Positions 1 to 64,000 of a DNA stretch of 64,000 bases are shown here, in pieces. The position numbers and the translations under genes were made by a program. Under the pieces are notes generated by a model. It made no database searches, was not told the origin of the DNA, and saw only the letters and a program-made list of their open reading frames with translations. Numbering within the stretch: the stretch's first letter is position 1; each line of letters opens with the position of its first letter. Source of the DNA: Bugulina stolonifera (Eukaryota; Bryozoa; Gymnolaemata; Cheilostomatida; Bugulidae); NCBI GenBank assembly GCA_935421135.1, contig OW285195.1, positions 9,888,391 to 9,952,390 of the forward strand, written 5' to 3'.

Positions 1-1
1 T

Positions 2-214
2 CTAGTTCCTCTCTTACGCACCATTCCGATAACTGAGACTGAGAGAAATAGTACAGTGTTTCGAGAGTTTTCTAATGTACAGTATTCACCAGTCTCGAAT
101 ACCAGTACCGATCTCATTGAAATAGATATAAGGCGCGATGATGGTGAGAGAGTCTCATTTCGTAGTGGAAAGGTTGTGCTGACGGTTCGTTTTAGACCTC
201 GTGGAGAAGTTTAG
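2..214 (+). CDS. Penton/minor capsid-like protein, C-terminal part
   Basis: An open frame from the window edge to TAG at 212-214 gives about 70 residues. These align almost throughout with the last 70 residues of the 248-aa protein at 53581-54327 of E3, including the shared segment FSNVQYSPVSNTSTDLIE. The family occurs next to the major capsid gene in Polinton/adintovirus-like elements and is thought to be the single jelly-roll penton protein. Its stop lies 16 bases before the next start, so the genes are tightly packed. The 5' part is outside the window. Confidence 0.8.
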   Translation, partial: LVPLLRTIPITETERNSTVFREFSNVQYSPVSNTSTDLIEIDIRRDDGERVSFRSGKVVLTVRFRPRGEV

Positions 215-230
215 AATTATAGTGAATATC

Positions 231-656
231 ATGGCTCCACGTATAGTTCCATACTTTCCGACTGACTCTAATGAAATGTATGAAGACTACTACAACTCTC
301 AGGTAGGAGATGGAATGTCTGTATATCGAGGACGCCCTGTCATGACGGGTAATGGAATTGGCTCTCCATTTTCTGGTCTGGCAAGAGGAGTGTTACCACT
401 CTTGAAAAAAGGAGCTAAAACAATTGGAAAGAAACTTCTAACAACTGGTGCTGGTCTACTGGGAGATGTAATAAAAGGAGAAAATTTTAAGACATCTGCG
501 AGTAAGCGTTTTCGTGAGGCCGGTGGAGATCTTCTACACGATGTTGAGGGTGTACTACGTAGTTCTCAAGTTAAAAGAAAAAAAGCTGGAGGGCAAGCCT
601 CTTCTTCTAGGGTTACTAAAAAGAAGCGGCGAGGAAAGAGAACTATATTTGACTAA
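231..656 (+). CDS. pX-like small basic virion protein
   Basis: A 141-residue protein is read from the ATG at 231. An in-frame ATG at 201 also exists, but the conserved sequence begins at MAPRIVPYFP, and the E3 homologue starts there one base after the penton stop. The middle (about residues 45-110) holds a glycine-rich, hydrophobic and lysine-rich segment (GNGIGSPFSGLARG, then KKGAKTIGKKLL). The C-terminus is strongly basic (KKKRRGKR). Small basic proteins of this layout occur in adintovirus-like elements and have been compared with adenovirus pX core protein. A role in DNA condensation or membrane interaction is inference. Confidence 0.7.
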   Translation: MAPRIVPYFPTDSNEMYEDYYNSQVGDGMSVYRGRPVMTGNGIGSPFSGLARGVLPLLKKGAKTIGKKLLTTGAGLLGDVIKGENFKTSASKRFREAGGDLLHDVEGVLRSSQVKRKKAGGQASSSRVTKKKRRGKRTIFD

Positions 657-743
657 AATAATATATATATATATATCAAAGAATATACTATTGGAAGGCA
701 GTTACAAATAAGTTGTCAACGGAGAAAGAAGTAGATATAAAGC

Positions 744-2051
744 ATGTCTGTCAACCATCGAGCTGTAGCACTTTCTAAAGTCTCCGAAGACTCTGCGGAT
801 ACTGTAAACTCAGCCTTCGATTTATTCGCCACCCCTCCAACACACACTAGTGTACTCCGAGGAGAGTGGATACCCCTAGCACCCATTACACAATCTCAAG
901 AGGGTGCCATTGAGATTGTAATCCCACCATCGGATGAACTTTACACAGACCTATCGAAAAGTTACTTAGCCGTAACAGTCAAAGTGATCAAAGCGGATGG
1001 GAATAATTTCCCCGAAGCTGCTAATGATGTTCTCTATATTAAGGGTTATAACTTTATGCATTCCCTCTTCTCAACGGCTACTTTTCAACTAGCTGGACAA
1101 GATGTAGAATACAAAGGAAACTATCCATTTCGTGCCTATCTTGAGAATTTACTCAATTATGGTAAAGACGCTAAAAAGTCTTATATGGCTGTGGGTAGTG
1201 GATGGACTGAAGATGATGGTACTGGAAATGACTATGCTGACATTACAAATGCTGATAAATTAGTCAGAAAAACCCCTTTACTATCGAGTGGGGAGATGAA
1301 TTTCTACGGGAGACCTAGACTGAGCGTTTTCGCTCAAGGAAGAGTTATTCCACCCGGAGTGGGTTCAAGACTCACCCTACAGCGTGCTACACCACAAATG
1401 TCTCTCGCCGGTGCTGCTGAAAATCTTGCTCATACAGCGAGGATTTTGATAACTAAAGCCGAGTTGTGGGTACGACGCGTACAGGCAAATCCTTCACTAC
1501 AAAAAGCGCAGATAGATGTGTGGGTTGGAGAAGAAGAAAGTATAAAGCTACCCATCGATAGAATTAAGACTCACTTCCATGTCATTGCTAGAGGACAGCA
1601 GAGTGTGAGAATCAATTTCGATCAGGGTGGTCAACGTCCTAATCGCGTTTTCGTGGGTCTACTAGATCATACCGCCAAAAGTGGAGCCTACTCTAAAAAT
1701 CCGTTTAAGTTTGCACCATATGATGTAAGCTCTGTCGAACTACTTATAGACGGTAGTCCTGTAACGAGAAGATACGAGCCTGATTATACGAGTGGAAGAT
1801 TCGCGCGTGAATATATGAATCTTTTCACCGTGACTGGTACATCAGACGCGGATACGGGGAATGAAATCACCTCTTCTAGATTTCAAACAAACTCAGCAAT
1901 CTACGCCTTTGACGTTTCAGGAGACTTGTGTGACGACAACTTTCACCTACTTTCAAACGGATCTCTTTCTGTCAATCTCTCATTCGCGAGAGCTACGGAT
2001 ACAACATTGAGTCTATTCGTATACGAAGAAAAAGCGATATCATTTATATAA
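744..2051 (+). CDS. Major capsid protein (F54H12.2-like, double jelly-roll family), frameshifted near its 3' end
   Basis: The 435-residue product aligns along its length with the 448-residue protein at 51717-53063, starting MSVNHRAVALSKVSEDSADT. Family features include DLFATPPTHTSVLRGEW near residue 27, LYTDLSKSYLAVTVKV, and a C-terminal FDVSGDLCDDNFHLLSNGSLSVNL. This family is the presumed double jelly-roll hexon of Polinton/adintovirus-like elements. Around position 2035 one base appears to be missing relative to E3. The reading frame then leaves the family sequence and stops at 2051, whereas the conserved tail lies in the next frame and runs to about 2092. AT-rich TATA-like DNA (658-677) precedes the gene. 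Confidence 0.85.
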   Translation: MSVNHRAVALSKVSEDSADTVNSAFDLFATPPTHTSVLRGEWIPLAPITQSQEGAIEIVIPPSDELYTDLSKSYLAVTVKVIKADGNNFPEAANDVLYIKGYNFMHSLFSTATFQLAGQDVEYKGNYPFRAYLENLLNYGKDAKKSYMAVGSGWTEDDGTGNDYADITNADKLVRKTPLLSSGEMNFYGRPRLSVFAQGRVIPPGVGSRLTLQRATPQMSLAGAAENLAHTARILITKAELWVRRVQANPSLQKAQIDVWVGEEESIKLPIDRIKTHFHVIARGQQSVRINFDQGGQRPNRVFVGLLDHTAKSGAYSKNPFKFAPYDVSSVELLIDGSPVTRRYEPDYTSGRFAREYMNLFTVTGTSDADTGNEITSSRFQTNSAIYAFDVSGDLCDDNFHLLSNGSLSVNLSFARATDTTLSLFVYEEKAISFI

Positions 2052-2094
2052 ACAGTAATCACAAAGTATCTATGGTTGCCGGTATGATGTAGAA

Positions 2095-2625
2095 ATGGAT
2101 ACGATGAGTATAGCGCGCATCCTCACCGATGATGAAGAGAGTTCTAGTCTATTCAGAGGTGTTATGCCGAGAGATCACTTTATAAATTCTTTTTCCACTC
2201 CCGGGATCTACGTCTTCAACACCCACTCGAGTGATAGAGTCGGTGAACACTGGATATCAGTTTTCTCAACCAGCAAAGAGATTGACTACTTTGACTCTTA
2301 CGGACTCCCACCATCTTTTTATCCCGATGTGTGCGAAATGCTTGAGAGAAATGATGTAATCATCCGATGGAATGGAGAGTGTATTCAAGGAGAACTGAGT
2401 AATGTGTGCGGGGATTATTGCATTCTATTCTGCCTCTTACGAGCTAGAAGATGGAGCATGTCTAAGATCATTAAGCGTCTCATCACAATTACTTCAGAAG
2501 AAATGCGTGATCACTCCGTTAGAGCTCTACTCTCGAGAATGAATGGTAAAACGATTGGTAAAAACATACCAAGATCGATGCATATAAATGGACTCGAGTC
2601 TATTTTAAATTGTAGTTTTGAATGA
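2095..2625 (+). CDS. Adenain-like virion maturation cysteine protease
   Basis: The 176-residue protein shows the adenovirus protease/Ulp1-type catalytic layout: His52 in GEHWISVF, Asp67 in YFDSYGLPP, Gln98 in ECIQGE, and Cys105 in NVCGDYC. It aligns over its full length with the 175-aa protease of E3. In adenoviruses and Polintons this enzyme cleaves capsid precursors during particle maturation. The start lies two bases beyond the ancestral end of the capsid gene. The catalytic residues are intact, unlike the frame of the upstream capsid gene. Confidence 0.88.
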   Translation: MDTMSIARILTDDEESSSLFRGVMPRDHFINSFSTPGIYVFNTHSSDRVGEHWISVFSTSKEIDYFDSYGLPPSFYPDVCEMLERNDVIIRWNGECIQGELSNVCGDYCILFCLLRARRWSMSKIIKRLITITSEEMRDHSVRALLSRMNGKTIGKNIPRSMHINGLESILNCSFE

Positions 2626-2789
2626 TGAAATTATGTAGCTTACACGATATTCTCGCTTACTATATATGCGTTATATATGTCATTTATTTTATACACCTTG
2701 TGTTTTACTCTATACTTTCTATCATTATATACTTTCTAAGGAATACGATAAAATATACGTATTATTAATCGAAACCCAAAAACATGGTG

Positions 2790-3372
2790 ATACGAATTTC
2801 AAAACCCCGGGGAAATAGTCGGGAAGAACGCGACGGGTCCCGGGCGGGAGGGACCCGGCTGGCGGCCGGCTCCCACCCCTCGTCCACAGTCGATTGGTCA
2901 AAGGGTCGGGGCGGAGATTCCGAGGTTTGAGGGCGGGGCTTGGAATAGGAGAGGCGGGGGACGGGGTCGGTGGCGATCATTCGAGAGGCGAGAGGCGTGG
3001 AGAGAAGAGGCGCGAGGGAGAGGTTGGAGAGTTTTAAGAGAATCGAGGACGGGGACGTTTCATTCGAGGTAAGTTTTTTTTTGGAGATTTTTTTCGTTCG
3101 CGGTTAGGATTATTTTTTGAGATTTTTCGGTCGCGGTTAGGAAAATTTTTGGAGATTTTTCGTTCGCGGTTAGAAAATTTTTTGAGGAGGAAACGCTCAG
3201 TTCCAGAGCGCGACCTTGGCAAGGTCGTGGGGAAATTTTGGCTAGTTCCGGTGTCCTTGACGAAGGTCACGGAGGGTGGTGGCTCCTGATTGGTCAGAAT
3301 CCGAAATACGGCTCTGTGATTGGCTGAATCCGTGGGGAAATGTCTGTGCAGATCTGCACTGGTAATACTACT
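2790..3372. repeat. E1 right terminal inverted repeat
   Basis: A GC-rich block follows the last E1 gene. Its outer about 160 bases align with the other Polinton termini here: two inverted CCAAT boxes (gattggtca, gattggctga), the 15-bp palindrome gaccttggcaaggtc at 3212-3226, and the end ggtaatactact. It also contains three to four short repeats of a tttttcgttcgcggttagg unit (3070-3180). The long (CCG)n block of the E2 and E3 repeats is absent. The inner boundary is approximate. Confidence 0.75.
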
Positions 3373-5362
3373 TTTGTATTAGCCAATTGAAGCAAAGTAT
3401 AATACCAACAGTTTCGTTAATTCAATGGTGGGGTGGACTGCCTAATAAAAGTCTACCACACTCTTGGACTGTTTGGACTAGCCTCACCTTTTCAACAGGT
3501 CAGGTCACCTTTATGGACACTAAATATTAAATCATGGATCAAACAGTCAGAATTAAAAAATTGTTAGATAATCGATAATTTCATTTAAGGATCCCCCTGT
3601 TCAATATGCTTGTGCATACAAATATATGTGAATGCATTTCACAGTATTTTAATGAATGGAAATGTGAAATCTATTTTCATACATGTATATGCTTATGATA
3701 TGTATGTTCAAGAGGTATTTGTGCTTCAGTCAGAGCTGTAGCAACTATTCTATGTTGAGCAAACAATTGTATAAGTCTTGAGTCGATGCTTAGACTTGTT
3801 TTTGCGAAAGAGTATGTTCAATTCTAGTAGATAGTTCAGGCATCAAGGTCCGATGGGACAAAGAGCTGGAACTAATCTGAGCTACGAAAGAAGACTGTAT
3901 AAGTAGTATTAGTTGTGTCTTTATTGAGATTCAACCATCAACTGGCAGAGCAATGTAAAAGCACACGCTTTACATGTATGTACTATTACACTTCCGGTAA
4001 AAGTTTCTGATAAAGGTAAAAGTTTCTGATAAAGGTAAGTTTCTGGTAAAAGGACAACGTTGTATCATTCAGAAATCGCACACCAAAATGTCTGCCATGT
4101 AGACAAGGCCGGACCTAGCTAGGGTCGGCCTTTAGCAAAAGATGCTCAATGTGATATGAATCACAAAGTCATGCAAATTATTTCTAACCAAATCTGAGAC
4201 TCGTCCTCCATTACATAAGTATAAAAGGGCAGTTATACATTGTAAGTTACAATTTATAGTCCAGGAATTGCATAATAGAGTAACTATGAACAAGTATAAG
4301 TACATTCATGCATAATAAGGTAAGTACAAGAGTAAGTAGCCATGTCTGAGTTGAGCGAAACGACCACTGGGCACTTAGTGTGCGTAAATAATCTTAATTG
4401 GGCCACTAACACTATTATAATGGTTCCTTGAATCTTTATTCTGCAAAGTCATGTAGAAATTATTTTAACCATTTATTCTCAGTTACTTTATTATATACTA
4501 ATAATTACTTGGAAGATTTTAGACATTGGAGTTGTCACCTTTCTGTCTTAACCTTTAGCGATGGTAGTTGTCACATTATTTCTTATATATTTTATATTCC
4601 CAGAAACTCAGATTTACTGAATAGTAAATAATAATAGCTCATTTTTGTAAGTAATTATATGTAAATTAATAATAGCTCATTTTTGTAAGTAATTACATGT
4701 AAAATAATAATAGCTTATTTTTGTAAAATTATTTGCAAAAAAATTCCATCGAGGCAATACATAAGTATTAGGCATAATTATATCATTATACATGTATTAT
4801 ATCGATATTTAACTCTAATGAATCGTGAATAGTCTGGTAACAAAACACTCACCATTGTGTACCATCCGCATTAATTCATAGCCAATGGTATTATAGATTG
4901 GACCTCATAACCTTCATAAAAGCACAATAGTAAAGGTATCAGTTTGTGTTAAGTGAGTTACATCTAACTGAGACATTTCAAAAATATACCAATAAGCTGA
5001 CAGTAATATACGTGTACCAGTCAGGTGCCCTCTTATACTTACCAGGGCACCTGTATTACATGTCATTACTACAACTGCCATATTCAACCTAATGTGCCAG
5101 TGCAACAACACAATTGTACATGTACGCCCTCACCGCTCAACAACAAATATCCTTCCCACAATACCACGCAGATAGCTTTATGTAAATTACATTACCCGAA
5201 TATTTCTACCTCTACTATTACAGCTACTAATACTGCTAGGTGTTGCTGCTGCTACCCCCAGCAGCTACTTCATTATTATTATGAAATATCGTATCCAGTT
5301 GCTGCCTGCAATAAAAGTCACAGAATAGTCCCGAAGCTAATCAGCTGCTGATGTACTAAGCA
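3373..5362. other. Intergenic, no gene recognised
   Basis: AT-rich host DNA with short duplications, such as two copies of aaaagtttctgataaaggta near 3998-4035 and three copies of taataatagctcatttttgtaagtaa near 4629-4725. I see no coding frame with recognisable protein similarity. Confidence 0.5.
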
Positions 5363-5441
5363 GCTATGACCTTGTGACCTTATGACCTTGTGACCTTATG
5401 ACCTTGTGACCTTACGACCTTGAGACCTTATGACCTTGTGA
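5363..5441. repeat. Tandem repeat of a 9-bp TGACCTTRT unit
   Basis: About nine consecutive copies of tgaccttgt or tgaccttat are visible. TGACCT is the nuclear-receptor half-site word, but a simple tandem repeat explains the pattern equally well. Confidence 0.85.
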
Positions 5442-5559
5442 GAATCTGATAATCGCTTTCCTATGTGAACTGTTTTCTGTTAAGCAACTAATCAAAATTC
5501 TTTGAAGAATCTTGTAAAAATAATGTATAATGTTAGCTGGTTCATTTCCAAGTTGTTCA

Positions 5560-6010
5560 TCAGATGAACAGGAGTTGTGTTCTCTCTATATCTACTGTCA
5601 AGATGTTATATAATTATATACTCTCTATAGTGATTGACAGGAGTTATGTTCTCTCTATATATACCGTCTGGATGTTATATACTCCTTATAGTAATTGACA
5701 GGAGTTGTGTTCTCTTTATATCTACTGTCAGGATGTTATATACTCTCTAAATAGTGATTGACAGGAGTTATGTTCTTTCTATATCTACTGTCAGGATGTT
5801 ATATACTCTCTATAATAGTGATTGACAGGAGTTATGTTCTTTCTATATCTACTGTCAGGATGTTATATAATTATAATTATACTCCTTATAGTGATTGACA
5901 GGAGTCGTGTTCTTTCTATATATACTGACCTGAGTTGTTCTCTCTCTCTCCCCCACTCTCTCCCACCCACTCTATTCGACATATTAACTCTATATCTACA
6001 GAGGTAGGAG
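5560..6010. repeat. Minisatellite of about 62-66 bp (two 30-bp halves)
   Basis: Six to seven imperfect copies of a unit beginning gtgattgacaggagttatg and containing ttctctctatatctactgtc, then aggatgttatatactctcta. Each unit looks like two related 30-bp halves. The word ggagttatgttctctctat links it to the minisatellites at 6690-7200, 10130-10395 and 12826-13215. Confidence 0.85.
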
Positions 6011-6055
6011 TTATGTTCTCTCTATGTACGCTAACCAAATCTACATTGTATTCTA

Positions 6056-6208
6056 TAATGTATTTCTAAGCAAGGAATTTATCTCTCGTTTCAAATCTAT
6101 GAAAATACCAATCCCTGACTGGGGTTTGAGCCCGGAGCCTCTACGACACCTAATCGCCTAGCACAGTAAACAGAACATGCTACCACTACACCAGCTAAGC
6201 AACCTAAA
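6056..6208 (-). repeat. tRNA-derived SINE copy 1
   Basis: On the minus strand there is a tRNA-like head with an A-box-like segment (gctggtgtagtggtagcatg) and a B-box-like gggctcaaacccc. A shared SINE body follows (tcagggattggtattttcat) and ends near ttgctta. Two further copies lie within 450 bp, in both orientations. Confidence 0.7.
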
Positions 6209-6339
6209 AAGGAAGCTTCACTGTTGAACAGTAGGCATGCTCTGAGCAAACTGCACACGAGGCACCCCTCTTTTTATGGCCACCTTGCACCTCACCGAAT
6301 GTTAGGAGGTTTGGCCATTTTCTATATATTGTATAATTT

Positions 6340-6476
6340 CTTTTTAGCAAAGAATTTATCTTTGAGCAGTCGGAGACTTGTTTCAAATCTATGAAAATAC
6401 CAGTCCCTGACTGGGGTTTGAACCCGGGGCTTAGCACAGTTAACAGAGCATGCTACCACTACACCAGCTAAGCAAC
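6340..6476 (-). repeat. tRNA-derived SINE copy 2 (internally deleted)
   Basis: Same family as 6056-6208 on the minus strand, with B-box ccgggttcaaacc and the same tail. It lacks about 25 bases of the middle (the gcgattaggtg part), so the head runs directly from gctaagc to cccgggttc. Confidence 0.68.
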
Positions 6477-6483
6477 CTCAAGT

Positions 6484-6640
6484 AGCAACCTAGTGGTAGT
6501 ATGTTCTGTTCACTGTGCTAGGCGATTAGGTGCCGTAGAGGCCCCGGGTTCAAACCCCAGTCAGGGACTGGTATTTTCATAGATTTGAAACAAGTCTCTG
6601 ACTGCCCAAAGATAAATTCCTTGCTAAAAATTTATTGTAC
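6484..6640 (+). repeat. tRNA-derived SINE copy 3
   Basis: Plus-strand copy with gtggtagtatgttctgttc, then ccgggttcaaaccccagtca, then the shared body ending ccttgctaaaaa. It forms an inverted repeat with the two copies to its left. Confidence 0.7.
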
Positions 6641-6689
6641 ATGTACAATAATCAAAAATGGCCAAACCCCCTAAGATACATGTACATTG

Positions 6690-7200
6690 TATTCCCTTTA
6701 TACATCTACTAGTTTCTGGAGATTTATTCTTGGTATATTATACATGGATATATTAACTGTGCTTTTATCCTCTCTCTGTGTGCTGATAGTAATTATGTTC
6801 TCTTTACACTTGCTAACAAAAGTTATCTTTTTTATGCCATTGCTGATAGGAGTTATGTTCTCTCTACATGTACTAACAAAAGTTATGCCCTCTCTACATA
6901 ATATACTAACAGGAGTCAATAAAAATATTTAAAAAATGCGTCTGGTCTTACTATTCATTATTAAGATACTTGCTCGCACCAACATTTTCCAATATACTAA
7001 CAAAAGTTATGTTCTCTCAACTACATATACCAACAGAAGTTATGTGCTCTCTGCATACACTAGCAGAAGTTATGTCCTCTCTACATATACTAACAGAAGT
7101 TATTTTCTTTCTATATTTACTGATAGGAGTTTTGGTCATTCTATTCCTGCTGACAAGAGTATTACATTATCTTTATATCTACTTGAAGGAGTTATGCTAT
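6690..7200. repeat. Degenerate 30-bp minisatellite (TATACTAACARRAGTTATGT type)
   Basis: Around a dozen diverged copies of a 30-bp unit such as ctaacagaagttatgtcctc followed by tctacatata. An interruption at 6911-6992 carries a dispersed sequence also found at 40831-40908. No coding role is apparent. Confidence 0.75.
6911..6992. repeat. Dispersed repeat, second copy at 40831-40908
   Basis: About 80 bases starting aggagtcaataaaa and containing tcttactattcattattaag are nearly identical at both places. The second copy is fused to a perfect hairpin at 40754-40846. Confidence 0.8.
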
Positions 7201-7522
7201 CTCTATAAAATAGCTTCTAAAAATCTATAGAACTGCTAAAAACCCGCTGGAAGCACTTTGTAGTCTCTGAAGGATTGTACTTTGATGGTGACAACTTTGA
7301 ATAGGTAAAAGATGCTATATTCCACCAGCCCTCGAACTTTATGATCGCATCTCATATTGTGCATGCATCTGGCAGCAATTTTTTTAATTAAAAACCAATT
7401 GTAATATAAGACATTTTAAGGTGACAATGACTGTTGGAAAGCAAAGTCCATCATTAACTCTTCATGGCATACTAATACATAGACAATCTGAAATGTTTCG
7501 GTAAGTCTACACGTAATTAAAG

Positions 7523-8386
7523 TTAGTAGACCGTTGCTGAACTGCAGCTGGGACTTTGAGGTTCTAAAGGGAAGTCAACTGCAGGTGTACAGTAATCAAA
7601 TCTTGGTACAGTGTATGACCCAAGTTGTGTGGTTGTCTCCTCCGTAATTCCCAGTGACCTCTGGTACACAGCCTTCACACTTTGCTGCTTGTAGTCATCG
7701 ATTCTTTGCAGTATTCTCTCTACAGTTTCTGGCTTCTGCTCAAACAAGTTTCTCTGTTCATATGGATCATCTACAAGGAAAACTTTTGGTTGAGTCTAAC
7801 AATTGCATAATAAGTACTTTTGACAGTCATTAATAGCCTACAATGTGATGAATCTAACAGATGGATGCAAATTAACTAGTAGCCGAGCAACGATTAGTCA
7901 AAAGTGTGTTAGTGATTTTTTATTGTCGGTAACAGTGTCATAATAAGCTACTATAATACCGCATAACTCTTTACAGCTCAAAAATCAGTAAACAAACAGT
8001 CAATCTCTGATTCCTAGATGGCGGGATATACCAAGACTTGTTCTCCTGCGGTTACCAACTGTTTTCAATTACTTGCGACATTCTTATGAGTATTCAAGAT
8101 CCAAAAGCCCCTAATATTTCTGAAGGGTTTTTAAATTTTGTAAGCTACAATACATTGTCCATAACTAGATTTACATGCACATGTATATGACTGTATTAAA
8201 TTATATTTATTACCTTTAAGGTTAAAGAGACACCTGGTTCTGGGCATACCGTTAACTATGGTTGTACAAGGATCTCCAGTAATATTTGGAAGGCAGAGGT
8301 TCTCTGCTGGTTTGATCCATTTACCAGCATTCTCAAATTCCACAGCGGTTGCAACATTACCATAAATCAATTTCCAGTCTTCCCAC
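7523..8386 (-). pseudogene. Orphan last two exons of an arylsulfatase (fragment C)
   Basis: Two minus-strand exons match the last two exons of ARS-A: 8214-8386 (173 nt, containing WKLIYGNVATAVEFENAG and TRCLFNLKG) and 7523-7770 (DDPYEQRNLFEQKPETVERI ... TVPRFDYCTP, then a stop). Splice sites are intact (ttaaataag before 8386, gtaataaat after 8214, ttgtag before 7770). No sulfatase exons lie upstream; the next DNA is a CA-rich microsatellite and then fragment D in the opposite orientation. The catalytic part is missing, so this is a duplicated gene tail that is probably non-functional, unless it has been joined to another gene's 5' part outside the window's logic. Confidence 0.75.
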
Positions 8387-8487
8387 CTTATTTAAAACAA
8401 CGATGCATTTCCATGACACCCATGATGAGATGCATGTGTATGTACATGTAAGTGACTATTTGTATAGGAGCGAGGGTATACGTACAC

Positions 8488-8610
8488 AATCATGTACACA
8501 CATACACGCATACACACGTACACGCGTGCACATGTACACACATACACGCGTACACACGTGCACACCTACACGCATACACGCGTACACGCGCGTGCATGCG
8601 TGCGTGTGTG
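8488..8610. repeat. CA/CG-rich microsatellite
   Basis: Degenerate alternating purine-pyrimidine repeat (tacacacgtacacgcgtgca words), ending in gcgtgcatgcgtgcgtgtgtg. Such DNA may adopt Z-form. It gives spurious open frames on both strands. Confidence 0.8.
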
Positions 8611-9130
8611 TGTTTTCACTACTAAAGTTTTCAATTTGCACATATAGAATTGATATTCTCATTATTTTTGTTTCTCAATTATTTTTTTACCCACAATAGC
8701 CCTTTTTGAACTGCACTTAAATAATAAGTGCCATTGTGTAAAATTATGAATAGCTAACATGTACATGTATATACATTATTGTAAATATATGTGTATTTTT
8801 TTAATTATTTATACTGAAAGGAAAGCTTTACACCGAATTGTGGAGAGAAGTTCTTGCAAGGGCACTTTTACACAGAAGTGAATTTTCTTACAAAGATAAC
8901 AATAATTTTGTACATTTGAAAGTTTCCAAGGAAAGTGAAGTAATTCTGTCTCTGTCACTAGTATATTGCATTCTTTACCAGACAGCATAATAGTTCTGAT
9001 GCTTCAGTGTTACTACGCTGTATGCCATCAAGCAAGCATGTATGCATGTATGTTATGCAATCACCAGTAGGCATATCTATATAGCATAGCAAGAAAGGTT
9101 CATAACTAATATATAATATTCTACATGCAG

Positions 9131-9693
9131 ATGGAAAAACTGGAAGCTAATACATGCTGATGTTGAAACATTAGTGTCGGCAGAGAAGGCTGGTCTATGG
9201 GTTAAGCCTGCAGAGAATCCAAACCTTCCAACAATAACCGGAGATTCATGTAAAGTAGGGGAGAACGGCAAAACTAAAACTAGATGCCTCTTTAATCTTG
9301 AAGGTAGGTTCAAGGAATCAAACTAAACTCCATCAAACGTTATTCACCATTAGGCAGAGTTATCTATTTAGTGACATTTAGTCCCACAAAGATTAAAATA
9401 AATACAACAAGAAAATATTTTTAGTAGTTTACCTTTTAGTTCCTGTTTGTAGATGATCCATCAGAGAGAGTAAACTTGTATGCTGACTATCCAAATATTG
9501 TGAATAAAATACTGAGAAAAATCGACCTCCAAAACAAAAGGAGAAGAGTGTATTACCAGTGTTTGCAAGGTCACAGGAAGTTTCTGATGAGACGACAAAG
9601 CAACAGGGGTCATACACTGTACCACGATTTGACTACTGCACACCAGAAAATGACTTTCCTTTGACCTCCAAACCCTCCAGATGCAGCGCTTGA
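9131..9693 (+). pseudogene. Orphan last two exons of an arylsulfatase (fragment D), frameshifted
   Basis: Plus-strand exon 9131-9303 (173 nt) encodes WKNWKLIHADVETLVSAEKA and ends TRCLFNLEG at a gtaggt donor. Exon 9453-9693 begins DDPSERVNLYADYPNIVNKI. Around 9560-9575 the reading frame shifts relative to ARS-A. The conserved tail (TVPRFDYCTP) continues in another frame to a stop at 9691-9693. No upstream exons are present. It lies back-to-back with fragment C, about 745 bp apart. A broken duplicate of the gene tail is the simplest reading. Confidence 0.75.
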
Positions 9694-11385
9694 ACTTTCC
9701 AACCGTAGCGAACACTTCCATAATTGTATTAAGGAATGTTTTCATTAAGATGCATATTGGTTGATAGAAGTGCCAACAGACAAAGGTATAGTGGCCCAAG
9801 AGACTACAACCTATGCTACTCCCATTATAGAAATACATTTATTTTGAGTAGACAGCAGTACACTAACTACAAACTATTTCCTTTAAATTTAAGTGAAAGA
9901 AGATTACTTCAATCTGATTATCTTAATACTGTGCTTAATTAGTTAGTTCAAATATTTATCATATATAAAACAGAATGAAACTTTGAACATAATTATGTAT
10001 ACATGTACGTACTTGGCTAGTTAGTTACAAACATGAATAAAGTTAAATAAACTAACTGCCAAGCTCATTTTATAGTTGGTACTAAACATAAATGCGATTT
10101 CAAGTATTTGAACCCTTTCAGTAAATAAAGCAGGCAGAGAAAACAGCATCTCTAAAAAGAGAGGGTAACTCCTGCCTGAATTGAAATATGGAGAGAATAT
10201 AACTTCTGTCAACAGGCATAATTAAAACATCACTCCTATCTCTAGCATTATAAAGAACATGACTCATTTTTGCAACATAGTAAACATAACACTTGTCTGT
10301 AAAATTACAGAGATTGCAAAATTCTCACTGTTAAATATGGAGAGAGCATAACTCCTGTCGGCATACACAGAGTGAATAACTCCTGCCAGCAGATATATAT
10401 ATATACATCCAGTACAAAATTGAATTACTTTTGTCATAAAAGCTGAACTACAATGTGTATATTTTTAATTGATCATCCAGCATCTAATAAGATTTTTTAG
10501 CTGTTTATGTTACTCAACGCAAAGTATTTTTAAGAAGATACAAAATTTTATTGAAATGATTCATCTTTGCACACTCTAGTGACTGCTCTCATACTGTAGG
10601 CATTGGCTACAACTAAATGTATAATTCACAATTACATGTAGTTATAATGTATGTGCATCTAAACAACATGGTAACCTCCGCAAACCAGATCAAATAAGGA
10701 ATTAACTAAAACTGTCTAGAGGTATGTACATGTATATAATATGTGCTCAATAAATCAATCATAAACACACACCTGATCTGTGTCAGGTAAACATATCTGC
10801 AGGTGTATGTACGCAGGTGAATGTATGCAGGTGTATGTACCCAGGTGAATTCACCCTGACTAATTCTGGATGCTACATGTGCATGAATGTCGTGAAAGTA
10901 CATGATTGTGAGGTACCACTGTAAATGTCCCCAAGTAGGTTTTGTTCTGTCTTACATTGTATACTTTAATACTGCACATAACTGCGTCTAAATTATTCCT
11001 AGGCTTAAGTTGTCAAGGTAGCACAAACAGACCAGTCATACCTGCAAAGTGTACACATACAAAACAGCAATCTGAGATCTGTGACAACAGTTGATCGTTA
11101 CTGGGCATTTAACTAATCGAATCTTGCTAGAGTATGATTATGAACTCTAACAGCTTAACAGCCATGTTAAGCTGTAGGGCTTACATTACATATCTAAAAT
11201 ACAGCCAACTTGCTGTCTTTAGAAGCAGTTTTAAAAATATAATAAAGCTGAACAATATTATACCTACAGTATATAAAAGGAGTATTCAGTACCAGAAAGA
11301 AGAAGGACTTAGATCTGCCATGCTGTTCTGTAAAGTATCTATCTTAAATTCTGTTTTCTAACCTCATTAACAGATTCATTTCTCC
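9694..11385. other. Intergenic; contains diverged minisatellite pieces (10130-10395)
   Basis: No gene recognised. Between 10130 and 10395 there are scattered units such as tatggagagaatataacttc and tatggagagagcataactcc. They are reverse-complement relatives of the 5.6 and 6.9 kb minisatellites. 10790-10860 has four copies of a gtatgyacscaggtgaatgt unit. Confidence 0.5.
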
Positions 11386-11529
11386 ATTCAGTGTTCTACT
11401 GGTGAGTAAGCATTGAACTAGTTCACATAGTTATCCATAAACATACTACATGTGGGAATATAATATACAATGTATACCAGTAAGTAGTGTAGCTGATACA
11501 AATCTACTCTTACAGGATATTCAGTTAAA

Positions 11530-11751
11530 ATGGATAATTCTCAACCAAAGGCCTCTACTAGCAGTGCGGGAGCAACTAGGGAGGTGGCTTCACGAGGCAG
11601 GAGACCAAGGGAAGAGGCGGAGAGGAATTCTGCAGAAAGGTATCCAGGGTTATTTGGTGCACGAATCACTAATGAAGATGTCGGGAAAATGTCTTTTTTT
11701 CTATTAGCTATGGCTGGAACCTTTCTCTATCTTTACTATAGATCTAGGTAG
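11530..11751 (+). CDS. 73-aa single-pass (tail-anchored-like) membrane protein
   Basis: A small gene with a complete layout. A 5' untranslated exon ends at 11401 (ctactg, donor gtgagtaag). The coding exon begins at 11516 after tctactcttacag, with the ATG at 11530. The product starts MDNSQPKASTSSAGATREVA and has an Arg/Glu-rich linker, then LFGARITNEDVGKMSF. It ends in one hydrophobic segment, about residues 53-69 (SFFLLAMAGTFLYLYYR), with only a few residues after it. That is a tail-anchor or type II layout. An AATAAA lies at 11786-11791. I cannot name the family with confidence. Confidence 0.6.
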   Translation: MDNSQPKASTSSAGATREVASRGRRPREEAERNSAERYPGLFGARITNEDVGKMSFFLLAMAGTFLYLYYRSR

Positions 11752-11791
11752 GTAGGCAACGAATTTAAGGTGAACGCGCAAATTAAATAAA

Positions 11792-14700
11792 TCGATCAAT
11801 GACTTTACAATATACATATTTATTTATCAAACAAATCAGTCATAATAATTATTAATTAGGAAAAACTTTTTTCTGAAAAATTATTTGTACTTCTTTTCTT
11901 GATGTTGAATAAATTGTGCAAGACTAATTTGAACTGCATTGAATATGGTTTGGTTTTCAAATTAAAAAAACCATCAACATAATTTGTAAAAATTTAATTT
12001 ATTATCGGTAATCATAATTACTACTGTGTAACTGCTGGAAGGGTAAATTACAAGTAGAACAAATCTTGGCAACTGGAAGTTACATGTATATAAATATCTG
12101 TTGTTAGGGAATGGGTCCCTCCGTCTCTATGGAAAATGACTGCCTATCTGGAAAATTGTTGCTGTAGATTATGGATATTAATAATTTATGATTAAGAAGT
12201 AATTGGACAACGCTATTATAGGCTGTAGGTAAGGTGTTAATGCAGCAGGTGGCTATAATATTGTAAAATACATCTGCTCAGACTAACAGCAAAATTATAT
12301 TCTAAACACTGAAGGAAATTGGAAAATTAGAAAGAACACAACTCCATGTCACTCGAGAGCAGTAGAGATGTAATAATACTAACAATTATGATTACATTAG
12401 TCTAGTTGAAAGAAGATAACTCTTGTTAGTTTTTCAGATGTAAGAGTCATGATCTACATTTAAATAACATAGGGAATGACAATTTCCAACTACCTGTCAC
12501 TTTGAAGGTTCGGCCTGCTGATAGTGCTAGCAGAAAATCCAACATTAAAATGATCTTCTTCCACAGCAGATGATTCTGTCAAATTCTCAGATTACTGCCT
12601 TGTATGCTTTAAATACAATATATAAATTGCAACACAACTTTTACACGTTGTGAGATATGGCTGCTGATATTCTTTGTCAGGTACACACATTTACATGTAT
12701 ATAGAGAAAACATAATAACTATCTATGCATGATTCATGCGATCAAATATGGAGAAAAATAACAGTAAACAGAGTCAGTTCAATACTTGGCAGAAAGTGCA
12801 AAATAGTATCAATTCTCCTAGTAGATATAGAGAGAACATAACTTCTCTCATTAAATATAGAGAGAACACAACTTCTACCAGTAGATACAGAGGGAACACA
12901 GAATCCCCCAATAGATTACAAGAGCACGTAACTTCTGCTAGCAGATGAAGATAAAAGCAATTTCTACCCATATAAATTAAGAGAGAACACAACTTCTGTC
13001 AGTGAATATAAAGAAAACACTACTTCTGTCAGTAAAATATAAAGGGAACACAACTTCTGTTAGTAGATGTAGAGAGAACACAACTTCTGTTAGTAGATGT
13101 AGAGAGAACACAACTTCTGTTAGTAGATGTAGAGAGAACACAACTTCTGTTAGTAGATGTAGAGAGAACACAACTTCCGTCAGTGAATATAGAGAGAACA
13201 TAACTTCTACCAGTATATATAGAAAAAGCCTAATTTTTGTTGCTACATGCAGATAAAAACAGTAACTGAAGCACTTCTATGGGAAACTAGCCTAAAGAGC
13301 TGTGTGCCTGTTGGCTAACTGATGCATCGTAGAGTTTTATAGTAGAACTTCCAGCAGCTTACCGGACAGAGTGGGAGTTGAATCCAGTCATTATTTTCAT
13401 GAACTTTAATGAATGACGACTTAGCCATTGCTGCTTCTATTTAGCAATGTAATCTAGCAACAGTAAAATGGTTAAGAGAGAAAACAACTCCTGCCAACTT
13501 ACATGTGCTAAGCCACAGAGGGTAATTAATATGTGATGTGTACATGTACATTCAAATGTATTCAATGTTTAGGTTCTTTAACCAATAAGAGAGCTGTATT
13601 TCAGCTTTGAGTTCATCACAGGGTAAAAAATTCGCACACAACCTTGAGAGGCTCACAGTACCAATATTCACTCTTATTGGCTGTTAGTGATTGTTGCACA
13701 TTGGGTTTCCCAACTTGTGGAATGCATCTAGGCAATTAGAAAATACTTTCTATTTACTCTCAGGCTAATATGCATACCTGGAGGTTTCTGCAGTGATTGG
13801 TCTGTATCTAACTCTTAGACAGACCCAGGGGTGTAAAAAATTCGATAAATGACTGCGACCCACATAGAATATTGTCATACCATAAGTCATATCGATGAAA
13901 TATTAAACTCTTTTATGAAACCTTAGGTCTTGGTTTGTGGTTGGGGAAATTGGATCGACATGACTCCATATACATGTATAAATGAAAAGATAGGTTCTCC
14001 ATTTGCTAGCTACTAAGGCTGCCAGCACAGTCAGTGGGTGAAGAACAAAATTCTAAGATTGTACAGGAGAACATAATCCTTATTCTTAGACAGTACCTCT
14101 ACTTCATGCAGCATAGAATCTTTATTGTTATTTTTAATACTTTCTGCATCTGCACCACAAACCATAACGTGATTCTCTCTCTGTAGGAGTCACCATTAGC
14201 TGGAACTGATGTTAATGAATAGTGAGGATAGCATGACAGAATGAAATAGAGCGTGAGAGCTGAATTATAGCTGCTAGTAGAAATTAGCTAGTTCTCTGTT
14301 CAGCCAAGTATCAGCATTCCCCTGTCTATTACACTTTATTAGATGTGCACCATCAGCATTTATGTACCCAAGTATGTAAGTCTATTGCAAATTTCACGAA
14401 GCCTTGTGTAAAGGCTCTCTCCCATCCTCTGCCATAACAATTATATAATGTTTTTATTCTACCAGCAGCACATCCATTGACTAAAATCAACACCACAATT
14501 ATAGTTGTACTGCATGATACATGTACATGAACATATGGATTGCCTTATGGTAAGCTTTGTAACCCAGTAGCATACGCTATCATCAGCTACTGTTAAAAGT
14601 AACAGCAGAGTTTATGGGTAATATCATAGCATTACAGCACCACAAATCCACAATGAACCACATCCATGCTGAATTACTGCTTGTATGCTCAACCATATTC

Positions 14701-14934
14701 CAACAATTGTAACAGTGTATAAACTTTGAAATATCCAGTTTTTAGTGATCTATCAATTCCCCATACAACAAATAACTTTGCACTGAAGCATGATTCATTT
14801 CAACTGAGTTCATAGAATCATTCAGGATTGCAAACAAAATAGAGCAGACTCTGTGTAAACTAATGTGTACTTGTCCTTCCCTGAATGATTATTAACACAG
14901 CAATACAAAATACTGTTGTAGACACCCTTTCTTG
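11792..14934. other. Intergenic; no gene recognised apart from the 12.8-13.2 kb minisatellite
   Basis: AT-rich DNA, with no frame showing recognisable protein similarity. It lies downstream of both the 73-aa gene and the 3' end of ARS-A. Confidence 0.5.
12826..13215. repeat. 30-bp minisatellite (TTAGTAGATGTAGAGAGAAC type)
   Basis: Units of exactly 30 bp, with five near-identical consecutive copies of caacttctgttagtagatgt + agagagaaca at about 13041-13190, flanked by diverged copies. Because 30 is divisible by 3, open 10-aa-periodic frames arise on both strands. They are not genes. The unit is the reverse complement of the 6.7-7.2 kb repeat. Confidence 0.9.
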
Positions 14935-17900
14935 CTAAGAGTTGCAGCTAGAATTCCGAGGTACCAATGGGAAGTCAATGTGAGGTGTACAGAAGTCAAA
15001 TCTTGGTACAGTAAATGGACCAAGCGGTCTGGTTGTCTCTGGTGTGTTTCCAAGTGGAGGTCTGAATACACTTCTGACACTTTGCTGCTTGAAATTGTTT
15101 ATTCTTGATAGGAGGAGCTGGACAATATCTGGACGGATATCAAATAGGTCTCTCTGTTCCAATGGGTCATCTGGAAGTAGAACGGTCTTACACGTAATAA
15201 ATAAACATTACCTGCGTAGACAGCCTTTTGGACCAGTTGTGTTCATGGGCTATAGTTCCGCAATCTCAGTATTTCGTCAGTGATATGTGGGCTTAAGTAT
15301 TAGTGCTAGCAATATTAACCAATCATACACGCTTAACCTTCATTCAGTTTGCAACAGCCACTGGCTGATGAAGTGAATTACACTGACACGGTGTCTATTA
15401 AAAGTATCAATATTAATCATTGTGAATAGCAAATACTTTATGCACACTAATATAAAAGGTCAGAGGTCATACTAATTCTAACCTTTTAAATTAAAGAGGC
15501 ATCTTGCCACCATTCCTCCTCTGCCATCTGGTTTCATACACGAGTCACCATTTATGGTTCTAACATTGGGATTTTCAATGGGTTTAATCCACAGCCCAGC
15601 TTTATCTGCTACAACTGCTGTTGCTACTTTGCCATATATTAACTTCCAGTTTCTCAACCTTGAAATCAAGGCAATTGAAGTAAAATAGCTGCAATAAACT
15701 GGTCTAAGCAAGAAGCATAAATAGCAAGTTGATCACAAGTTACCAAAGAGCAACTCATCTCTTCTAGAATGCCTAACATGCTGATGCTGTTAGAATAATA
15801 GTTGTAATAATAATAAATAGTAATCATGATGCATTAGAAGTACCTATAGGCAGCGTCAGCATCACTACATTCTGATGTCAAGGTTGGTGCAGTGTAGTCA
15901 GTCAGTGATATCAGCTGCTCTGATCTAATTGAGTACTTCTTGTTTGCTCTGTAATATAGCCCCAGATTCCTCTTCTGACTTACCCCGTCTATTCTACCTA
16001 CAGCATAGGTTACTAATATGAAGTACATCGCTATCAGTGTTTTATAATGTTGGCCTTTCTTGTAACTACATGTAGTGATGTACAACATTAACCTCGTTTT
16101 GACAGATTTCTCTGGGGTTTTTATTACATTGAAATTTTTGCTATGAGTCTAAGAGCGCAAAAAATTTCAATAAGGTTTAGTGGCCTATATTTTGCAATGC
16201 AATGACACAAACAAGTGACTGACAAGTCATTGACAAATTATTAAAATGCACTGTGGGTAAACAGGAAGTGTGTTTGCTGTTAGTAAAAAGAAAATTTCAA
16301 GTTAGTGGCTCATTTTTTTGGTTTACTGGAAGTTATGTATAAATGTACCAGTTCGGACAGAAACGCCGGCAAGCTCCAACATTGTTGGCAGCCAATCAGT
16401 GATGTGCATTAGAAAATCTCTCTTGGTTCCTCTAACTCTGCGTGGAAGGTCTGGTCTGAAGAAGATGGTTGGTGATTTGGTTCCACCTTCGTAGAATGAT
16501 GTCTTTCCTCCTCTCAGAGGGTAGTTATTAGCAGAGCTTTGAAATGCAAATGTAGCCGGAAAGAATAGATCACCAGATGGCCCTCCATTCTACAAAAAAA
16601 AGTTATCCAGCAAGTGAATTTGCGAACTGCAAATTGTTTTAACTCCTATTTAAAACTAATGTTATAGAGTCATGTGATGTAAAAAGCACAGATTGAATAT
16701 GTTTTGTAATTTAGGTTGTTCTGCGTAGAAAAAGCATGGCGTGCTAATAATCAACTACGTGTTAGTAAATACATGTAAATGTAAATGTAGTAGGCCTAAG
16801 ATACTGCAAAACTCTGAAAATTTTATCATTTTTAATCAATAATAATGCATTTAATAAATCGCTATCAACATATCTCAATAATATTATTGCAAATATAATT
16901 ATAGTAACTCACGTCCGATGTAAAGATTATTATAGAATTTTCATATTCTCCTATTTCTTTCAAGGTCCTTATTGTAGCTCCTACCAGGTCATCTACTGCT
17001 GCCACTAGACCTACATGTATAAACTTTACAGTTGTTGGCAATTTCAACAGAGATGTATTAATACTCGTATGACACTACAAGTCTTGCACATACATTGTAA
17101 AGTCATACAGCTAACATAAGGCGTATAAAACATTCTATCAACATATACAGTATATGTACATATACATGGTATATATTGGTACAAAATCAATGCTGTCATG
17201 TCCTTCAGTAGCGCATGATGAATAGATCAGCATTGAACTTGATTGATTAGCCTATAATACATGTACATACCTAAAAACTTTCGTCTTAAATTCTCCTCCG
17301 GATTATTTGCATTCAAGGAACTGTGTCTGTTGAACATATCATTTGTTACCTTAAAATAGAAACCATCATTTCTAGCACTTGTACTTGGTGACTTATTAAG
17401 TAATATAACCTTAGTTCTACACAAATATTATTGCTATACATGTACATGTATTTGCATTGTTGTAACTACTATCATTGTTATGTATAATTATTATTGTCAT
17501 GCACACTGTATATTATTGTTATGCATGTATTTGTAATGTTATACAACATATACATGTATATTGTGCACTAAACTAAAACATGTATGCACGCTACAGTATT
17601 ACACGAGTGCCATTTAAACCATGTATATCAAGTATTAGGCCTAAACTACCTCGTGCAAGAATGACAACTCCCAAGCTCAGTCTACAATTATGCCGGATAG
17701 GTTAACTCCGTGAACTGGATATAGATACATGCAAAGTAACATTTTACACATAACCACATTACCCTCCCCTGAAGCTAAGCTTCCACGAAGAGAATTGCAT
17801 ATATGTATATATATATGGACATTCCTATAATTCATATTACGTTTGTAGGTTTCATCTGCGACATTGGCATTACTAAACCAGCTTGATGCCATGCAGCCAC

Positions 17901-20900
17901 CAATAATAATGACAAGACGGTTATGGATACACACTCCAACAGTAAGTTTCGCTGAATATTCTTATTTTTAATAACACCATCAATGTAACTAAAGTTGATA
18001 CAAACTCACCTTCTAGCCATAACATTCAGTTATCCTCAAAGTTAATATTGTAATAAATACACCGAAGCCCCAGTATATACAGTTGACAGTTAACATTATC
18101 TTACATACCTCTAAAGGTTGATGAACTGCTAAAGGTGAGATATACATAAACAATGGTGACCTTCGACCTGCATGTGCTCTTATCATATCAACTGTATCTC
18201 TACGATGTTGAACCTACAACAATCCATATACAGCTATCGTGTTTGTTTAGTAAGTTTATTACTTTTAATTTCTTGTAACCAAATACCAATACTCATTCCA
18301 ATTATTGATACCAAATGTATACATCATACACATTTATAATGTTATCTGTTTACAGTTCTGGTGAATCAGTAATGCATGTAAAGGCGATTTAGTCCTTGAA
18401 TTGATGCTTGGATTTGTAATTAAGGTATAGTCTGGGAAAGAGTTGTCTTCTCACTTCATTTAGCTTGTGCAAATGGAGGCAATTCTATAATCCAAAGTCA
18501 CACAGAAGTCAACCAACTTAGCTTGGACTTCTTAAATATAATATACTTGGCTAATGGGTATAATTCGCTGCTCCAATGTTCAAATGTTCTAAATCGTCAA
18601 AATGCCAATTTTGAAAATCAAGTTTTGAAGCCCTCCATCATTAAAACTTTTATATTTTTCAATGAGCAGAACAATTGGCTAATTGCATATACAGGTAAAT
18701 ATTGCAGATAAGAGCAAAAAATCACTTACTCAGTAAACATGAGTGTGTAAATTACCAACTTAGATAAGACGGTCAATTTAATTCAAAAATCATTTAGAAC
18801 ATTTGAACATTGAGGCAGCGAATTATTAAACATAATAATCCACTCAGTTATGACAATCCATCATTGTATTAAACTTACTGCAAGGTGAGTCCCAATATTG
18901 TCAGTTGAAGGTTCGTCATTTACCAATCTATTCATGACTCCTTGATGAGCTAGAATTACAAGAACCACAAATCCATATTATTGCAATTATTAGAATTTTA
19001 TAATAATTCCTAATTCCATTTAAAAAAATAGCACATAAATAAATCAACAATGACAAACAAGTCCAGGTTAAAGCATCAAATTATTTTAATTTACTTGGCA
19101 GATCTGCCGGATGGTGGGTGCCGTGAATCTTTTAATCACCGTGTACTGATCAAATATTTTGTAATTAAAAAATATGGACAACCGCATTAGGTTGTAGTGT
19201 TATTGGGTTTTATTTGGATAAGATTTGTCTACTTGTGAGGTCAATTTATGGCCAGAGTTTTTTTATTCCGCCCACAAATAGTTGGATATTTGCACAATGT
19301 TTGCTTACAATGCTCCATATTAGATGACTTACTCCAATTAAAGTAACCGGCTTGATTCTCTAATATCCCCCTGAATTCATCAAACCCTCTGTGTGTGGGA
19401 AGGCAACTCCTACTGCAACTTCCTAAATGCCATCTAAAATAATAAACATATAAATATGTACCTACAGGGTACCTAGAAAATCAAGCTCTCCCTACCCAGA
19501 CACCAGAAGTGAAATATGTTGTAAACTAGGTTGCCGTCTTGTCTTAAATGCAAGCCATGCTACGTCATGTATATGCAATTTCACCAATTTCAAGTCTGTA
19601 CTACTACCATGTTTATCGATTTGCAACAAAATGCTGTCATCTCAGCTCCATTTGGATATCGAACGTTCCTCTCCAAGTCCATTTATATCCAACATACTGT
19701 ATTAAATTAAAGAATTTCTATCTCTGTGGAGAGTGAAAATTTTTTGGAGAAATGAATAGCACTGTTTTAATTCATTACAAACTGGAAATTGGTTCTGCAT
19801 CTACACAATAATGATACATAATATAATATGCACCATACACATGATTGAAAATGGAACGGCCTATTATAAGTATAACACTGATACGCAGGAAGCATACATG
19901 TATTGCATTGGTAATACTGTGGAGATTTAGACAAGCTCAAACTCATAAAGGAAAGTGTACCTACCACAGGAAGCATTTAGGCAATACCACAGGCTACTTT
20001 ATCTGACACCATTCTTAACTATTATGAAACAGATGTGCACTAATTACACTGAATTTAATTCACCATTAGCTATTTTAACCAATTGTTAAAGAAATTCTCT
20101 CACTCATCTGGCTAATCCAAATGTACATGCAATATACATTGTAAATATTGGTATTACAATTCAATTAGCAGAACATAAAAATAATGTACTCATTAGGTAG
20201 ATTTAACCTCATTCTACACGTACAGCTATTCTAAGTATAGTTATTAAGCAATGTAACCTAATATAATAATACAATGTACATGTACATGTATAATAAACCT
20301 CTCTTTTCAAATATCTAGCATTAGGTTCAAAATAATTTTGGCTAAACGTAAATGATTTTAAATACATGTAGCATAGGCCATTTTCATATTATGTACATGT
20401 ATATTGTTGGAAATATAGGAGAGCATTTTGGTGACAAACATGGAACGTTACGAGCAACCTACAGTAGCTTCTACAGATAGAGCTCAAGCATTGGGTGATT
20501 GATAGACTAAGAATACTCATAGTACTTACTTTCCGACCATCTTGGTCGTGTAACCAGCTTCCTTCATATATTCTGGCCATAACTTATGCTCAATGGGTAG
20601 ACAACTCTTGCTCTGCTCTAGTTGTACCAGTTGCTACGATAATTATGTCACAAGAGAAATTAGGAATAATAAATATATTTTTGGTTACCAATAATAGTGT
20701 AATACATCATATAATCATTATATTGCTTTAATTTGTTGCTACACATACTTGCACATGTGCATGAGAAGACTGATAATGTTTGTATAAGATTGGAAATGGG
20801 CTTAAAGGTCAAATCATAAAGGAATGGAACACCCAGGAAATGGATAAATGAATACAGCAGTTTTCATTTTTAGTACCTGATTTATTACTATTAAAGATCT

Positions 20901-23900
20901 AGAGTTGTCAGGATTATTTATGGTTATCCTTCCTGTTGAAGCCGAACTACATGTACATTAGCTGTAAACATAGCCAAGCCGAATCGTTTTCACAGAAATT
21001 TTGTTTCTCTTGAAAGTAAGGGCTATTTTATACCCCAGTGTCAGGCTACCAATGCATCTCACGTAATACGCATTTATAATATAATTTACAATGTGGTGTA
21101 ATACTGATACCACATTTTTAAAGCATTATAATACTTTCACGCGGCTTTAGTCAAATTTTTACACAGATACATGTAGCCTACATACGTGCAATACTAGACT
21201 CATGGTAATATTTGAAACACTCACCTGCATACCAGTGTTTGAAGCGTACTTTCCTGTAAGGAGAGAGGCCCTTGATCTACATATTGTAAACAATTATTGT
21301 TACTATACATACTAAAATTCATTCTTTATACTAATGATGTCATAGGCTAATTGTATGTACATGCCTATGTGAATACGTACATTTGAACCTGCAAGGGAGA
21401 CAATTTGATCAGAGATATGACCACGACTCATATTTAGATTGTACATGACGTTATGTGCTTGAGACTTGTGTGGAGGATTCAGAATAGTAAATATGCTTAT
21501 TAGCTTCCATGTCCAACTCATGCACTGCTGTTATCCTGCTGATACCTTGATGACACTTTACTAACACCCTACTGAAACCTTACTGACACCTTACTGACAC
21601 CTCACTGACACATTACTTACAAACCTTACTGGCACCTGACCATAGCTCACTGACACCGTACTGGTACTTTATCGGCACTTTACTGATGCATCAATGACAC
21701 TTATGCTTACATGCCTGACACCTTACTGACACCCTACTGACACCTTACTGGCACATTACTTACACACCTTACTGGCACCTTACTGGCACTTTACTGACAC
21801 CTTACTGATGCCTTATTGATGTCTTACTGATACCTTACTACACTTTACTGACAACTTACTGACACCTTACTACGCTTTACTGACACCTTACTGGCACCTT
21901 ACTGAAACCTTACCATTTCAACACCAATATAATAATGTAATATATAAGAAGAATTTCAACATACATGTATTGTAACGCCCAGAACGTGGATTTGTCTGAT
22001 CTTACACACATTAATAACTTTTATAAACCCTGCCAACTGCAACAAAGAATTTAATGCAAACTCTTGACTAGATATGGCTGACTTACGGTGAACATAGAGG
22101 CATCGCATGTGTGTCTGTCAGCTCTATCCCATTTCTGGCCAACCAGTTGATGTTTGGTGTCTGAACAAAACTGTTGTGGAATCCAACATCATTCCATCCT
22201 GCAAGGAAATAAATTATGTACATCTTAGACTGTACAGTGAATATTGAGTTTGTAAACACCGAGAAGTCGTATGGTCAATTAATCACAATGGCTGCCATTT
22301 TATAAGTATTAAAATAACTTGCAAAGGCAGATATTTATTAGATTAACTCACTAAAATACTGTAAATATTGGTGATTCTTTATAAGTTACACCGATTATTG
22401 GACTATAATTAAAGATTAGCGTCAAACATTATGCTATAACTATTCATTGTTTGCATGGATTATTATATCTACCAGCTTAGCATCAGATACATGTGCGATA
22501 ATTACATGTATATATAAATTTAATACAAGTAATAGCTCAGTCTATTAATAGTAAGCATGTATCATTATTAAAACCGAAATGAGGCTACAGTATTATATAT
22601 AGTATTACTCAGTATTTTGCAACAATAAGATGCATGTAGATTATTTAAGAAGTCGGATAAAGCGCAGGTGTTATGAAGTAATTAATCAACTCTCATGATA
22701 TTTGCAAGTCATGTAGTGTGAGTTACACATGAATATTATCATCATCAATTTATTACATAAATAATTAATACTCCATTCATTACAGACAAAATATGATAAT
22801 CTTAATTTGGGTAACATTACAAGACAGAGTAAATAAACCTCAGCTCTGACCGCTGAATTTATACAAATGGTTTGTGCGTGATGGATGAGCAGGAAGCTCT
22901 CATCTACATAGCTTGAAACTTTACATTGTATGTAAAACTGTCTGGTATTACCTGACATTAACTAAGTTCCAAACATAATTCCACCAGATAATGAAAATTT
23001 AGCTCTGAATGATGTACATGTAGACATATTTGCCTTGCTTTCCACTCAACCAAGCACAGCAAGAAAATTAACAGCCCTTGACAGCCATAAAATGTATAGA
23101 TTTGTACAACAAATAATAGTGGAGGTGCCAAAAAGGGTTAACTGCTCAAACATGAATTTGGCTAAAGCCTCATCTGTACAAGGTTTCTATGAAAAAGCAT
23201 AACCTCCCCCCCCCCCCCCTTTCCTCTACCCATTCTTACCTCGTCATAGTTATCGCTCACATACAAAGAGTTCACAATGCAGGCTTTGACAACCAGTTTA
23301 AGTTGTCATATTTGGCAATTTAAAAATATCACTGTGGTTGCAGAGCATAAAGTTAATTTTACACTAATTTACAAAAGTAAAAACTGTCGAAAGGTTTCTG
23401 GCAGAATATTCTAGATGTAAATATCCACATCATGATGCTTTCAGGCAACCTTTCAAATAGGTTCTAACAAAAAATATCTGTTTTATAGTGAGCATCAATC
23501 AACATTTTTGGTTGACTTTAAGTTGGTGCCATCATATTACTGTATATCTCCCATTGTCTCTTTTGGCTATGTACCAAATTATGTCACACAAGGTAACATA
23601 AAATGCCACAGTCCTATTTATGGTGTGGTGTTGGCACTTGTAGTGAGATAGAACCACTGTAAAATAACAAGTACTAGGCAATCACTGTTAATGATATGTT
23701 TCCGCCATTCATGATGGATGTAAGGCGGTTTTTTTTATTATGCTAATCCCTACAATTCCCATGTCTAAACTTTAAGGGTCCCTGAAAATGTCTCTCAGTG
23801 AAGTTGTTGTAGGTTTGCACAAAATTAGACCCTCCCCCCCCCCCCCCCAGGATGGTTTTATTGTAGCTCTAGTATGGGATTGCATATCATAGCAAAAATT

Positions 23901-24827
23901 TAGCTCAATAACGTTGCATGAACTTAGCTATGCTTACTTAGTATTATTGTGGATATTAGGTGCAAACGCGTGTTGGAAATCATTGTACAGGTAGATGGGG
24001 TGCATATAATCCATAGCAATGTACATTTGACTATACGGCATGACTTGTGCTTGCTGTTGGTTTGGAGAGGCATGTCTACGTTTTGAAACTAACAACCTTA
24101 TGCACAATGTAAATCTACATGCTGATGACAATACTCCATGCATACCAGGTGTGATCAGTGTGACATTGTCAACCCTATGCTGTTACTTTATAGGTTCATC
24201 CATTTTGCATTACACGTATAGCTGCAGGTCTGCTATAGTTGTATCTCACATAGCATATAGCAAAGTGAGTAGTTTTGGACATTATTCAAATTCGGATTTT
24301 ATAAGAAAAACAAAACAGAGCAATAAAGTTTTGTTTTATTTAATGCCATTAATAATGCAAGCCATATTCATGCTCATGATGTACAATGGTTTAGGTTAAC
24401 TGGCATATGGTGCTTATCAGTATTATTTTGAAGATTGGGTTTCACATATTTGTGTCCGAATCTCAGAGGTGACTTACAATTATTAACTAAACCATATGTC
24501 TTATTTCTAGCTTCACAGTCGCACATACTCAGGTACTCTGATCTCAGTCCTGCACTAAATACACAGCTTACCCAAATCGTCAGCCATAATGAAGATTATG
24601 TTCGGTTTCTTGTGCCTAACTGGATATGAATGTCTTTCGCAGGTTCTGCAACGTTTCGCGGGACGGGGACTCCTTGCTTTACTAGCTCTGGTCTTGCCTT
24701 TACGACTACGATCATTGCTTCTGCTGTTATCACGCCTTTGACCTCCTCTGCGTCTATCGTCTTTGCCTGCAGCAGCAACAACACAAAGGACTGCGAGGAA
24801 GAGGAAGAGTAACAGAGATGTTTTCAT
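14935..24827 (-). CDS. Arylsulfatase A-copy (ARS-A), ARSB/I/J-type, 13 exons, 594 aa
   Basis: Secreted or lysosomal sulfatase hydrolysing sulfate esters, probably of sulfated polysaccharides. Exons (minus strand): 24827-24572, 22198-22087, 21276-21225, 20633-20530, 19433-19333, 18949-18879, 18213-18109, 17349-17271, 17010-16913, 16589-16349, 15997-15844, 15658-15483, 15170-14935. All have GT/AG borders, and the sum is 1785 nt, exactly 595 codons. A signal peptide (MKTSLLLFLFLAVLCVVAA) is followed by an unusual Arg/Lys-rich linker (about residues 22-70), then [16 protein letters not shown] with metal-binding Asp83/Asp84. The formylglycine motif C121-S-P-S-R is split by an intron. KMVGKWHLG supplies catalytic Lys175 and His177. 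An upstream in-frame ATG at 24866 would spoil the signal peptide. Intron 2 holds a 12-bp minisatellite. Confidence 0.92.
21535..21910. repeat. 12-bp minisatellite (ACCTTACTGACA) in ARS-A intron 2
   Basis: More than 20 imperfect copies of ccttactgacac and variants (ccttactggcac, tttactgacac). It lies wholly inside the intron between exons 2 and 3. Confidence 0.9.
23205..23850. repeat. Two poly-C tracts in ARS-A intron 1
   Basis: Uninterrupted C runs at about 23208-23219 and 23836-23849, each after tccccc-rich sequence. They sit in an otherwise ordinary AT-rich 2.4-kb intron. Confidence 0.7.
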
Positions 24828-24870
24828 GATCGCAGCTCTTTTGTGAGTTAGTGAAGTATGCGCCACTCAA

Positions 24871-24882
24871 ATTTATATAAAA
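24871..24882 (-). promoter_or_regulatory. TATA box of ARS-A
   Basis: Minus-strand ttttatataaat lies about 45-55 bases upstream of the start codon at 24827, a plausible core promoter position with a short 5' leader. Confidence 0.6.
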
Positions 24883-25259
24883 TACCTTTGTAATTAGAGC
24901 TATAAATCATTCAAATCACAACTACTGTATAATCTCTTTAATTCGCCATAGTACTGGTAAAATGCGTAGTTGGTTTACCCTTAGAGGTTACTAAACTTGT
25001 TAGCATGGAGTCTTTAAACAAACTGTGCACAGTATGATAATCATGACTTAATCTGTATCATAAGATTAGCTGTTATTAGCCTGCTATACTTATCTAGAAG
25101 CATATACACCGCGCAAGTGCCATATCGTGCATATACAGTACTTGACACCTGTCTGAAAATCATTCACGAAAAAAGATAAATATTTGATGACAAATCCAGC
25201 TTCAACTTTTTCCTTAAAAAGTGAAAACTTACAATTTCAATGTGGTGACTATTTTTAAA

Positions 25260-26475
25260 CTTTCTGCTTCCAGTTTAGCATAACTATCATATAATTGTTC
25301 CCAGTGCCGTATCCAGAGTTTCAAAGTTGGTGGGACCAATATGGTAGCAAAAGGGGAGGGACAAGGTGACACCATGGCAACATAAGTCACTGAGGATAAA
25401 AAAGTTTTTATTTGTGTACATGCAGCTAATATGTTCAACAATATCACATCTTCAAGGCATGCTAAAATATTTACTTTAATGCAACGGTCTGAATTCAAAC
25501 TATACAATCCATGTACACTATTTATTTAAACAAAACATTGATGGTTTACAGCCATCTCTTCACAGCAATCCCTTGCTGTCTCCTGTCATGGCTTGAAACA
25601 AACTGGCATATCATTGTTTATAACAAGGAGGTATGCACAAATACACCCAGGCCAGGCCACTGACTCACTGAATAATCAGGGCCGTATCCATCCATACAGC
25701 CACACGGCCTTGCCGTGCCAACTTTTGAAAGGGCAGCTGACTGAGTTCAAACAGCATGGCTTCAGCTTTTAGGGCCTCAATAATGAGAAAACAGGAGGGA
25801 AAGCTTACTTTGGCTTCCTTTACTTTCAAGTATGACCTCCGCTTAACAGGCAGATTGCTAAACTAATGGACTAACAGCTCTTACATAACATTGAATTTAT
25901 AATAGCTGGGGGATGTTATAAATAATGATGACAGTCTGTTTCTAGCCATGACAGGAGACAGTAAGAGATTGTTGTAAAGATGTAGGCTGTGATTCATCAA
26001 AATAATGTACATGTTCAAGTATAGTTTGAATTTAGACTGTTATACTAATAATTTAGTTTGGTTACATTTATATATATCAATGGACATGTATTTCTAAACT
26101 AAATGTTTTCGCGATGCCTTGAAGATGTGATCTCTTTGTACATATTAGCTTCATGTTCATAAAAATGCTTCCATCCTCAATGACTTATGTTGCCATGGTG
26201 TCACCTTGTACCTCCCCTTTTCCTACTATATTGATCCCACCAATTTTGAAACTGTGACTGCGCACTGGTTTATAGCATCCCTAGTTATTTATAGATTCAA
26301 TGTCATGCAGGAGTTAATTGAGCAGCTTAGCAATCTGCTAAAAGTCAAACTGGAAAGAAAAGGAAACCAAAGTAAGCTTTCATTCTTGTTTTCTCATTAT
26401 CCAAAAGCTGAAAGCTGTTTGAAGTCAGTCAGCTGCCCTTTCAAAAGTATGGGTGAATACGGCCCTGATTATTCC
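25260..26475. repeat. Nested inverted-repeat element (hAT-like or fold-back)
   Basis: Three inverted pairs are nested round a centre near 25.75-25.9 kb. 25320-25490 pairs with 26107-26245 (shared words include ttggtgggacc and its reverse complement). 25677-25890 pairs with 26290-26475, whose outer ends read cagggccgtat and atacggccctg. 25570-25600 pairs with 25935-25965 (tgtctcctgtcatggct). The CAGGG.. ends recall hAT termini. No transposase is visible, so a non-autonomous element with a second one inserted is likely. Confidence 0.65.
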
Positions 26476-27309
26476 CATTGTTTATCCAAGTTTCAGTACA
26501 GATGGAAAAGGTGGCAGTGTCAGTGATGCAGTGTCCATGTGAGTTATATATCTTGTCCATAATGATTTTGTCAACAATAAATTCAGCAAAGAAGGATGAG
26601 CGGAACATTATGTTCATCTAATTACATTGACACTAGTATATATTTTTCACTATTATACATGCATGTATAATGTAAGGATGAACTAAGAGATTATTGTTCT
26701 ATATTAAATTTGAAACAACCGTCTGTCATCACAGTCTGCTGGGGGCCAAGCAGGGTGGGTACAGTGCAGATAAAAGTGTGTTGGAAACCTGCCAGGTTAG
26801 TTAATACAGACCAAGGTTGAGATTGTTTTCCTCTCCATGGGTAATAAATAACTATAACAATATTTTCCTATACTGTCTACTCTTTTTTATTGATTGGTCA
26901 ACAGGTGGAGTTCAATCCCTTTGGCATTTTAATTTAATATAAGACCCAGGAGGTTTCTGATATGGATCGTGATTGGACGAACAGCAATCTATTTTCCAGA
27001 CAAAACCAAACGTACTGTAGTATGAGAACTACCCTTGTGTTCAATGCAAATAGAAAATGTTGCTCCACGCAGATGCTCACTGTACCACATGGTCTGATTT
27101 CTTCAACATTTCTATATTACATGCATGCAGCTTGCCCATCCTAGTATTGCAGAATGAATAACTTAATTGGTGCTTAGCATCAAGTTCCATTTCGGCAGCC
27201 GTTTAATTGGACGGTATCCAAGTATATGTCAAATTTAAACCTTCATTATGTGAACCAGAGCGGTTAGCTCATGTTAGGGTTTCTCACCATATCTAATCGT
27301 ACCAATTTT

Positions 27310-27545
27310 AATCCTTGCGCGTAACGGAGCTCTGCATAGTCGCAAACTCAATCAGCGACCTCCATCTCACCCAATCCTCAGTATCGTCCTGTTCTAAGTG
27401 CCACATTCTCATATCTGCTCTTATCTTATATCCATCTGTGTCTCGGTCTACCTTTCCTTCTCTTGCCTTCAACAGTAATATTACTGACTCTCCTAATGTC
27501 TTCTTCTCTCAGACATACATGCCCATACCACTGCAGCTGTCAGGG
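27310..27545 (-). pseudogene. LINE (RTE/Jockey-type) ORF2 C-terminal remnant
   Basis: The minus-strand translation gives LQWYGHVCLREEDIRRVS, then EGKRRKGRPRHRWI. This is the WYGHV...GKRxxGRPxxRW signature found at the C-terminus of many non-LTR retrotransposon polyproteins. It is interrupted by stops beyond that point. Only this remnant is present, with no reverse transcriptase domain nearby. Confidence 0.75.
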
Positions 27546-28179
27546 TAATGTAAGAATAAGTTGAGTTAGCTAATTTGTGTAAACAATCAGTTGAGTGATT
27601 GTGTGATTGTGTTATACTCTATGAGTCTCAAAATTCAGGAGGGTATGATCATCTTTGGAGAGATTGCTAGTGATAAGGTAAGCCTTTTGACTTCTAAAAT
27701 TTGCAGACCATTGGTGTGTATGCTGGGATCAGTCAATAGCATTAATTCCGTTTTTGTCAGAATTCCCAACTGTACTTAAAGAGAGAGGATTACTCTTCAC
27801 ATGCACTATACCTCTAAAAGTGTAGCTCATCTTCATTGAACAGTATGTTGTGCACTGCAGCTTCTGCTATTGAACAACTCTGTTCTCTAAATAGCAACCA
27901 GTACTGTATATGTACATGGACAGATCGCTCGGTACCACTGTGGTCACGCAATAGGTATTGCGAGGCGTAATATGATTAAAGAGAGAGGATTACTCTTCAC
28001 ATGTACCATACCATACCATAGAGAGTTTTGGAGAGGAGCATGATGAAGAACCTGCCCAAGGGCAGAACACACACACCAATATGATTATACTTTATACCTC
28101 AGATATAAATCACTTGAAATCATGGGTGAAACTGATCAAAAGTTAAGAATATAAATTTTGTAGTGATTTTTTTGCAAGG

Positions 28180-28400
28180 AAATTGATTTACAAGTCACTC
28201 AGACATGGATCTACATCTGTAGAAATGGGGTTTGAACCCGAGGGGTATGAGGCAACTTGAAGAAGCCGAGATGGTGCCCTGATTAATGTGTCTGACTCCA
28301 GTTCTAGGCTTATGACCGTGTTGATCAGGTGATTAAGCGTCACAAAGCATCGGGCTCAACCCCAGGATAGACCATGTGCAAACATGCGCCTGGCTACTCA
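28180..28400. repeat. Possible tRNA-derived SINE
   Basis: Contains ggggtttgaacccgagg and, about 150 bases on, a tRNA-like segment (ccgagatggtgccctgatta ... atcgggctcaaccccagg) with a B-box-like end. It is a different family from the 6-kb SINEs. A second B-box-like segment (cacaagttcaaaccccac) is at 33955-33973. Confidence 0.4.
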
Positions 28401-28689
28401 TAAATAATGTCCAGAACAAGAAAATATCCAACATAAAAAGCATGACCAAATCTGTTAACATCCGTTTTTGTATCACATTTTTTTTTCAGGTGCTGCTTCA
28501 CCCCTTCAAAACTATAGGCTACTTGACAGAATCATAGACCTCTGGTATATAATAAAAGCAAGTCTGGTGGAAACATCAAGAGCTATGCTCATGTTCCAAG
28601 GCAGCGAAGTCACCTTTTGGGGCATCGAATTTTACATTGAGCACATAATTCCAAAATTTCTAGGTAATGAATAATGCAGCTACGTATGT

Positions 28690-28935
28690 TTAGGTATTAT
28701 GTAATGCATTTAATATGCATTATGTAATCCATGTAGTTTGTATTATGTAATACAAAATATAATAATGTGTTGTATTATTTAATACATAATACATGTATTA
28801 GTATGTACAATGTATTACACAATGCATGCAGCACATGTAGTGTATATTATACAAGACAACATGTAGTATGTATTATGTAATACATGTAATATGTATTGTG
28901 TAATAATCATTATGTAATGCATGTAGTACATAATA
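28690..28935. repeat. AT-rich tandem repeat of TATTATGTAATACATGTA type
   Basis: About nine diverged copies of a roughly 25-30 bp unit containing tattatgtaatgcatgtagt. The individual units are partly self-complementary. Confidence 0.75.
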
Positions 28936-29750
28936 TATTCTAAACTATCCACTGAACTCTTTAGAAAAGTCAGGTAAGAGAGAGACCGACTAAGAATGTT
29001 CCTCAATCGTCAGCTGCAGCTGCTACATGTATACATGGTGGTACCAGTTATCTTGATAGAAACTGTTTTACTTTATAAAGTCATCTATAATAGTAGTTTC
29101 GGCACTACTCATATATCTAAATGTTTAAGAGGAAATAGCTAAAATAAAATTAATTCAATCATAATAACTTATAAAATGTATATTTTTTGTTATTCAACTA
29201 CAATACAGAAAAAAAAGGTGAAAGTTGACATAAATTATTTGACAACTCTTCATAATGAAGGCGCAGGGTGTAGCATTGCTATCAAGTTCTCTGGCCAGGC
29301 AAACCGTTTCCACCCAGAAGACAAAAACAACTGGCACATATATTTATTACTGGTGTTGTTCAAGAGGTCATACAAAAAAGTTTAATGATTCCTTAGCGTC
29401 AAATATTTACAAAATAGGTAGCTAAGCCTCACATTTTGGATACATGTGTTCAGTTTACTGCGTGCCTCTAATAGAAGCACCTGGGCCAATTTTTTCCTAC
29501 ATACTGTATATGCAGATACCTGTATCTGCTTGCCCAGATATCAACCTGATTTATGTTCCAAGTAGAGAGGACGAAGTGTGTGATTAATTTATATATTTTT
29601 TATGAGTTGTAATAATACGAAGACCACACATGATTAGTATAGTTATATTTTTTATATTTTCATTAAAAGTAGTAATTTTGTCAAATCTTTTTTTAAATAC
29701 CATCTAATGCTGATCAAAAATTTATTTTGTAAAACAAATGCTTATTTAGA

Positions 29751-30036
29751 AGGTGTGCTACTGTATATGCACAATGCGCATATACAGTAGCACACCTACA
29801 CACCTATACATGCATAGGAATGTATGAGTTCACTCATATACATGACATGTATATGAGTGAACTCATACATTCCTATGCATGTATAGGTATACTGACTGTA
29901 GGTGTGCTACTGTATATGCACAATGTGCATATACAGTAGCACACCTACACAACTATACATGCATAGGAATGTATGAGTTCACTCATATACATGTCATGTA
30001 TATGAGTGAACTCATACATTCCTATGCATGTATAGG
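29751..30036. repeat. Tandem pair of 149-bp units, each holding two near-perfect palindromes
   Basis: Unit 1 has palindrome A (29751-29797, aggtgtgctactgtatatgc and its reverse complement) and palindrome B (29803-29887, arms of about 41 bases beginning cctatacatgcataggaatg). Unit 2 repeats both, at 29900-29946 and 29952-30036. Four hairpins in a row result, and the two units are nearly identical. Confidence 0.92.
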
Positions 30037-30319
30037 TATACTGACTGTTACAGAAGTATCATATCCATGTAAAAGTTCTCTGATGACAAAAATGGGAAAG
30101 GTCTGGTCGGGTTTGCAGGTTCATCGACAAGTAATGCTACTTGGAATTAAAGAATATATTTTTAAGCTCATCTGTACATTACCCGCATTTAAATAAGTAA
30201 AGATAATAATAGTTTTTAGTTGCATTATGTTAAAGACTTATTTAATTCACTGTAAACATATCACTGAATCTAAGGTATGCAAGTTTTAAAAATAATCAAG
30301 TTGATGACCAACAATTAGT

Positions 30320-30635
30320 AATGTCAATTCATTTATCGTTTGCGGTGCAAATAGATACTATGGCACGTTCTGAAATGGGATAATCTTTTCAAAGTTGTTG
30401 CAATTGGGTGTTTTTATTGCAAAGAATTCAACTTTCAATTTAGCCGTTCTATTTACAAAATTATCAAAATGAACGATATTTAATTATGACAATTCCTTTT
30501 TGTTGTATGCGGTGCAAATAGATAACATGGCACGTTCTGAAATGAGATAATCTGCTCAAAGTTGTTGCAACTGGTTTTTTTATTGTAAAGAATTCAACTT
30601 TCAGTTTAGCCACTCTAATTACAAAAAATCCAAAA
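30320..30635. repeat. Direct tandem duplication (about 170-175 bp unit)
   Basis: Two copies share gcggtgcaaatagata, atggcacgttctgaaatg, caaagttgttgcaa and aaagaattcaactttca in order, with about 10-15 percent divergence. No protein-coding potential is recognised. Confidence 0.85.
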
Positions 30636-33600
30636 GAAAACCAGTGGATACCCTGGAGACATTACTAACAAGCTTAGACTATTGCACAGAAGATTTCAAT
30701 TGCAACATAAGGAGATAAACATTACTATGTAGAATGCATCAGGTAGCTGACATATCAAGTAACCTTGGTGAAAATAGTATTGGTTTCAGTGGCCTGGACA
30801 TAAATGAATACGCTAATATGACATTAATGACATAGAGTGGCATTCGGTTGCCATGCGTCACTGTAACACAGATGTGACAAGGCTATGACTTCATGGAAGA
30901 TTGCGAAAGAATATATGGTAAACTTTCATCAAAAACCGTCTCTCCCCGCCCACATACAGGGTTCCGACTAGACAAGAAGCTCTGTTACCTTATGCTGTAA
31001 CTCCTTATTGGGTCAAATTCGGCCATTCCAAGACCTATAAAAACTGCTCACATCCAATGATTCAAACAACTATAATATGTTGCTTGCAATTTGGGACAAA
31101 CCAGGAAGATAACAGAACTACAGTGTATAGTGAGTCGTAAGGACCCTGTAATTGGGTGTGTTCAGAGGGATGGGTTATCAGTATTGAGTGAAGAATATTT
31201 TCTTATTTTTCCTTTCATAGTGTATGACAAGTCCTTGCTTTGTGACAGTGATAATGCAAAGATGCATCAAAAACAACATCTACAGCTTTGCCTCACCTAA
31301 CATACATGTAGATACAAACAGCAGTATGTACACATACTGTAGTTGCCAAGTTGCATGTAGTTGTAACTTAGTAACACAATGACCTCACCAAGCAGTTTAG
31401 CCGGCATGTAAGTACAAGGATGTCTACCATTACGAGCAACAAGCGCTGCAGAATAAGATGTCGTGCACACTGTCTTATACGCAACAATGCATATGTACAC
31501 CGGTCACATGACTATAGAACTCCAGGAAGTAATGTCATGTTATGCTCCGTTACATTTCTTGGTTTTTTCTTCATCTCATTTCCCTTTACCATTTCCACAA
31601 GTTCGATTGACTTAAGCTCGATCAATGGTCAGTATGTTTGACCAGTTGTCATTATGGTTGTCCAATGGTCATTTTTTGTTTAGAGAAAAACATTTTATGG
31701 TATCACTGAGGTAATTTCATTTGATAGTTGCTGTGACAAGGTGATGGTGACATAGCCATTAATTAAGATTTTTGTATGATAGCATCACCAATCTACACCA
31801 TATTAACCTTTTACCTCATGATACATTACATTGTAACCTACCTGCTCTCTAGATATGGATATTACTTTAGATTGGATAATATTTACTGACAATATAATAC
31901 TCCTATGGTAAATTAAGTCTGGCCACTGCCATAGAAGGAATAATAAACCAATTAAATGCGCATTTATACAAAGTTATTTATTCACTATTCATCGTCATGG
32001 TGGCAAAATAATGCAATATCATGGGTTAGCTAATAACTTTCTGACAACCATGGATTGAGAGATGCTTAATAATGATACACTATAATGTAAATAATGTTAT
32101 TGAAGTGTCTTTGGCTTCCAGCTTAACTTTAATAAAATATGCAAAAATATCACAAAATGTTGTAATTTGATGTCACTGTGTAACCACAGTCTTACCGAAA
32201 TATGAAAGGGCAATACCATCATAATAACATCTATCACCAAAGTAAAACTAGTTGTAAAGGTGATGGATTAGGCATACAGTACTCATGTAATACGTTTAAA
32301 ATGTTTACAACTAGCTTTGATTACAGTGCACTAGTGTGCTGGTCTACATAATAGTAGACTGAATGATATAATGTTGTGATATTTATAAGGATTTGCTTTT
32401 GGAACACCTTCATTAGCTGCTTTAGGTACTGTATATGATGCATAAACACCAGTTTGTCATGTCATTGCAGAGCGAATAGAAAAGATTTGAATGAAATGGT
32501 TTAATTGGCTGCAGAGGTTTACTCCTGCGAATGATTTGAAATAATATTACCTATAATGTGTGTATGTAATGTACATATATGTGTACATATAATGTGTATA
32601 TATGTATGTATAATATATGTATGTATACTACTAAAGTGAAGTACAGCCCATAAAATATATGCCTTGGTTTTTGTCACTCTCGCCTACCTTGGGGTCACAT
32701 TCTATCACAACATTTAGTCAAAGTTATTAGTTAGGAAATATAATCTAGCTTCTGTGAGGCCTCCATTACATATAGCTCCTCAAAGTTTCCTTGCAACTTA
32801 TCGTTGGTTTTACTAAATGTTGGAAATTGATTGATGAACTTTATTGTAAAAACACTTCAATTCTGTGTCAACCTGTCTACGTATAAATATTTCCATAATT
32901 CATGCATATCCAATAATTTTACAAATTGTCATTTAATCTAATTTGACCGAGAGATTCTTAAACCTTTGGGCAATAAACACATCCACTGTATTCTCCTTTC
33001 CTACCTCCCCGATGAAAAACATAACCTTCTGTACGAGTACAGAGTACAAGCAGGCCAAAGCAATAGCATTTTCGTTAGTCATGTTCGCGAGACTAGCAGA
33101 TATAGCTAACACGTCGTTGATTGCTAATAACACAATGCGAACACTTACCGGCTTTACTTTCCAGAATTAATCTCAGGTAAGAAAGCAATGATCTATAGAG
33201 ATCTGTAAATGTCTTCAATATATTGCTATCCAAATTGCATAGAAAGTGGCTAATCATACTTTTATAAGGTTTTATATTTTAAAAATTTTAACTAAGGTAG
33301 AAACATCAAGTATCTCGTTATTAATAAACCATGTCAAGAATGAGTCATGAATGTCGTAAATTTGGACATTCAGCAATTCTGACATTTAGAGTATACAAAT
33401 TGTAAATCTATGGTACAAATATGTACTGGGCAATGACCTGCAGAAGGAAAATGGATTAAGTGTAATCAGGATCAATTAGATAAATAAGATGGGTGGCAGA
33501 CAGTGAAAATCTGATCAATTATGAGTCTTAGGTGGTATTGTGTAATAACAGATGTAAATTAGATAGAGCCATGCTTAATACAAGATTGGCTACTGAAAAG

Positions 33601-36600
33601 TTTTTACCAAACAAGAAGCTACAAGCTTTAGACGGAGTGTCTGCAAACCTAGATTTTGAGGTGGTGGGGCACACCCAGTTAGAGTTGCTGAGACAGTTTA
33701 TGATTGATGGCAGCACCAGCAGAGCAATAATGCAAAACAATCGCTATATTTATTCAATTAATACACTTATATACATGTATATGCCACTGCCAATAAAGTT
33801 TGTACCAGTGAGCACCAGCTTTAATTTGGAGAAAAGAAGAAAGAAAAAAATGTGGTAGAACATCTTACTGTTTGGAGAGGGTAACATGAACAACTATAAC
33901 TCATTTAATATGTATTGGTTATATTTTGACAGACGGTCGATAGATTAGAAGGTCACAAGTTCAAACCCCACAACAGATGAGCTCTGAAACGCAAAGCTCG
34001 GTTCCTGTAATACCTACATTCTTTGGCACATGAGGCCTACGCCAACACTAAATAACACTGGTAATCAGAAACAAAAAATACACAACTAAGCACGTACATA
34101 TACACTGTTTTGTATGTAAACCCTCCATGTGGGTGTATGCGTCTTTCTTGGGAAAGTGGTCTACCCATTAATATCTGTCTGGACCTGCTTAGTTCCACAG
34201 GGTGGTCCTTCTACCACAGCTTAGGTGCATCAAGTGTCAGGCCAATGCTCTCTTGCTACTTGAGCAATAACATATCAATCACAACTATGGTGTCTAACAA
34301 GACCATTCATTATGTAGATGTATTTATTAGTGTATGAGGTTTTATTCCAAGATCAGTTACATGACCTCTTGGTACAACTCAGCATTTTGTGCAGTTTTTA
34401 CAAACTTGAGTTTGTTTTTGTTTACCCGATTTCTAGTTTCCACACCTCAAATACATTTACACTGTAGAAGCTGCAGCAATCTGCTATTCAGACTGAGGTC
34501 TGAGTGAACGGACCAAACATTTTTTACATATAATATGGTAGAAGTAACATCAGAAAGTGTCAGCAACCTAATAGGGCTTATACAACATGATGTACTGCAC
34601 TAGAACATAGTGGTCCTATCATGGATGTCCACTACATGTATCTTCTGATGTAATATTAGCACACATTGTAGCTGCCGCTGGGACTTGGGGTGATTGGTGT
34701 GACCACTGCTGTGCTGGATAGGGCTTGTGTGCCTAAGACAATGATGAAAAAAGCTTTCGTCATTGTTTGAAGCGGTGGCTGTTGGGCTTGCTGCAGTGGC
34801 TGGACTGGCTGCTTGGCTTGCGTGGGGGTTTTGTGGGTTCCAGTGGGTTGATTTCTTCAGTGTGGGTTCAGTTCTTCATAAACACACACAACTATAATAA
34901 TATTAACATTAATATCAATATAAATATATTATGTAGACATATTGGAGCACTGAGGTGAGTGTCTTATATTCTTTTATGTCATATTTTATTTGGTACATTT
35001 ATTTGGTCTTGTTCAACTTTATTTTCTGTAGTATCATTATTCTTTTATATTGTGATATGTATATCATTAATCCTTTGTTATTTTTAGTTTAAATCGACCA
35101 AAATAAATAGCCTAATATCTATAAATTCTAACAAGAAAAACAATTCGATGTAGAGCTCTGCTCCGAACAATAACCCGCCTACTAGCTGCTGTGCCAGCAG
35201 CTATGCACATTGTATAACATACTACATTGTATTTTGATGAACTGCACATGCACACCACGTAGACAATTTGGGTTTATCTTGCTGCTGATATACATGTACT
35301 GGGGAACCTTCTTTCTCCTTCTCTCTAAGCCCACTCAAGATGTTTGCATTCAAAACAGAATAAAGCGCAACGATTAGTTGACATATTTCTAGCTTGATTT
35401 GGGAGAAGCTACCAGATTGCCCCATATTATGATAAAATATAGTATAATCTGAAATATATCTAATATCAATAGTCTTTAAAAATTCTTTCAGAGAAATAAT
35501 TACCTTCTGAATGGCATATTTGCATTTATTTCCATGTGGAAGTATATTTTAATCCCTGCAAAGCCAAAGACATGACAGTTTAAGAATTGTATAATTTCAA
35601 ATGTCAGATTTAAAATATGTTCATTTTTTAAATAATTTTATAATGCTGTATGAACTGTGAAGGCATAAATATATATTAATCATTTATGCTACTACAATTT
35701 TAACGCATACATTACAAGTGGCAAGAATAACACTATAATGATATGATTCAAATGATCAAACTTATCAATTAATGCATATATTGACACTTGGACACACCAG
35801 TGGTCACTGAGTTCAGGTGTTATGCTGAGCTGACATCAGTGGTGACAAATGGCCAGGTGTCATGGTAAGCTGAGGTCAACAGGGGTAAGTGGTCAGAACG
35901 TCGGGTAGAGTTATCCTCTCTCCTTTCAAGATTAGTGTACAATATTTCATACAAATCAGGGAAAACATTAAGTGAATTAAGCAAGAGTTAATAGTTAGAA
36001 CACCTGAGTGTTAGGACTGTTTGCACTTCTAATAATATTTACATGAATGTAGTAAAGTGCATGTTTTTTATTCTATATTACATGTTATATTGTATCAATT
36101 TGGTTGTAATGTATGATTACATTTAATATTCATTACTATAACCCACAGCCAATAATATATTTAAATTAAATACAATAGTGTAGCTAGGTACATACTAAAG
36201 TATGATATATTATAGCCTTAACCCACAGGTGTAGGTATTACAATATTAATTAGGAACACTGTAGAAAGTACAATCATATAAAGATTATTATGGCATACAG
36301 TATCCATGTACATGAATAATTAGTCTGCTATCACTGCTTTCTGCTCTTATACTGTACATTCATATACATAAAGGTGTTGAATTTCAATCACATAGACTGA
36401 TTCTCTTCCAATGCTAATATACAATTCTAGAATACCAATCTTTGCTTTAGGAGTTATCTCCCACTTTTGAATAAATCTAATCCATGGTGGGAAGGGCTCA
36501 TAAATAGTATTTGAAAGCCTCAGTTATTAAAATGATGTGTTAGTAACGTCGTACAAACTAGAACCCTGAAATCAGGGGTATTCAATGTAAGCTAGTGTCT

Positions 36601-39600
36601 GTGTCACGACATTATACTCCTACTCATGTAGGTGCTATACTTCTCTCAAGCATTCTTTGACAATGTTCTAATTTGTTATTGGGTCCAAATTAGCCTGGGG
36701 TCTAGGAAGACAAAGATATTTCTATGATAAGAATCAATGTCTCCCTTTATTGCTATATAGTCAAAGGGAGCACAACTCCGTACTAATGCTTGTGGGCTTT
36801 GTCATTGCATATTGACAGAGTTAATAGAACACTTGAATCTGACCTCATATTCTATGGCTAAACTACCAACACAGAGTATCCTGTGAAAGTTGGTTAAATT
36901 AGTAGACCCTAACAGCAATCAGATTGTCTTTCATAACAAGTCTATGTTTAGATTAAAACATGAGATCAAAATACATCTTATATCAATTGCACTTGTACCC
37001 TATAAATTGTTTTATAGAATCCTACATGTGAGTAACACGACCCTTCTCTTTCAGATGCATAATTTTGTACAACTGAATTATGCATGCAAGTTTATCTCTT
37101 GAAAGTAATAATAGTAGATAAAACCAAAACTGTAAGAATATCTAGTTTCAGAAGTCGCCCTACCTTGACCTTCCTTATCATATCACCAGTAAACTGATCC
37201 TAATACTTTCTGTTTAATCTGAGACATGATAGGTTTATGTGTAGTAACTCGTGTAAACCACATGTGCCAACCATTGCTTCTTTTTCACTTTAATATCTCC
37301 TCCTCTCCTATGGGTTGGATGTTTTGGTATTCATATAACCAGGCTAATACAGACCAACATGTGCATGATGTAAAAACAGCATTCATAGCAACACTGATTG
37401 TTTTAGTTTGAGGATTGATCTCCTGGTGGTTGTCACGCATTGGATCAAGTATAATTGTGGTAGGATCAATTGTATATGCATATGACGCAGCAAAACTCCA
37501 TCTACATGTAAATTCATTTATTATTGTTTATGCAATCCTGAAGCACTTAGCTTCTACATTTGCTACAACCACCTTGTGAAAAAATTATGATTATAATAAA
37601 AAACATAAAAAACAACATACAGTATAGTATATAAAAGATACCATATCTAATAAATTCATTTGGGATGGTCGAGTTGCGGCTGGTATGAACACGCAGGGAT
37701 TATAATACAGTAGAAATATTTAATTAATTTGGTATACCATGTTATTAAAGGGTATTTATTATATTATTCATCTTTACAGCATACCATTAATTTATTATAC
37801 TTAGCACAACAAATACCCTGGTCTTGCATTTGATTAAAAAGACCACGTCATGTTTAAAAATAACTTGCTTTTGTGCCTGCTTCTTGTTCACTTGTACTGC
37901 TATCCCTGGTCTACATGTACTCTATGCCTCAATAAAGCTGTGTTTGCTTGACACAAGAGAGCATCTGTGTTGAAGTGTCAATAGGCTAAGGATCACAGCA
38001 ACATCATAGAAAGCAGAGACACTTCACTGACTCTGTACGCTATGACGTCACGTTCTGAGAAATTATTGTTTTATATGAGGCTCTAATTGGCCTGAGGTAT
38101 ATGTACACCAATAGAAACAGTGTATCTGTGCACAAGGTCTGGACGGTTTTCATATGCGGGAGACAGAGTTTTTTGGCAGCGTGAACTTTTTTCCTTCCGC
38201 TATTTTTGCTTTATACATCTGACAGGCAAAGAAATCCAGCCCAGAAAAAAAGTAAAAAGACTTGTTATATACAAGATTTTCACTCTGAAAAGTTTTTTTA
38301 TTGATGTCACAAGTTTCTTTTTTAAATCTATCTTTAATAAAGGAGAATGCAAATTTTCTTCTTTTGGAAGGTGTGATCATGCGTGTGTATATTATAATAA
38401 TTTTGTCTATTTTTAGATTGAAAAGATGTGCTATTACCCATTCTCTTTCTTATCAGGTGAGCAGTGAAGTTAGTACCAGTGAGGAATGTGATTAGATTAA
38501 CCATATTATCCATTAGAGAAATATGCATAAGACTGCTAATCTATCCAAGTTCTCATATAATAAGCCTATTAAGATATCTAAGTTATTATAATATTATTAT
38601 TTTGAAACAAATGGAATACCTACATTGTATTTACATACATGTAACTATGCAAATTTGAACAATTAATGTGGACTTATAAACAAGCAATGCAAGATCTCAC
38701 AAGCATAAAAATTTCATCATTTTTGCATAGGCTATCACTTGAATGAACAAGATTTGGACTTAATTGCATATTTTTCAACGAACTGAGAGACTAACAAAAT
38801 ATTCAGCTCCAACATTTTCACCATCTAAAATTAACGAACAAAACTTCTAATGTGACATTCACACTGCTGTTTATACCAACTACTAGTGGCTAGCGGTCAA
38901 CGCTAACCACAATGTGTTTAACTTTACTGTACTATAGCTGGCAAGTGTTAGTTAGCAGGCAGAGTTTAAAGTTCAGCATGTTGAACTCGTTGACCCTACC
39001 GCTCACTGGAGCATGTCACTATATAATGTAGTTGTGGTTAGCGTTGGCCGCTCGCCGACTAGTAGTTGGTATAAACGGCAATGGGAATGTAGCATAAAAG
39101 TATAATCCTTGTACATGTAAATACACATACCACTACAAGATTTTACCCATAAAGGAATCCAGATACAAGCCAAAATAGGAAAGACTAATTCATATCTACT
39201 GAGCTTGCTTGTCAACTCCGTGATCAAAAATAGCTAACATTATCCAGGTTCAGGAGAAACCCAGTCTAAAACTGAGCAGCTTCAGCAAGCTCAATTCTTT
39301 TACAAATTTCATATTGTAATTTAGTATAATTTTGCATGATAAAATAATATATAGTGTAATAACTTAAAACATACTACAACTATAGGGTAAAATCTAATGC
39401 ATCATGTTATACATCCAGTATAATTATCCTGTATGTGTAATAATTATGATGTTGTTCTCTCTAATGTTACTTTGTGTTGTTACAGACTAGTCAAGGCATA
39501 TGATCTGGCATATCCATAGGTACTCTCATCAAAGTTCAACAGACATGGCGCAGAATGAAATTACGTAATATTTATCATAGCATATCACAATTAACAATGG

Positions 39601-39972
39601 TTTTAGAAGAGCATCGAGATGCAGGCTTTAGAACATCTCACAGTAAGGCATCATAATTTATAATGACACAGCATATCCACCAAAGTAAGACAACACTCTA
39701 CAAGCTCCAGTGAAGTCTACAATTAATTGCTACCTTGTTTCTTAATGCACCATGTGCTCTCGTCCTAGAGTTTGTTTTAATTTTGTCACATTTCATCTGT
39801 AAAATAAAAAAAATTATAACTTGATGTAGAAAGGGCAGGCAATATTTACAGGTATTACAGTAGGTACATGTGTAGTCAATCCCAGTCACAATTAACAAGC
39901 GACAATGCTGTTTAATATTGCACTAAATATTTTACGTCAATCTAGATAAAGTTTCTTTTGCGTCAGATTTAG
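30636..39972. other. Long intergenic region, no gene I can support
   Basis: Host DNA upstream of ARS-B. Two short frames (32943-33170 and 33532-33740) look somewhat protein-like on either strand, but have no recognisable family and no clear splice partners. A TATA-like sequence (acctataaaaactg near 31040) precedes an unremarkable 69-codon frame. The only clear structure is the inverted repeat at 38859-39089. Confidence 0.45.
38859..39089. repeat. Non-autonomous inverted-repeat element (MITE-like)
   Basis: The left arm (acattcacactgctgtttat, accaactactag, gtcaacgctaaccacaa) and the right arm (ttgtggttagcgttggc, ctagtagttggtataaacgg, caatgggaatgt) are inverted copies of about 50 bases with a few mismatches. 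About 110 bases separate them. No target duplication is certain. Confidence 0.7.
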
Positions 39973-39979
39973 TATAAAT
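39973..39979 (+). promoter_or_regulatory. TATA box of ARS-B
   Basis: tataaat lies 49 bases before the first in-frame ATG (40001) and 55 before the preferred start (40028), a spacing like that in ARS-A. Confidence 0.55.
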
Positions 39980-40027
39980 GAGAACTTTTTACCCTTTTTT
40001 TTGAAATCTCACTGCGAAAGCAGCACC

Positions 40028-43000
40028 ATGTTCAGATACGAGCTACACTGGGTTCTCTCTGCTATATTTTATATCAACCTTGCTCAGGAAGCTGCTCAAG
40101 GCCAATCTAGCAATCTAACGTTTGTGAGAGTGCAAAGAGTTAACACCACTCTCCCTACAGCTGAGGATCCACAGCTCAACATCCAACATGACAGCGATAC
40201 TCAAAAACCAAACATTATATTCATAATGGCGGATGACATGGGTAAGTTTTACTTTATTAAACCAACTTCTAGCAAAATCATGGCAGATTGTAGGCCATGT
40301 TATGTGGTGAAAAAGCAACTGCCAAAATCATTTTCTGTTCACCAACTATTGTTTTACACGAGTAAACAGTATTTAACAAAATTAACCAATATTCCGCTTT
40401 ATTTCCAATCATGGAGCACACACATAGTACCTGTCAGCATTACTGTATTTTGATAACAAAAAATGTGATAATTAAAAATGTATTTTGGTTGCACACCAGG
40501 TTGTAATATGGCCCAATGTAAAACAGGTAATTATTTATTCTAATTCACTTACATGTATCTCAGCAGGTTTTTAAATGTTGATACTAATATGTAATGGTGT
40601 GTGAAAAGTTGGCATCATTGTTATAATAATATGTTCAACTTTAAAAAATCCCTCCAAGAACAATGAAGTGCAATGAGCTGTTTCTATATGGTTTTTATAT
40701 GCATGCATAATTTTTATTTTTGCGGATAGTTTAAATAAACTGTGTTTATAATGATATTTTATTGACTCCTAATATTTCGATGTACATGTATGTCCATACA
40801 TTATCATCAAAGGAATACATCGAAATATTAGGAGTCAATAAAATATAAAATGCGTCTTGTCTTACTATTCATTATTAAGATACTTGCTCACAGCAACATT
40901 TTCCAATGATATTTTCTAGTTGCAGTCCTTTACAGTCGTGGCTGCATAATTTATATATGGGCCAAAATTTTAATTTTAGATATCTAAAATCAAAACCGGA
41001 AATTTTACTTTTAATTTACTAACCAATGAATATTACAATAAAACAATAATACAATAATACAATAATACAATAATACAATAATACAATAATACAATAATAC
41101 AATAAAACTAGGCAGAGAAGAGAATTATTGTGTTTCGTGAAGCTTATAGTGAAATGCTGCAGGTGAAATCCTACACGCACATGTACATGTACATGTACAT
41201 GTGCGTGTGCGTGTAATCGGACTATTTTATACTTTTACCTGTTACAGGATGGAATGATGTTGGATTTCATAACAATTTTGTTCAGACACCAAATATTGAC
41301 TGGTTGGCCAGAAATGGGATAGAGCTGACAGACACACATGCGATGCCTCTATGTTCACCGTGAGTACATCTACATGCATATGCTGTTGGTATGGTGGTCA
41401 TTGTTAAAGACAAATTGGAAAGAATCAATAACTGACAATGTACATGTATAACTAACATTATTGAGGGTTAAAGCATTGTACTAAATATTATGGATACTGA
41501 TTGTTAATTAAAATAGTATCTAAGAGGAATCTATTTCAACGTCATGTTTTAATGATAGCATCCAAAATATTGTCTTCCTAATATTACATAATTGTTATTT
41601 GATTTTGAAGTAGGTAAATACACAATGCAACGCATTGTAAATTGTTAATCTCTATATGACTGCACTTGTATCTCATATTCTGTTTCCGTAGTACATACAG
41701 GCTACCTGAATTCAAAACTATATCGTCACTGACTGACATACATTTTCAAAGTTTTATCGTTTTACGTGTAGATCTCGAGCCTCTTTGCTAACTGGGAAAT
41801 ACGCATCAAACACTGGAATGCAGGTAAGATTGTGCCGTGTACTGTTGCTTAGCAACTAGTGACATCACATCAGGACACACAATACAATCATGTATAATCG
41901 ATGTGCATCTATCTGCATTATAACCACAATAACATAATCATTGCCAGTTCAAGTTAAAAGTCTCAATGCTGTATGTTATGTGCAGCAAAAACTGCTCACA
42001 ACATTGAAACCTTGCTTGTACTGCAATTATAAGCTATTTTGAAGATATCTAGGTGTTTGCTTTCCACAAACACTATTTTCATTCTTATGCAATCACATGC
42101 CTGTTCCATTAGAAGTAACTGATACCTTGACTTGCAACAATATAGCCTGTGTACCCTAAATAGTGGAACTTCCCTATTACTTAGACAGATTAATCACCAT
42201 CAGTAAATTCACAATAATTACCAACACAAGAATTTATAACATTTTAATGTTGTTATTAAGCAACTGGTGCAGCTGCAACAAAGCAAGAGTTGCCTTCCCT
42301 TGGAACATAAGCTACTGCCGGAATACTTGAAGGAAGCTGGTTACACAACTAAGATGGTTGGAAAGTGAGTGCTTTAATTCTATTTGTCACAATAACAAAG
42401 TTTTCATACTCTTTATGCCATTGGCTAATGCGTTGCAGACTTGAGACAAGCATGAATTTCTTTTAATACTAGATCCCAGCATGATAATAATAATGATAAT
42501 GTTTATCAGAGACATATTTGCACTAACCGAGCAGTGCTCTCATTCTGTGACAAACAAACTAGGTCTATACTACTTTATCTCAAATGCTCTTTGGGTCACA
42601 TTTACCCTTGGTTCAATGGAACTGCAGTTATTATTGTCATCATTTTAGATGGCATTTAGGAAGTTGCAGTAGGAGTTGCCTTCCCACACACAGAGGATTT
42701 GATGAATTCAGAGGAGTTTTGGAGAATCAAGCAGCTTATTTCAACTGGAGTGAGTAAATTTATTCACAAAACCGCTTGATATTGGAGGAAAAAGGTTTAT
42801 GTGACTGTAAATTGTATATCAATCATAAATAATAATAATCATGAATTAGACGCTAGTTGAAAGACAGCTACATGTAAATCAATGATTTTAAAACAGTCAT
42901 GAAGCAACCGTTTGTTGTTAGCATACTTAACTTATTGTATGTTGAAAAATGTATTAGTAACAATCATAGACCTGGACACTGCGGTATTTTAAAAATTAGT

Positions 43001-44025
43001 TGATAGCGATAGCATAAGGATAATAGCTGAAAAAGCAACACAAAGATGGGAAGACCAAGGAAACATAGTGTAGCATTATATGTATGCCATGTGAACCTGT
43101 TGATGTACGCTCATTGGGAATATAATTGGGAATATAGAGATATGCAAGGGGCATAATAATAGGTACCGGTGCATAATAATAGGTATCGGTGCATAATAAT
43201 AGGTATCGGTGCTATCGCTTCATGCTTTTTACCAGGAGGCGATGGAAGACGATTTTCGTGAAGTTGATATTGATCATTGTCATTAGATATAAATGTAGTG
43301 CAACCTTCTCAAAGAATTATTGGTTATTGGTTATTGGTTATTGGTTATTGGTTATTGGTTATTCTATGCATTTCAGCCCACCAGGAAGTAGTGCATAGAT
43401 TAGTGAATGATACACCCTCAGTCGACAATATTGGAACTCACCTGTCTGTAAGTACTGCACTCTAGTTGACTCTAATTCCTGTACTGCCATTGCAGCCCTA
43501 ACATTGTAAAAGTTGTGAAGTTGAACTGACAGTTACCCAAGTCGTATTATATAATGTACATTGTGGTTACAATGTCCTATGATCATTTACATCTGCTCGA
43601 CATACATGCACAAGTGTTTAAAATATTTCAGAGTTATTACTATTTGTTGAAAACTTGTATTTTCAAGCAAAATTTGAATAGTCACTCTAGTGCATGCATG
43701 TTTTAGGTTCAACATCGTAGAGATACAGTTGATATGATAAGAGCACATGCAGGTCAAAGGTCACCATTGTTTATGTATATCTCACCTTTAGCTGTTCATC
43801 AACCTTTAGAGGTATGTAACTTGTGTGAGGTCTTTAGTTGTACCATTTTTGCAATTCTAGCATGCTAATTGGAGTTATCAACTCTTAATCAATTTTTCTT
43901 CTGTATATCAATGTATGACTACATGTATTTCTCTTCCATGCCTTAGGTAACAGGTGAAATGTTTAGCAAACATAGTTCTCTCAATGAGAGTGATCCAGAA
44001 CAGAGCAAGAGAAGGAAATATCTAG
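40028..44025 (+). CDS. Arylsulfatase B-copy (ARS-B), first eight exons; interrupted by E2 insertion
   Basis: Exons: 40028-40241, 41248-41359, 41772-41823, 42261-42364, 42649-42749, 43377-43447, 43707-43811, 43947-44025. Exons 2-8 have exactly the same lengths (112, 52, 104, 101, 71, 105, 79) and phases as in [23 protein letters not shown] is a signal-peptide-like start; an ATG at 40001 is also in frame. [16 protein letters not shown], formylglycine motif C107-S-P-S-R, and KMVGKWHLG are intact. The basic linker of ARS-A is absent. Exons 9-13 are not found up to the window end. After exon 8 come a 39-bp repeat array and the 19.2-kb element E2, so the rest either lies beyond 64000 (very long intron) or is lost. 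Confidence 0.9.
40754..40846. repeat. Perfect 31-bp inverted repeat (hairpin) in ARS-B intron 1
   Basis: Arms at 40754-40784 and 40816-40846 (ttattgactcctaatatttc in the left arm) are exact reverse complements with a 31-base loop. The right arm runs into a sequence shared with 6911-6992, so this looks like part of a dispersed fold-back element. Confidence 0.9.
41035..41104. repeat. (ACAATAAT)n microsatellite
   Basis: About eight copies of the 8-bp unit acaataat in ARS-B intron 1. Confidence 0.9.
43315..43364. repeat. (TTGGTTAT)n microsatellite next to ARS-B exon 6 acceptor
   Basis: Six copies of ttggttat end 12 bases before the cag acceptor of exon 6 (43377), replacing much of the normal polypyrimidine region. 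Three 20-bp repeats (aataataggtatcggtgcat) lie at 43155-43212 in the same intron. Confidence 0.9.
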
Positions 44026-44337
44026 GTAAGTACATGCTAATCTACTGTACATGTATCTCTCTAGGTAAGTACATGCTAATCTACCGTACATGTATTTCTC
44101 TAGGTAAGTACATGCTAATCTACTGTACATGTATTTCTCTAGGTAAGTACATGCTAATCTACTGTACATGTACTTCTCTAGGTAAGTACATGCTAATCTA
44201 CTGTACATGTATTTCTCTAGGTAAGTACATGCTAATCTACTCTACATGTATCTCTCTAGGTAAGTACATGCTAATCTACCGTACATGTATTTCTCTAGGT
44301 AAGTACATGCTAATCTACCGTACATATATTTCTGTTG
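44026..44337. repeat. 39-bp array of 'mini-introns' directly after ARS-B exon 8
   Basis: Eight head-to-tail 39-bp units begin exactly at the exon 8 donor. Each starts gtaagtacatgctaat and all but the last end tttctctag or tctctctag, so each has both a consensus donor and an acceptor-like end. The unit length is 13 codons with no stop in the frame continuing exon 8. Confidence 0.95.
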
Positions 44338-44363
44338 TTCAATACTTTTAAGTTTTGAGCGCT

Positions 44364-44369
44364 TTCAAC
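44364..44369. repeat. Target site duplication of E2, left copy (ttcaac)
   Basis: ttcaac immediately precedes the element start agtagtatagt and is repeated at 63576-63581 immediately after the element end. Six bases is the Polinton/Maverick hallmark length. Confidence 0.93.
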
Positions 44370-45732
44370 AGTAGTATAGTCAGTGCACTTCTAGACAGAC
44401 ACGCACTCATTGACCCCTGTTTTCAACCAATCACAAGCCGGTATTTCCGATTTCAACCAATCACAGAAGAGCACAAAAATTTTGCACACGACCTTGCCAA
44501 GGTCACCCCAAAATCCCCCCTTCTGATTGGTCGAAAAAACATTTGCACACTTGACCCCGAACTCGGCCACGACCCCTTCCCTCCCTCCTTCCCGCCCTCC
44601 TCCCCCTCCCCCACCTCCCACTCCTCCCCCACTCCCCGCCCTCGTCCCGTCCGCGCCACCGCCGTCGCCGCCGCCGCCACCGCCGCCCTCACAGCCGCCG
44701 TCGCCGCCGCCACCACCGCCCTCACAGCCGCCGCCGCCACCGCCGCCACAACCGCCACCGCCGCCACCGCCACCGCCGCCGCCGCCATCACCGTCATCAC
44801 CGCCACCCCTCCTCCGCCGCCGCCCACCCTCCCCCCCCCCCCCCGCAACCCCCACTCACCCGAACGACCGATCGTTTGAGGCGGTCAAGCCGCGTCCGCC
44901 CACGTTGCGTGCGGCGCCGACCGTACACGTGGAGGCGACGCCGGTGCCCCGTATCCACCGGGCCAAGCGACTAGGCAGCGGCCCGCCGCTTCTCCCGAGC
45001 CCTCCACTCGAAAAGCTTGTGATCTAAACGAGCGAATTCGGCCGCGCTTCGCCTACGGCTCTCATTAGCGATAAGAAGAAGTACTACGGAAGGCTTGGTT
45101 TCAGCGATAAGAAGAAGTACTACGGAAGGTTTGGTTTATGATGCGCATTGCATTGTTAATAAAGAAATGTGTAAAGTCTTGGCTATAAATATACTGATGG
45201 GAAGAAGGGTTGTTTCTATGATATACATTGTATTGACAACAAAGAACCGTGTGCATGTGTTAAGTCAGCATATATAATACATTAAATAAACTTTTCGCAA
45301 TGGTGACAATAGAATGAATAAAAGATTGTGTACACGTGTTAAAACACAATTGAAAGAATAAAAGACACATATTTAAAAGAGTATGTCATATCTGTTATTA
45401 GCAAGGAAGTCTGTGTGCATGTGTTAAGACAGTGTATATTATAAATTAAATAAACTTTTCGCAATGGTGACAATAGAATGAATAAAATATTGTGTACACG
45501 TGTTAAAACACAATTGAAAGAATAAAAGACACATATTTAAAAGAGTATGTCATATCTGTTATTAGCAAGGAAGTCTGTGTGCATGTGTTAAGACAGTGTA
45601 TATTATACATTAGATAAACTTTTCACAATAGTAGCAATAGAATAAATAAAAGGTTGTGTGCATGTGTTAAGTCAGCATTATGTAATATATTAAATAAACT
45701 TTTCACAATAGTAGCAATAGAATAAATAAAAG
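44370..45732. repeat. E2 left terminal inverted repeat
   Basis: The core (44370-45054) has CCAAT boxes (ccaatcacaagccgg, ccaatcacagaag), the palindrome gaccttgccaaggtc (44490-44504), a CCG/CCA-rich low-complexity block (44580-44840) and an inner GC-rich segment ending gaattcggccgcgcttcgcc. Homology to the right end resumes about 45497-45732, after about 440 bp absent from the right copy. Long open frames on both strands of the CCG block are compositional, not genes. Confidence 0.88.
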
Positions 45733-46160
45733 ATTGAGTGTATGTGTTAAGTCAGCATTATGTAATACATTAAATACACTTTTTACAACACTAGCAATAG
45801 AATGAATAAAAAAGCTACATATGTAAAGGAGTATGTCATAGCTATTGTTAGCAAGAAAAGTCTGTGTACATGTGTTAAGGGCAGCATATATAATACATTA
45901 AATAAACTTTTCACAATAGTAGCAATAGAATAAATAAAGATTGTGTACACATGTTGAAATATCATTATAATATGATTTAAACACAATTGAAAGAATAAAA
46001 GACACATATGTAAAGGAGTATGTCATAGCTATTATAGCAAGAGACAGCTGTGTGCATGTGTTAAGTCAGCACATATAATACATTAAATAAACTTTTTACA
46101 ATAGTAGCAATAGAATGTATAAAAGGATGTGTATAAGTGTTAGAATACCATTATATAATA
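45055..46160. repeat. Subterminal tandem repeats of E2 (about 165-180 bp units)
   Basis: Five to six degenerate units contain cattaaataaacttttcgca, caatagaatgaataaaaga, ttgtgtacacgtgttaaaac and gagtatgtcatatctgttat in order. The right end of E2 has about one and a half units in inverted orientation. Each unit carries several AATAAA words on the plus strand. No gene is evident. Confidence 0.85.
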
Positions 46161-46297
46161 ATTTAAAAAAATAATTTTAAAAAATCCTCACTGATTTGCT
46201 ATCACATAAAAGTAAATGCAGAGGGAATGAGACACTATAGAGAGAGAGTGGGAGAAAGAGAGTGGGAGAAAAAAGAAAAAAAACTAAAGAAAGATGA

Positions 46298-49190
46298 TTA
46301 GAGCTTTTCTTCACTGACTCGAAGGTAAGCTTCAGCTTGTGCTATTACCTCTCTGTGATACCCATTCTTCTTGAGATGAAAAATGGCAGAGCGGTAATAC
46401 TCAACTGCTCCAGAGAAAAAAGATGGGGGGAGTCTGCTTCGATCAACTAGTTCACTGACAGTCTCCTCTTCTATGGGGGTAATAGTGGTGGGGGTATTAA
46501 GATTGAGTTCAGACGAACAAGAAGGAGATTGCGAGCTAAGTAGCTCTCTTCCAAAAGAAAGAGAGGGTGAAGCTAAAGAAAAGGAAGAAGTGGTAGTAGT
46601 AGAAGTAGTAATAAAAGTAGGTATTGAAAGACTAGTAATTGTATTATTAGATCTTCCAAGAGAAAAAGAGGGTGAATCTAAGAAAAAGAGTGGAGCAGGT
46701 GAAGAGGTGGGAGTAGAAGTAGGTATCGAAACAGTGGTAACTGTATCATCATATCTTTCAGGAGAATGAGAGGGTGAATGTGAAGAAAAGAGTGGGGGAA
46801 AAGAAGCAGTAGAAGGAGTGGTAGTAATGGTAGTAGTAATAGTAGTAGTTGTAAGAGAAGAAGTAGAGGTGGTAATGTCTCCATTAGTAAGAGAGTTACT
46901 GATGGAAGAAGCATCTGAATCAATATGATGGTGAGAAGGGAGAGGAAATTGTGAAGAGCACACCCCAGACTTTACAGATCTTTCAGGAGAATGAGAGGGT
47001 GAATGTGAAGAAAAGAGTGGAGGAAAAGAAGTAGTAGAAGGAGTAGTAGTAATAGTAGTAGTTGTAAGAGAAGAAGTAGAGATGGTAATGTCTCCATTAG
47101 TAAGAGAGTTACTGATGGAAGAAGCATCTGAATCAAAATGATGGTGAGAAGGGAGAGGAAATTGTGAAGAGCACACCCCAGACTTTAAAGAGAATGGAGT
47201 AGTAGACATCCCCTTAAAGAAGGGAGGGTATACTACCCCACCAACAGTTGTTGGAGTGTATGCGGGGATGAGTATTTTGGAAGGTGGAGAGTGACCAGTG
47301 ACCCTTTGCAAAAAGGATATGGTCTTTTTTAATGAATAGATATCGGTTAGAAAGCGTGTGTTGAATGAGATGTGTCGGTGACAGGGCTTTCCATCAATAT
47401 GATGATTAGATGGAAAGTTGTAGTGTCTATTCATCCCCTCATCATCTACTGTTATGTGATAGCAAAAACAGATTCGGAGCAAAAAATGTTGTTGAATGTG
47501 GACACCTCGTCGGTGCCCAACATTCTTATTGCATAAAAAGCAGGGGTCGTCCGATTCAAATGGCTTTGTTAGTGACATCTCCAGTCTTCTTTTTGTCTCA
47601 TCACTAACAAAGACATAGAATCTTAGACCCCCCTTACATATCGACTTTGCTCTGAGTCCTAAAAAAGAAAGAAAATAACAAGAATAAGTGAGAGAGAACA
47701 TATGACTTACTTGTAAATCAGAAAAAAAAAAAAAAAAAAAAGATTCTAAATATACAAATAGATACTAGATCATTCTTACCTATCTCGAACCCATCTACTC
47801 CCCCACATCCTTCAAATAACGCAATTTCTTCTTCCCCTAGTTCTGTTTCTTTTTCATTCTATAATGTAAATAAAATGTGCAGAGACTAATTAACAAACTA
47901 CATTAACATAGTTATTTGTAATATATGATTTTTGAGGAATTTGATGAAAAAACTAGCACTCTAAGTACTAAGCAAGTCTACTAAAGCCTGTCTATTTACT
48001 CACATAAAGAGAAATACATCATTAACATAAGAAAACCAGTTGTAATTTATGTTATATTTTTTCACATAAGAAAAGAAAAAAAAGTGTCTTATTGATAAAA
48101 ATATTACATAAGAAAGAAAGTGCAATACTTATAATAAAAATATCACTAATCTTTAACATCTTAGACATGGTAAGAGACTTATAGAATTAGAGAAAATCAT
48201 ACTATGGCTAATTAACATCTGGTTTTAAAAAGGAAGTAGTCTCTTTTGACATTCTAGACATGGTAAGAGGCTTATAGTATAAAAAAGTACATCATCATTA
48301 TGTGTAACTAACATGTACTTCTGAAGAAATGTCAGTAATCTCCTTTGACATCTTAGAAACCCAACACCATAGTGGATTGAAGGTGTAATGCATGTGTGAA
48401 CAAATAAGATAATAGACTAACCATTTCTGGAGATGGGATTCTTTTCCTCGAGATTCGTCTTCTGTCTTCCGAATCGTACGTAATCATATACTTCATACCT
48501 TTCTTTGATGTTTTAATTTTTCTTATATATTTCTTTCTTTGATATTTAGATGTAGAAGCCTGTAAGTATATGTAGAGTAATAAACATATACCAAAGCATG
48601 AGTCAAGTAGATGGAACTACTAATGCAACATAGTTACTAAAGAAAGAAACACTACAGTGGTATAACCACTTATAATAAAGTTTCTAAGCTCTGGTCACAC
48701 TGATTGTAGTATAGACAGAGCAGATCTCTACACACATGCTCTCATGTTGAGAATCAAAACAGTTTAATATATAAGCTTACAACGTTTTTAAGCCCTGGAC
48801 ATACCAAAGGAGAATTATAAGTAGTATAGTCAGTGCACTTCTAGACAGACACGCACTCATTGACCCCTGTTTTCAACCAATCACAAGCCGGTATTTCCGA
48901 TTTCAACCAATCACAGAAGAGCACAAAAATTTTGCACACGACCTTGCCAAGGTCACCCCAAAATCCCCCCTTCTGATTGGTCGAAAAAACATTTGCACAC
49001 TTGACCCCGAACCCGGCCACGACCCCTTCCCTTCCTCCTTCCCACCCTCCTCCCCTCCCCCTCCCCCACCTCCCACTCCTCCCCCCTCCCCGCCACCGCC
49101 CTCGTCCCGTCCGCGCCACCGCCGTCGCCGCCGCCGCCACCGCCGCCCTCACCACCGCCGTCGCCGCCGCCACCACCACCGCCCTCACCA

Positions 49191-49221
<31 letters not shown>

Positions 49222-52200
49222 CGCCACCACCACCACCGCCGCCACCACCACCACCGCCACCGCCGCCGCCGCCGCCACCACCACCACCACCACCGCCGCC
49301 GCCGCCGCCGCCGCCGCCATCACCGTCATCACCGCCACCCCTCCTCCACCGCCGCCCACCCTCCCCCCCGCAACCCCCACTCACCCGAACGACCAATCGT
49401 TTGAGGCGGTCAAGCCGCGTCCGCCCACGTTGCGTGCGGCGCCGACCGTACACGTGGAGGCGACGCCGGTGCCCCGTATCCACCGGGCCAAGCGACTAGG
49501 CAGCGGCCCGCCGCCCATTCCGAGTTCCACTGGGGTGGGACTATAATGTAATATATTAAATTGTTTAGCCTCCCTATAAAAATATATAGTAGTAGGGTGT
49601 GAGTTATTTTTTAGCTTGATAGCATTTTATACAATAAACACTTCACAATTGCTGCCAATTACTCCATTTAACACTAACCTTATGTTCTACTTGTTGACAT
49701 CTCTGATCAGGCACTGACTAGTAGGTAGCTGTCTCTGTTTACTCTCACTCTGTTGACTAGAGGCTGATTGTTCATACTGCTAGAGTGAGAAACTTATACC
49801 TTAAATAGTAGTATTCAGTGGGCGGAGTCTAACCATTTCCCCACCCCGATGTGAATCCGAAGCCTCCCGATGTGAATCCGAAGCCTCCCGATGCACCCCG
49901 ATGTGAATCCGAAGCCTCCCGATGCACCCCGATGTGAATCCGAAGCCTCCCGATGCACCCCGATGTGAATCCGAAGCCTCCCGATGCACCCCGATGTGAA
50001 TCCGAAGCCTCCCGATGCATCCCGATGTGATTCCGAAGCTTCCCGATGTGATTCCGAAGCTTCCCGATGCATCCCGATGTGAATCCGACGCTTCCCGATG
50101 CATCCCGATGTGATTCCGAAGCTTCCCGATGCATCCCGATGTGATTCCGAAGCTTCCCGATGCATCCCGATGCATCCCGATGTGATTCCGAAGCTTCCCG
50201 ATGCATCCCGATGTGTCAATTCACATCGGGATGCATCGGGATGCATCGGGAAGCTTCGGAATCACATCGGGATGCATCGGGAAGCTTCGGAATCACATCG
50301 GGATGCATCGGGAAGCTTCGGATTCACATCGGGATGCATCGGGAAGCTTCGGAATCACATCGGGATGCATCGGGAAGCTTCGGAATCACATCGGGATGCA
50401 TCGGGAAGCTTCGGATTCACATCGGGATGCATCGGGATGCATCGGGAAGCTTCGGAATCACATCGGGATGCATCGGAAGGCTTCGGATTCACATCGGGAT
50501 GCATCGGGAGGCTTCGGATTCACATCGGAAGGCTTCGGATTCACATCGGGTCACATTGGGATTGGATAAAAAAAGGGAGGAGTCAAGAAATGAGCAGTTG
50601 TATAAAGGGAGAGTGGGATCACAGTCTCAGCATTCAAAGTTCACCACATCACTACTGTACAGCTACACTACTACAATAGTACATTATCAATGGATACTGA
50701 CAACATAGTACAAAACCAAGAAGAGTTATTTGCGGGCTTAACGGACTCACAAATGGATGGAATTATTGAGGAAGAAGAGTGCAGTCAGAAGAGGAAAGAA
50801 GAGGTGGATGCGTTAAAAGAGGCACGGAAGAAGGGGAAAATAATAGGAGTGGGGAGTCCTGCCCGAAAGGATCTTTCTAACATGGTGGACTCTCCGTCCT
50901 CCCCGGAGCGGGCCTCGGATAGGGGCGAGACCACAACAACCCATGGATGAGTATTATTCCAAGATAGAAAAGATGCAGCTTTCTTCAGTAGTATTGTTTT
51001 ATTACGAAGATAAATAGAGAAAAAATAAAAGAATCAAGAATCAAGCAGAAATCTAAAAAGCAAAGAAAAAAAAAAAAGAATGCAGGTAAGATAAAAACTA
51101 TTGGTCTCTTTTTTTTTTTTTTTTTTTTTTTAGTTATAGTAGTATAAAAACGAATTATAAGTAAGGTGAAGTATTTCTCTCTAGTCAAAGTGAAAAGGTG
51201 AAAAAAGCATAATATTGTTTACATGCGTTGTGAGTGGGAAAGTATTATTTCTTTTATTATAGTATAAACGTTGAAATAGAGCTCTTATAGAATGATCTCG
51301 AACTCTTCCTTCTACTCTGCTTAGCCGTGTAATTATTCCCTCCATACTCCACCCTCGAGCTCGAAGGAGACAGAACAAGATGCAGTAGTCTCCACACACG
51401 TTAGTACTCTCTTCTTGTAGACACTCTCCATTCCATACTATTGGTATTCCCCATTGTTGTAACATCTTACCCACATCAGGATAAATAGAAGGGGGGAGAC
51501 CATAGGAGTCGAAATACTCTATTTCTTTTCCATTCGAAAAAACAGAGATCCAATGCTCGCCACTTTTCTCACTTGTTTGAGTATTGAAAACAAAAGATCC
51601 AGATGGGGAGAAGGAGTCTAAGAAGTGATCCCTTGGCATAACTCCTCTAAAGGAGGTTGATGAGAGTTTATCATCAGATAGAATATTCGAGATTGAGAAT
51701 GTATCCATTTTTTTTTTTACATCATCCCGGCTACCATAGATACTTCGTGATTTGCATTCAAGTAGATAATGTCATCTTTTTCTTCGTATACAAACAGTCC
51801 AAGTGTATTTTGAGTTTGATTAGCAAATGCTAGATTAATAGATAGACTCCCATTTGATAACAAGTGAAAGTTGTCATCACACAAATCTCCTGAAATGTCA
51901 AAGGCGTAGAGAGCAGCGCAGGACTTGTATTTGCTAGGGGAGATCTCATTCCCTGTGTCAGCATCGGATGTATTTGTGACAGTGAACAAATTCATGAATT
52001 CACGAGCAAACTTTCCACTTGCAAAATTTGGTTCATATCTTCGGGTCACCGGTGTTCCATCAATTAGTAATTCTAATGAACTTAGATTGTTATGTCCAAA
52101 TTTGAAGGGATTTTGCTTATACGTTCCACTCTTTGCAGTATGGTTGACTAGTCCGACAAAGACTCTGTTTGGCTTCTGTCCCGCTTGATCAAAGTTTACT

Positions 52201-55200
52201 CTCACTGACTGGTGTCCAGCAGGGATGACATGGAAATGAGTTTTTATTCGGTCAATTGGTAGTTTTATAGACTCTTGTTGCACAACCCAAACATCCATTT
52301 GTGCTTTTTGTAAGGCCGGATTGGCTTGTACACGTCGAATCCACAATTCTGTCTTAGTTATAGAAATCTTCGCCCCTCCTGCAGGGTTGTCTGTTTCTGC
52401 TAAGAGGGCCATTTGTGGAATAGCACGTTGTAGAGTAAGGCGAGAGCGAACTCCTGGTGGAATAAGTCTTCCTTGAGAAAACATACTCAACCTAGGTCTC
52501 CCATAGAAGCTCATCTCTTTACTTGTGGCTATAAGTTTCTTTCTTTTTTCAACCACTTCGGGAGGTATACCATCATAGTCTTCTCCAGTTCCTTCATCCT
52601 CCATCCACCCACTCCCAACTTTCATATATGTGCTCTTAGCATCTTTACCATAGTTTAGGAGATTCTCGACATAAGCTCTATGTCCATAGTTTGGTTCATA
52701 CTCAACATCTTGCCCGGCCAGTTGAACAGTGGCAGAAGAAAAGAGACTGTGCATAAAATTGTCCCCTGGAACAACCTTTAGTTGTTCTTCCGCAGGTAGT
52801 ACGCTTCCATCAGCCTTGCTCACCTTTACTGTGGTGTGTAAGTAAGACCTTGATAGATCTGTGTAGAGTTCGTCTGCGGGCGGGATGTTAAATTCAATAG
52901 TGCCATCAGGGGAGTCCGTAACAGGAGCCAAAGGTACCCACTCACCTCTGAGCACGCTAGTATGAGTTGGCGGAGTGGCAAATAAGTCAAAACTGGAGTC
53001 AACCGTGTCTGGAGAGTCTTCAGAAACCTTGGAGAGAGAGATGGCTCGATGTGTGACGGACATGTTCGATAGTGTGAGAGTTGTTCCATCTAGTACTTGC
53101 TCCTACAGTCGCTTGTCTAAGAGTGGGGAGTGGTGAGTCTAGGTGTGGATTATATATTTATCTTTCATTTAGTCAAAAACTGTTTTTCTTCCTTTACGCT
53201 TTTTCTTTGTAGACTTTTGACTAACTCGTGCACGTTTGGCAGGTGGTTCACGTAATTCATCTTCTACATCACCTAGAAGATCCCCACCAGCTTCACGAAA
53301 ACGTTTTGCTGCAGAGGATTTGAAGTTCTCTCCCTTGATTACATCTCCCAGAACCGAAGCTCCAGTAGTCAATAGCTTTTTCCCAATAGTTTTGGCACCA
53401 TTCTTTAGCATGGGAAGGACCCCTCGGGCCAGTCCAGAAAAGAGTGAGCCGATCCCATTACCCGTCATAATAGGTTTTCCCCTGTACACACTCATTCCCT
53501 CTCCCACCTGGTTTGCATAATAGTCTTCATACATCTCACCTGACTCATCAGGAAAATATGGAACTATGCGAGGGGCCATGTTATTTCTCTCCACGCGGTC
53601 TGAAACGAACCGTCAGCACAACCTTTCCACTGCGAAATGAGACCCTTTCTCCATCATCACGTCTTATATCTACCTCGATGAGGTCTGTGCTTGTATTAGA
53701 CACTGGAGAGTATTGAACATTCGAAAACTCAAAGAAAACGGTGCTATTTCTTTCACTCTCTGTTATAGGAACTGTGCGAAGTAGGGGGACTAGACTATCT
53801 CCAACATGTCTTGGTGAGACTACGGAGGAGTAGACATAGAGGGATGTGAAACCAGCATTGATGTCTGGAGGGTTTTGACTCCTGTTGATTTCCGCAGCAT
53901 ATTCTACATCAGGTTCGAATCCCAACACCCACGCAACATCACGTGACATCATGACAGAGTGTTCCTGTTCTCTCAACATGAGGAAGGTTTCATTCCGTAG
54001 ACTATCATAGTAAAAGCTCACTACTTTTTCTAAGTCGTAGTTTATTAGTATTCTATTGATCTCACTCAAAAGTTCACCCATGGAAGCATACCTTCCACTC
54101 CTGATTTCACATTTTCGTTTGACTCCATCTTTTGTATTCGTAACCACTACATAGCCATCTTCCACATTTCTCCAGGATGCAGGGTACTGAATGTCAAGTA
54201 ACCCAACCTCCCACTGTGATGAGTGAAGCTTCAATGTCTTGGCTAGCTTCGTAATGAAGTGAGCATTGGTGTTTGTGTCACTCCCACCGATGCGTACATT
54301 TGAGGTAAGTGTGACATTGAAGGCCATCTTTGAGAGTGAGCAAAACTGAACTTACATATCGAATTTATACTACCTTTGATCTTACACAAACTGACTAGAA
54401 TCTATCCAACTATTAAATGAAGAGGGATAACCACTCCATTTCACGAAACTCTCTTCTTTTCCTCTCCTTCTCCGTTTACGTATGACTTTCTCAACTCTAA
54501 AGATTTCAGGTAGGTTAACATGTTGCAATTCTTGTGCATAGAATGTTCCATCTACTCCTTCTTTGTTTAGGTCTTCCAGTGTATAGACAGGAGGTGAGGT
54601 ATGTGCCTTGACTGCTTTTATGGTGAATATCTCGGTTGACCAGTTTGGTGTGAACCCTCGCTCAAAGCTACTACGAGCCATCGAAATCCGAACATGATCA
54701 CCTGGTGAGTATTTTACTCTTGTTTTCTTTAACCATCGTTTAGGTGAGAACTCATTTAACCGAACCCAAACCTCTTCTTGATTATCGTAATCAACCTCAA
54801 TAGGTTTCATTCCAATTGACCTATTAAAACTGTTGTTATATCCTTGGACTAGGTCTTCTACATCTTCTAAGTAGCGTCCATCCCCTCTATAAGTGAGTAG
54901 ACGATGAATTTTCCCTCTCAATGTTCTATTAAAGCGTTCAACAAGAGCAGCCTTGATGATCTCATTCTCAGAGGTGAAATGGCTAACTCCATACTTCTTT
55001 AGCACTTCACTCACCCTTCTGTTTAGGAACTCCTTACCTTTATCAGTTTGTATTTGTCTAAAGCTTTCATTTTCGAATAGAGAGATGAGTGCATTGGACA
55101 CTTCCAGACCAGACTTGGAATGAAGAGGAAAGACCCATGCTTTCCGTGAGAAGGCATCTATGCAGGTGAGCAAAAATGTTACTCCATCATTTGAGTCCTT

Positions 55201-58200
55201 GTGCGCACGCACATCCACGAGATCTGCCTGGAGTTGTTCACCAATCCCACTCACAAACGTTTTTCTCCTTGTAAACTTCATTCTAATCGGGCGATGAAGA
55301 GTGTATGCGTCTTGACTTCTCAACCACTTCTCAACATCATTCTCATTAATACCAGGAGGAGAAGCTAAAACTAACTTTCTCTTTCCTCCAAAAGATGGTG
55401 GTTGAGGAGGGGAGAAGTAAATATCACGTAGACCTTCATCTATATCATCCATCTTTCTGTTTTACTATTGCTTGCAAGAGGGGTTTTAGGAAGCTTTCGC
55501 CTAGACCTAGTTTTGATAGGACTTCTATTTTCACCCTTCCCACTCCAACGTGCGCCAGCTTCTGACCTCTCTGGTTTTGTTTCTCTCCTATATGGGTGTG
55601 GTAGTGGTGACCTTGAGCCACTTCGCCTCTTTTCATCATCTCTTTTTTTCTCTCGCCCTCGCTCTTGTGCTTCTTCTTCTCTTTGTCTCCATGTATGCAT
55701 TTCATTAAACCTAGTGTTAATTCCCTCTAATGTATTATACAACTCCTGCTGCGGATGGCGTGATCTCTCCAACTCTTTTAGGAACTTATTCATTTTATGA
55801 GCATGTTGCTCTAGCTGAGAGTAGATGTCTGTATCAGAGTTTTTGAGGTTAGATATTACATCTTTTCTGCTTTTTTCTGCCAGGAGTAGATCCCCATTTG
55901 TAGAGAGTGAGGGTAGATGCTCTCCTTCTTTTTTGTTGTTTCTACTATTCATTGATTCATATGTATGTTTATCCATAAGAAGATACTTTTTAGAAAACTT
56001 GAGACTCATTTCACCTTCGTCCACCGCCTAATCCACCAAGCACACCTCCAAGTAAACTTGCCAATGGCTTCAAAAGAAGACCTAAAAATCCGCCACGTTG
56101 TAGGATTAACTTTTTCTGCCTCACACTAGTACGAGAGTTGGTGAGATCCTCAATGGCCCTTCTATGTCGACGTAGAGAGTTCAACTGAGCGGTAGTTAGA
56201 TGAACATTACCTAATAATACATTTCTAGCACACTCAACAAGAGCGAGTATAAGGTCTTTGTTAGCCTCAGCAATGGTTGAATCTCTGATGGTTGCAGATG
56301 CTTTCGTCAGTGCATATATACTCAAGGCATTCCTCCTCAACCTTGGAGAATACTCGGGTGAATTAATGTATCTCATGCTTGATGATGGATGCGCTCTCTT
56401 CGAGTCCAAGACAGTTTATGGAGAGAGTAGAGATGTGAATGCTACTTATATTCCAGGGTATTCGGGATATATACAGTCATGGGAGAGTGCTCAGAAGCAA
56501 AATTACCGATCAGTCTAGCCCACTCCGGGGTTTCCTGGCGAAGATTCAAGAATAGAAAAGAGTGTGGCTTACGTGTAGCATCACTAAAAGCTTCTTGAAC
56601 AGCTCTTGTACTCTGAGGAAAAGCCTGCTTTGCAAGATTGGTAACAGACATTCCGTCTCTGGGATTCTTGAACAAGAAAAAGTACTGCGAGTTTATTGAC
56701 ACTGTTCTATTATCTTTCGGGAAAAGGTTCTGTAGTAAGAAAAAGACGCTTATGTTCAGGTGGTGACTGAACTTTGTAAAGATTGCATTAGTAGTCTCTT
56801 TCCCCCCGACTTCACCCATCAAGTCATCAATGATGAGCCAGCGATTCTTCCCATCACGCTCTATATCCATTTCTACATCAATGAGTCCTGAATGAAACCT
56901 TACTTTATCCTTGTAATCCTCAAAGCGGCGTTGCCAAACTCCATAGCAGTAAATGATTTCAACAGGAGTGGGTGAAGCAATTTCATCAACTCTCCTAATA
57001 AGACTAAATAGTAGTTCCGTTTTTCCACTCCCTGTTGGACCACAGACTAGAGCTGTGAAGGGACTCTGCAAGCGAAGATCGATTTCTTGGTGTGGACGCA
57101 TGCTGATCCAGTTGAGTAGCTAATAGAGTTGTGTTTGTTTTTAAAAAGTGTCCTTGCTTAAGTACTCCTTTGTCTTTGCCATTGGGTGGTTCCCTATCAC
57201 TTAGATATGTGTAAACTGATGGTGATAAAGATGAGCAAGAAAGTATAAATAGTATTATGATTATGTAGAATGTGAACTTCTTTCTTTTGTTGCTTCTCTC
57301 TCCTATTCGCTCCCTTCCCTCTTCAGCAGAGATAGCTACTACTTCATCTAAGAGACCATCAGCCACATCTTCATAATTCTCATTTCTACATACTACCTCT
57401 TGCTTTGACATCTTGCCCTTGTTTGAGAGAACGATTGGAATCTATACACTTTTATTCATCATTACTTTCTCCTGTTGGAACCCACTGTGGCAGTTTACTA
57501 TCTTCCCCTTCTGCTTTTGCATCATTATCATCTAGTTTGTTAGCCAGGTGGGGAATTATGTGATCAATAATTGATACACTATCCATTTTTTCTTCTTCTT
57601 CTTCTTTTTGCAAACGCTCGATTTCCATCATTAACCTCTCTTTTTCCATTCTTTCCTCTGTTAACTTTTTTTCTAAGAAGGCAATGCGATTTGTTCTTCT
57701 CTCTTTTCTTGCATCAATTCTCTGTTGCATCTCTAGTGCTTCTTTCCACCCCAGTGCTCCTGCCAATTCCACTTTCTTTAGTGCCAATTCTTGTTCTATC
57801 TTTCTAATCTCTTGTTCCCTTTTGTCACACATTTCAACCTCTTCTTTAGTTTCTACATGAGTTCGCTCTTCTATCATAATCTGCTTATTCTCTCCTGTAG
57901 AAGTCTCTCTCACTTCCACCCTAGCTTCTCCTGGTGAAGGGCTTCTTATCTCCTCTAACCCGTTTTTGGATGAATCTAGTTCTCCAATGTCACACATTTC
58001 AACCTCTTCTATCATAACCTGGTTAGTCTCTCCTGTAGAAGTCTCTCTCACCTCTAATCTAGCATCTCCTGGTGAAGGACTTCTTATCACCTCTAACCCA
58101 TTTTTGGATGGATCTAGTTCTCCAAACAATCGCCCTGCATATAGCGTATTACCTCTACTAAGAATTAAACCAGGGATGCTTTCTTCATTGTAACTCCTCT

Positions 58201-59161
58201 TCGCTCGCGATTTCTCCTTCCCATCCTCAAAGCGACATCTTCTTGCCCCATCCTTTAATATGTTCAATACTCTATGATAGAGTTCATTCTTTGAACCTTC
58301 CCCACCAGGTTCATTATCCAGATATAGTAAGAAGTGAGTGTTAAAAGTGGCCTCCGCTCCCACACCAGTTTCATCCCAGTTTCTATCTTCAATAATCTTC
58401 TCAACCTCCACTCTACACCAGGTTGACAACTCTGCATTCCTAAGAAGGAGTAAGGGAGAAGAAACGGATGCGTTTTTTGTTTCTACCATAGATGAAAATC
58501 TTGACCTAGCTCCTGTTAAGTCTTCATAACAAAGTGCCATTTTCCTCAACTTTTCCTCTCCTATCTTAAAAGGGATATTCATAGAGAGTGAAAGTGTTCT
58601 AAAATAGATGGCAAGCTCTACCACTAAGGAATTATGAGCGAGTCTGTCAACCCAATACCACATCCATGGACTATTCGCTTCTTCGATATTACTTTTGATC
58701 ATATAATCCCATACAGACTTCGGGAGGACTTCCTTTAAAAGTACATATCTCCCCGCTGCTCCTTTGGTGAGAAAAGACATGTTTGCTATGACTAAGTCTT
58801 CTTTGTATTAATACTATCATCAGTCAAACTTATCTTTTATAGTCCCACCCCAGTGGAACTCGGAATGGGCGGCGGGCCGCTGCCTAGTCGCTTGGCCCGG
58901 TGGATACGGGGCACCGGCGTCGCCTCCACGTGTACGGTCGGCGCCGCACGCAACGTGGGCGGACGCGGCTTGACCGCCTCAAACGATTGGTCGTTCGGGT
59001 GAGTGGGGGTTGCGGGGGGGAGGGTGGGCGGCGGTGGAGGAGGGGTGGCGGTGATGACGGTGATGGCGGCGGCGGCGGCGGCGGCGGCGGTGGTGGTGGT
59101 GGTGGTGGCGGCGGCGGCGGCGGTGGCGGTGGTGGTGGTGGCGGCGGTGGTGGTGGTGGCG

Positions 59162-59192
<31 letters not shown>

Positions 59193-59980
59193 TGGTGAGG
59201 GCGGTGGTGGTGGCGGCGGCGACGGCGGTGGTGAGGGCGGCGGTGGCGGCGGCGGCGACGGCGGTGGCGCGGACGGGACGAGGGCGGTGGCGGGGAGGGG
59301 GGAGGAGTGGGAGGTGGGGGAGGGGGAGGGGAGGAGGGTGGGAAGGAGGAAGGGAAGGGGTCGTGGCCGGGTTCGGGGTCAAGTGTGCAAATGTTTTTTC
59401 GACCAATCAGAAGGGGGGATTTTGGGGTGACCTTGGCAAGGTCGTGTGCAAAATTTTTGTGCTCTTCTGTGATTGGTTGAAATCGGAAATACCGGCTTGT
59501 GATTGGTTGAAAACAGGGGTCAATGAGTGCGTGTCTGTCTAGAAGTGCACTGACTATACTACTATTATACCACTACTAAAATATAATTAGCCCCAATGTT
59601 AACTCAAATGAGTAAGTTCATATTAAAATACATATTAAAATAGCTAGGATGTACTAGTATAGCCAGTACAAGTGGTAATAAACTGTTTTGATACTTATTA
59701 CACTACTAGTGGTATAACTACTCATATTGAAAACAAATCTCACAACATATAAAGCTTCTAAGCTCCGGTCACACAAATTGTAGTATAGACAGATCAGATC
59801 TCTACATACTTGCTCTCATGTTGAGAATCAAAACAGTTTAATACATAAGCTTACAAAGTTTCTAAGCTCTGGTCATACCAAGGGAGTATTATATCACTAC
59901 TAAAATAGAATTAGTCCCAATGTTAACTCAAATGAGTAAATTCATACTAAAATACATATTAAAATAAGTTTACTCACCAT
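46298..59980 (-). CDS. E2 cargo gene 1: spliced 526-aa nuclear/zinc-binding-like Ser/Thr-rich protein
   Basis: Four exons on the minus strand: 59980-59978 (the ATG itself, donor gtgagtaaac), 48559-48422, 47858-47780, 47658-46298. The coding sum is 1581 nt, exactly 527 codons, and every border is GT/AG. The N-terminus is basic and NLS-like (YQRKKYIRKIKTSKKG, RRRISRKR). A Cys/His cluster follows (CFLCNKNVGHRRGVH ... ICFCYH ... CHRH), suggesting metal binding. The middle is Ser/Thr-rich with two about 70-residue tandem copies starting KSGVCSSQFPLPSHHH. The tail is YYRSAIFHLKKNGYHREVIA. E3 sits inside intron 1, enlarging it from about 670 bp to 11.4 kb. CCAAT (60108) and TATA-like cataaaag (60089-60096, minus strand) lie upstream, next to the 31-bp array. 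Family not recognised. Confidence 0.7.
48687..48813. repeat. Direct-repeat partner of 59757-59887 (duplicated unit split by E3)
   Basis: About 125 bases (taagctctggtcacac, gtagtatagacaga, ctctcatgttgagaatcaaa, aacagtttaatatataagct) match 59757-59887 with about 8 percent differences. After E3 the sequence ccactactaaaatataatta (from 59570) matches tcactactaaaatagaatta (from 59894). So two tandem copies of a roughly 324-bp unit existed, and E3 inserted in the first. Confidence 0.88.
48814..48819. repeat. Target site duplication of E3, left copy (attata)
   Basis: attata precedes the element start agtagtatagt at 48820 and is repeated at 59564-59569 after the element end. Confidence 0.93.
48820..49546. 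repeat. E3 left terminal inverted repeat (727 bp)
   Basis: It starts agtagtatagtcagtgcact and ends gtgggactataa. Long open frames inside it recur with identical translations in the right copy (58837-59563), so identity is essentially complete. It contains two CCAAT boxes near 48877-48912, the palindrome at 48940-48954 and a (CCG/CCA)n block at 49080-49330. Confidence 0.95.
48940..48954. promoter_or_regulatory. Conserved 15-bp palindrome gaccttgccaaggtc in the TIR
   Basis: The 15-mer (palindromic apart from its central base) is present at 3212-3226, 44490-44504, 48940-48954, 59429-59443 and 63441-63455, i.e. in all five TIR copies including the divergent E1. It amounts to two AAGGTC half-sites facing outward. 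It may bind a transposition, replication or host transcription factor. Confidence 0.7.
49547..49843. other. E3 spacer between TIR and repeat array
   Basis: AT-rich, non-coding as far as I can see. Near the array there is a GC-box-like ccgccca on the minus strand (about 49819-49825) and a tatttaagg-like word. A leftward promoter would have no visible gene to serve. Confidence 0.45.
49844..50550. repeat. E3 31-bp repeat array arranged as one large inverted repeat
   Basis: The left half reads cccgatgtgattccgaagct / tcccgatgcat and the right half is its reverse complement, turning over at about 50217-50224 (gatgtgtcaattcacatc). The unit is 31 bp (cacatcgggatgcatcggga + agcttcggaat), and the words CGATG/CATCG recur about every 10 bp. 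Outermost units have cct/agg variants in place of ctt/aag, symmetrically on both sides. Long open frames across the array, with a 31-residue period, are by-products. Confidence 0.93.
50601..50606 (+). promoter_or_regulatory. TATA box (with upstream CCAAT-type boxes) for the 86-aa gene
   Basis: tataaa at 50601-50606 lies about 90 bases upstream of the ATG at 50690. Two ATTGG words at 50555-50565 sit between it and the end of the array. Confidence 0.6.
50690..50950 (+). CDS. E3 86-aa charged protein, only plus-strand gene of E3
   Basis: An acidic N-terminal half (QEELFAGLTDSQMDGIIEEEE) is followed by a Lys/Arg-rich helix-prone stretch (KRKEEVDALKEARKKGK) and a Ser/Pro tail (SPARKDLSNMVDSPSSPERA). 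There is no recognisable domain. It sits where E2 has its IkappaB-like gene: array, CCAAT, TATA, then ORF. This position suggests an early or regulatory gene transcribed away from the virion genes. Plus-strand AATAAA words follow near 51020. Real expression is likely from the promoter layout, but unproven. Confidence 0.55.
   Translation: MDTDNIVQNQEELFAGLTDSQMDGIIEEEECSQKRKEEVDALKEARKKGKIIGVGSPARKDLSNMVDSPSSPERASDRGETTTTHG
50951..51180. terminator. Convergent 3' ends with AATAAA signals and A/T homopolymers
   Basis: The region lies between the 3' end of the 86-aa gene and the stop of the protease gene. Plus-strand aataaa occurs near 51025 and minus-strand AATAAA at 51003-50998, serving opposite transcripts. 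An A-run at 51066-51077 and a T-run at 51110-51132 may be hairpin-forming. Confidence 0.5.
51181..51708 (-). CDS. Adenain-like virion maturation protease
   Basis: 175 residues. His52 (GEHWISVF), Asp67 (YFDSYGLPP), Gln98 (ECLQEE) and Cys105 (NVCGDYC) form the adenovirus-protease/Ulp1-type active site. The E1 copy at 2095-2625 has the same residues at identical positions. In related elements the enzyme processes capsid and core precursors during assembly. The gene lies 8 bases downstream of the capsid stop, last in the virion gene block. Confidence 0.9.
   Translation of the reverse strand: MDTFSISNILSDDKLSSTSFRGVMPRDHFLDSFSPSGSFVFNTQTSEKSGEHWISVFSNGKEIEYFDSYGLPPSIYPDVGKMLQQWGIPIVWNGECLQEESTNVCGDYCILFCLLRARGWSMEGIITRLSRVEGRVRDHSIRALFQRLYYNKRNNTFPLTTHVNNIMLFSPFHFD
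51717..53063 (-). CDS. Major capsid protein (F54H12.2-like, double jelly-roll family)
   Basis: 448 residues, starting MSVTHRAISLSKVSEDSPDT. Recognised by the family blocks SFDLFATPPTHTSVLRGEW, LYTDLSRSYLHTTVKVSKAD, HSLFSSATVQLAGQDVE, NRVFVGLVNHTAKSGTY and a C-terminal FDISGDLCDDNFHLLSNGSL. Proteins of this family, often annotated F54H12.2-like in invertebrate genomes, are the presumed hexon-type shell proteins of Polinton/adintovirus-like elements. The frame is intact, in contrast to E1. A TATA-like aaatatataatcc lies at about 53147-53159 on the minus strand, about 85-95 bases upstream. Confidence 0.88.
   Translation of the reverse strand: MSVTHRAISLSKVSEDSPDTVDSSFDLFATPPTHTSVLRGEWVPLAPVTDSPDGTIEFNIPPADELYTDLSRSYLHTTVKVSKADGSVLPAEEQLKVVPGDNFMHSLFSSATVQLAGQDVEYEPNYGHRAYVENLLNYGKDAKSTYMKVGSGWMEDEGTGEDYDGIPPEVVEKRKKLIATSKEMSFYGRPRLSMFSQGRLIPPGVRSRLTLQRAIPQMALLAETDNPAGGAKISITKTELWIRRVQANPALQKAQMDVWVVQQESIKLPIDRIKTHFHVIPAGHQSVRVNFDQAGQKPNRVFVGLVNHTAKSGTYKQNPFKFGHNNLSSLELLIDGTPVTRRYEPNFASGKFAREFMNLFTVTNTSDADTGNEISPSKYKSCAALYAFDISGDLCDDNFHLLSNGSLSINLAFANQTQNTLGLFVYEEKDDIIYLNANHEVSMVAGMM
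53169..53579 (-). CDS. pX-like small basic virion protein
   Basis: 136 residues from MAPRIVPYFP. The ATG at 53579 is one base after the penton stop and aligns with the E1 start; an ATG five codons earlier (53594) overlaps the penton gene and is less likely. The N-terminal part (DESGEMYEDYYANQVGEGMS) is acidic. The middle has SLFSGLARGVLPMLKNGAK and KTIGKKLLTTGASVLGDVIK, a hydrophobic plus lysine-rich segment. The C-terminus is KKKRKGRK. The predicted role, DNA-binding core or cement protein, rests on comparison with adenovirus pX-like proteins of adintoviruses. Confidence 0.7.
   Translation of the reverse strand: MAPRIVPYFPDESGEMYEDYYANQVGEGMSVYRGKPIMTGNGIGSLFSGLARGVLPMLKNGAKTIGKKLLTTGASVLGDVIKGENFKSSAAKRFREAGGDLLGDVEDELREPPAKRARVSQKSTKKKRKGRKTVFD
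53581..54327 (-). CDS. Penton/minor capsid-like protein
   Basis: 248 residues. The N-terminus FNVTLTSNVRIGG is followed by FITKLAKTLKLHSSQWEVGL and DIQYPASWRN, a typical start of the conserved single jelly-roll candidate in these elements. The C-terminal part has LYVYSSVVSPRHVGDSLVPL and DLIEVDIRRDDGERVSFRSG. The E1 remnant at 2-214 matches its last 70 residues. The gene lies directly upstream of the pX-like gene. Assignment as penton follows its family context in Polintons/adintoviruses; no structure can be checked here. Confidence 0.75.
   Translation of the reverse strand: MAFNVTLTSNVRIGGSDTNTNAHFITKLAKTLKLHSSQWEVGLLDIQYPASWRNVEDGYVVVTNTKDGVKRKCEIRSGRYASMGELLSEINRILINYDLEKVVSFYYDSLRNETFLMLREQEHSVMMSRDVAWVLGFEPDVEYAAEINRSQNPPDINAGFTSLYVYSSVVSPRHVGDSLVPLLRTVPITESERNSTVFFEFSNVQYSPVSNTSTDLIEVDIRRDDGERVSFRSGKVVLTVRFRPRGEK
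54382..55452 (-). CDS. Retroviral-type integrase with C-terminal chromodomain
   Basis: 356 residues. The rve-type catalytic core shows QADLVDV (Asp77), IQTDKGKEF (Asp137) and LVERFNRTLRG (Glu172), the D,D,E triad with 34 residues between the last two. I see no N-terminal HHCC zinc motif. Residues about 314-356 (FRVEKVIRKRRRRGKEESFV ... WSGYPSSFNSWID) form a chromodomain-like module. In chromointegrases this module steers insertion to marked chromatin. The protein should insert the element at 6-bp staggered cuts, matching the duplications seen. Its start overlaps the preceding gene by 13 bases. Confidence 0.93.
   Translation of the reverse strand: MDDIDEGLRDIYFSPPQPPSFGGKRKLVLASPPGINENDVEKWLRSQDAYTLHRPIRMKFTRRKTFVSGIGEQLQADLVDVRAHKDSNDGVTFLLTCIDAFSRKAWVFPLHSKSGLEVSNALISLFENESFRQIQTDKGKEFLNRRVSEVLKKYGVSHFTSENEIIKAALVERFNRTLRGKIHRLLTYRGDGRYLEDVEDLVQGYNNSFNRSIGMKPIEVDYDNQEEVWVRLNEFSPKRWLKKTRVKYSPGDHVRISMARSSFERGFTPNWSTEIFTIKAVKAHTSPPVYTLEDLNKEGVDGTFYAQELQHVNLPEIFRVEKVIRKRRRRGKEESFVKWSGYPSSFNSWIDSSQFV
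55440..56024 (-). CDS. 194-aa charged accessory protein (KYLLMDKHTYE type)
   Basis: The N-terminus MDEGEMSLKFSKKYLLMDKH contains the K-[YF]-[VL]-L-x-[DP]-x-x-x-[YF] type signature seen near integrase genes in Polinton-like elements. The centre is helical and possibly coiled-coil (SQLEQHAHKMNKFLKELERS), and the C-terminal 80 residues are Arg/Ser/Pro-rich and very basic. It overlaps the integrase start by 13 bases and the 132-aa gene's end by 14. Its biochemical role is unknown; a virion or DNA-associated role is possible. Confidence 0.6.
   Translation of the reverse strand: MDEGEMSLKFSKKYLLMDKHTYESMNSRNNKKEGEHLPSLSTNGDLLLAEKSRKDVISNLKNSDTDIYSQLEQHAHKMNKFLKELERSRHPQQELYNTLEGINTRFNEMHTWRQREEEAQERGREKKRDDEKRRSGSRSPLPHPYRRETKPERSEAGARWSGKGENRSPIKTRSRRKLPKTPLASNSKTERWMI
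56011..56409 (-). CDS. 132-aa conserved virion-associated protein candidate
   Basis: A basic N-terminus is followed by a helical middle (ALVECARNVLLGNVHLTTAQ, LNSLRRHRRAIEDL). It ends in a Gly/Leu-rich hydrophobic tail, QRGGFLGLLLKPLASLLGGV. The block NVLLGNV..LT..Q...L followed by the K-[KL]-L-[IL]-[LQ]-[QR]-x-G-G-F-L tail is a familiar conserved small protein of Polinton-like elements. The hydrophobic tail may interact with membranes. It overlaps the 194-aa gene by 14 bases and follows the ATPase stop by 32 bases. Confidence 0.62.
   Translation of the reverse strand: MDSKRAHPSSSMRYINSPEYSPRLRRNALSIYALTKASATIRDSTIAEANKDLILALVECARNVLLGNVHLTTAQLNSLRRHRRAIEDLTNSRTSVRQKKLILQRGGFLGLLLKPLASLLGGVLGGLGGGRR
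56442..57101 (-). CDS. FtsK/HerA-type (A32-like) genome packaging ATPase
   Basis: 219 residues. Walker A GPTGSGKT at residues 21-28, Walker B RWLIIDDLM with Asp92-Asp93, and a sensor-like SVFFLLQNLFP with Gln124. The layout fits the A32-like packaging ATPases of Polintons and nucleocytoplasmic viruses, which pump DNA into preformed capsids. Its presence with capsid, penton and protease genes argues for real particle formation. The first 98 bases overlap, in another frame, the end of the membrane protein gene upstream. Confidence 0.92.
   Translation of the reverse strand: MRPHQEIDLRLQSPFTALVCGPTGSGKTELLFSLIRRVDEIASPTPVEIIYCYGVWQRRFEDYKDKVRFHSGLIDVEMDIERDGKNRWLIIDDLMGEVGGKETTNAIFTKFSHHLNISVFFLLQNLFPKDNRTVSINSQYFFLFKNPRDGMSVTNLAKQAFPQSTRAVQEAFSDATRKPHSFLFLNLRQETPEWARLIGNFASEHSPMTVYIPNTLEYK
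57004..57411 (-). CDS. 135-aa single-pass membrane protein overlapping the ATPase gene
   Basis: An acidic N-terminal domain of about 40 residues is followed by a basic stop-transfer patch (RSNKRKKF), one clear transmembrane segment FTFYIIIILFILSCSSL (about residues 46-62), and a Ser/Asn-rich C-terminal domain. The last 32 codons lie inside the ATPase reading frame, so this stretch is read in two frames if both proteins are made full length. No family is recognised. Short membrane proteins are common in membrane-associated DNA viruses, but that is context only. Confidence 0.5.
   Translation of the reverse strand: MSKQEVVCRNENYEDVADGLLDEVVAISAEEGRERIGERSNKRKKFTFYIIIILFILSCSSLSPSVYTYLSDREPPNGKDKGVLKQGHFLKTNTTLLATQLDQHASTPRNRSSLAESLHSSSLWSNREWKNGTTI
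57452..58780 (-). CDS. 442-aa protein with duplicated segment and C-terminal coiled coil; unknown function
   Basis: The N-terminal domain (about 1-215) is hydrophobic-helical (RYVLLKEVLPKSVWDYMIKS). There follow two copies of a roughly 40-60-residue segment (GELDPSKNGLEVIRSPSPGD, GELDSSKNGLEEIRSPSPGE) at about 219-310, then a long charged coiled coil (about 310-395, QQRIDARKERRTNRIAFLEK) and an acidic tail. It is not a DNA polymerase and lacks Walker motifs. The position is first after the right TIR. A TATA-like ctataaaagata overlaps the TIR edge (about 58831-58842), about 55 bases upstream of the ATG. It could be an early or scaffold protein. Confidence 0.6.
   Translation of the reverse strand: MSFLTKGAAGRYVLLKEVLPKSVWDYMIKSNIEEANSPWMWYWVDRLAHNSLVVELAIYFRTLSLSMNIPFKIGEEKLRKMALCYEDLTGARSRFSSMVETKNASVSSPLLLLRNAELSTWCRVEVEKIIEDRNWDETGVGAEATFNTHFLLYLDNEPGGEGSKNELYHRVLNILKDGARRCRFEDGKEKSRAKRSYNEESIPGLILSRGNTLYAGRLFGELDPSKNGLEVIRSPSPGDARLEVRETSTGETNQVMIEEVEMCDIGELDSSKNGLEEIRSPSPGEARVEVRETSTGENKQIMIEERTHVETKEEVEMCDKREQEIRKIEQELALKKVELAGALGWKEALEMQQRIDARKERRTNRIAFLEKKLTEERMEKERLMMEIERLQKEEEEEKMDSVSIIDHIIPHLANKLDDNDAKAEGEDSKLPQWVPTGESNDE
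58837..59563. repeat. E3 right terminal inverted repeat (727 bp)
   Basis: Reverse complement of 48820-49546. It ends gcactgactatactact at 59563 and is followed by attata. Its inner edge supplies the TATA-like ctataaaa upstream of the 442-aa gene. Confidence 0.95.
59564..59569. repeat. Target site duplication of E3, right copy (attata)
   Basis: Matches 48814-48819. The paralogous unoccupied site at 59888-59893 also reads attata, in gagtattatatcactac. Confidence 0.93.
59570..59977. other. Rest of E2 cargo gene 1 intron 1, with the second tandem unit
   Basis: Non-coding. Contains the complete second copy of the roughly 324-bp unit that E3 split in its first copy, then the donor gtgagtaaac of the tiny first coding exon (minus strand). 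Confidence 0.8.
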
Positions 59981-60088
59981 ATTAATTGTTGAGTGATGTT
60001 TATTCAGAGAAATTAGTAAATATCCACAGAGTTGCAAGTCTTTACTAGGTGGTTGAGTGGTAATGATAAAAATCCTCTCTCACGCTTG

Positions 60089-60112
60089 CTTTTATGGAAA
60101 TCTCTGTCCAAT
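60089..60112 (-). promoter_or_regulatory. Leftward promoter of E2 cargo gene 1
   Basis: Minus-strand cataaaag (60096-60089) with a CCAAT-type box 12 bases further upstream (60108-60112, ccaat on the plus strand), about 110 bases before the ATG. It abuts the left end of the 31-bp array. Confidence 0.5.
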
Positions 60113-60150
60113 CAGAAGTGATTTGCCTTTTTTTAGTCTGATTTATTGCA

Positions 60151-60982
60151 TCCCGATGTGATTCGATGTAACCCGATGTAACCCGATGTAACCCGATGTA
60201 ACCCGATGTAACCCGATGTAACCCGATGTGTTTTCGACCTCCCCCGATGTGTTTTCGACCTCCCCCGATGTGATTCGATGTGTCTCGATGTGTTTTCGAC
60301 CTCCCCCGATGTGATTCGATGTGTCCCGATGTGTTTTCGACCTTCCCCGATGTGACCCGATGTAACCCGATGTAACCCGATGTAACCCGATGTGTTTTTT
60401 ACGTCCCCCGATGTGTTTTCGACCTCCCCCGATGTGATTCGATGTGTCTCGATGTGTTTTTGACCTTCCCCGATGTAACCCGATGTGTTTTTGACCTCCC
60501 CCGATGTGATTCGATGTGTCCCGATGTGTTTTCGACCTCCCCCGATGTGATTCGATGTGTTTTCGACCTCCCCCGATGTGATTCGATGTGTTTTCGACCT
60601 CCCCCGATGTGATTCGATGTGTTTTCGACCTCCCCCGATGTGTTTTCGACCTCCCCCGATGTGATTCGATGTGTTTTCGACCTCCCCCGATGTGATTCGA
60701 TGTGTTTTCGACCTCCCCCGATGTGTTTTCGACCTCCCCCGATGTGATTCGATGTGTTTTCGACCTCCCCCGATGTGATTCGATGTGTCCCGATGTGTTT
60801 TCGACCTCCCCCGATGTGATTCGATGTGTCCCGATGTGTCTTCGACCTCCCCCGATGTGATTCGATGTGTCCCAATGTGTTTTCGACCTCCCCCGATGTG
60901 TTTTCGACCTTTCCCGATGTGTTTCGATGTTTCCCTATGTGTTTTCGATCTTTCCCGATGTGATTCGATGCACTCTGATGTG
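60151..60982. repeat. E2 31-bp repeat array between divergent promoters
   Basis: About 27 units; the core unit is cccccgatgtgattcgatgt + gttttcgacct (31 bp), with 10-11-bp subunits built on CGATGTG. Variants have runs of cccgatgtaa (10-bp steps) near 60170-60225 and 60355-60390. It shares the 13-mer cccgatgtgattc with the E3 array. CCAAT/TATA promoters lie on both sides, reading outward. Open frames in it are compositional. Confidence 0.92.
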
Positions 60983-61014
60983 TTTCCAATGCACTCCAAT
61001 GTATATGCTGTTAG

Positions 61015-61054
61015 CCAATCAGCTTTATTTGTATCTTTTTATTCACTATATAAA
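61015..61054 (+). promoter_or_regulatory. Rightward promoter of the IkappaB-like gene
   Basis: ccaat at 61015-61019 and tatataaa at 61047-61054, about 90 bases before the ATG at 61141. The layout is the same as for the 86-aa gene of E3. Confidence 0.65.
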
Positions 61055-61140
61055 GAGAGGTGGAAACAGTAGTTTAGTTAACTCTTTCTAGCTCCAGTCT
61101 GTTCTTAATAGAAATTAAAGAAGGTTAGCACACAAATAGC

Positions 61141-62584
61141 ATGGAAAGTGGATATGGATCAAGCGAGTATAGCAACAAGCTAATGACTCCTATAAACCAA
61201 GAGCTGATGAAGGTAACAGTGGAAAGATGTACAGAACAAAGCAAGTATGAGAATAAAGACTTATTTGAGGGGGTGTCTGAGCTCTTTCTCCAAAAAAGCT
61301 TACCTCTAGACTGGCAGAAATGGGATCCTTTAACCGATATTCGTAATAAGCTTAGCACACAGTTACTAGAAGAAATTCGTTCTATCTTTTGGGAGCAAGA
61401 TGGAAAGGATGAAGAGTTGTAAGTTATACATACTTCCAACTATTTTTTTTTTTTGTTTAGTATTGTCTTTTATGATCAAAATAAAATATGATAGACAAAT
61501 TTCCCATATAACTACCTCTCAACTATGTGAAAAACAAATATCATGCTAAATGATGTAGTGAGGTACTAGAAGCAGCCCGAGATAGAGATGAGAGAGCCGT
61601 TGCACTCGCGGTATTTGTTGCGAGGAGTCACAAACAACTGAATACAAAGAATGCGAATCGGCAGACGTTACTTCACCTAACTGTACAGTCTTATTGTTCG
61701 GATTCACTAATTCGCCTCATCATCACAAGGGGAGCGGATGGAGCAATAGCCGATGCTTGGGGTTAGTGTTTTATAGCACCAATGTTTGCATGCATTGCTT
61801 GTTAAAAAATAAAGTGTTGCAAAACTTGTAACAATTCGGTACTTATCTATATTGCTAATGTTTATTTGGAAGGTGACACCCCCCTTCACATTGCTGCACG
61901 TCTGGGTAGAGCTAAGGTTATTCATGCTCTAACCACAAGTTTGACCAGAGCAGAAGTAAAGCATCCATACTTCAGAGTTCCTTACAAATAACTTCCCCAA
62001 GACAATGTACAGAGCTACAATCATGATGGAAGGAGTGTAGTCCACCTCATTGTTGAAACAGCGCATAGCAGCAAGCATAGAGAGGCACTAAAGGTACTAA
62101 AAAAAAATACTCGGGCTGACTTAGATATGAGGGTAAGTGAATACATTACAGTGGAATAAAAGTAGAGTAGATCGAATTGATAAGTTAGATGGGGAGTTTA
62201 ATTCTATTCTTCTGTTTGATATTATAGCGAATGGGAGATGGATACGCCCCATCTCACATTGCCATAGAGAATGAAGACTACGAATGTCTACATACATGTC
62301 TAAGATTGGGAGCTGATTCTGAAGTTCGTAACTACAAAAGTGAAACCCCTCAACAACTAGCTCACCTCTACAAATCAGCAGATATGGTAAGGGACCAACA
62401 ACATAAAGAAGTATAGGTTTCTTGCTTTGCCCACCTTGAGTGATATTCGTCTGAGTAAAAAACTAAAATCATCTTGTAGGTAAGACTGTGTCAAGAGTTT
62501 GGAGCTGGAGCATATCAATTAGAGTATGCTGAGACCGAAGTCGTAAACATTATAGCTCCTACGACTTCTGATGAAGATGAGTAA
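61141..62584 (+). CDS. E2 cargo gene 2: spliced IkappaB-like ankyrin-repeat protein, with one in-frame stop
   Basis: Five exons: 61141-61418, 61559-61761, 61873-62132, 62228-62386, 62480-62584. All have GT/AG borders; the sum is 1005 nt, exactly 335 codons. The N-terminus MESGYGSSEYS resembles the IkappaB phosphodegron (D/E-S-G-x-x-S). Ankyrin repeats follow: TLLHLTVQ...SLIRLIITRGAD; DTPLHIAARLGRAKVIHAL with a long post-repeat insertion; SVVHLIVETAHS; and APSHIAIENEDYECLHTCLR. The tail is acidic (TTSDEDE). This order resembles IkappaB/Cactus proteins, which hold NF-kappaB in the cytoplasm. A TAA at 61989-61991 in exon 3 breaks the otherwise consistent frame, so the copy may be inactive or truncated. 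A generic ankyrin protein remains possible. Confidence 0.7.
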
Positions 62585-62600
62585 TAAGTACCTAAACTCC

Positions 62601-63131
62601 TCTTTTATTTATTCTATTGCTACTATTGTGAAAAGTTTATTTAATATATTACATAATGCTGACTTAACACATGCACACAACCTTTTATTTATTCTATTGC
62701 TACTATTGTGAAAAGTTTATCTAATGTATAATATACACTGTCTTAACACATGCACACAGACTTTCTTGCTAATAATAGATATGACATACTCTTTTAAATA
62801 TGTGTCTTTTATTCTTTCAATTGTGTTTTAACACAGGCGAAGCGCGGCCGAATTCGCTCGTTTAGATCACAAGCTTTTCGAGTGGAGGGCTCGGGAGAAG
62901 CGGCGGGCCGCTGCCTAGTCGCTTGGCCCGGTGGATACGGGGCACCGGCGTCGCCTCCATGTGTACGGTCGGCGCCGCACGCAACGTGGGCGGACGCGGC
63001 TTGACCGCCTCAAACGATCGGTCGTTCGGGTGAGTGGGGGTTGCGGGGGGGAGGGTGGGCGGCGGCGGAGGAGGGGTGGCGGTGATGACGGTGATGGCGG
63101 CGGCGGCGGTGGCGGCGGCGGCGGCGGCAGT

Positions 63132-63162
<31 letters not shown>

Positions 63163-63575
63163 GTGGCGGTTGTGGCGGCGGTGGCGGCGGCGGCTGTGAG
63201 GGCGGTGAGGGCGGTGAGGGCGGTGGTGGCGGCGGCGACGGCGGCTGTGAGGGCGGCGGTGGCGGCGGCGGCGACGGCGGTGGCGCGGACGGGACGAGGG
63301 CGGTGGCGGGGAGTGGGGGAGGAGTGGGAGGTGGGGGAGGGGGAGGAGGGCGGGAAGGAGGGAGGGAAGGGGTCGTGGCCGGGTTCGGGGTCAAGTGTGC
63401 AAATGTTTTTTCGACCAATCAGAAGGGGGGATTTTGGGGTGACCTTGGCAAGGTCGTGTGCAAAATTTTTGTGCTCTTCTGTGATTGGTTGAAATCGGAA
63501 ATACCGGCTTGTGATTGGTTGAAAACAGGGGTCAATGAGTGCGTGTCTGTCTAGAAGTGCACTGACTATACTACT
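62601..63575. repeat. E2 right terminal inverted repeat
   Basis: The core 62835-63575 mirrors 44370-45054. 62601-62834 mirrors 45497-45732, so about 440 bp of the left copy is missing here. The GCC/GGC block differs in length and sequence from the left copy and from E3, so E2's repeats have diverged more than E3's. It begins 17 bases after the stop of cargo gene 2. Confidence 0.88.
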
Positions 63576-63581
63576 TTCAAC
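63576..63581. repeat. Target site duplication of E2, right copy (ttcaac)
   Basis: Identical to 44364-44369, directly after the element end ctatactact. Confidence 0.93.
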
Positions 63582-64000
63582 ATGTTCGCTGAAACACCAA
63601 TTTCTAGATGTAAACCCTTCAATTATAATATTAGAAATTTTGTTAATTTAATCAACAATGTGCTTGCTGCCTTAATCAGCAAGTGAGCTACTTTCAGTTT
63701 CATGTGACTCTGAACTATGATGTTTTAGAAAATCAATTATAAACTCATTTCAAAACTTGTCATTATTTGGACAGCACTGCTGCAGTGTTACACAGATCAC
63801 GAATCACACAACTTTAATTCACGTCTACAGCACATGCTTCAAGTTTTGGTTTTTTACATGTAGATAGGTTAAGACTTTTAATAGATGGTTTAATTTAACC
63901 ATAACCATAACTGCGTTAACGCCATTATTTGTGGTTTTAACTGACCACTGAAAGTCTAACTGCTGGCTATGTGTAGCCTATGTAGGGAAGATGAGAACAT
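63582..64000. other. Host DNA right of E2; no exon seen
   Basis: This should be the continuation of the ARS-B intron after exon 8. No frame resembles ARS-A exon 9 (GLVAAVDDLVGATIRTLKEI). If the gene is intact, its next exon lies beyond the window. Confidence 0.6.

What the first reader, a model, noticed from the sequence alone, without database searches (positions are those of the whole stretch)
44370..63575. Two-part system: a capsid-coding Polinton nested in a capsid-less cargo element with the same termini
E2 minus E3 (about 8.46 kb) has Polinton-type ends and a 6-bp duplication but none of the mobility or virion genes. It carries two spliced genes, an IkappaB-like protein and a nuclear/zinc-binding-like protein. 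E3 supplies integrase, ATPase, protease and capsid proteins but no such cargo. Shared TIRs, a shared TIR palindrome and a shared 31-bp array motif suggest E2 uses the machinery of E3-like elements. A virus-derived particle delivering host-modulating genes would be reminiscent of polydnavirus-type arrangements. Termini and gene content are seen; helper/satellite behaviour is inference.
Basis: partly seen in the sequence, partly recalled or inferred. Interest (0 to 1): 0.93.

Follow-up and report, generated by a model that had tools for sequence, protein, structure and literature searches.

The report
Capsid-less partner of a Polinton-like virus
A genome that is likely an animal's carries about 150 copies of an 8–10 kb mobile element without capsid or integrase genes, whose ends match those of about 200 capsid-coding virus-like elements; the small element likely moves with its relative's integrase and carries a gene predicted to dampen the host's NF-kB immune signalling.

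Summary
E3 (48820-59563; TSD ATTATA) sits inside E2 (44370-63575; TSD TTCAAC); all 12 E2 loci fetched have the empty site. E2 without E3 is a real repeat family: probes count 153 cargo and 196 capsid (E3) copies, and about 354 end pairs. Of 46 exact-end pairs on two contigs, 21 are E2, 21 E3, 4 carry neither probe, none both. Every element with both ends read (11 E2, 11 E3) has a 6-bp duplication. The outer 200 bases are as alike between E2 and E3 (99.7%) as within each. Both carry an array of CCCGATGTG units at 10/21-bp spacing before a TATA box. E2 encodes an ankyrin gene with IkB/Bcl-3-like exons, open in 9 of 11 fully read copies (broken in the window), and a gene without known relatives; the zinc-binding call is unsupported. 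E3 lacks PolB, as does its relative E1, so the helper is itself incomplete. Best reading: a capsid-less partner (satellite) likely mobilised in trans by E3-type integrase. Packaging and any bipartite dependence are untested. The polydnavirus analogy is weak: copies are dispersed, recent and partly decayed.

The parts
44364..44369 (.). E2 left target-site duplication TTCAAC
   Evidence: matches 63576-63581
44370..45054 (+). E2 left TIR; outer 200 nt indistinguishable from E3 ends; GC-rich microsatellite inside
45249..46213 (.). E2 subterminal repeats (about 164-bp units), partly mirrored at 62601-62834
   Evidence: D7, D8, I9
46298..47656 (-). Main exon of E2 left cargo gene (about 450 codons), Ser/Thr-rich; no family or homologue found; right edge approximate
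47721..48540 (-). Region with candidate upstream exons of the left cargo gene (open pieces 47721-47858 and near 48434-48523); inferred by eye only
48814..48819 (.). E3 left target-site duplication ATTATA
48820..49546 (+). E3 left TIR, 727 nt
   Evidence: I1
49826..50570 (.). E3 array of CCCGATGTG-type units, 10/21/31-bp periodic, turning orientation near 50219; TATA box 50601-50607 follows (by eye)
50690..50949 (+). E3 small gene (86 aa) behind the array; related to a gene of a capsid-less element with E1 ends (41% over 58 aa)
51181..51708 (-). E3 probable cysteine protease (adenain-like), weak matches only
   Evidence: Peptidase_C5 E 0.1; S273R protease E 0.086; E1 homologue Peptidase_C5 E 0.0018, below Pfam's cut-off
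51717..53063 (-). E3 major capsid protein, predicted double jelly roll
   Evidence: 196 genomic copies by probe
53169..53594 (-). E3 virion-cluster ORF, 141 aa; E1 has a 151-aa counterpart (by eye)
53581..54327 (-). E3 248-aa ORF, probable minor capsid protein (by position); E1 counterpart 69% identical over 177 aa
54382..55452 (-). E3 RVE integrase with chromodomain, open
   Evidence: rve 2e-11, Chromo 1.2e-6
56442..57101 (-). E3 A32/FtsK-like packaging ATPase
   Evidence: Pox_A32 1.3e-6, above cut-off
57452..58780 (-). E3 442-aa ORF of unknown function; E1 counterpart 30% identical over 247 aa; no polymerase match
58837..59563 (-). E3 right TIR
59564..59569 (.). E3 right target-site duplication ATTATA
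60140..61000 (.). E2 array of CCCGATGTG units between the two divergent cargo genes; TATA box 61047-61054 (by eye)
61141..62584 (+). E2 IkB-like ankyrin gene, five exons about 61141-61418, 61560-61763, 61873-62133, 62228-62387, 62479-62584 (edges by eye); window copy broken in exon 3, intact copies exist
62835..63575 (-). E2 right TIR
63576..63581 (.). E2 right target-site duplication TTCAAC

Best explanation
E2 is a high-copy mobile element that carries two cargo genes but no integrase, capsid, protease or ATPase gene, and it is likely mobilised in trans by the integrase of the capsid-coding E3 elements, whose ends it shares. Shown: E2 and E3 are separate interspersed families with the same terminal 200 nt, 6-bp duplications and a shared periodic array. 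Inferred: E3 integrase acts on E2 ends; the array is a shared promoter or replication switch that co-activates both; E2's ankyrin protein would bind the host Rel factor and damp NF-kB signalling during activation. A DNA polymerase must come from the host or from another element, because neither E2 nor E3 shows one. Packaging of E2 in E3 particles is plausible (8-10 kb against 10.7 kb) but untested.
For: Counts: TIR 46-mer at most 2 mismatches 353+355 (control 0), E3 MCP 49-mer 81+115, cargo exon 49-mer 78+75, left-gene 49-mer 65+59. Mutually exclusive content: 21 E2, 21 E3, 4 neither, 0 both of 46 exact-end pairs on contigs C1-C2. TSD match in 11 of 11 E2 (two more E2 had only one end fetched) and 11 of 11 E3; outer 200 nt identity E2-E2 99.67, E3-E3 99.82, E2-E3 99.74%. 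Both recent: 0.32% mean pairwise difference in the main left exon of 15 E2 copies; MCP identical in 8 of 8 fetched and 100% in the 40 best. Shared array motif: 29 in the E2 array, 23 in the E3 array, 1 elsewhere in the window, 0 in L067 and L068. Cargo exons: exon 2 hits Bcl-3 chain residues 34-76 (2.5e-6, second of 24) and exon 4 hits Bcl-3 residues 197-225 of 241 (2.5e-7). Rel-domain exon matches exist in the genome. Five exons open in 9 of 11 fully read copies; exons differ less than introns, 0.41 against 1.12%.
Against: Nothing here shows movement, expression or packaging. N/S counts show no constraint: left exon 22:3 (expected 2.4:1), right exons 16:7 plus one stop (sum over). E3 has no PolB, so it is not a fully autonomous helper. 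IkB identity is uncertain: MIB1 beats Bcl-3 for exon 2, 23 other ankyrin chains beat it for exon 4, and no IkB member is among the hits shown for the two exon-3 pieces; Pfam ankyrin scores stay below cut-off. 4 of 46 end pairs carry neither probe. No strict kB site in either array, though none occurs in the whole window, so the test is weak.
Confidence: 0.78

Rival explanations
1. Bipartite virus (compatible with trans-mobilisation): E2 and E3 are two segments of one virus; E3 carries virion and integration genes, E2 carries host-control genes that E3 likely needs, and both are predicted to be packaged in E3-type particles.
For: Comparable copy numbers (153 and 196 by probe) and partition of 42 of 46 end-sharing pairs into two exclusive classes; shared ends and array; cargo genes mostly open. 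A second lineage shows a similar split: 9 of 18 pairs with E1 ends lack the E1 MCP probe, and the one read in part carries an E1-type array and two genes that are not virion genes as far as seen, one of them related to E3's small gene.
Against: No evidence that E3 needs E2; the capsid-less element with E1 ends carries other genes than E2 and is an inverted duplication, which fits a defective derivative as well; the other 8 were not read, and a missing probe is not a missing capsid gene.
Confidence: 0.22
2. Both E2 and E3 are moved by a third party with the same ends: an exogenous virus or a rare full-length element that also brings the polymerase.
For: Neither shows a PolB. E1, related to E3, is PolB-free too.
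Against: E3 has an open integrase; the two probe counts sum to 349 against about 354 end pairs; none of the PF03175 places on C1-C2 lies in a pair; the PolB element that was read has no nucleotide similarity to E1, E2 or E3.
Confidence: 0.2
3. Capture by-product (compatible with trans-mobilisation): an E3 derivative picked up genes between its ends and drifts as a non-autonomous repeat, without any role for the cargo.
For: N/S not below neutral expectation; the window copy and 2 of 11 fully read copies broken; gene capture by non-autonomous transposons is well known (recalled).
Against: All exon pieces open in 9 of 11 copies and exons differ less than introns; promoter-like TATA boxes and array.
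Confidence: 0.3
4. Polydnavirus-like domesticated delivery system run by the host.
For: Virion genes and cargo genes lie on separate elements; the E3 capsid protein's best BFVD match by E-value is a bracovirus-associated protein (25% identity, TM 0.35), and Glyptapanteles loci hold Maverick-derived genes (PMC2646287 passages).
Against: Copies dispersed over contigs C1-C11 with their own TSDs and little divergence. CatSper and Rel-domain matches speak against an insect, by the recalled distribution of CatSper. Bracovirus cargo sits in a few proviral loci.
Confidence: 0.03

Closest known systems
Polinton/Maverick elements (polintoviruses)
   Same: E3: TIRs, 6-bp TSD (recalled as Polinton-typical), RVE integrase, packaging ATPase, probable cysteine protease, double jelly-roll MCP
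   Different: E3 is 10.7 kb and shows no PolB; 15-20 kb and protein-primed PolB are given for Polintons in PMC4028283 (passages)
Non-autonomous transposons with captured genes (Pack-type elements)
   Same: E2 shares cis ends with a coding relative and carries unrelated genes
   Different: Cargo is two multi-exon genes, mostly open, with an array promoter; the coding relative is virus-like and codes for capsid
Virus satellites: virophages, P4 and PICI-like phage satellites
   Same: An element without its own virion genes that likely depends on a capsid-coding helper with shared cis sequences (as in PICI; PMC6431247 passages)
   Different: Here both partners are integrated in one eukaryotic genome; packaging is not shown; virophages have their own capsid (recalled)
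Bipartite DNA viruses, e.g. Acheta domesticus segmented densovirus (PMC10267136, search listing only)
   Same: Virion and other functions on separate elements with common ends
   Different: No evidence of mutual dependence or of particles here
Bracovirus ankyrin genes (IkB-like) of wasps
   Same: Ankyrin proteins predicted to act on NF-kB (function recalled)
   Different: Bracovirus ankyrins are predicted single-exon genes in proviral segments (PMC2646287 passages); the E2 gene has introns and is dispersed

Membership tests
Polinton/Maverick (E3) | TIRs with 6-bp TSD | tested here: met
   11 of 11
Polinton/Maverick (E3) | RVE integrase | tested here: met
   above cut-off
Polinton/Maverick (E3) | FtsK/A32-like ATPase | tested here: met
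   Pox_A32 above cut-off
Polinton/Maverick (E3) | Cysteine protease | tested here: inconclusive
   weak in E3; E1 homologue E 0.0018 but below Pfam's cut-off
Polinton/Maverick (E3) | Double jelly-roll major capsid protein | tested here: met
   Foldseek probability 1.00 to PBCV-1, Sputnik and mavirus capsid proteins (TM about 0.5-0.6, identity 9-14%); model mean pLDDT 74.7
Polinton/Maverick (E3) | Protein-primed DNA polymerase B | tested here: not met
   no such ORF and no room in E3; 11 PF03175 places in the genome, those on C1-C2 outside the pairs
Polinton/Maverick (E2) | Any Polinton core gene | tested here: not met
Non-autonomous partner of E3 | Same cis ends as a coding element, and TSDs | tested here: met
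Non-autonomous partner of E3 | Mobilised by the partner's integrase | not testable with these tools
   needs a biochemical assay
Virus satellite | Genome packaged in helper particles | not testable with these tools
   needs particle DNA
IkB family (cargo protein) | Ankyrin repeats in IkB order | tested here: inconclusive
   exons 2 and 4 match an early and a late stretch of Bcl-3; stronger hits to other ankyrin proteins exist; exon 3 gives no IkB hit among those shown
IkB family (cargo protein) | Binds Rel factor | not testable with these tools
   Rel-domain matches in the genome: three clustered on C8 (one crosses a stop) and one on C1
Polydnavirus | Cargo segments clustered in a few proviral loci | tested here: not met
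   cargo hits on all of C1-C11 with own TSDs

The most novel reading that the evidence does not exclude
E2 and E3 are the two halves of a bipartite, polymerase-less Polinton-class virus living in an animal germ line: one half builds the particle and integrates both, the other carries an NF-kB inhibitor and a second host-control gene. A second lineage (E1) has split in a like way, so the partition would be a lasting strategy.
Probability: 0.2. Interest if true: 0.93.

Novelty: new variant of a known kind. Interest (0 to 1): 0.8.

Why it matters
Polintons are thought to lie near the root of many eukaryotic DNA viruses, yet their biology in animals is little known. A genome with about 200 capsid-coding and about 150 capsid-less copies, both nearly identical and sharing ends, is a natural system in which trans-mobilisation, packaging and satellite parasitism of Polinton-class elements can be tested directly. 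It also suggests a route by which virus-class elements could spread immune-type genes.

Tried and rejected
Left cargo gene: Pfam, 5.8 billion proteins and single-sequence AlphaFold of its first 160 codons (mean pLDDT 32) gave nothing. The zinc-binding idea stays unsupported.

PolB in trans from a same-ended element: the PolB element read is a separate Polinton with its own integrase and A32 ATPase and a 388-aa ORF that may be its capsid protein (by eye only), without nucleotide similarity to E1-E3. Rejected for that element; its own ends were not identified.

Viral contigs: two scans with the capsid protein found no relative. E3 capsid homologues: seven others, 28-49% identical, unnamed.

Strict kB sites in the arrays: none (consensus recalled), so a kB-driven feedback was dropped; the window holds none at all.

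Purifying selection: mixed. Exons differ less than introns, but N/S is not below expectation. One search used 17 rows for the left exon, of which 14 are distinct copies (L010=L031, L012=L032, L013=L025); 3 of the 14 have indels. L030 and L035 were dropped by the length filter. In one search one of 12 loci (L032) was not fully read; splice signals of the copies were not checked.

Selection of copies: the 12 E2 loci were picked from the 40 best E2-end hits, largely as pairs under 10 kb, so they lean to short intact E2. One search uses the exact-end pairs on C1-C2 among the 100 listed places, with probe places from the capped lists. The 10 E3 end pairs were picked by length and, for most, by the capsid probe. 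Pairs were formed by hand.

Host identity: one paper search on sponge and other genomes did not settle the species.

In print: the searches in the open-licence PMC library showed, in titles and abstract starts, no capsid-less partner of a Polinton; subscription papers and Repbase notes were not searchable.


Full report
What was checked. The window is G000:C9:9888391-9952390 of an unnamed 235-Mb genome. A host exon beside a PolB element matches CatSper 2 (E 5.3e-9) and Rel-domain exons are present, so the host is most likely an animal and, by the recalled distribution of CatSper, not an insect. E3 lies at 48820-59563 with identical 727-nt arms and ATTATA on both sides. E2 spans 44370-63575 with TTCAAC on both sides. 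Removing E3 and one TSD leaves 8,456 bp. The empty site is found in 12 of 12 fetched E2 loci with at most 2 substitutions and no indel, so E3 is a later insertion into a pre-existing E2.

E2 is a family of its own. The terminal 46-mer occurs 353 times forward and 355 reverse with up to 2 mismatches, against 0 for the reversed control. An E3 capsid-gene probe occurs 196 times, a cargo exon-4 probe 153 times and a left-gene probe 124 times, each with control 0. On contigs C1 and C2, 46 pairs with exact ends can be formed from the places listed: 21 hold cargo hits, 21 hold the capsid probe, 4 hold neither and 0 hold both. Nineteen of the 21 E2 lengths are 8.4-9.6 kb (others 10.1 and 15.0 kb); 16 of the 21 E3 lengths are 10.0-11.2 kb (others 8.8, 12.1, 13.6, 13.7 and 17.2 kb). 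Twelve E2-type loci were fetched; all carry cargo sequence and none gave an E3-body match. Two had only one end within the fetched 10 kb, and two hold other inserts of about 2.9 kb.

Shared ends. All 11 E2 and all 11 E3 elements with both ends read have matching 6-bp TSDs (each 11 includes the window copy). In the outer 200 nt, mean identity is 99.67% among E2 ends, 99.82% among E3 ends and 99.74% between them, so the ends cannot be told apart. Left and right ends of one element are identical over these 200 nt in 8 of 11 E2 and 9 of 11 E3. Both families spread recently: mean pairwise difference in the main left exon is 0.32% over 15 E2 copies, and the capsid gene is identical in 8 of 8 fetched E3 copies and at 100% in the 40 best hits.

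Shared array. Each element has, ahead of a plus-strand gene with a TATA box, an array built on CCCGATGTGA at 10/21/31-bp steps. The 9-mer CCCGATGTG occurs 29 times in the E2 array, 23 times in the E3 array, once elsewhere in the window and not at all in the E1-type stretches L067 and L068. In E2 the array lies between the two divergent cargo genes. The spacing, close to whole turns of the helix, suggests sites for one DNA-binding factor on one face; that factor is unknown.

Cargo. The right gene has five exons (from GT/AG edges and open frames, by eye). Two exon pieces match Pfam ankyrin repeats, below cut-off. Against solved structures, exon 2 matches Bcl-3 residues 34-76 (E 2.5e-6; only MIB1 is better) and exon 4 matches Bcl-3 residues 197-225 of 241 (E 2.5e-7, with 23 better hits to designed and other ankyrin proteins); the two exon-3 pieces show no IkB member among the hits listed. 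The order, the exon layout and the acidic tail fit an IkB-type protein; this is likely, not proven. All five exons are open in 9 of 11 fully read copies; two are broken, and the window copy has a stop in exon 3. Exons differ by 0.41% and introns by 1.12%, but N/S shows no constraint, so selection on the cargo is unresolved. The left gene has no relative in any search.

E3 and the missing polymerase. E3 has integrase with chromodomain, packaging ATPase, a probable protease, capsid and several unknown ORFs. Its capsid model (9 sequences, mean pLDDT 74.7) matches PBCV-1, Sputnik and mavirus capsid proteins. No polymerase fits in E3. E1, at the window start and completed to the left, is an 11,888-bp relative (68-71% DNA identity in aligned parts) with TSD TTTGTA, the same gene order and again no polymerase. 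PF03175 finds 11 places in the genome. The one element examined there is a different Polinton with its own ATPase and integrase and no nucleotide similarity to E1-E3. E3 is therefore Polinton-like, not a standard Polinton, and a polymerase must come from elsewhere.

A second lineage. E1 ends form 18 pairs (paired by hand); 9 of them hold no E1 capsid probe, which does not exclude a diverged capsid gene. One of these nine was read over 6.15 of 9.26 kb: it holds an E1-type array (about 80% identity to E1's) and two genes mirrored on both sides (1,901 nt at 99.7%), with no virion gene seen in the part read. One of the two is related to E3's small gene 50690 (41% over 58 aa, E 2e-7 for the single comparison; tblastx had not shown it). 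The other was found at 26 places, 23 of them outside pairs with E1 ends. Capsid-less elements with shared ends thus recur, but this case may be a defective inverted duplication, and eight pairs were not read.

Mechanism. The best-supported reading is trans-mobilisation: E2 keeps the ends (and perhaps the array) that the E3 system recognises and leaves integration to E3. Shown: ends, TSDs, copy numbers, partition of genes, recency. Inferred: the integrase as mover, the array as common switch, NF-kB damping. Not known: packaging, source of polymerase, whether E3 gains from E2. If E3 needs E2, the pair is a bipartite virus; if not, E2 is a satellite or a gene-carrying hitch-hiker. These rivals overlap with the main reading, so their odds do not sum to one.

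Known systems. Polintons are described as 15-20 kb with protein-primed PolB, integrase, ATPase and protease (PMC4028283, passages). Non-autonomous elements moved in trans are general knowledge (PMC6431247, passages). Bracovirus loci hold ankyrin genes and Maverick remnants (PMC2646287, passages), and the E3 capsid's best BFVD match by E-value is a bracovirus-associated protein, but dispersed recent insertions do not resemble a domesticated polydnavirus. EMALE virophages with nested retrotransposons (PMC8547959, passages) show layered parasitism in a protist. Eight paper searches showed no capsid-less partner of a Polinton in the titles and abstract starts listed.

Noticed in passing
window 1-3372 and L067:485-9000: E1, an 11,888-bp PolB-less relative of E3 with TSD TTTGTA, at least 592 nt of TIR at 98.5%, integrase frame broken by a stop, and its own array motif.
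   Followed up: yes
L069, L068, L070 (G000:C5:3314513-3323772): Element with E1 ends that lacks the E1 capsid probe and is an inverted duplication: two genes mirrored (1,901 nt at 99.7%) around an array.
   Followed up: partly
L037-L043, L045, L046: Separate Polinton family with PolB open frames up to 1,381 aa; six loci 97.8-99.8% alike over the parts fetched (L042 and L043 are one place).
   Followed up: partly
window 51717-53063: E3 capsid protein's best BFVD match by E-value is an uncharacterised protein of Cotesia sesamiae bracovirus (25% identity, low TM), perhaps a Maverick remnant.
   Followed up: no
window 46298-47656: E2 may fall into subfamilies: the left-gene probe is exact at 47 places, and most of the listed one-mismatch places share the same variant.
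   Followed up: no
L053 and L055: Two E3 copies about 100 kb apart share the TSD GCCATG; chance or local duplication.
   Followed up: no
window 43959-44351: 39-bp tandem array read as an open frame just outside the E2 left end.
   Followed up: no
window 44583-44850 and the other three TIRs: CCGCC-type microsatellite in the TIRs, variable in length between copies; it creates long spurious ORFs.
   Followed up: partly
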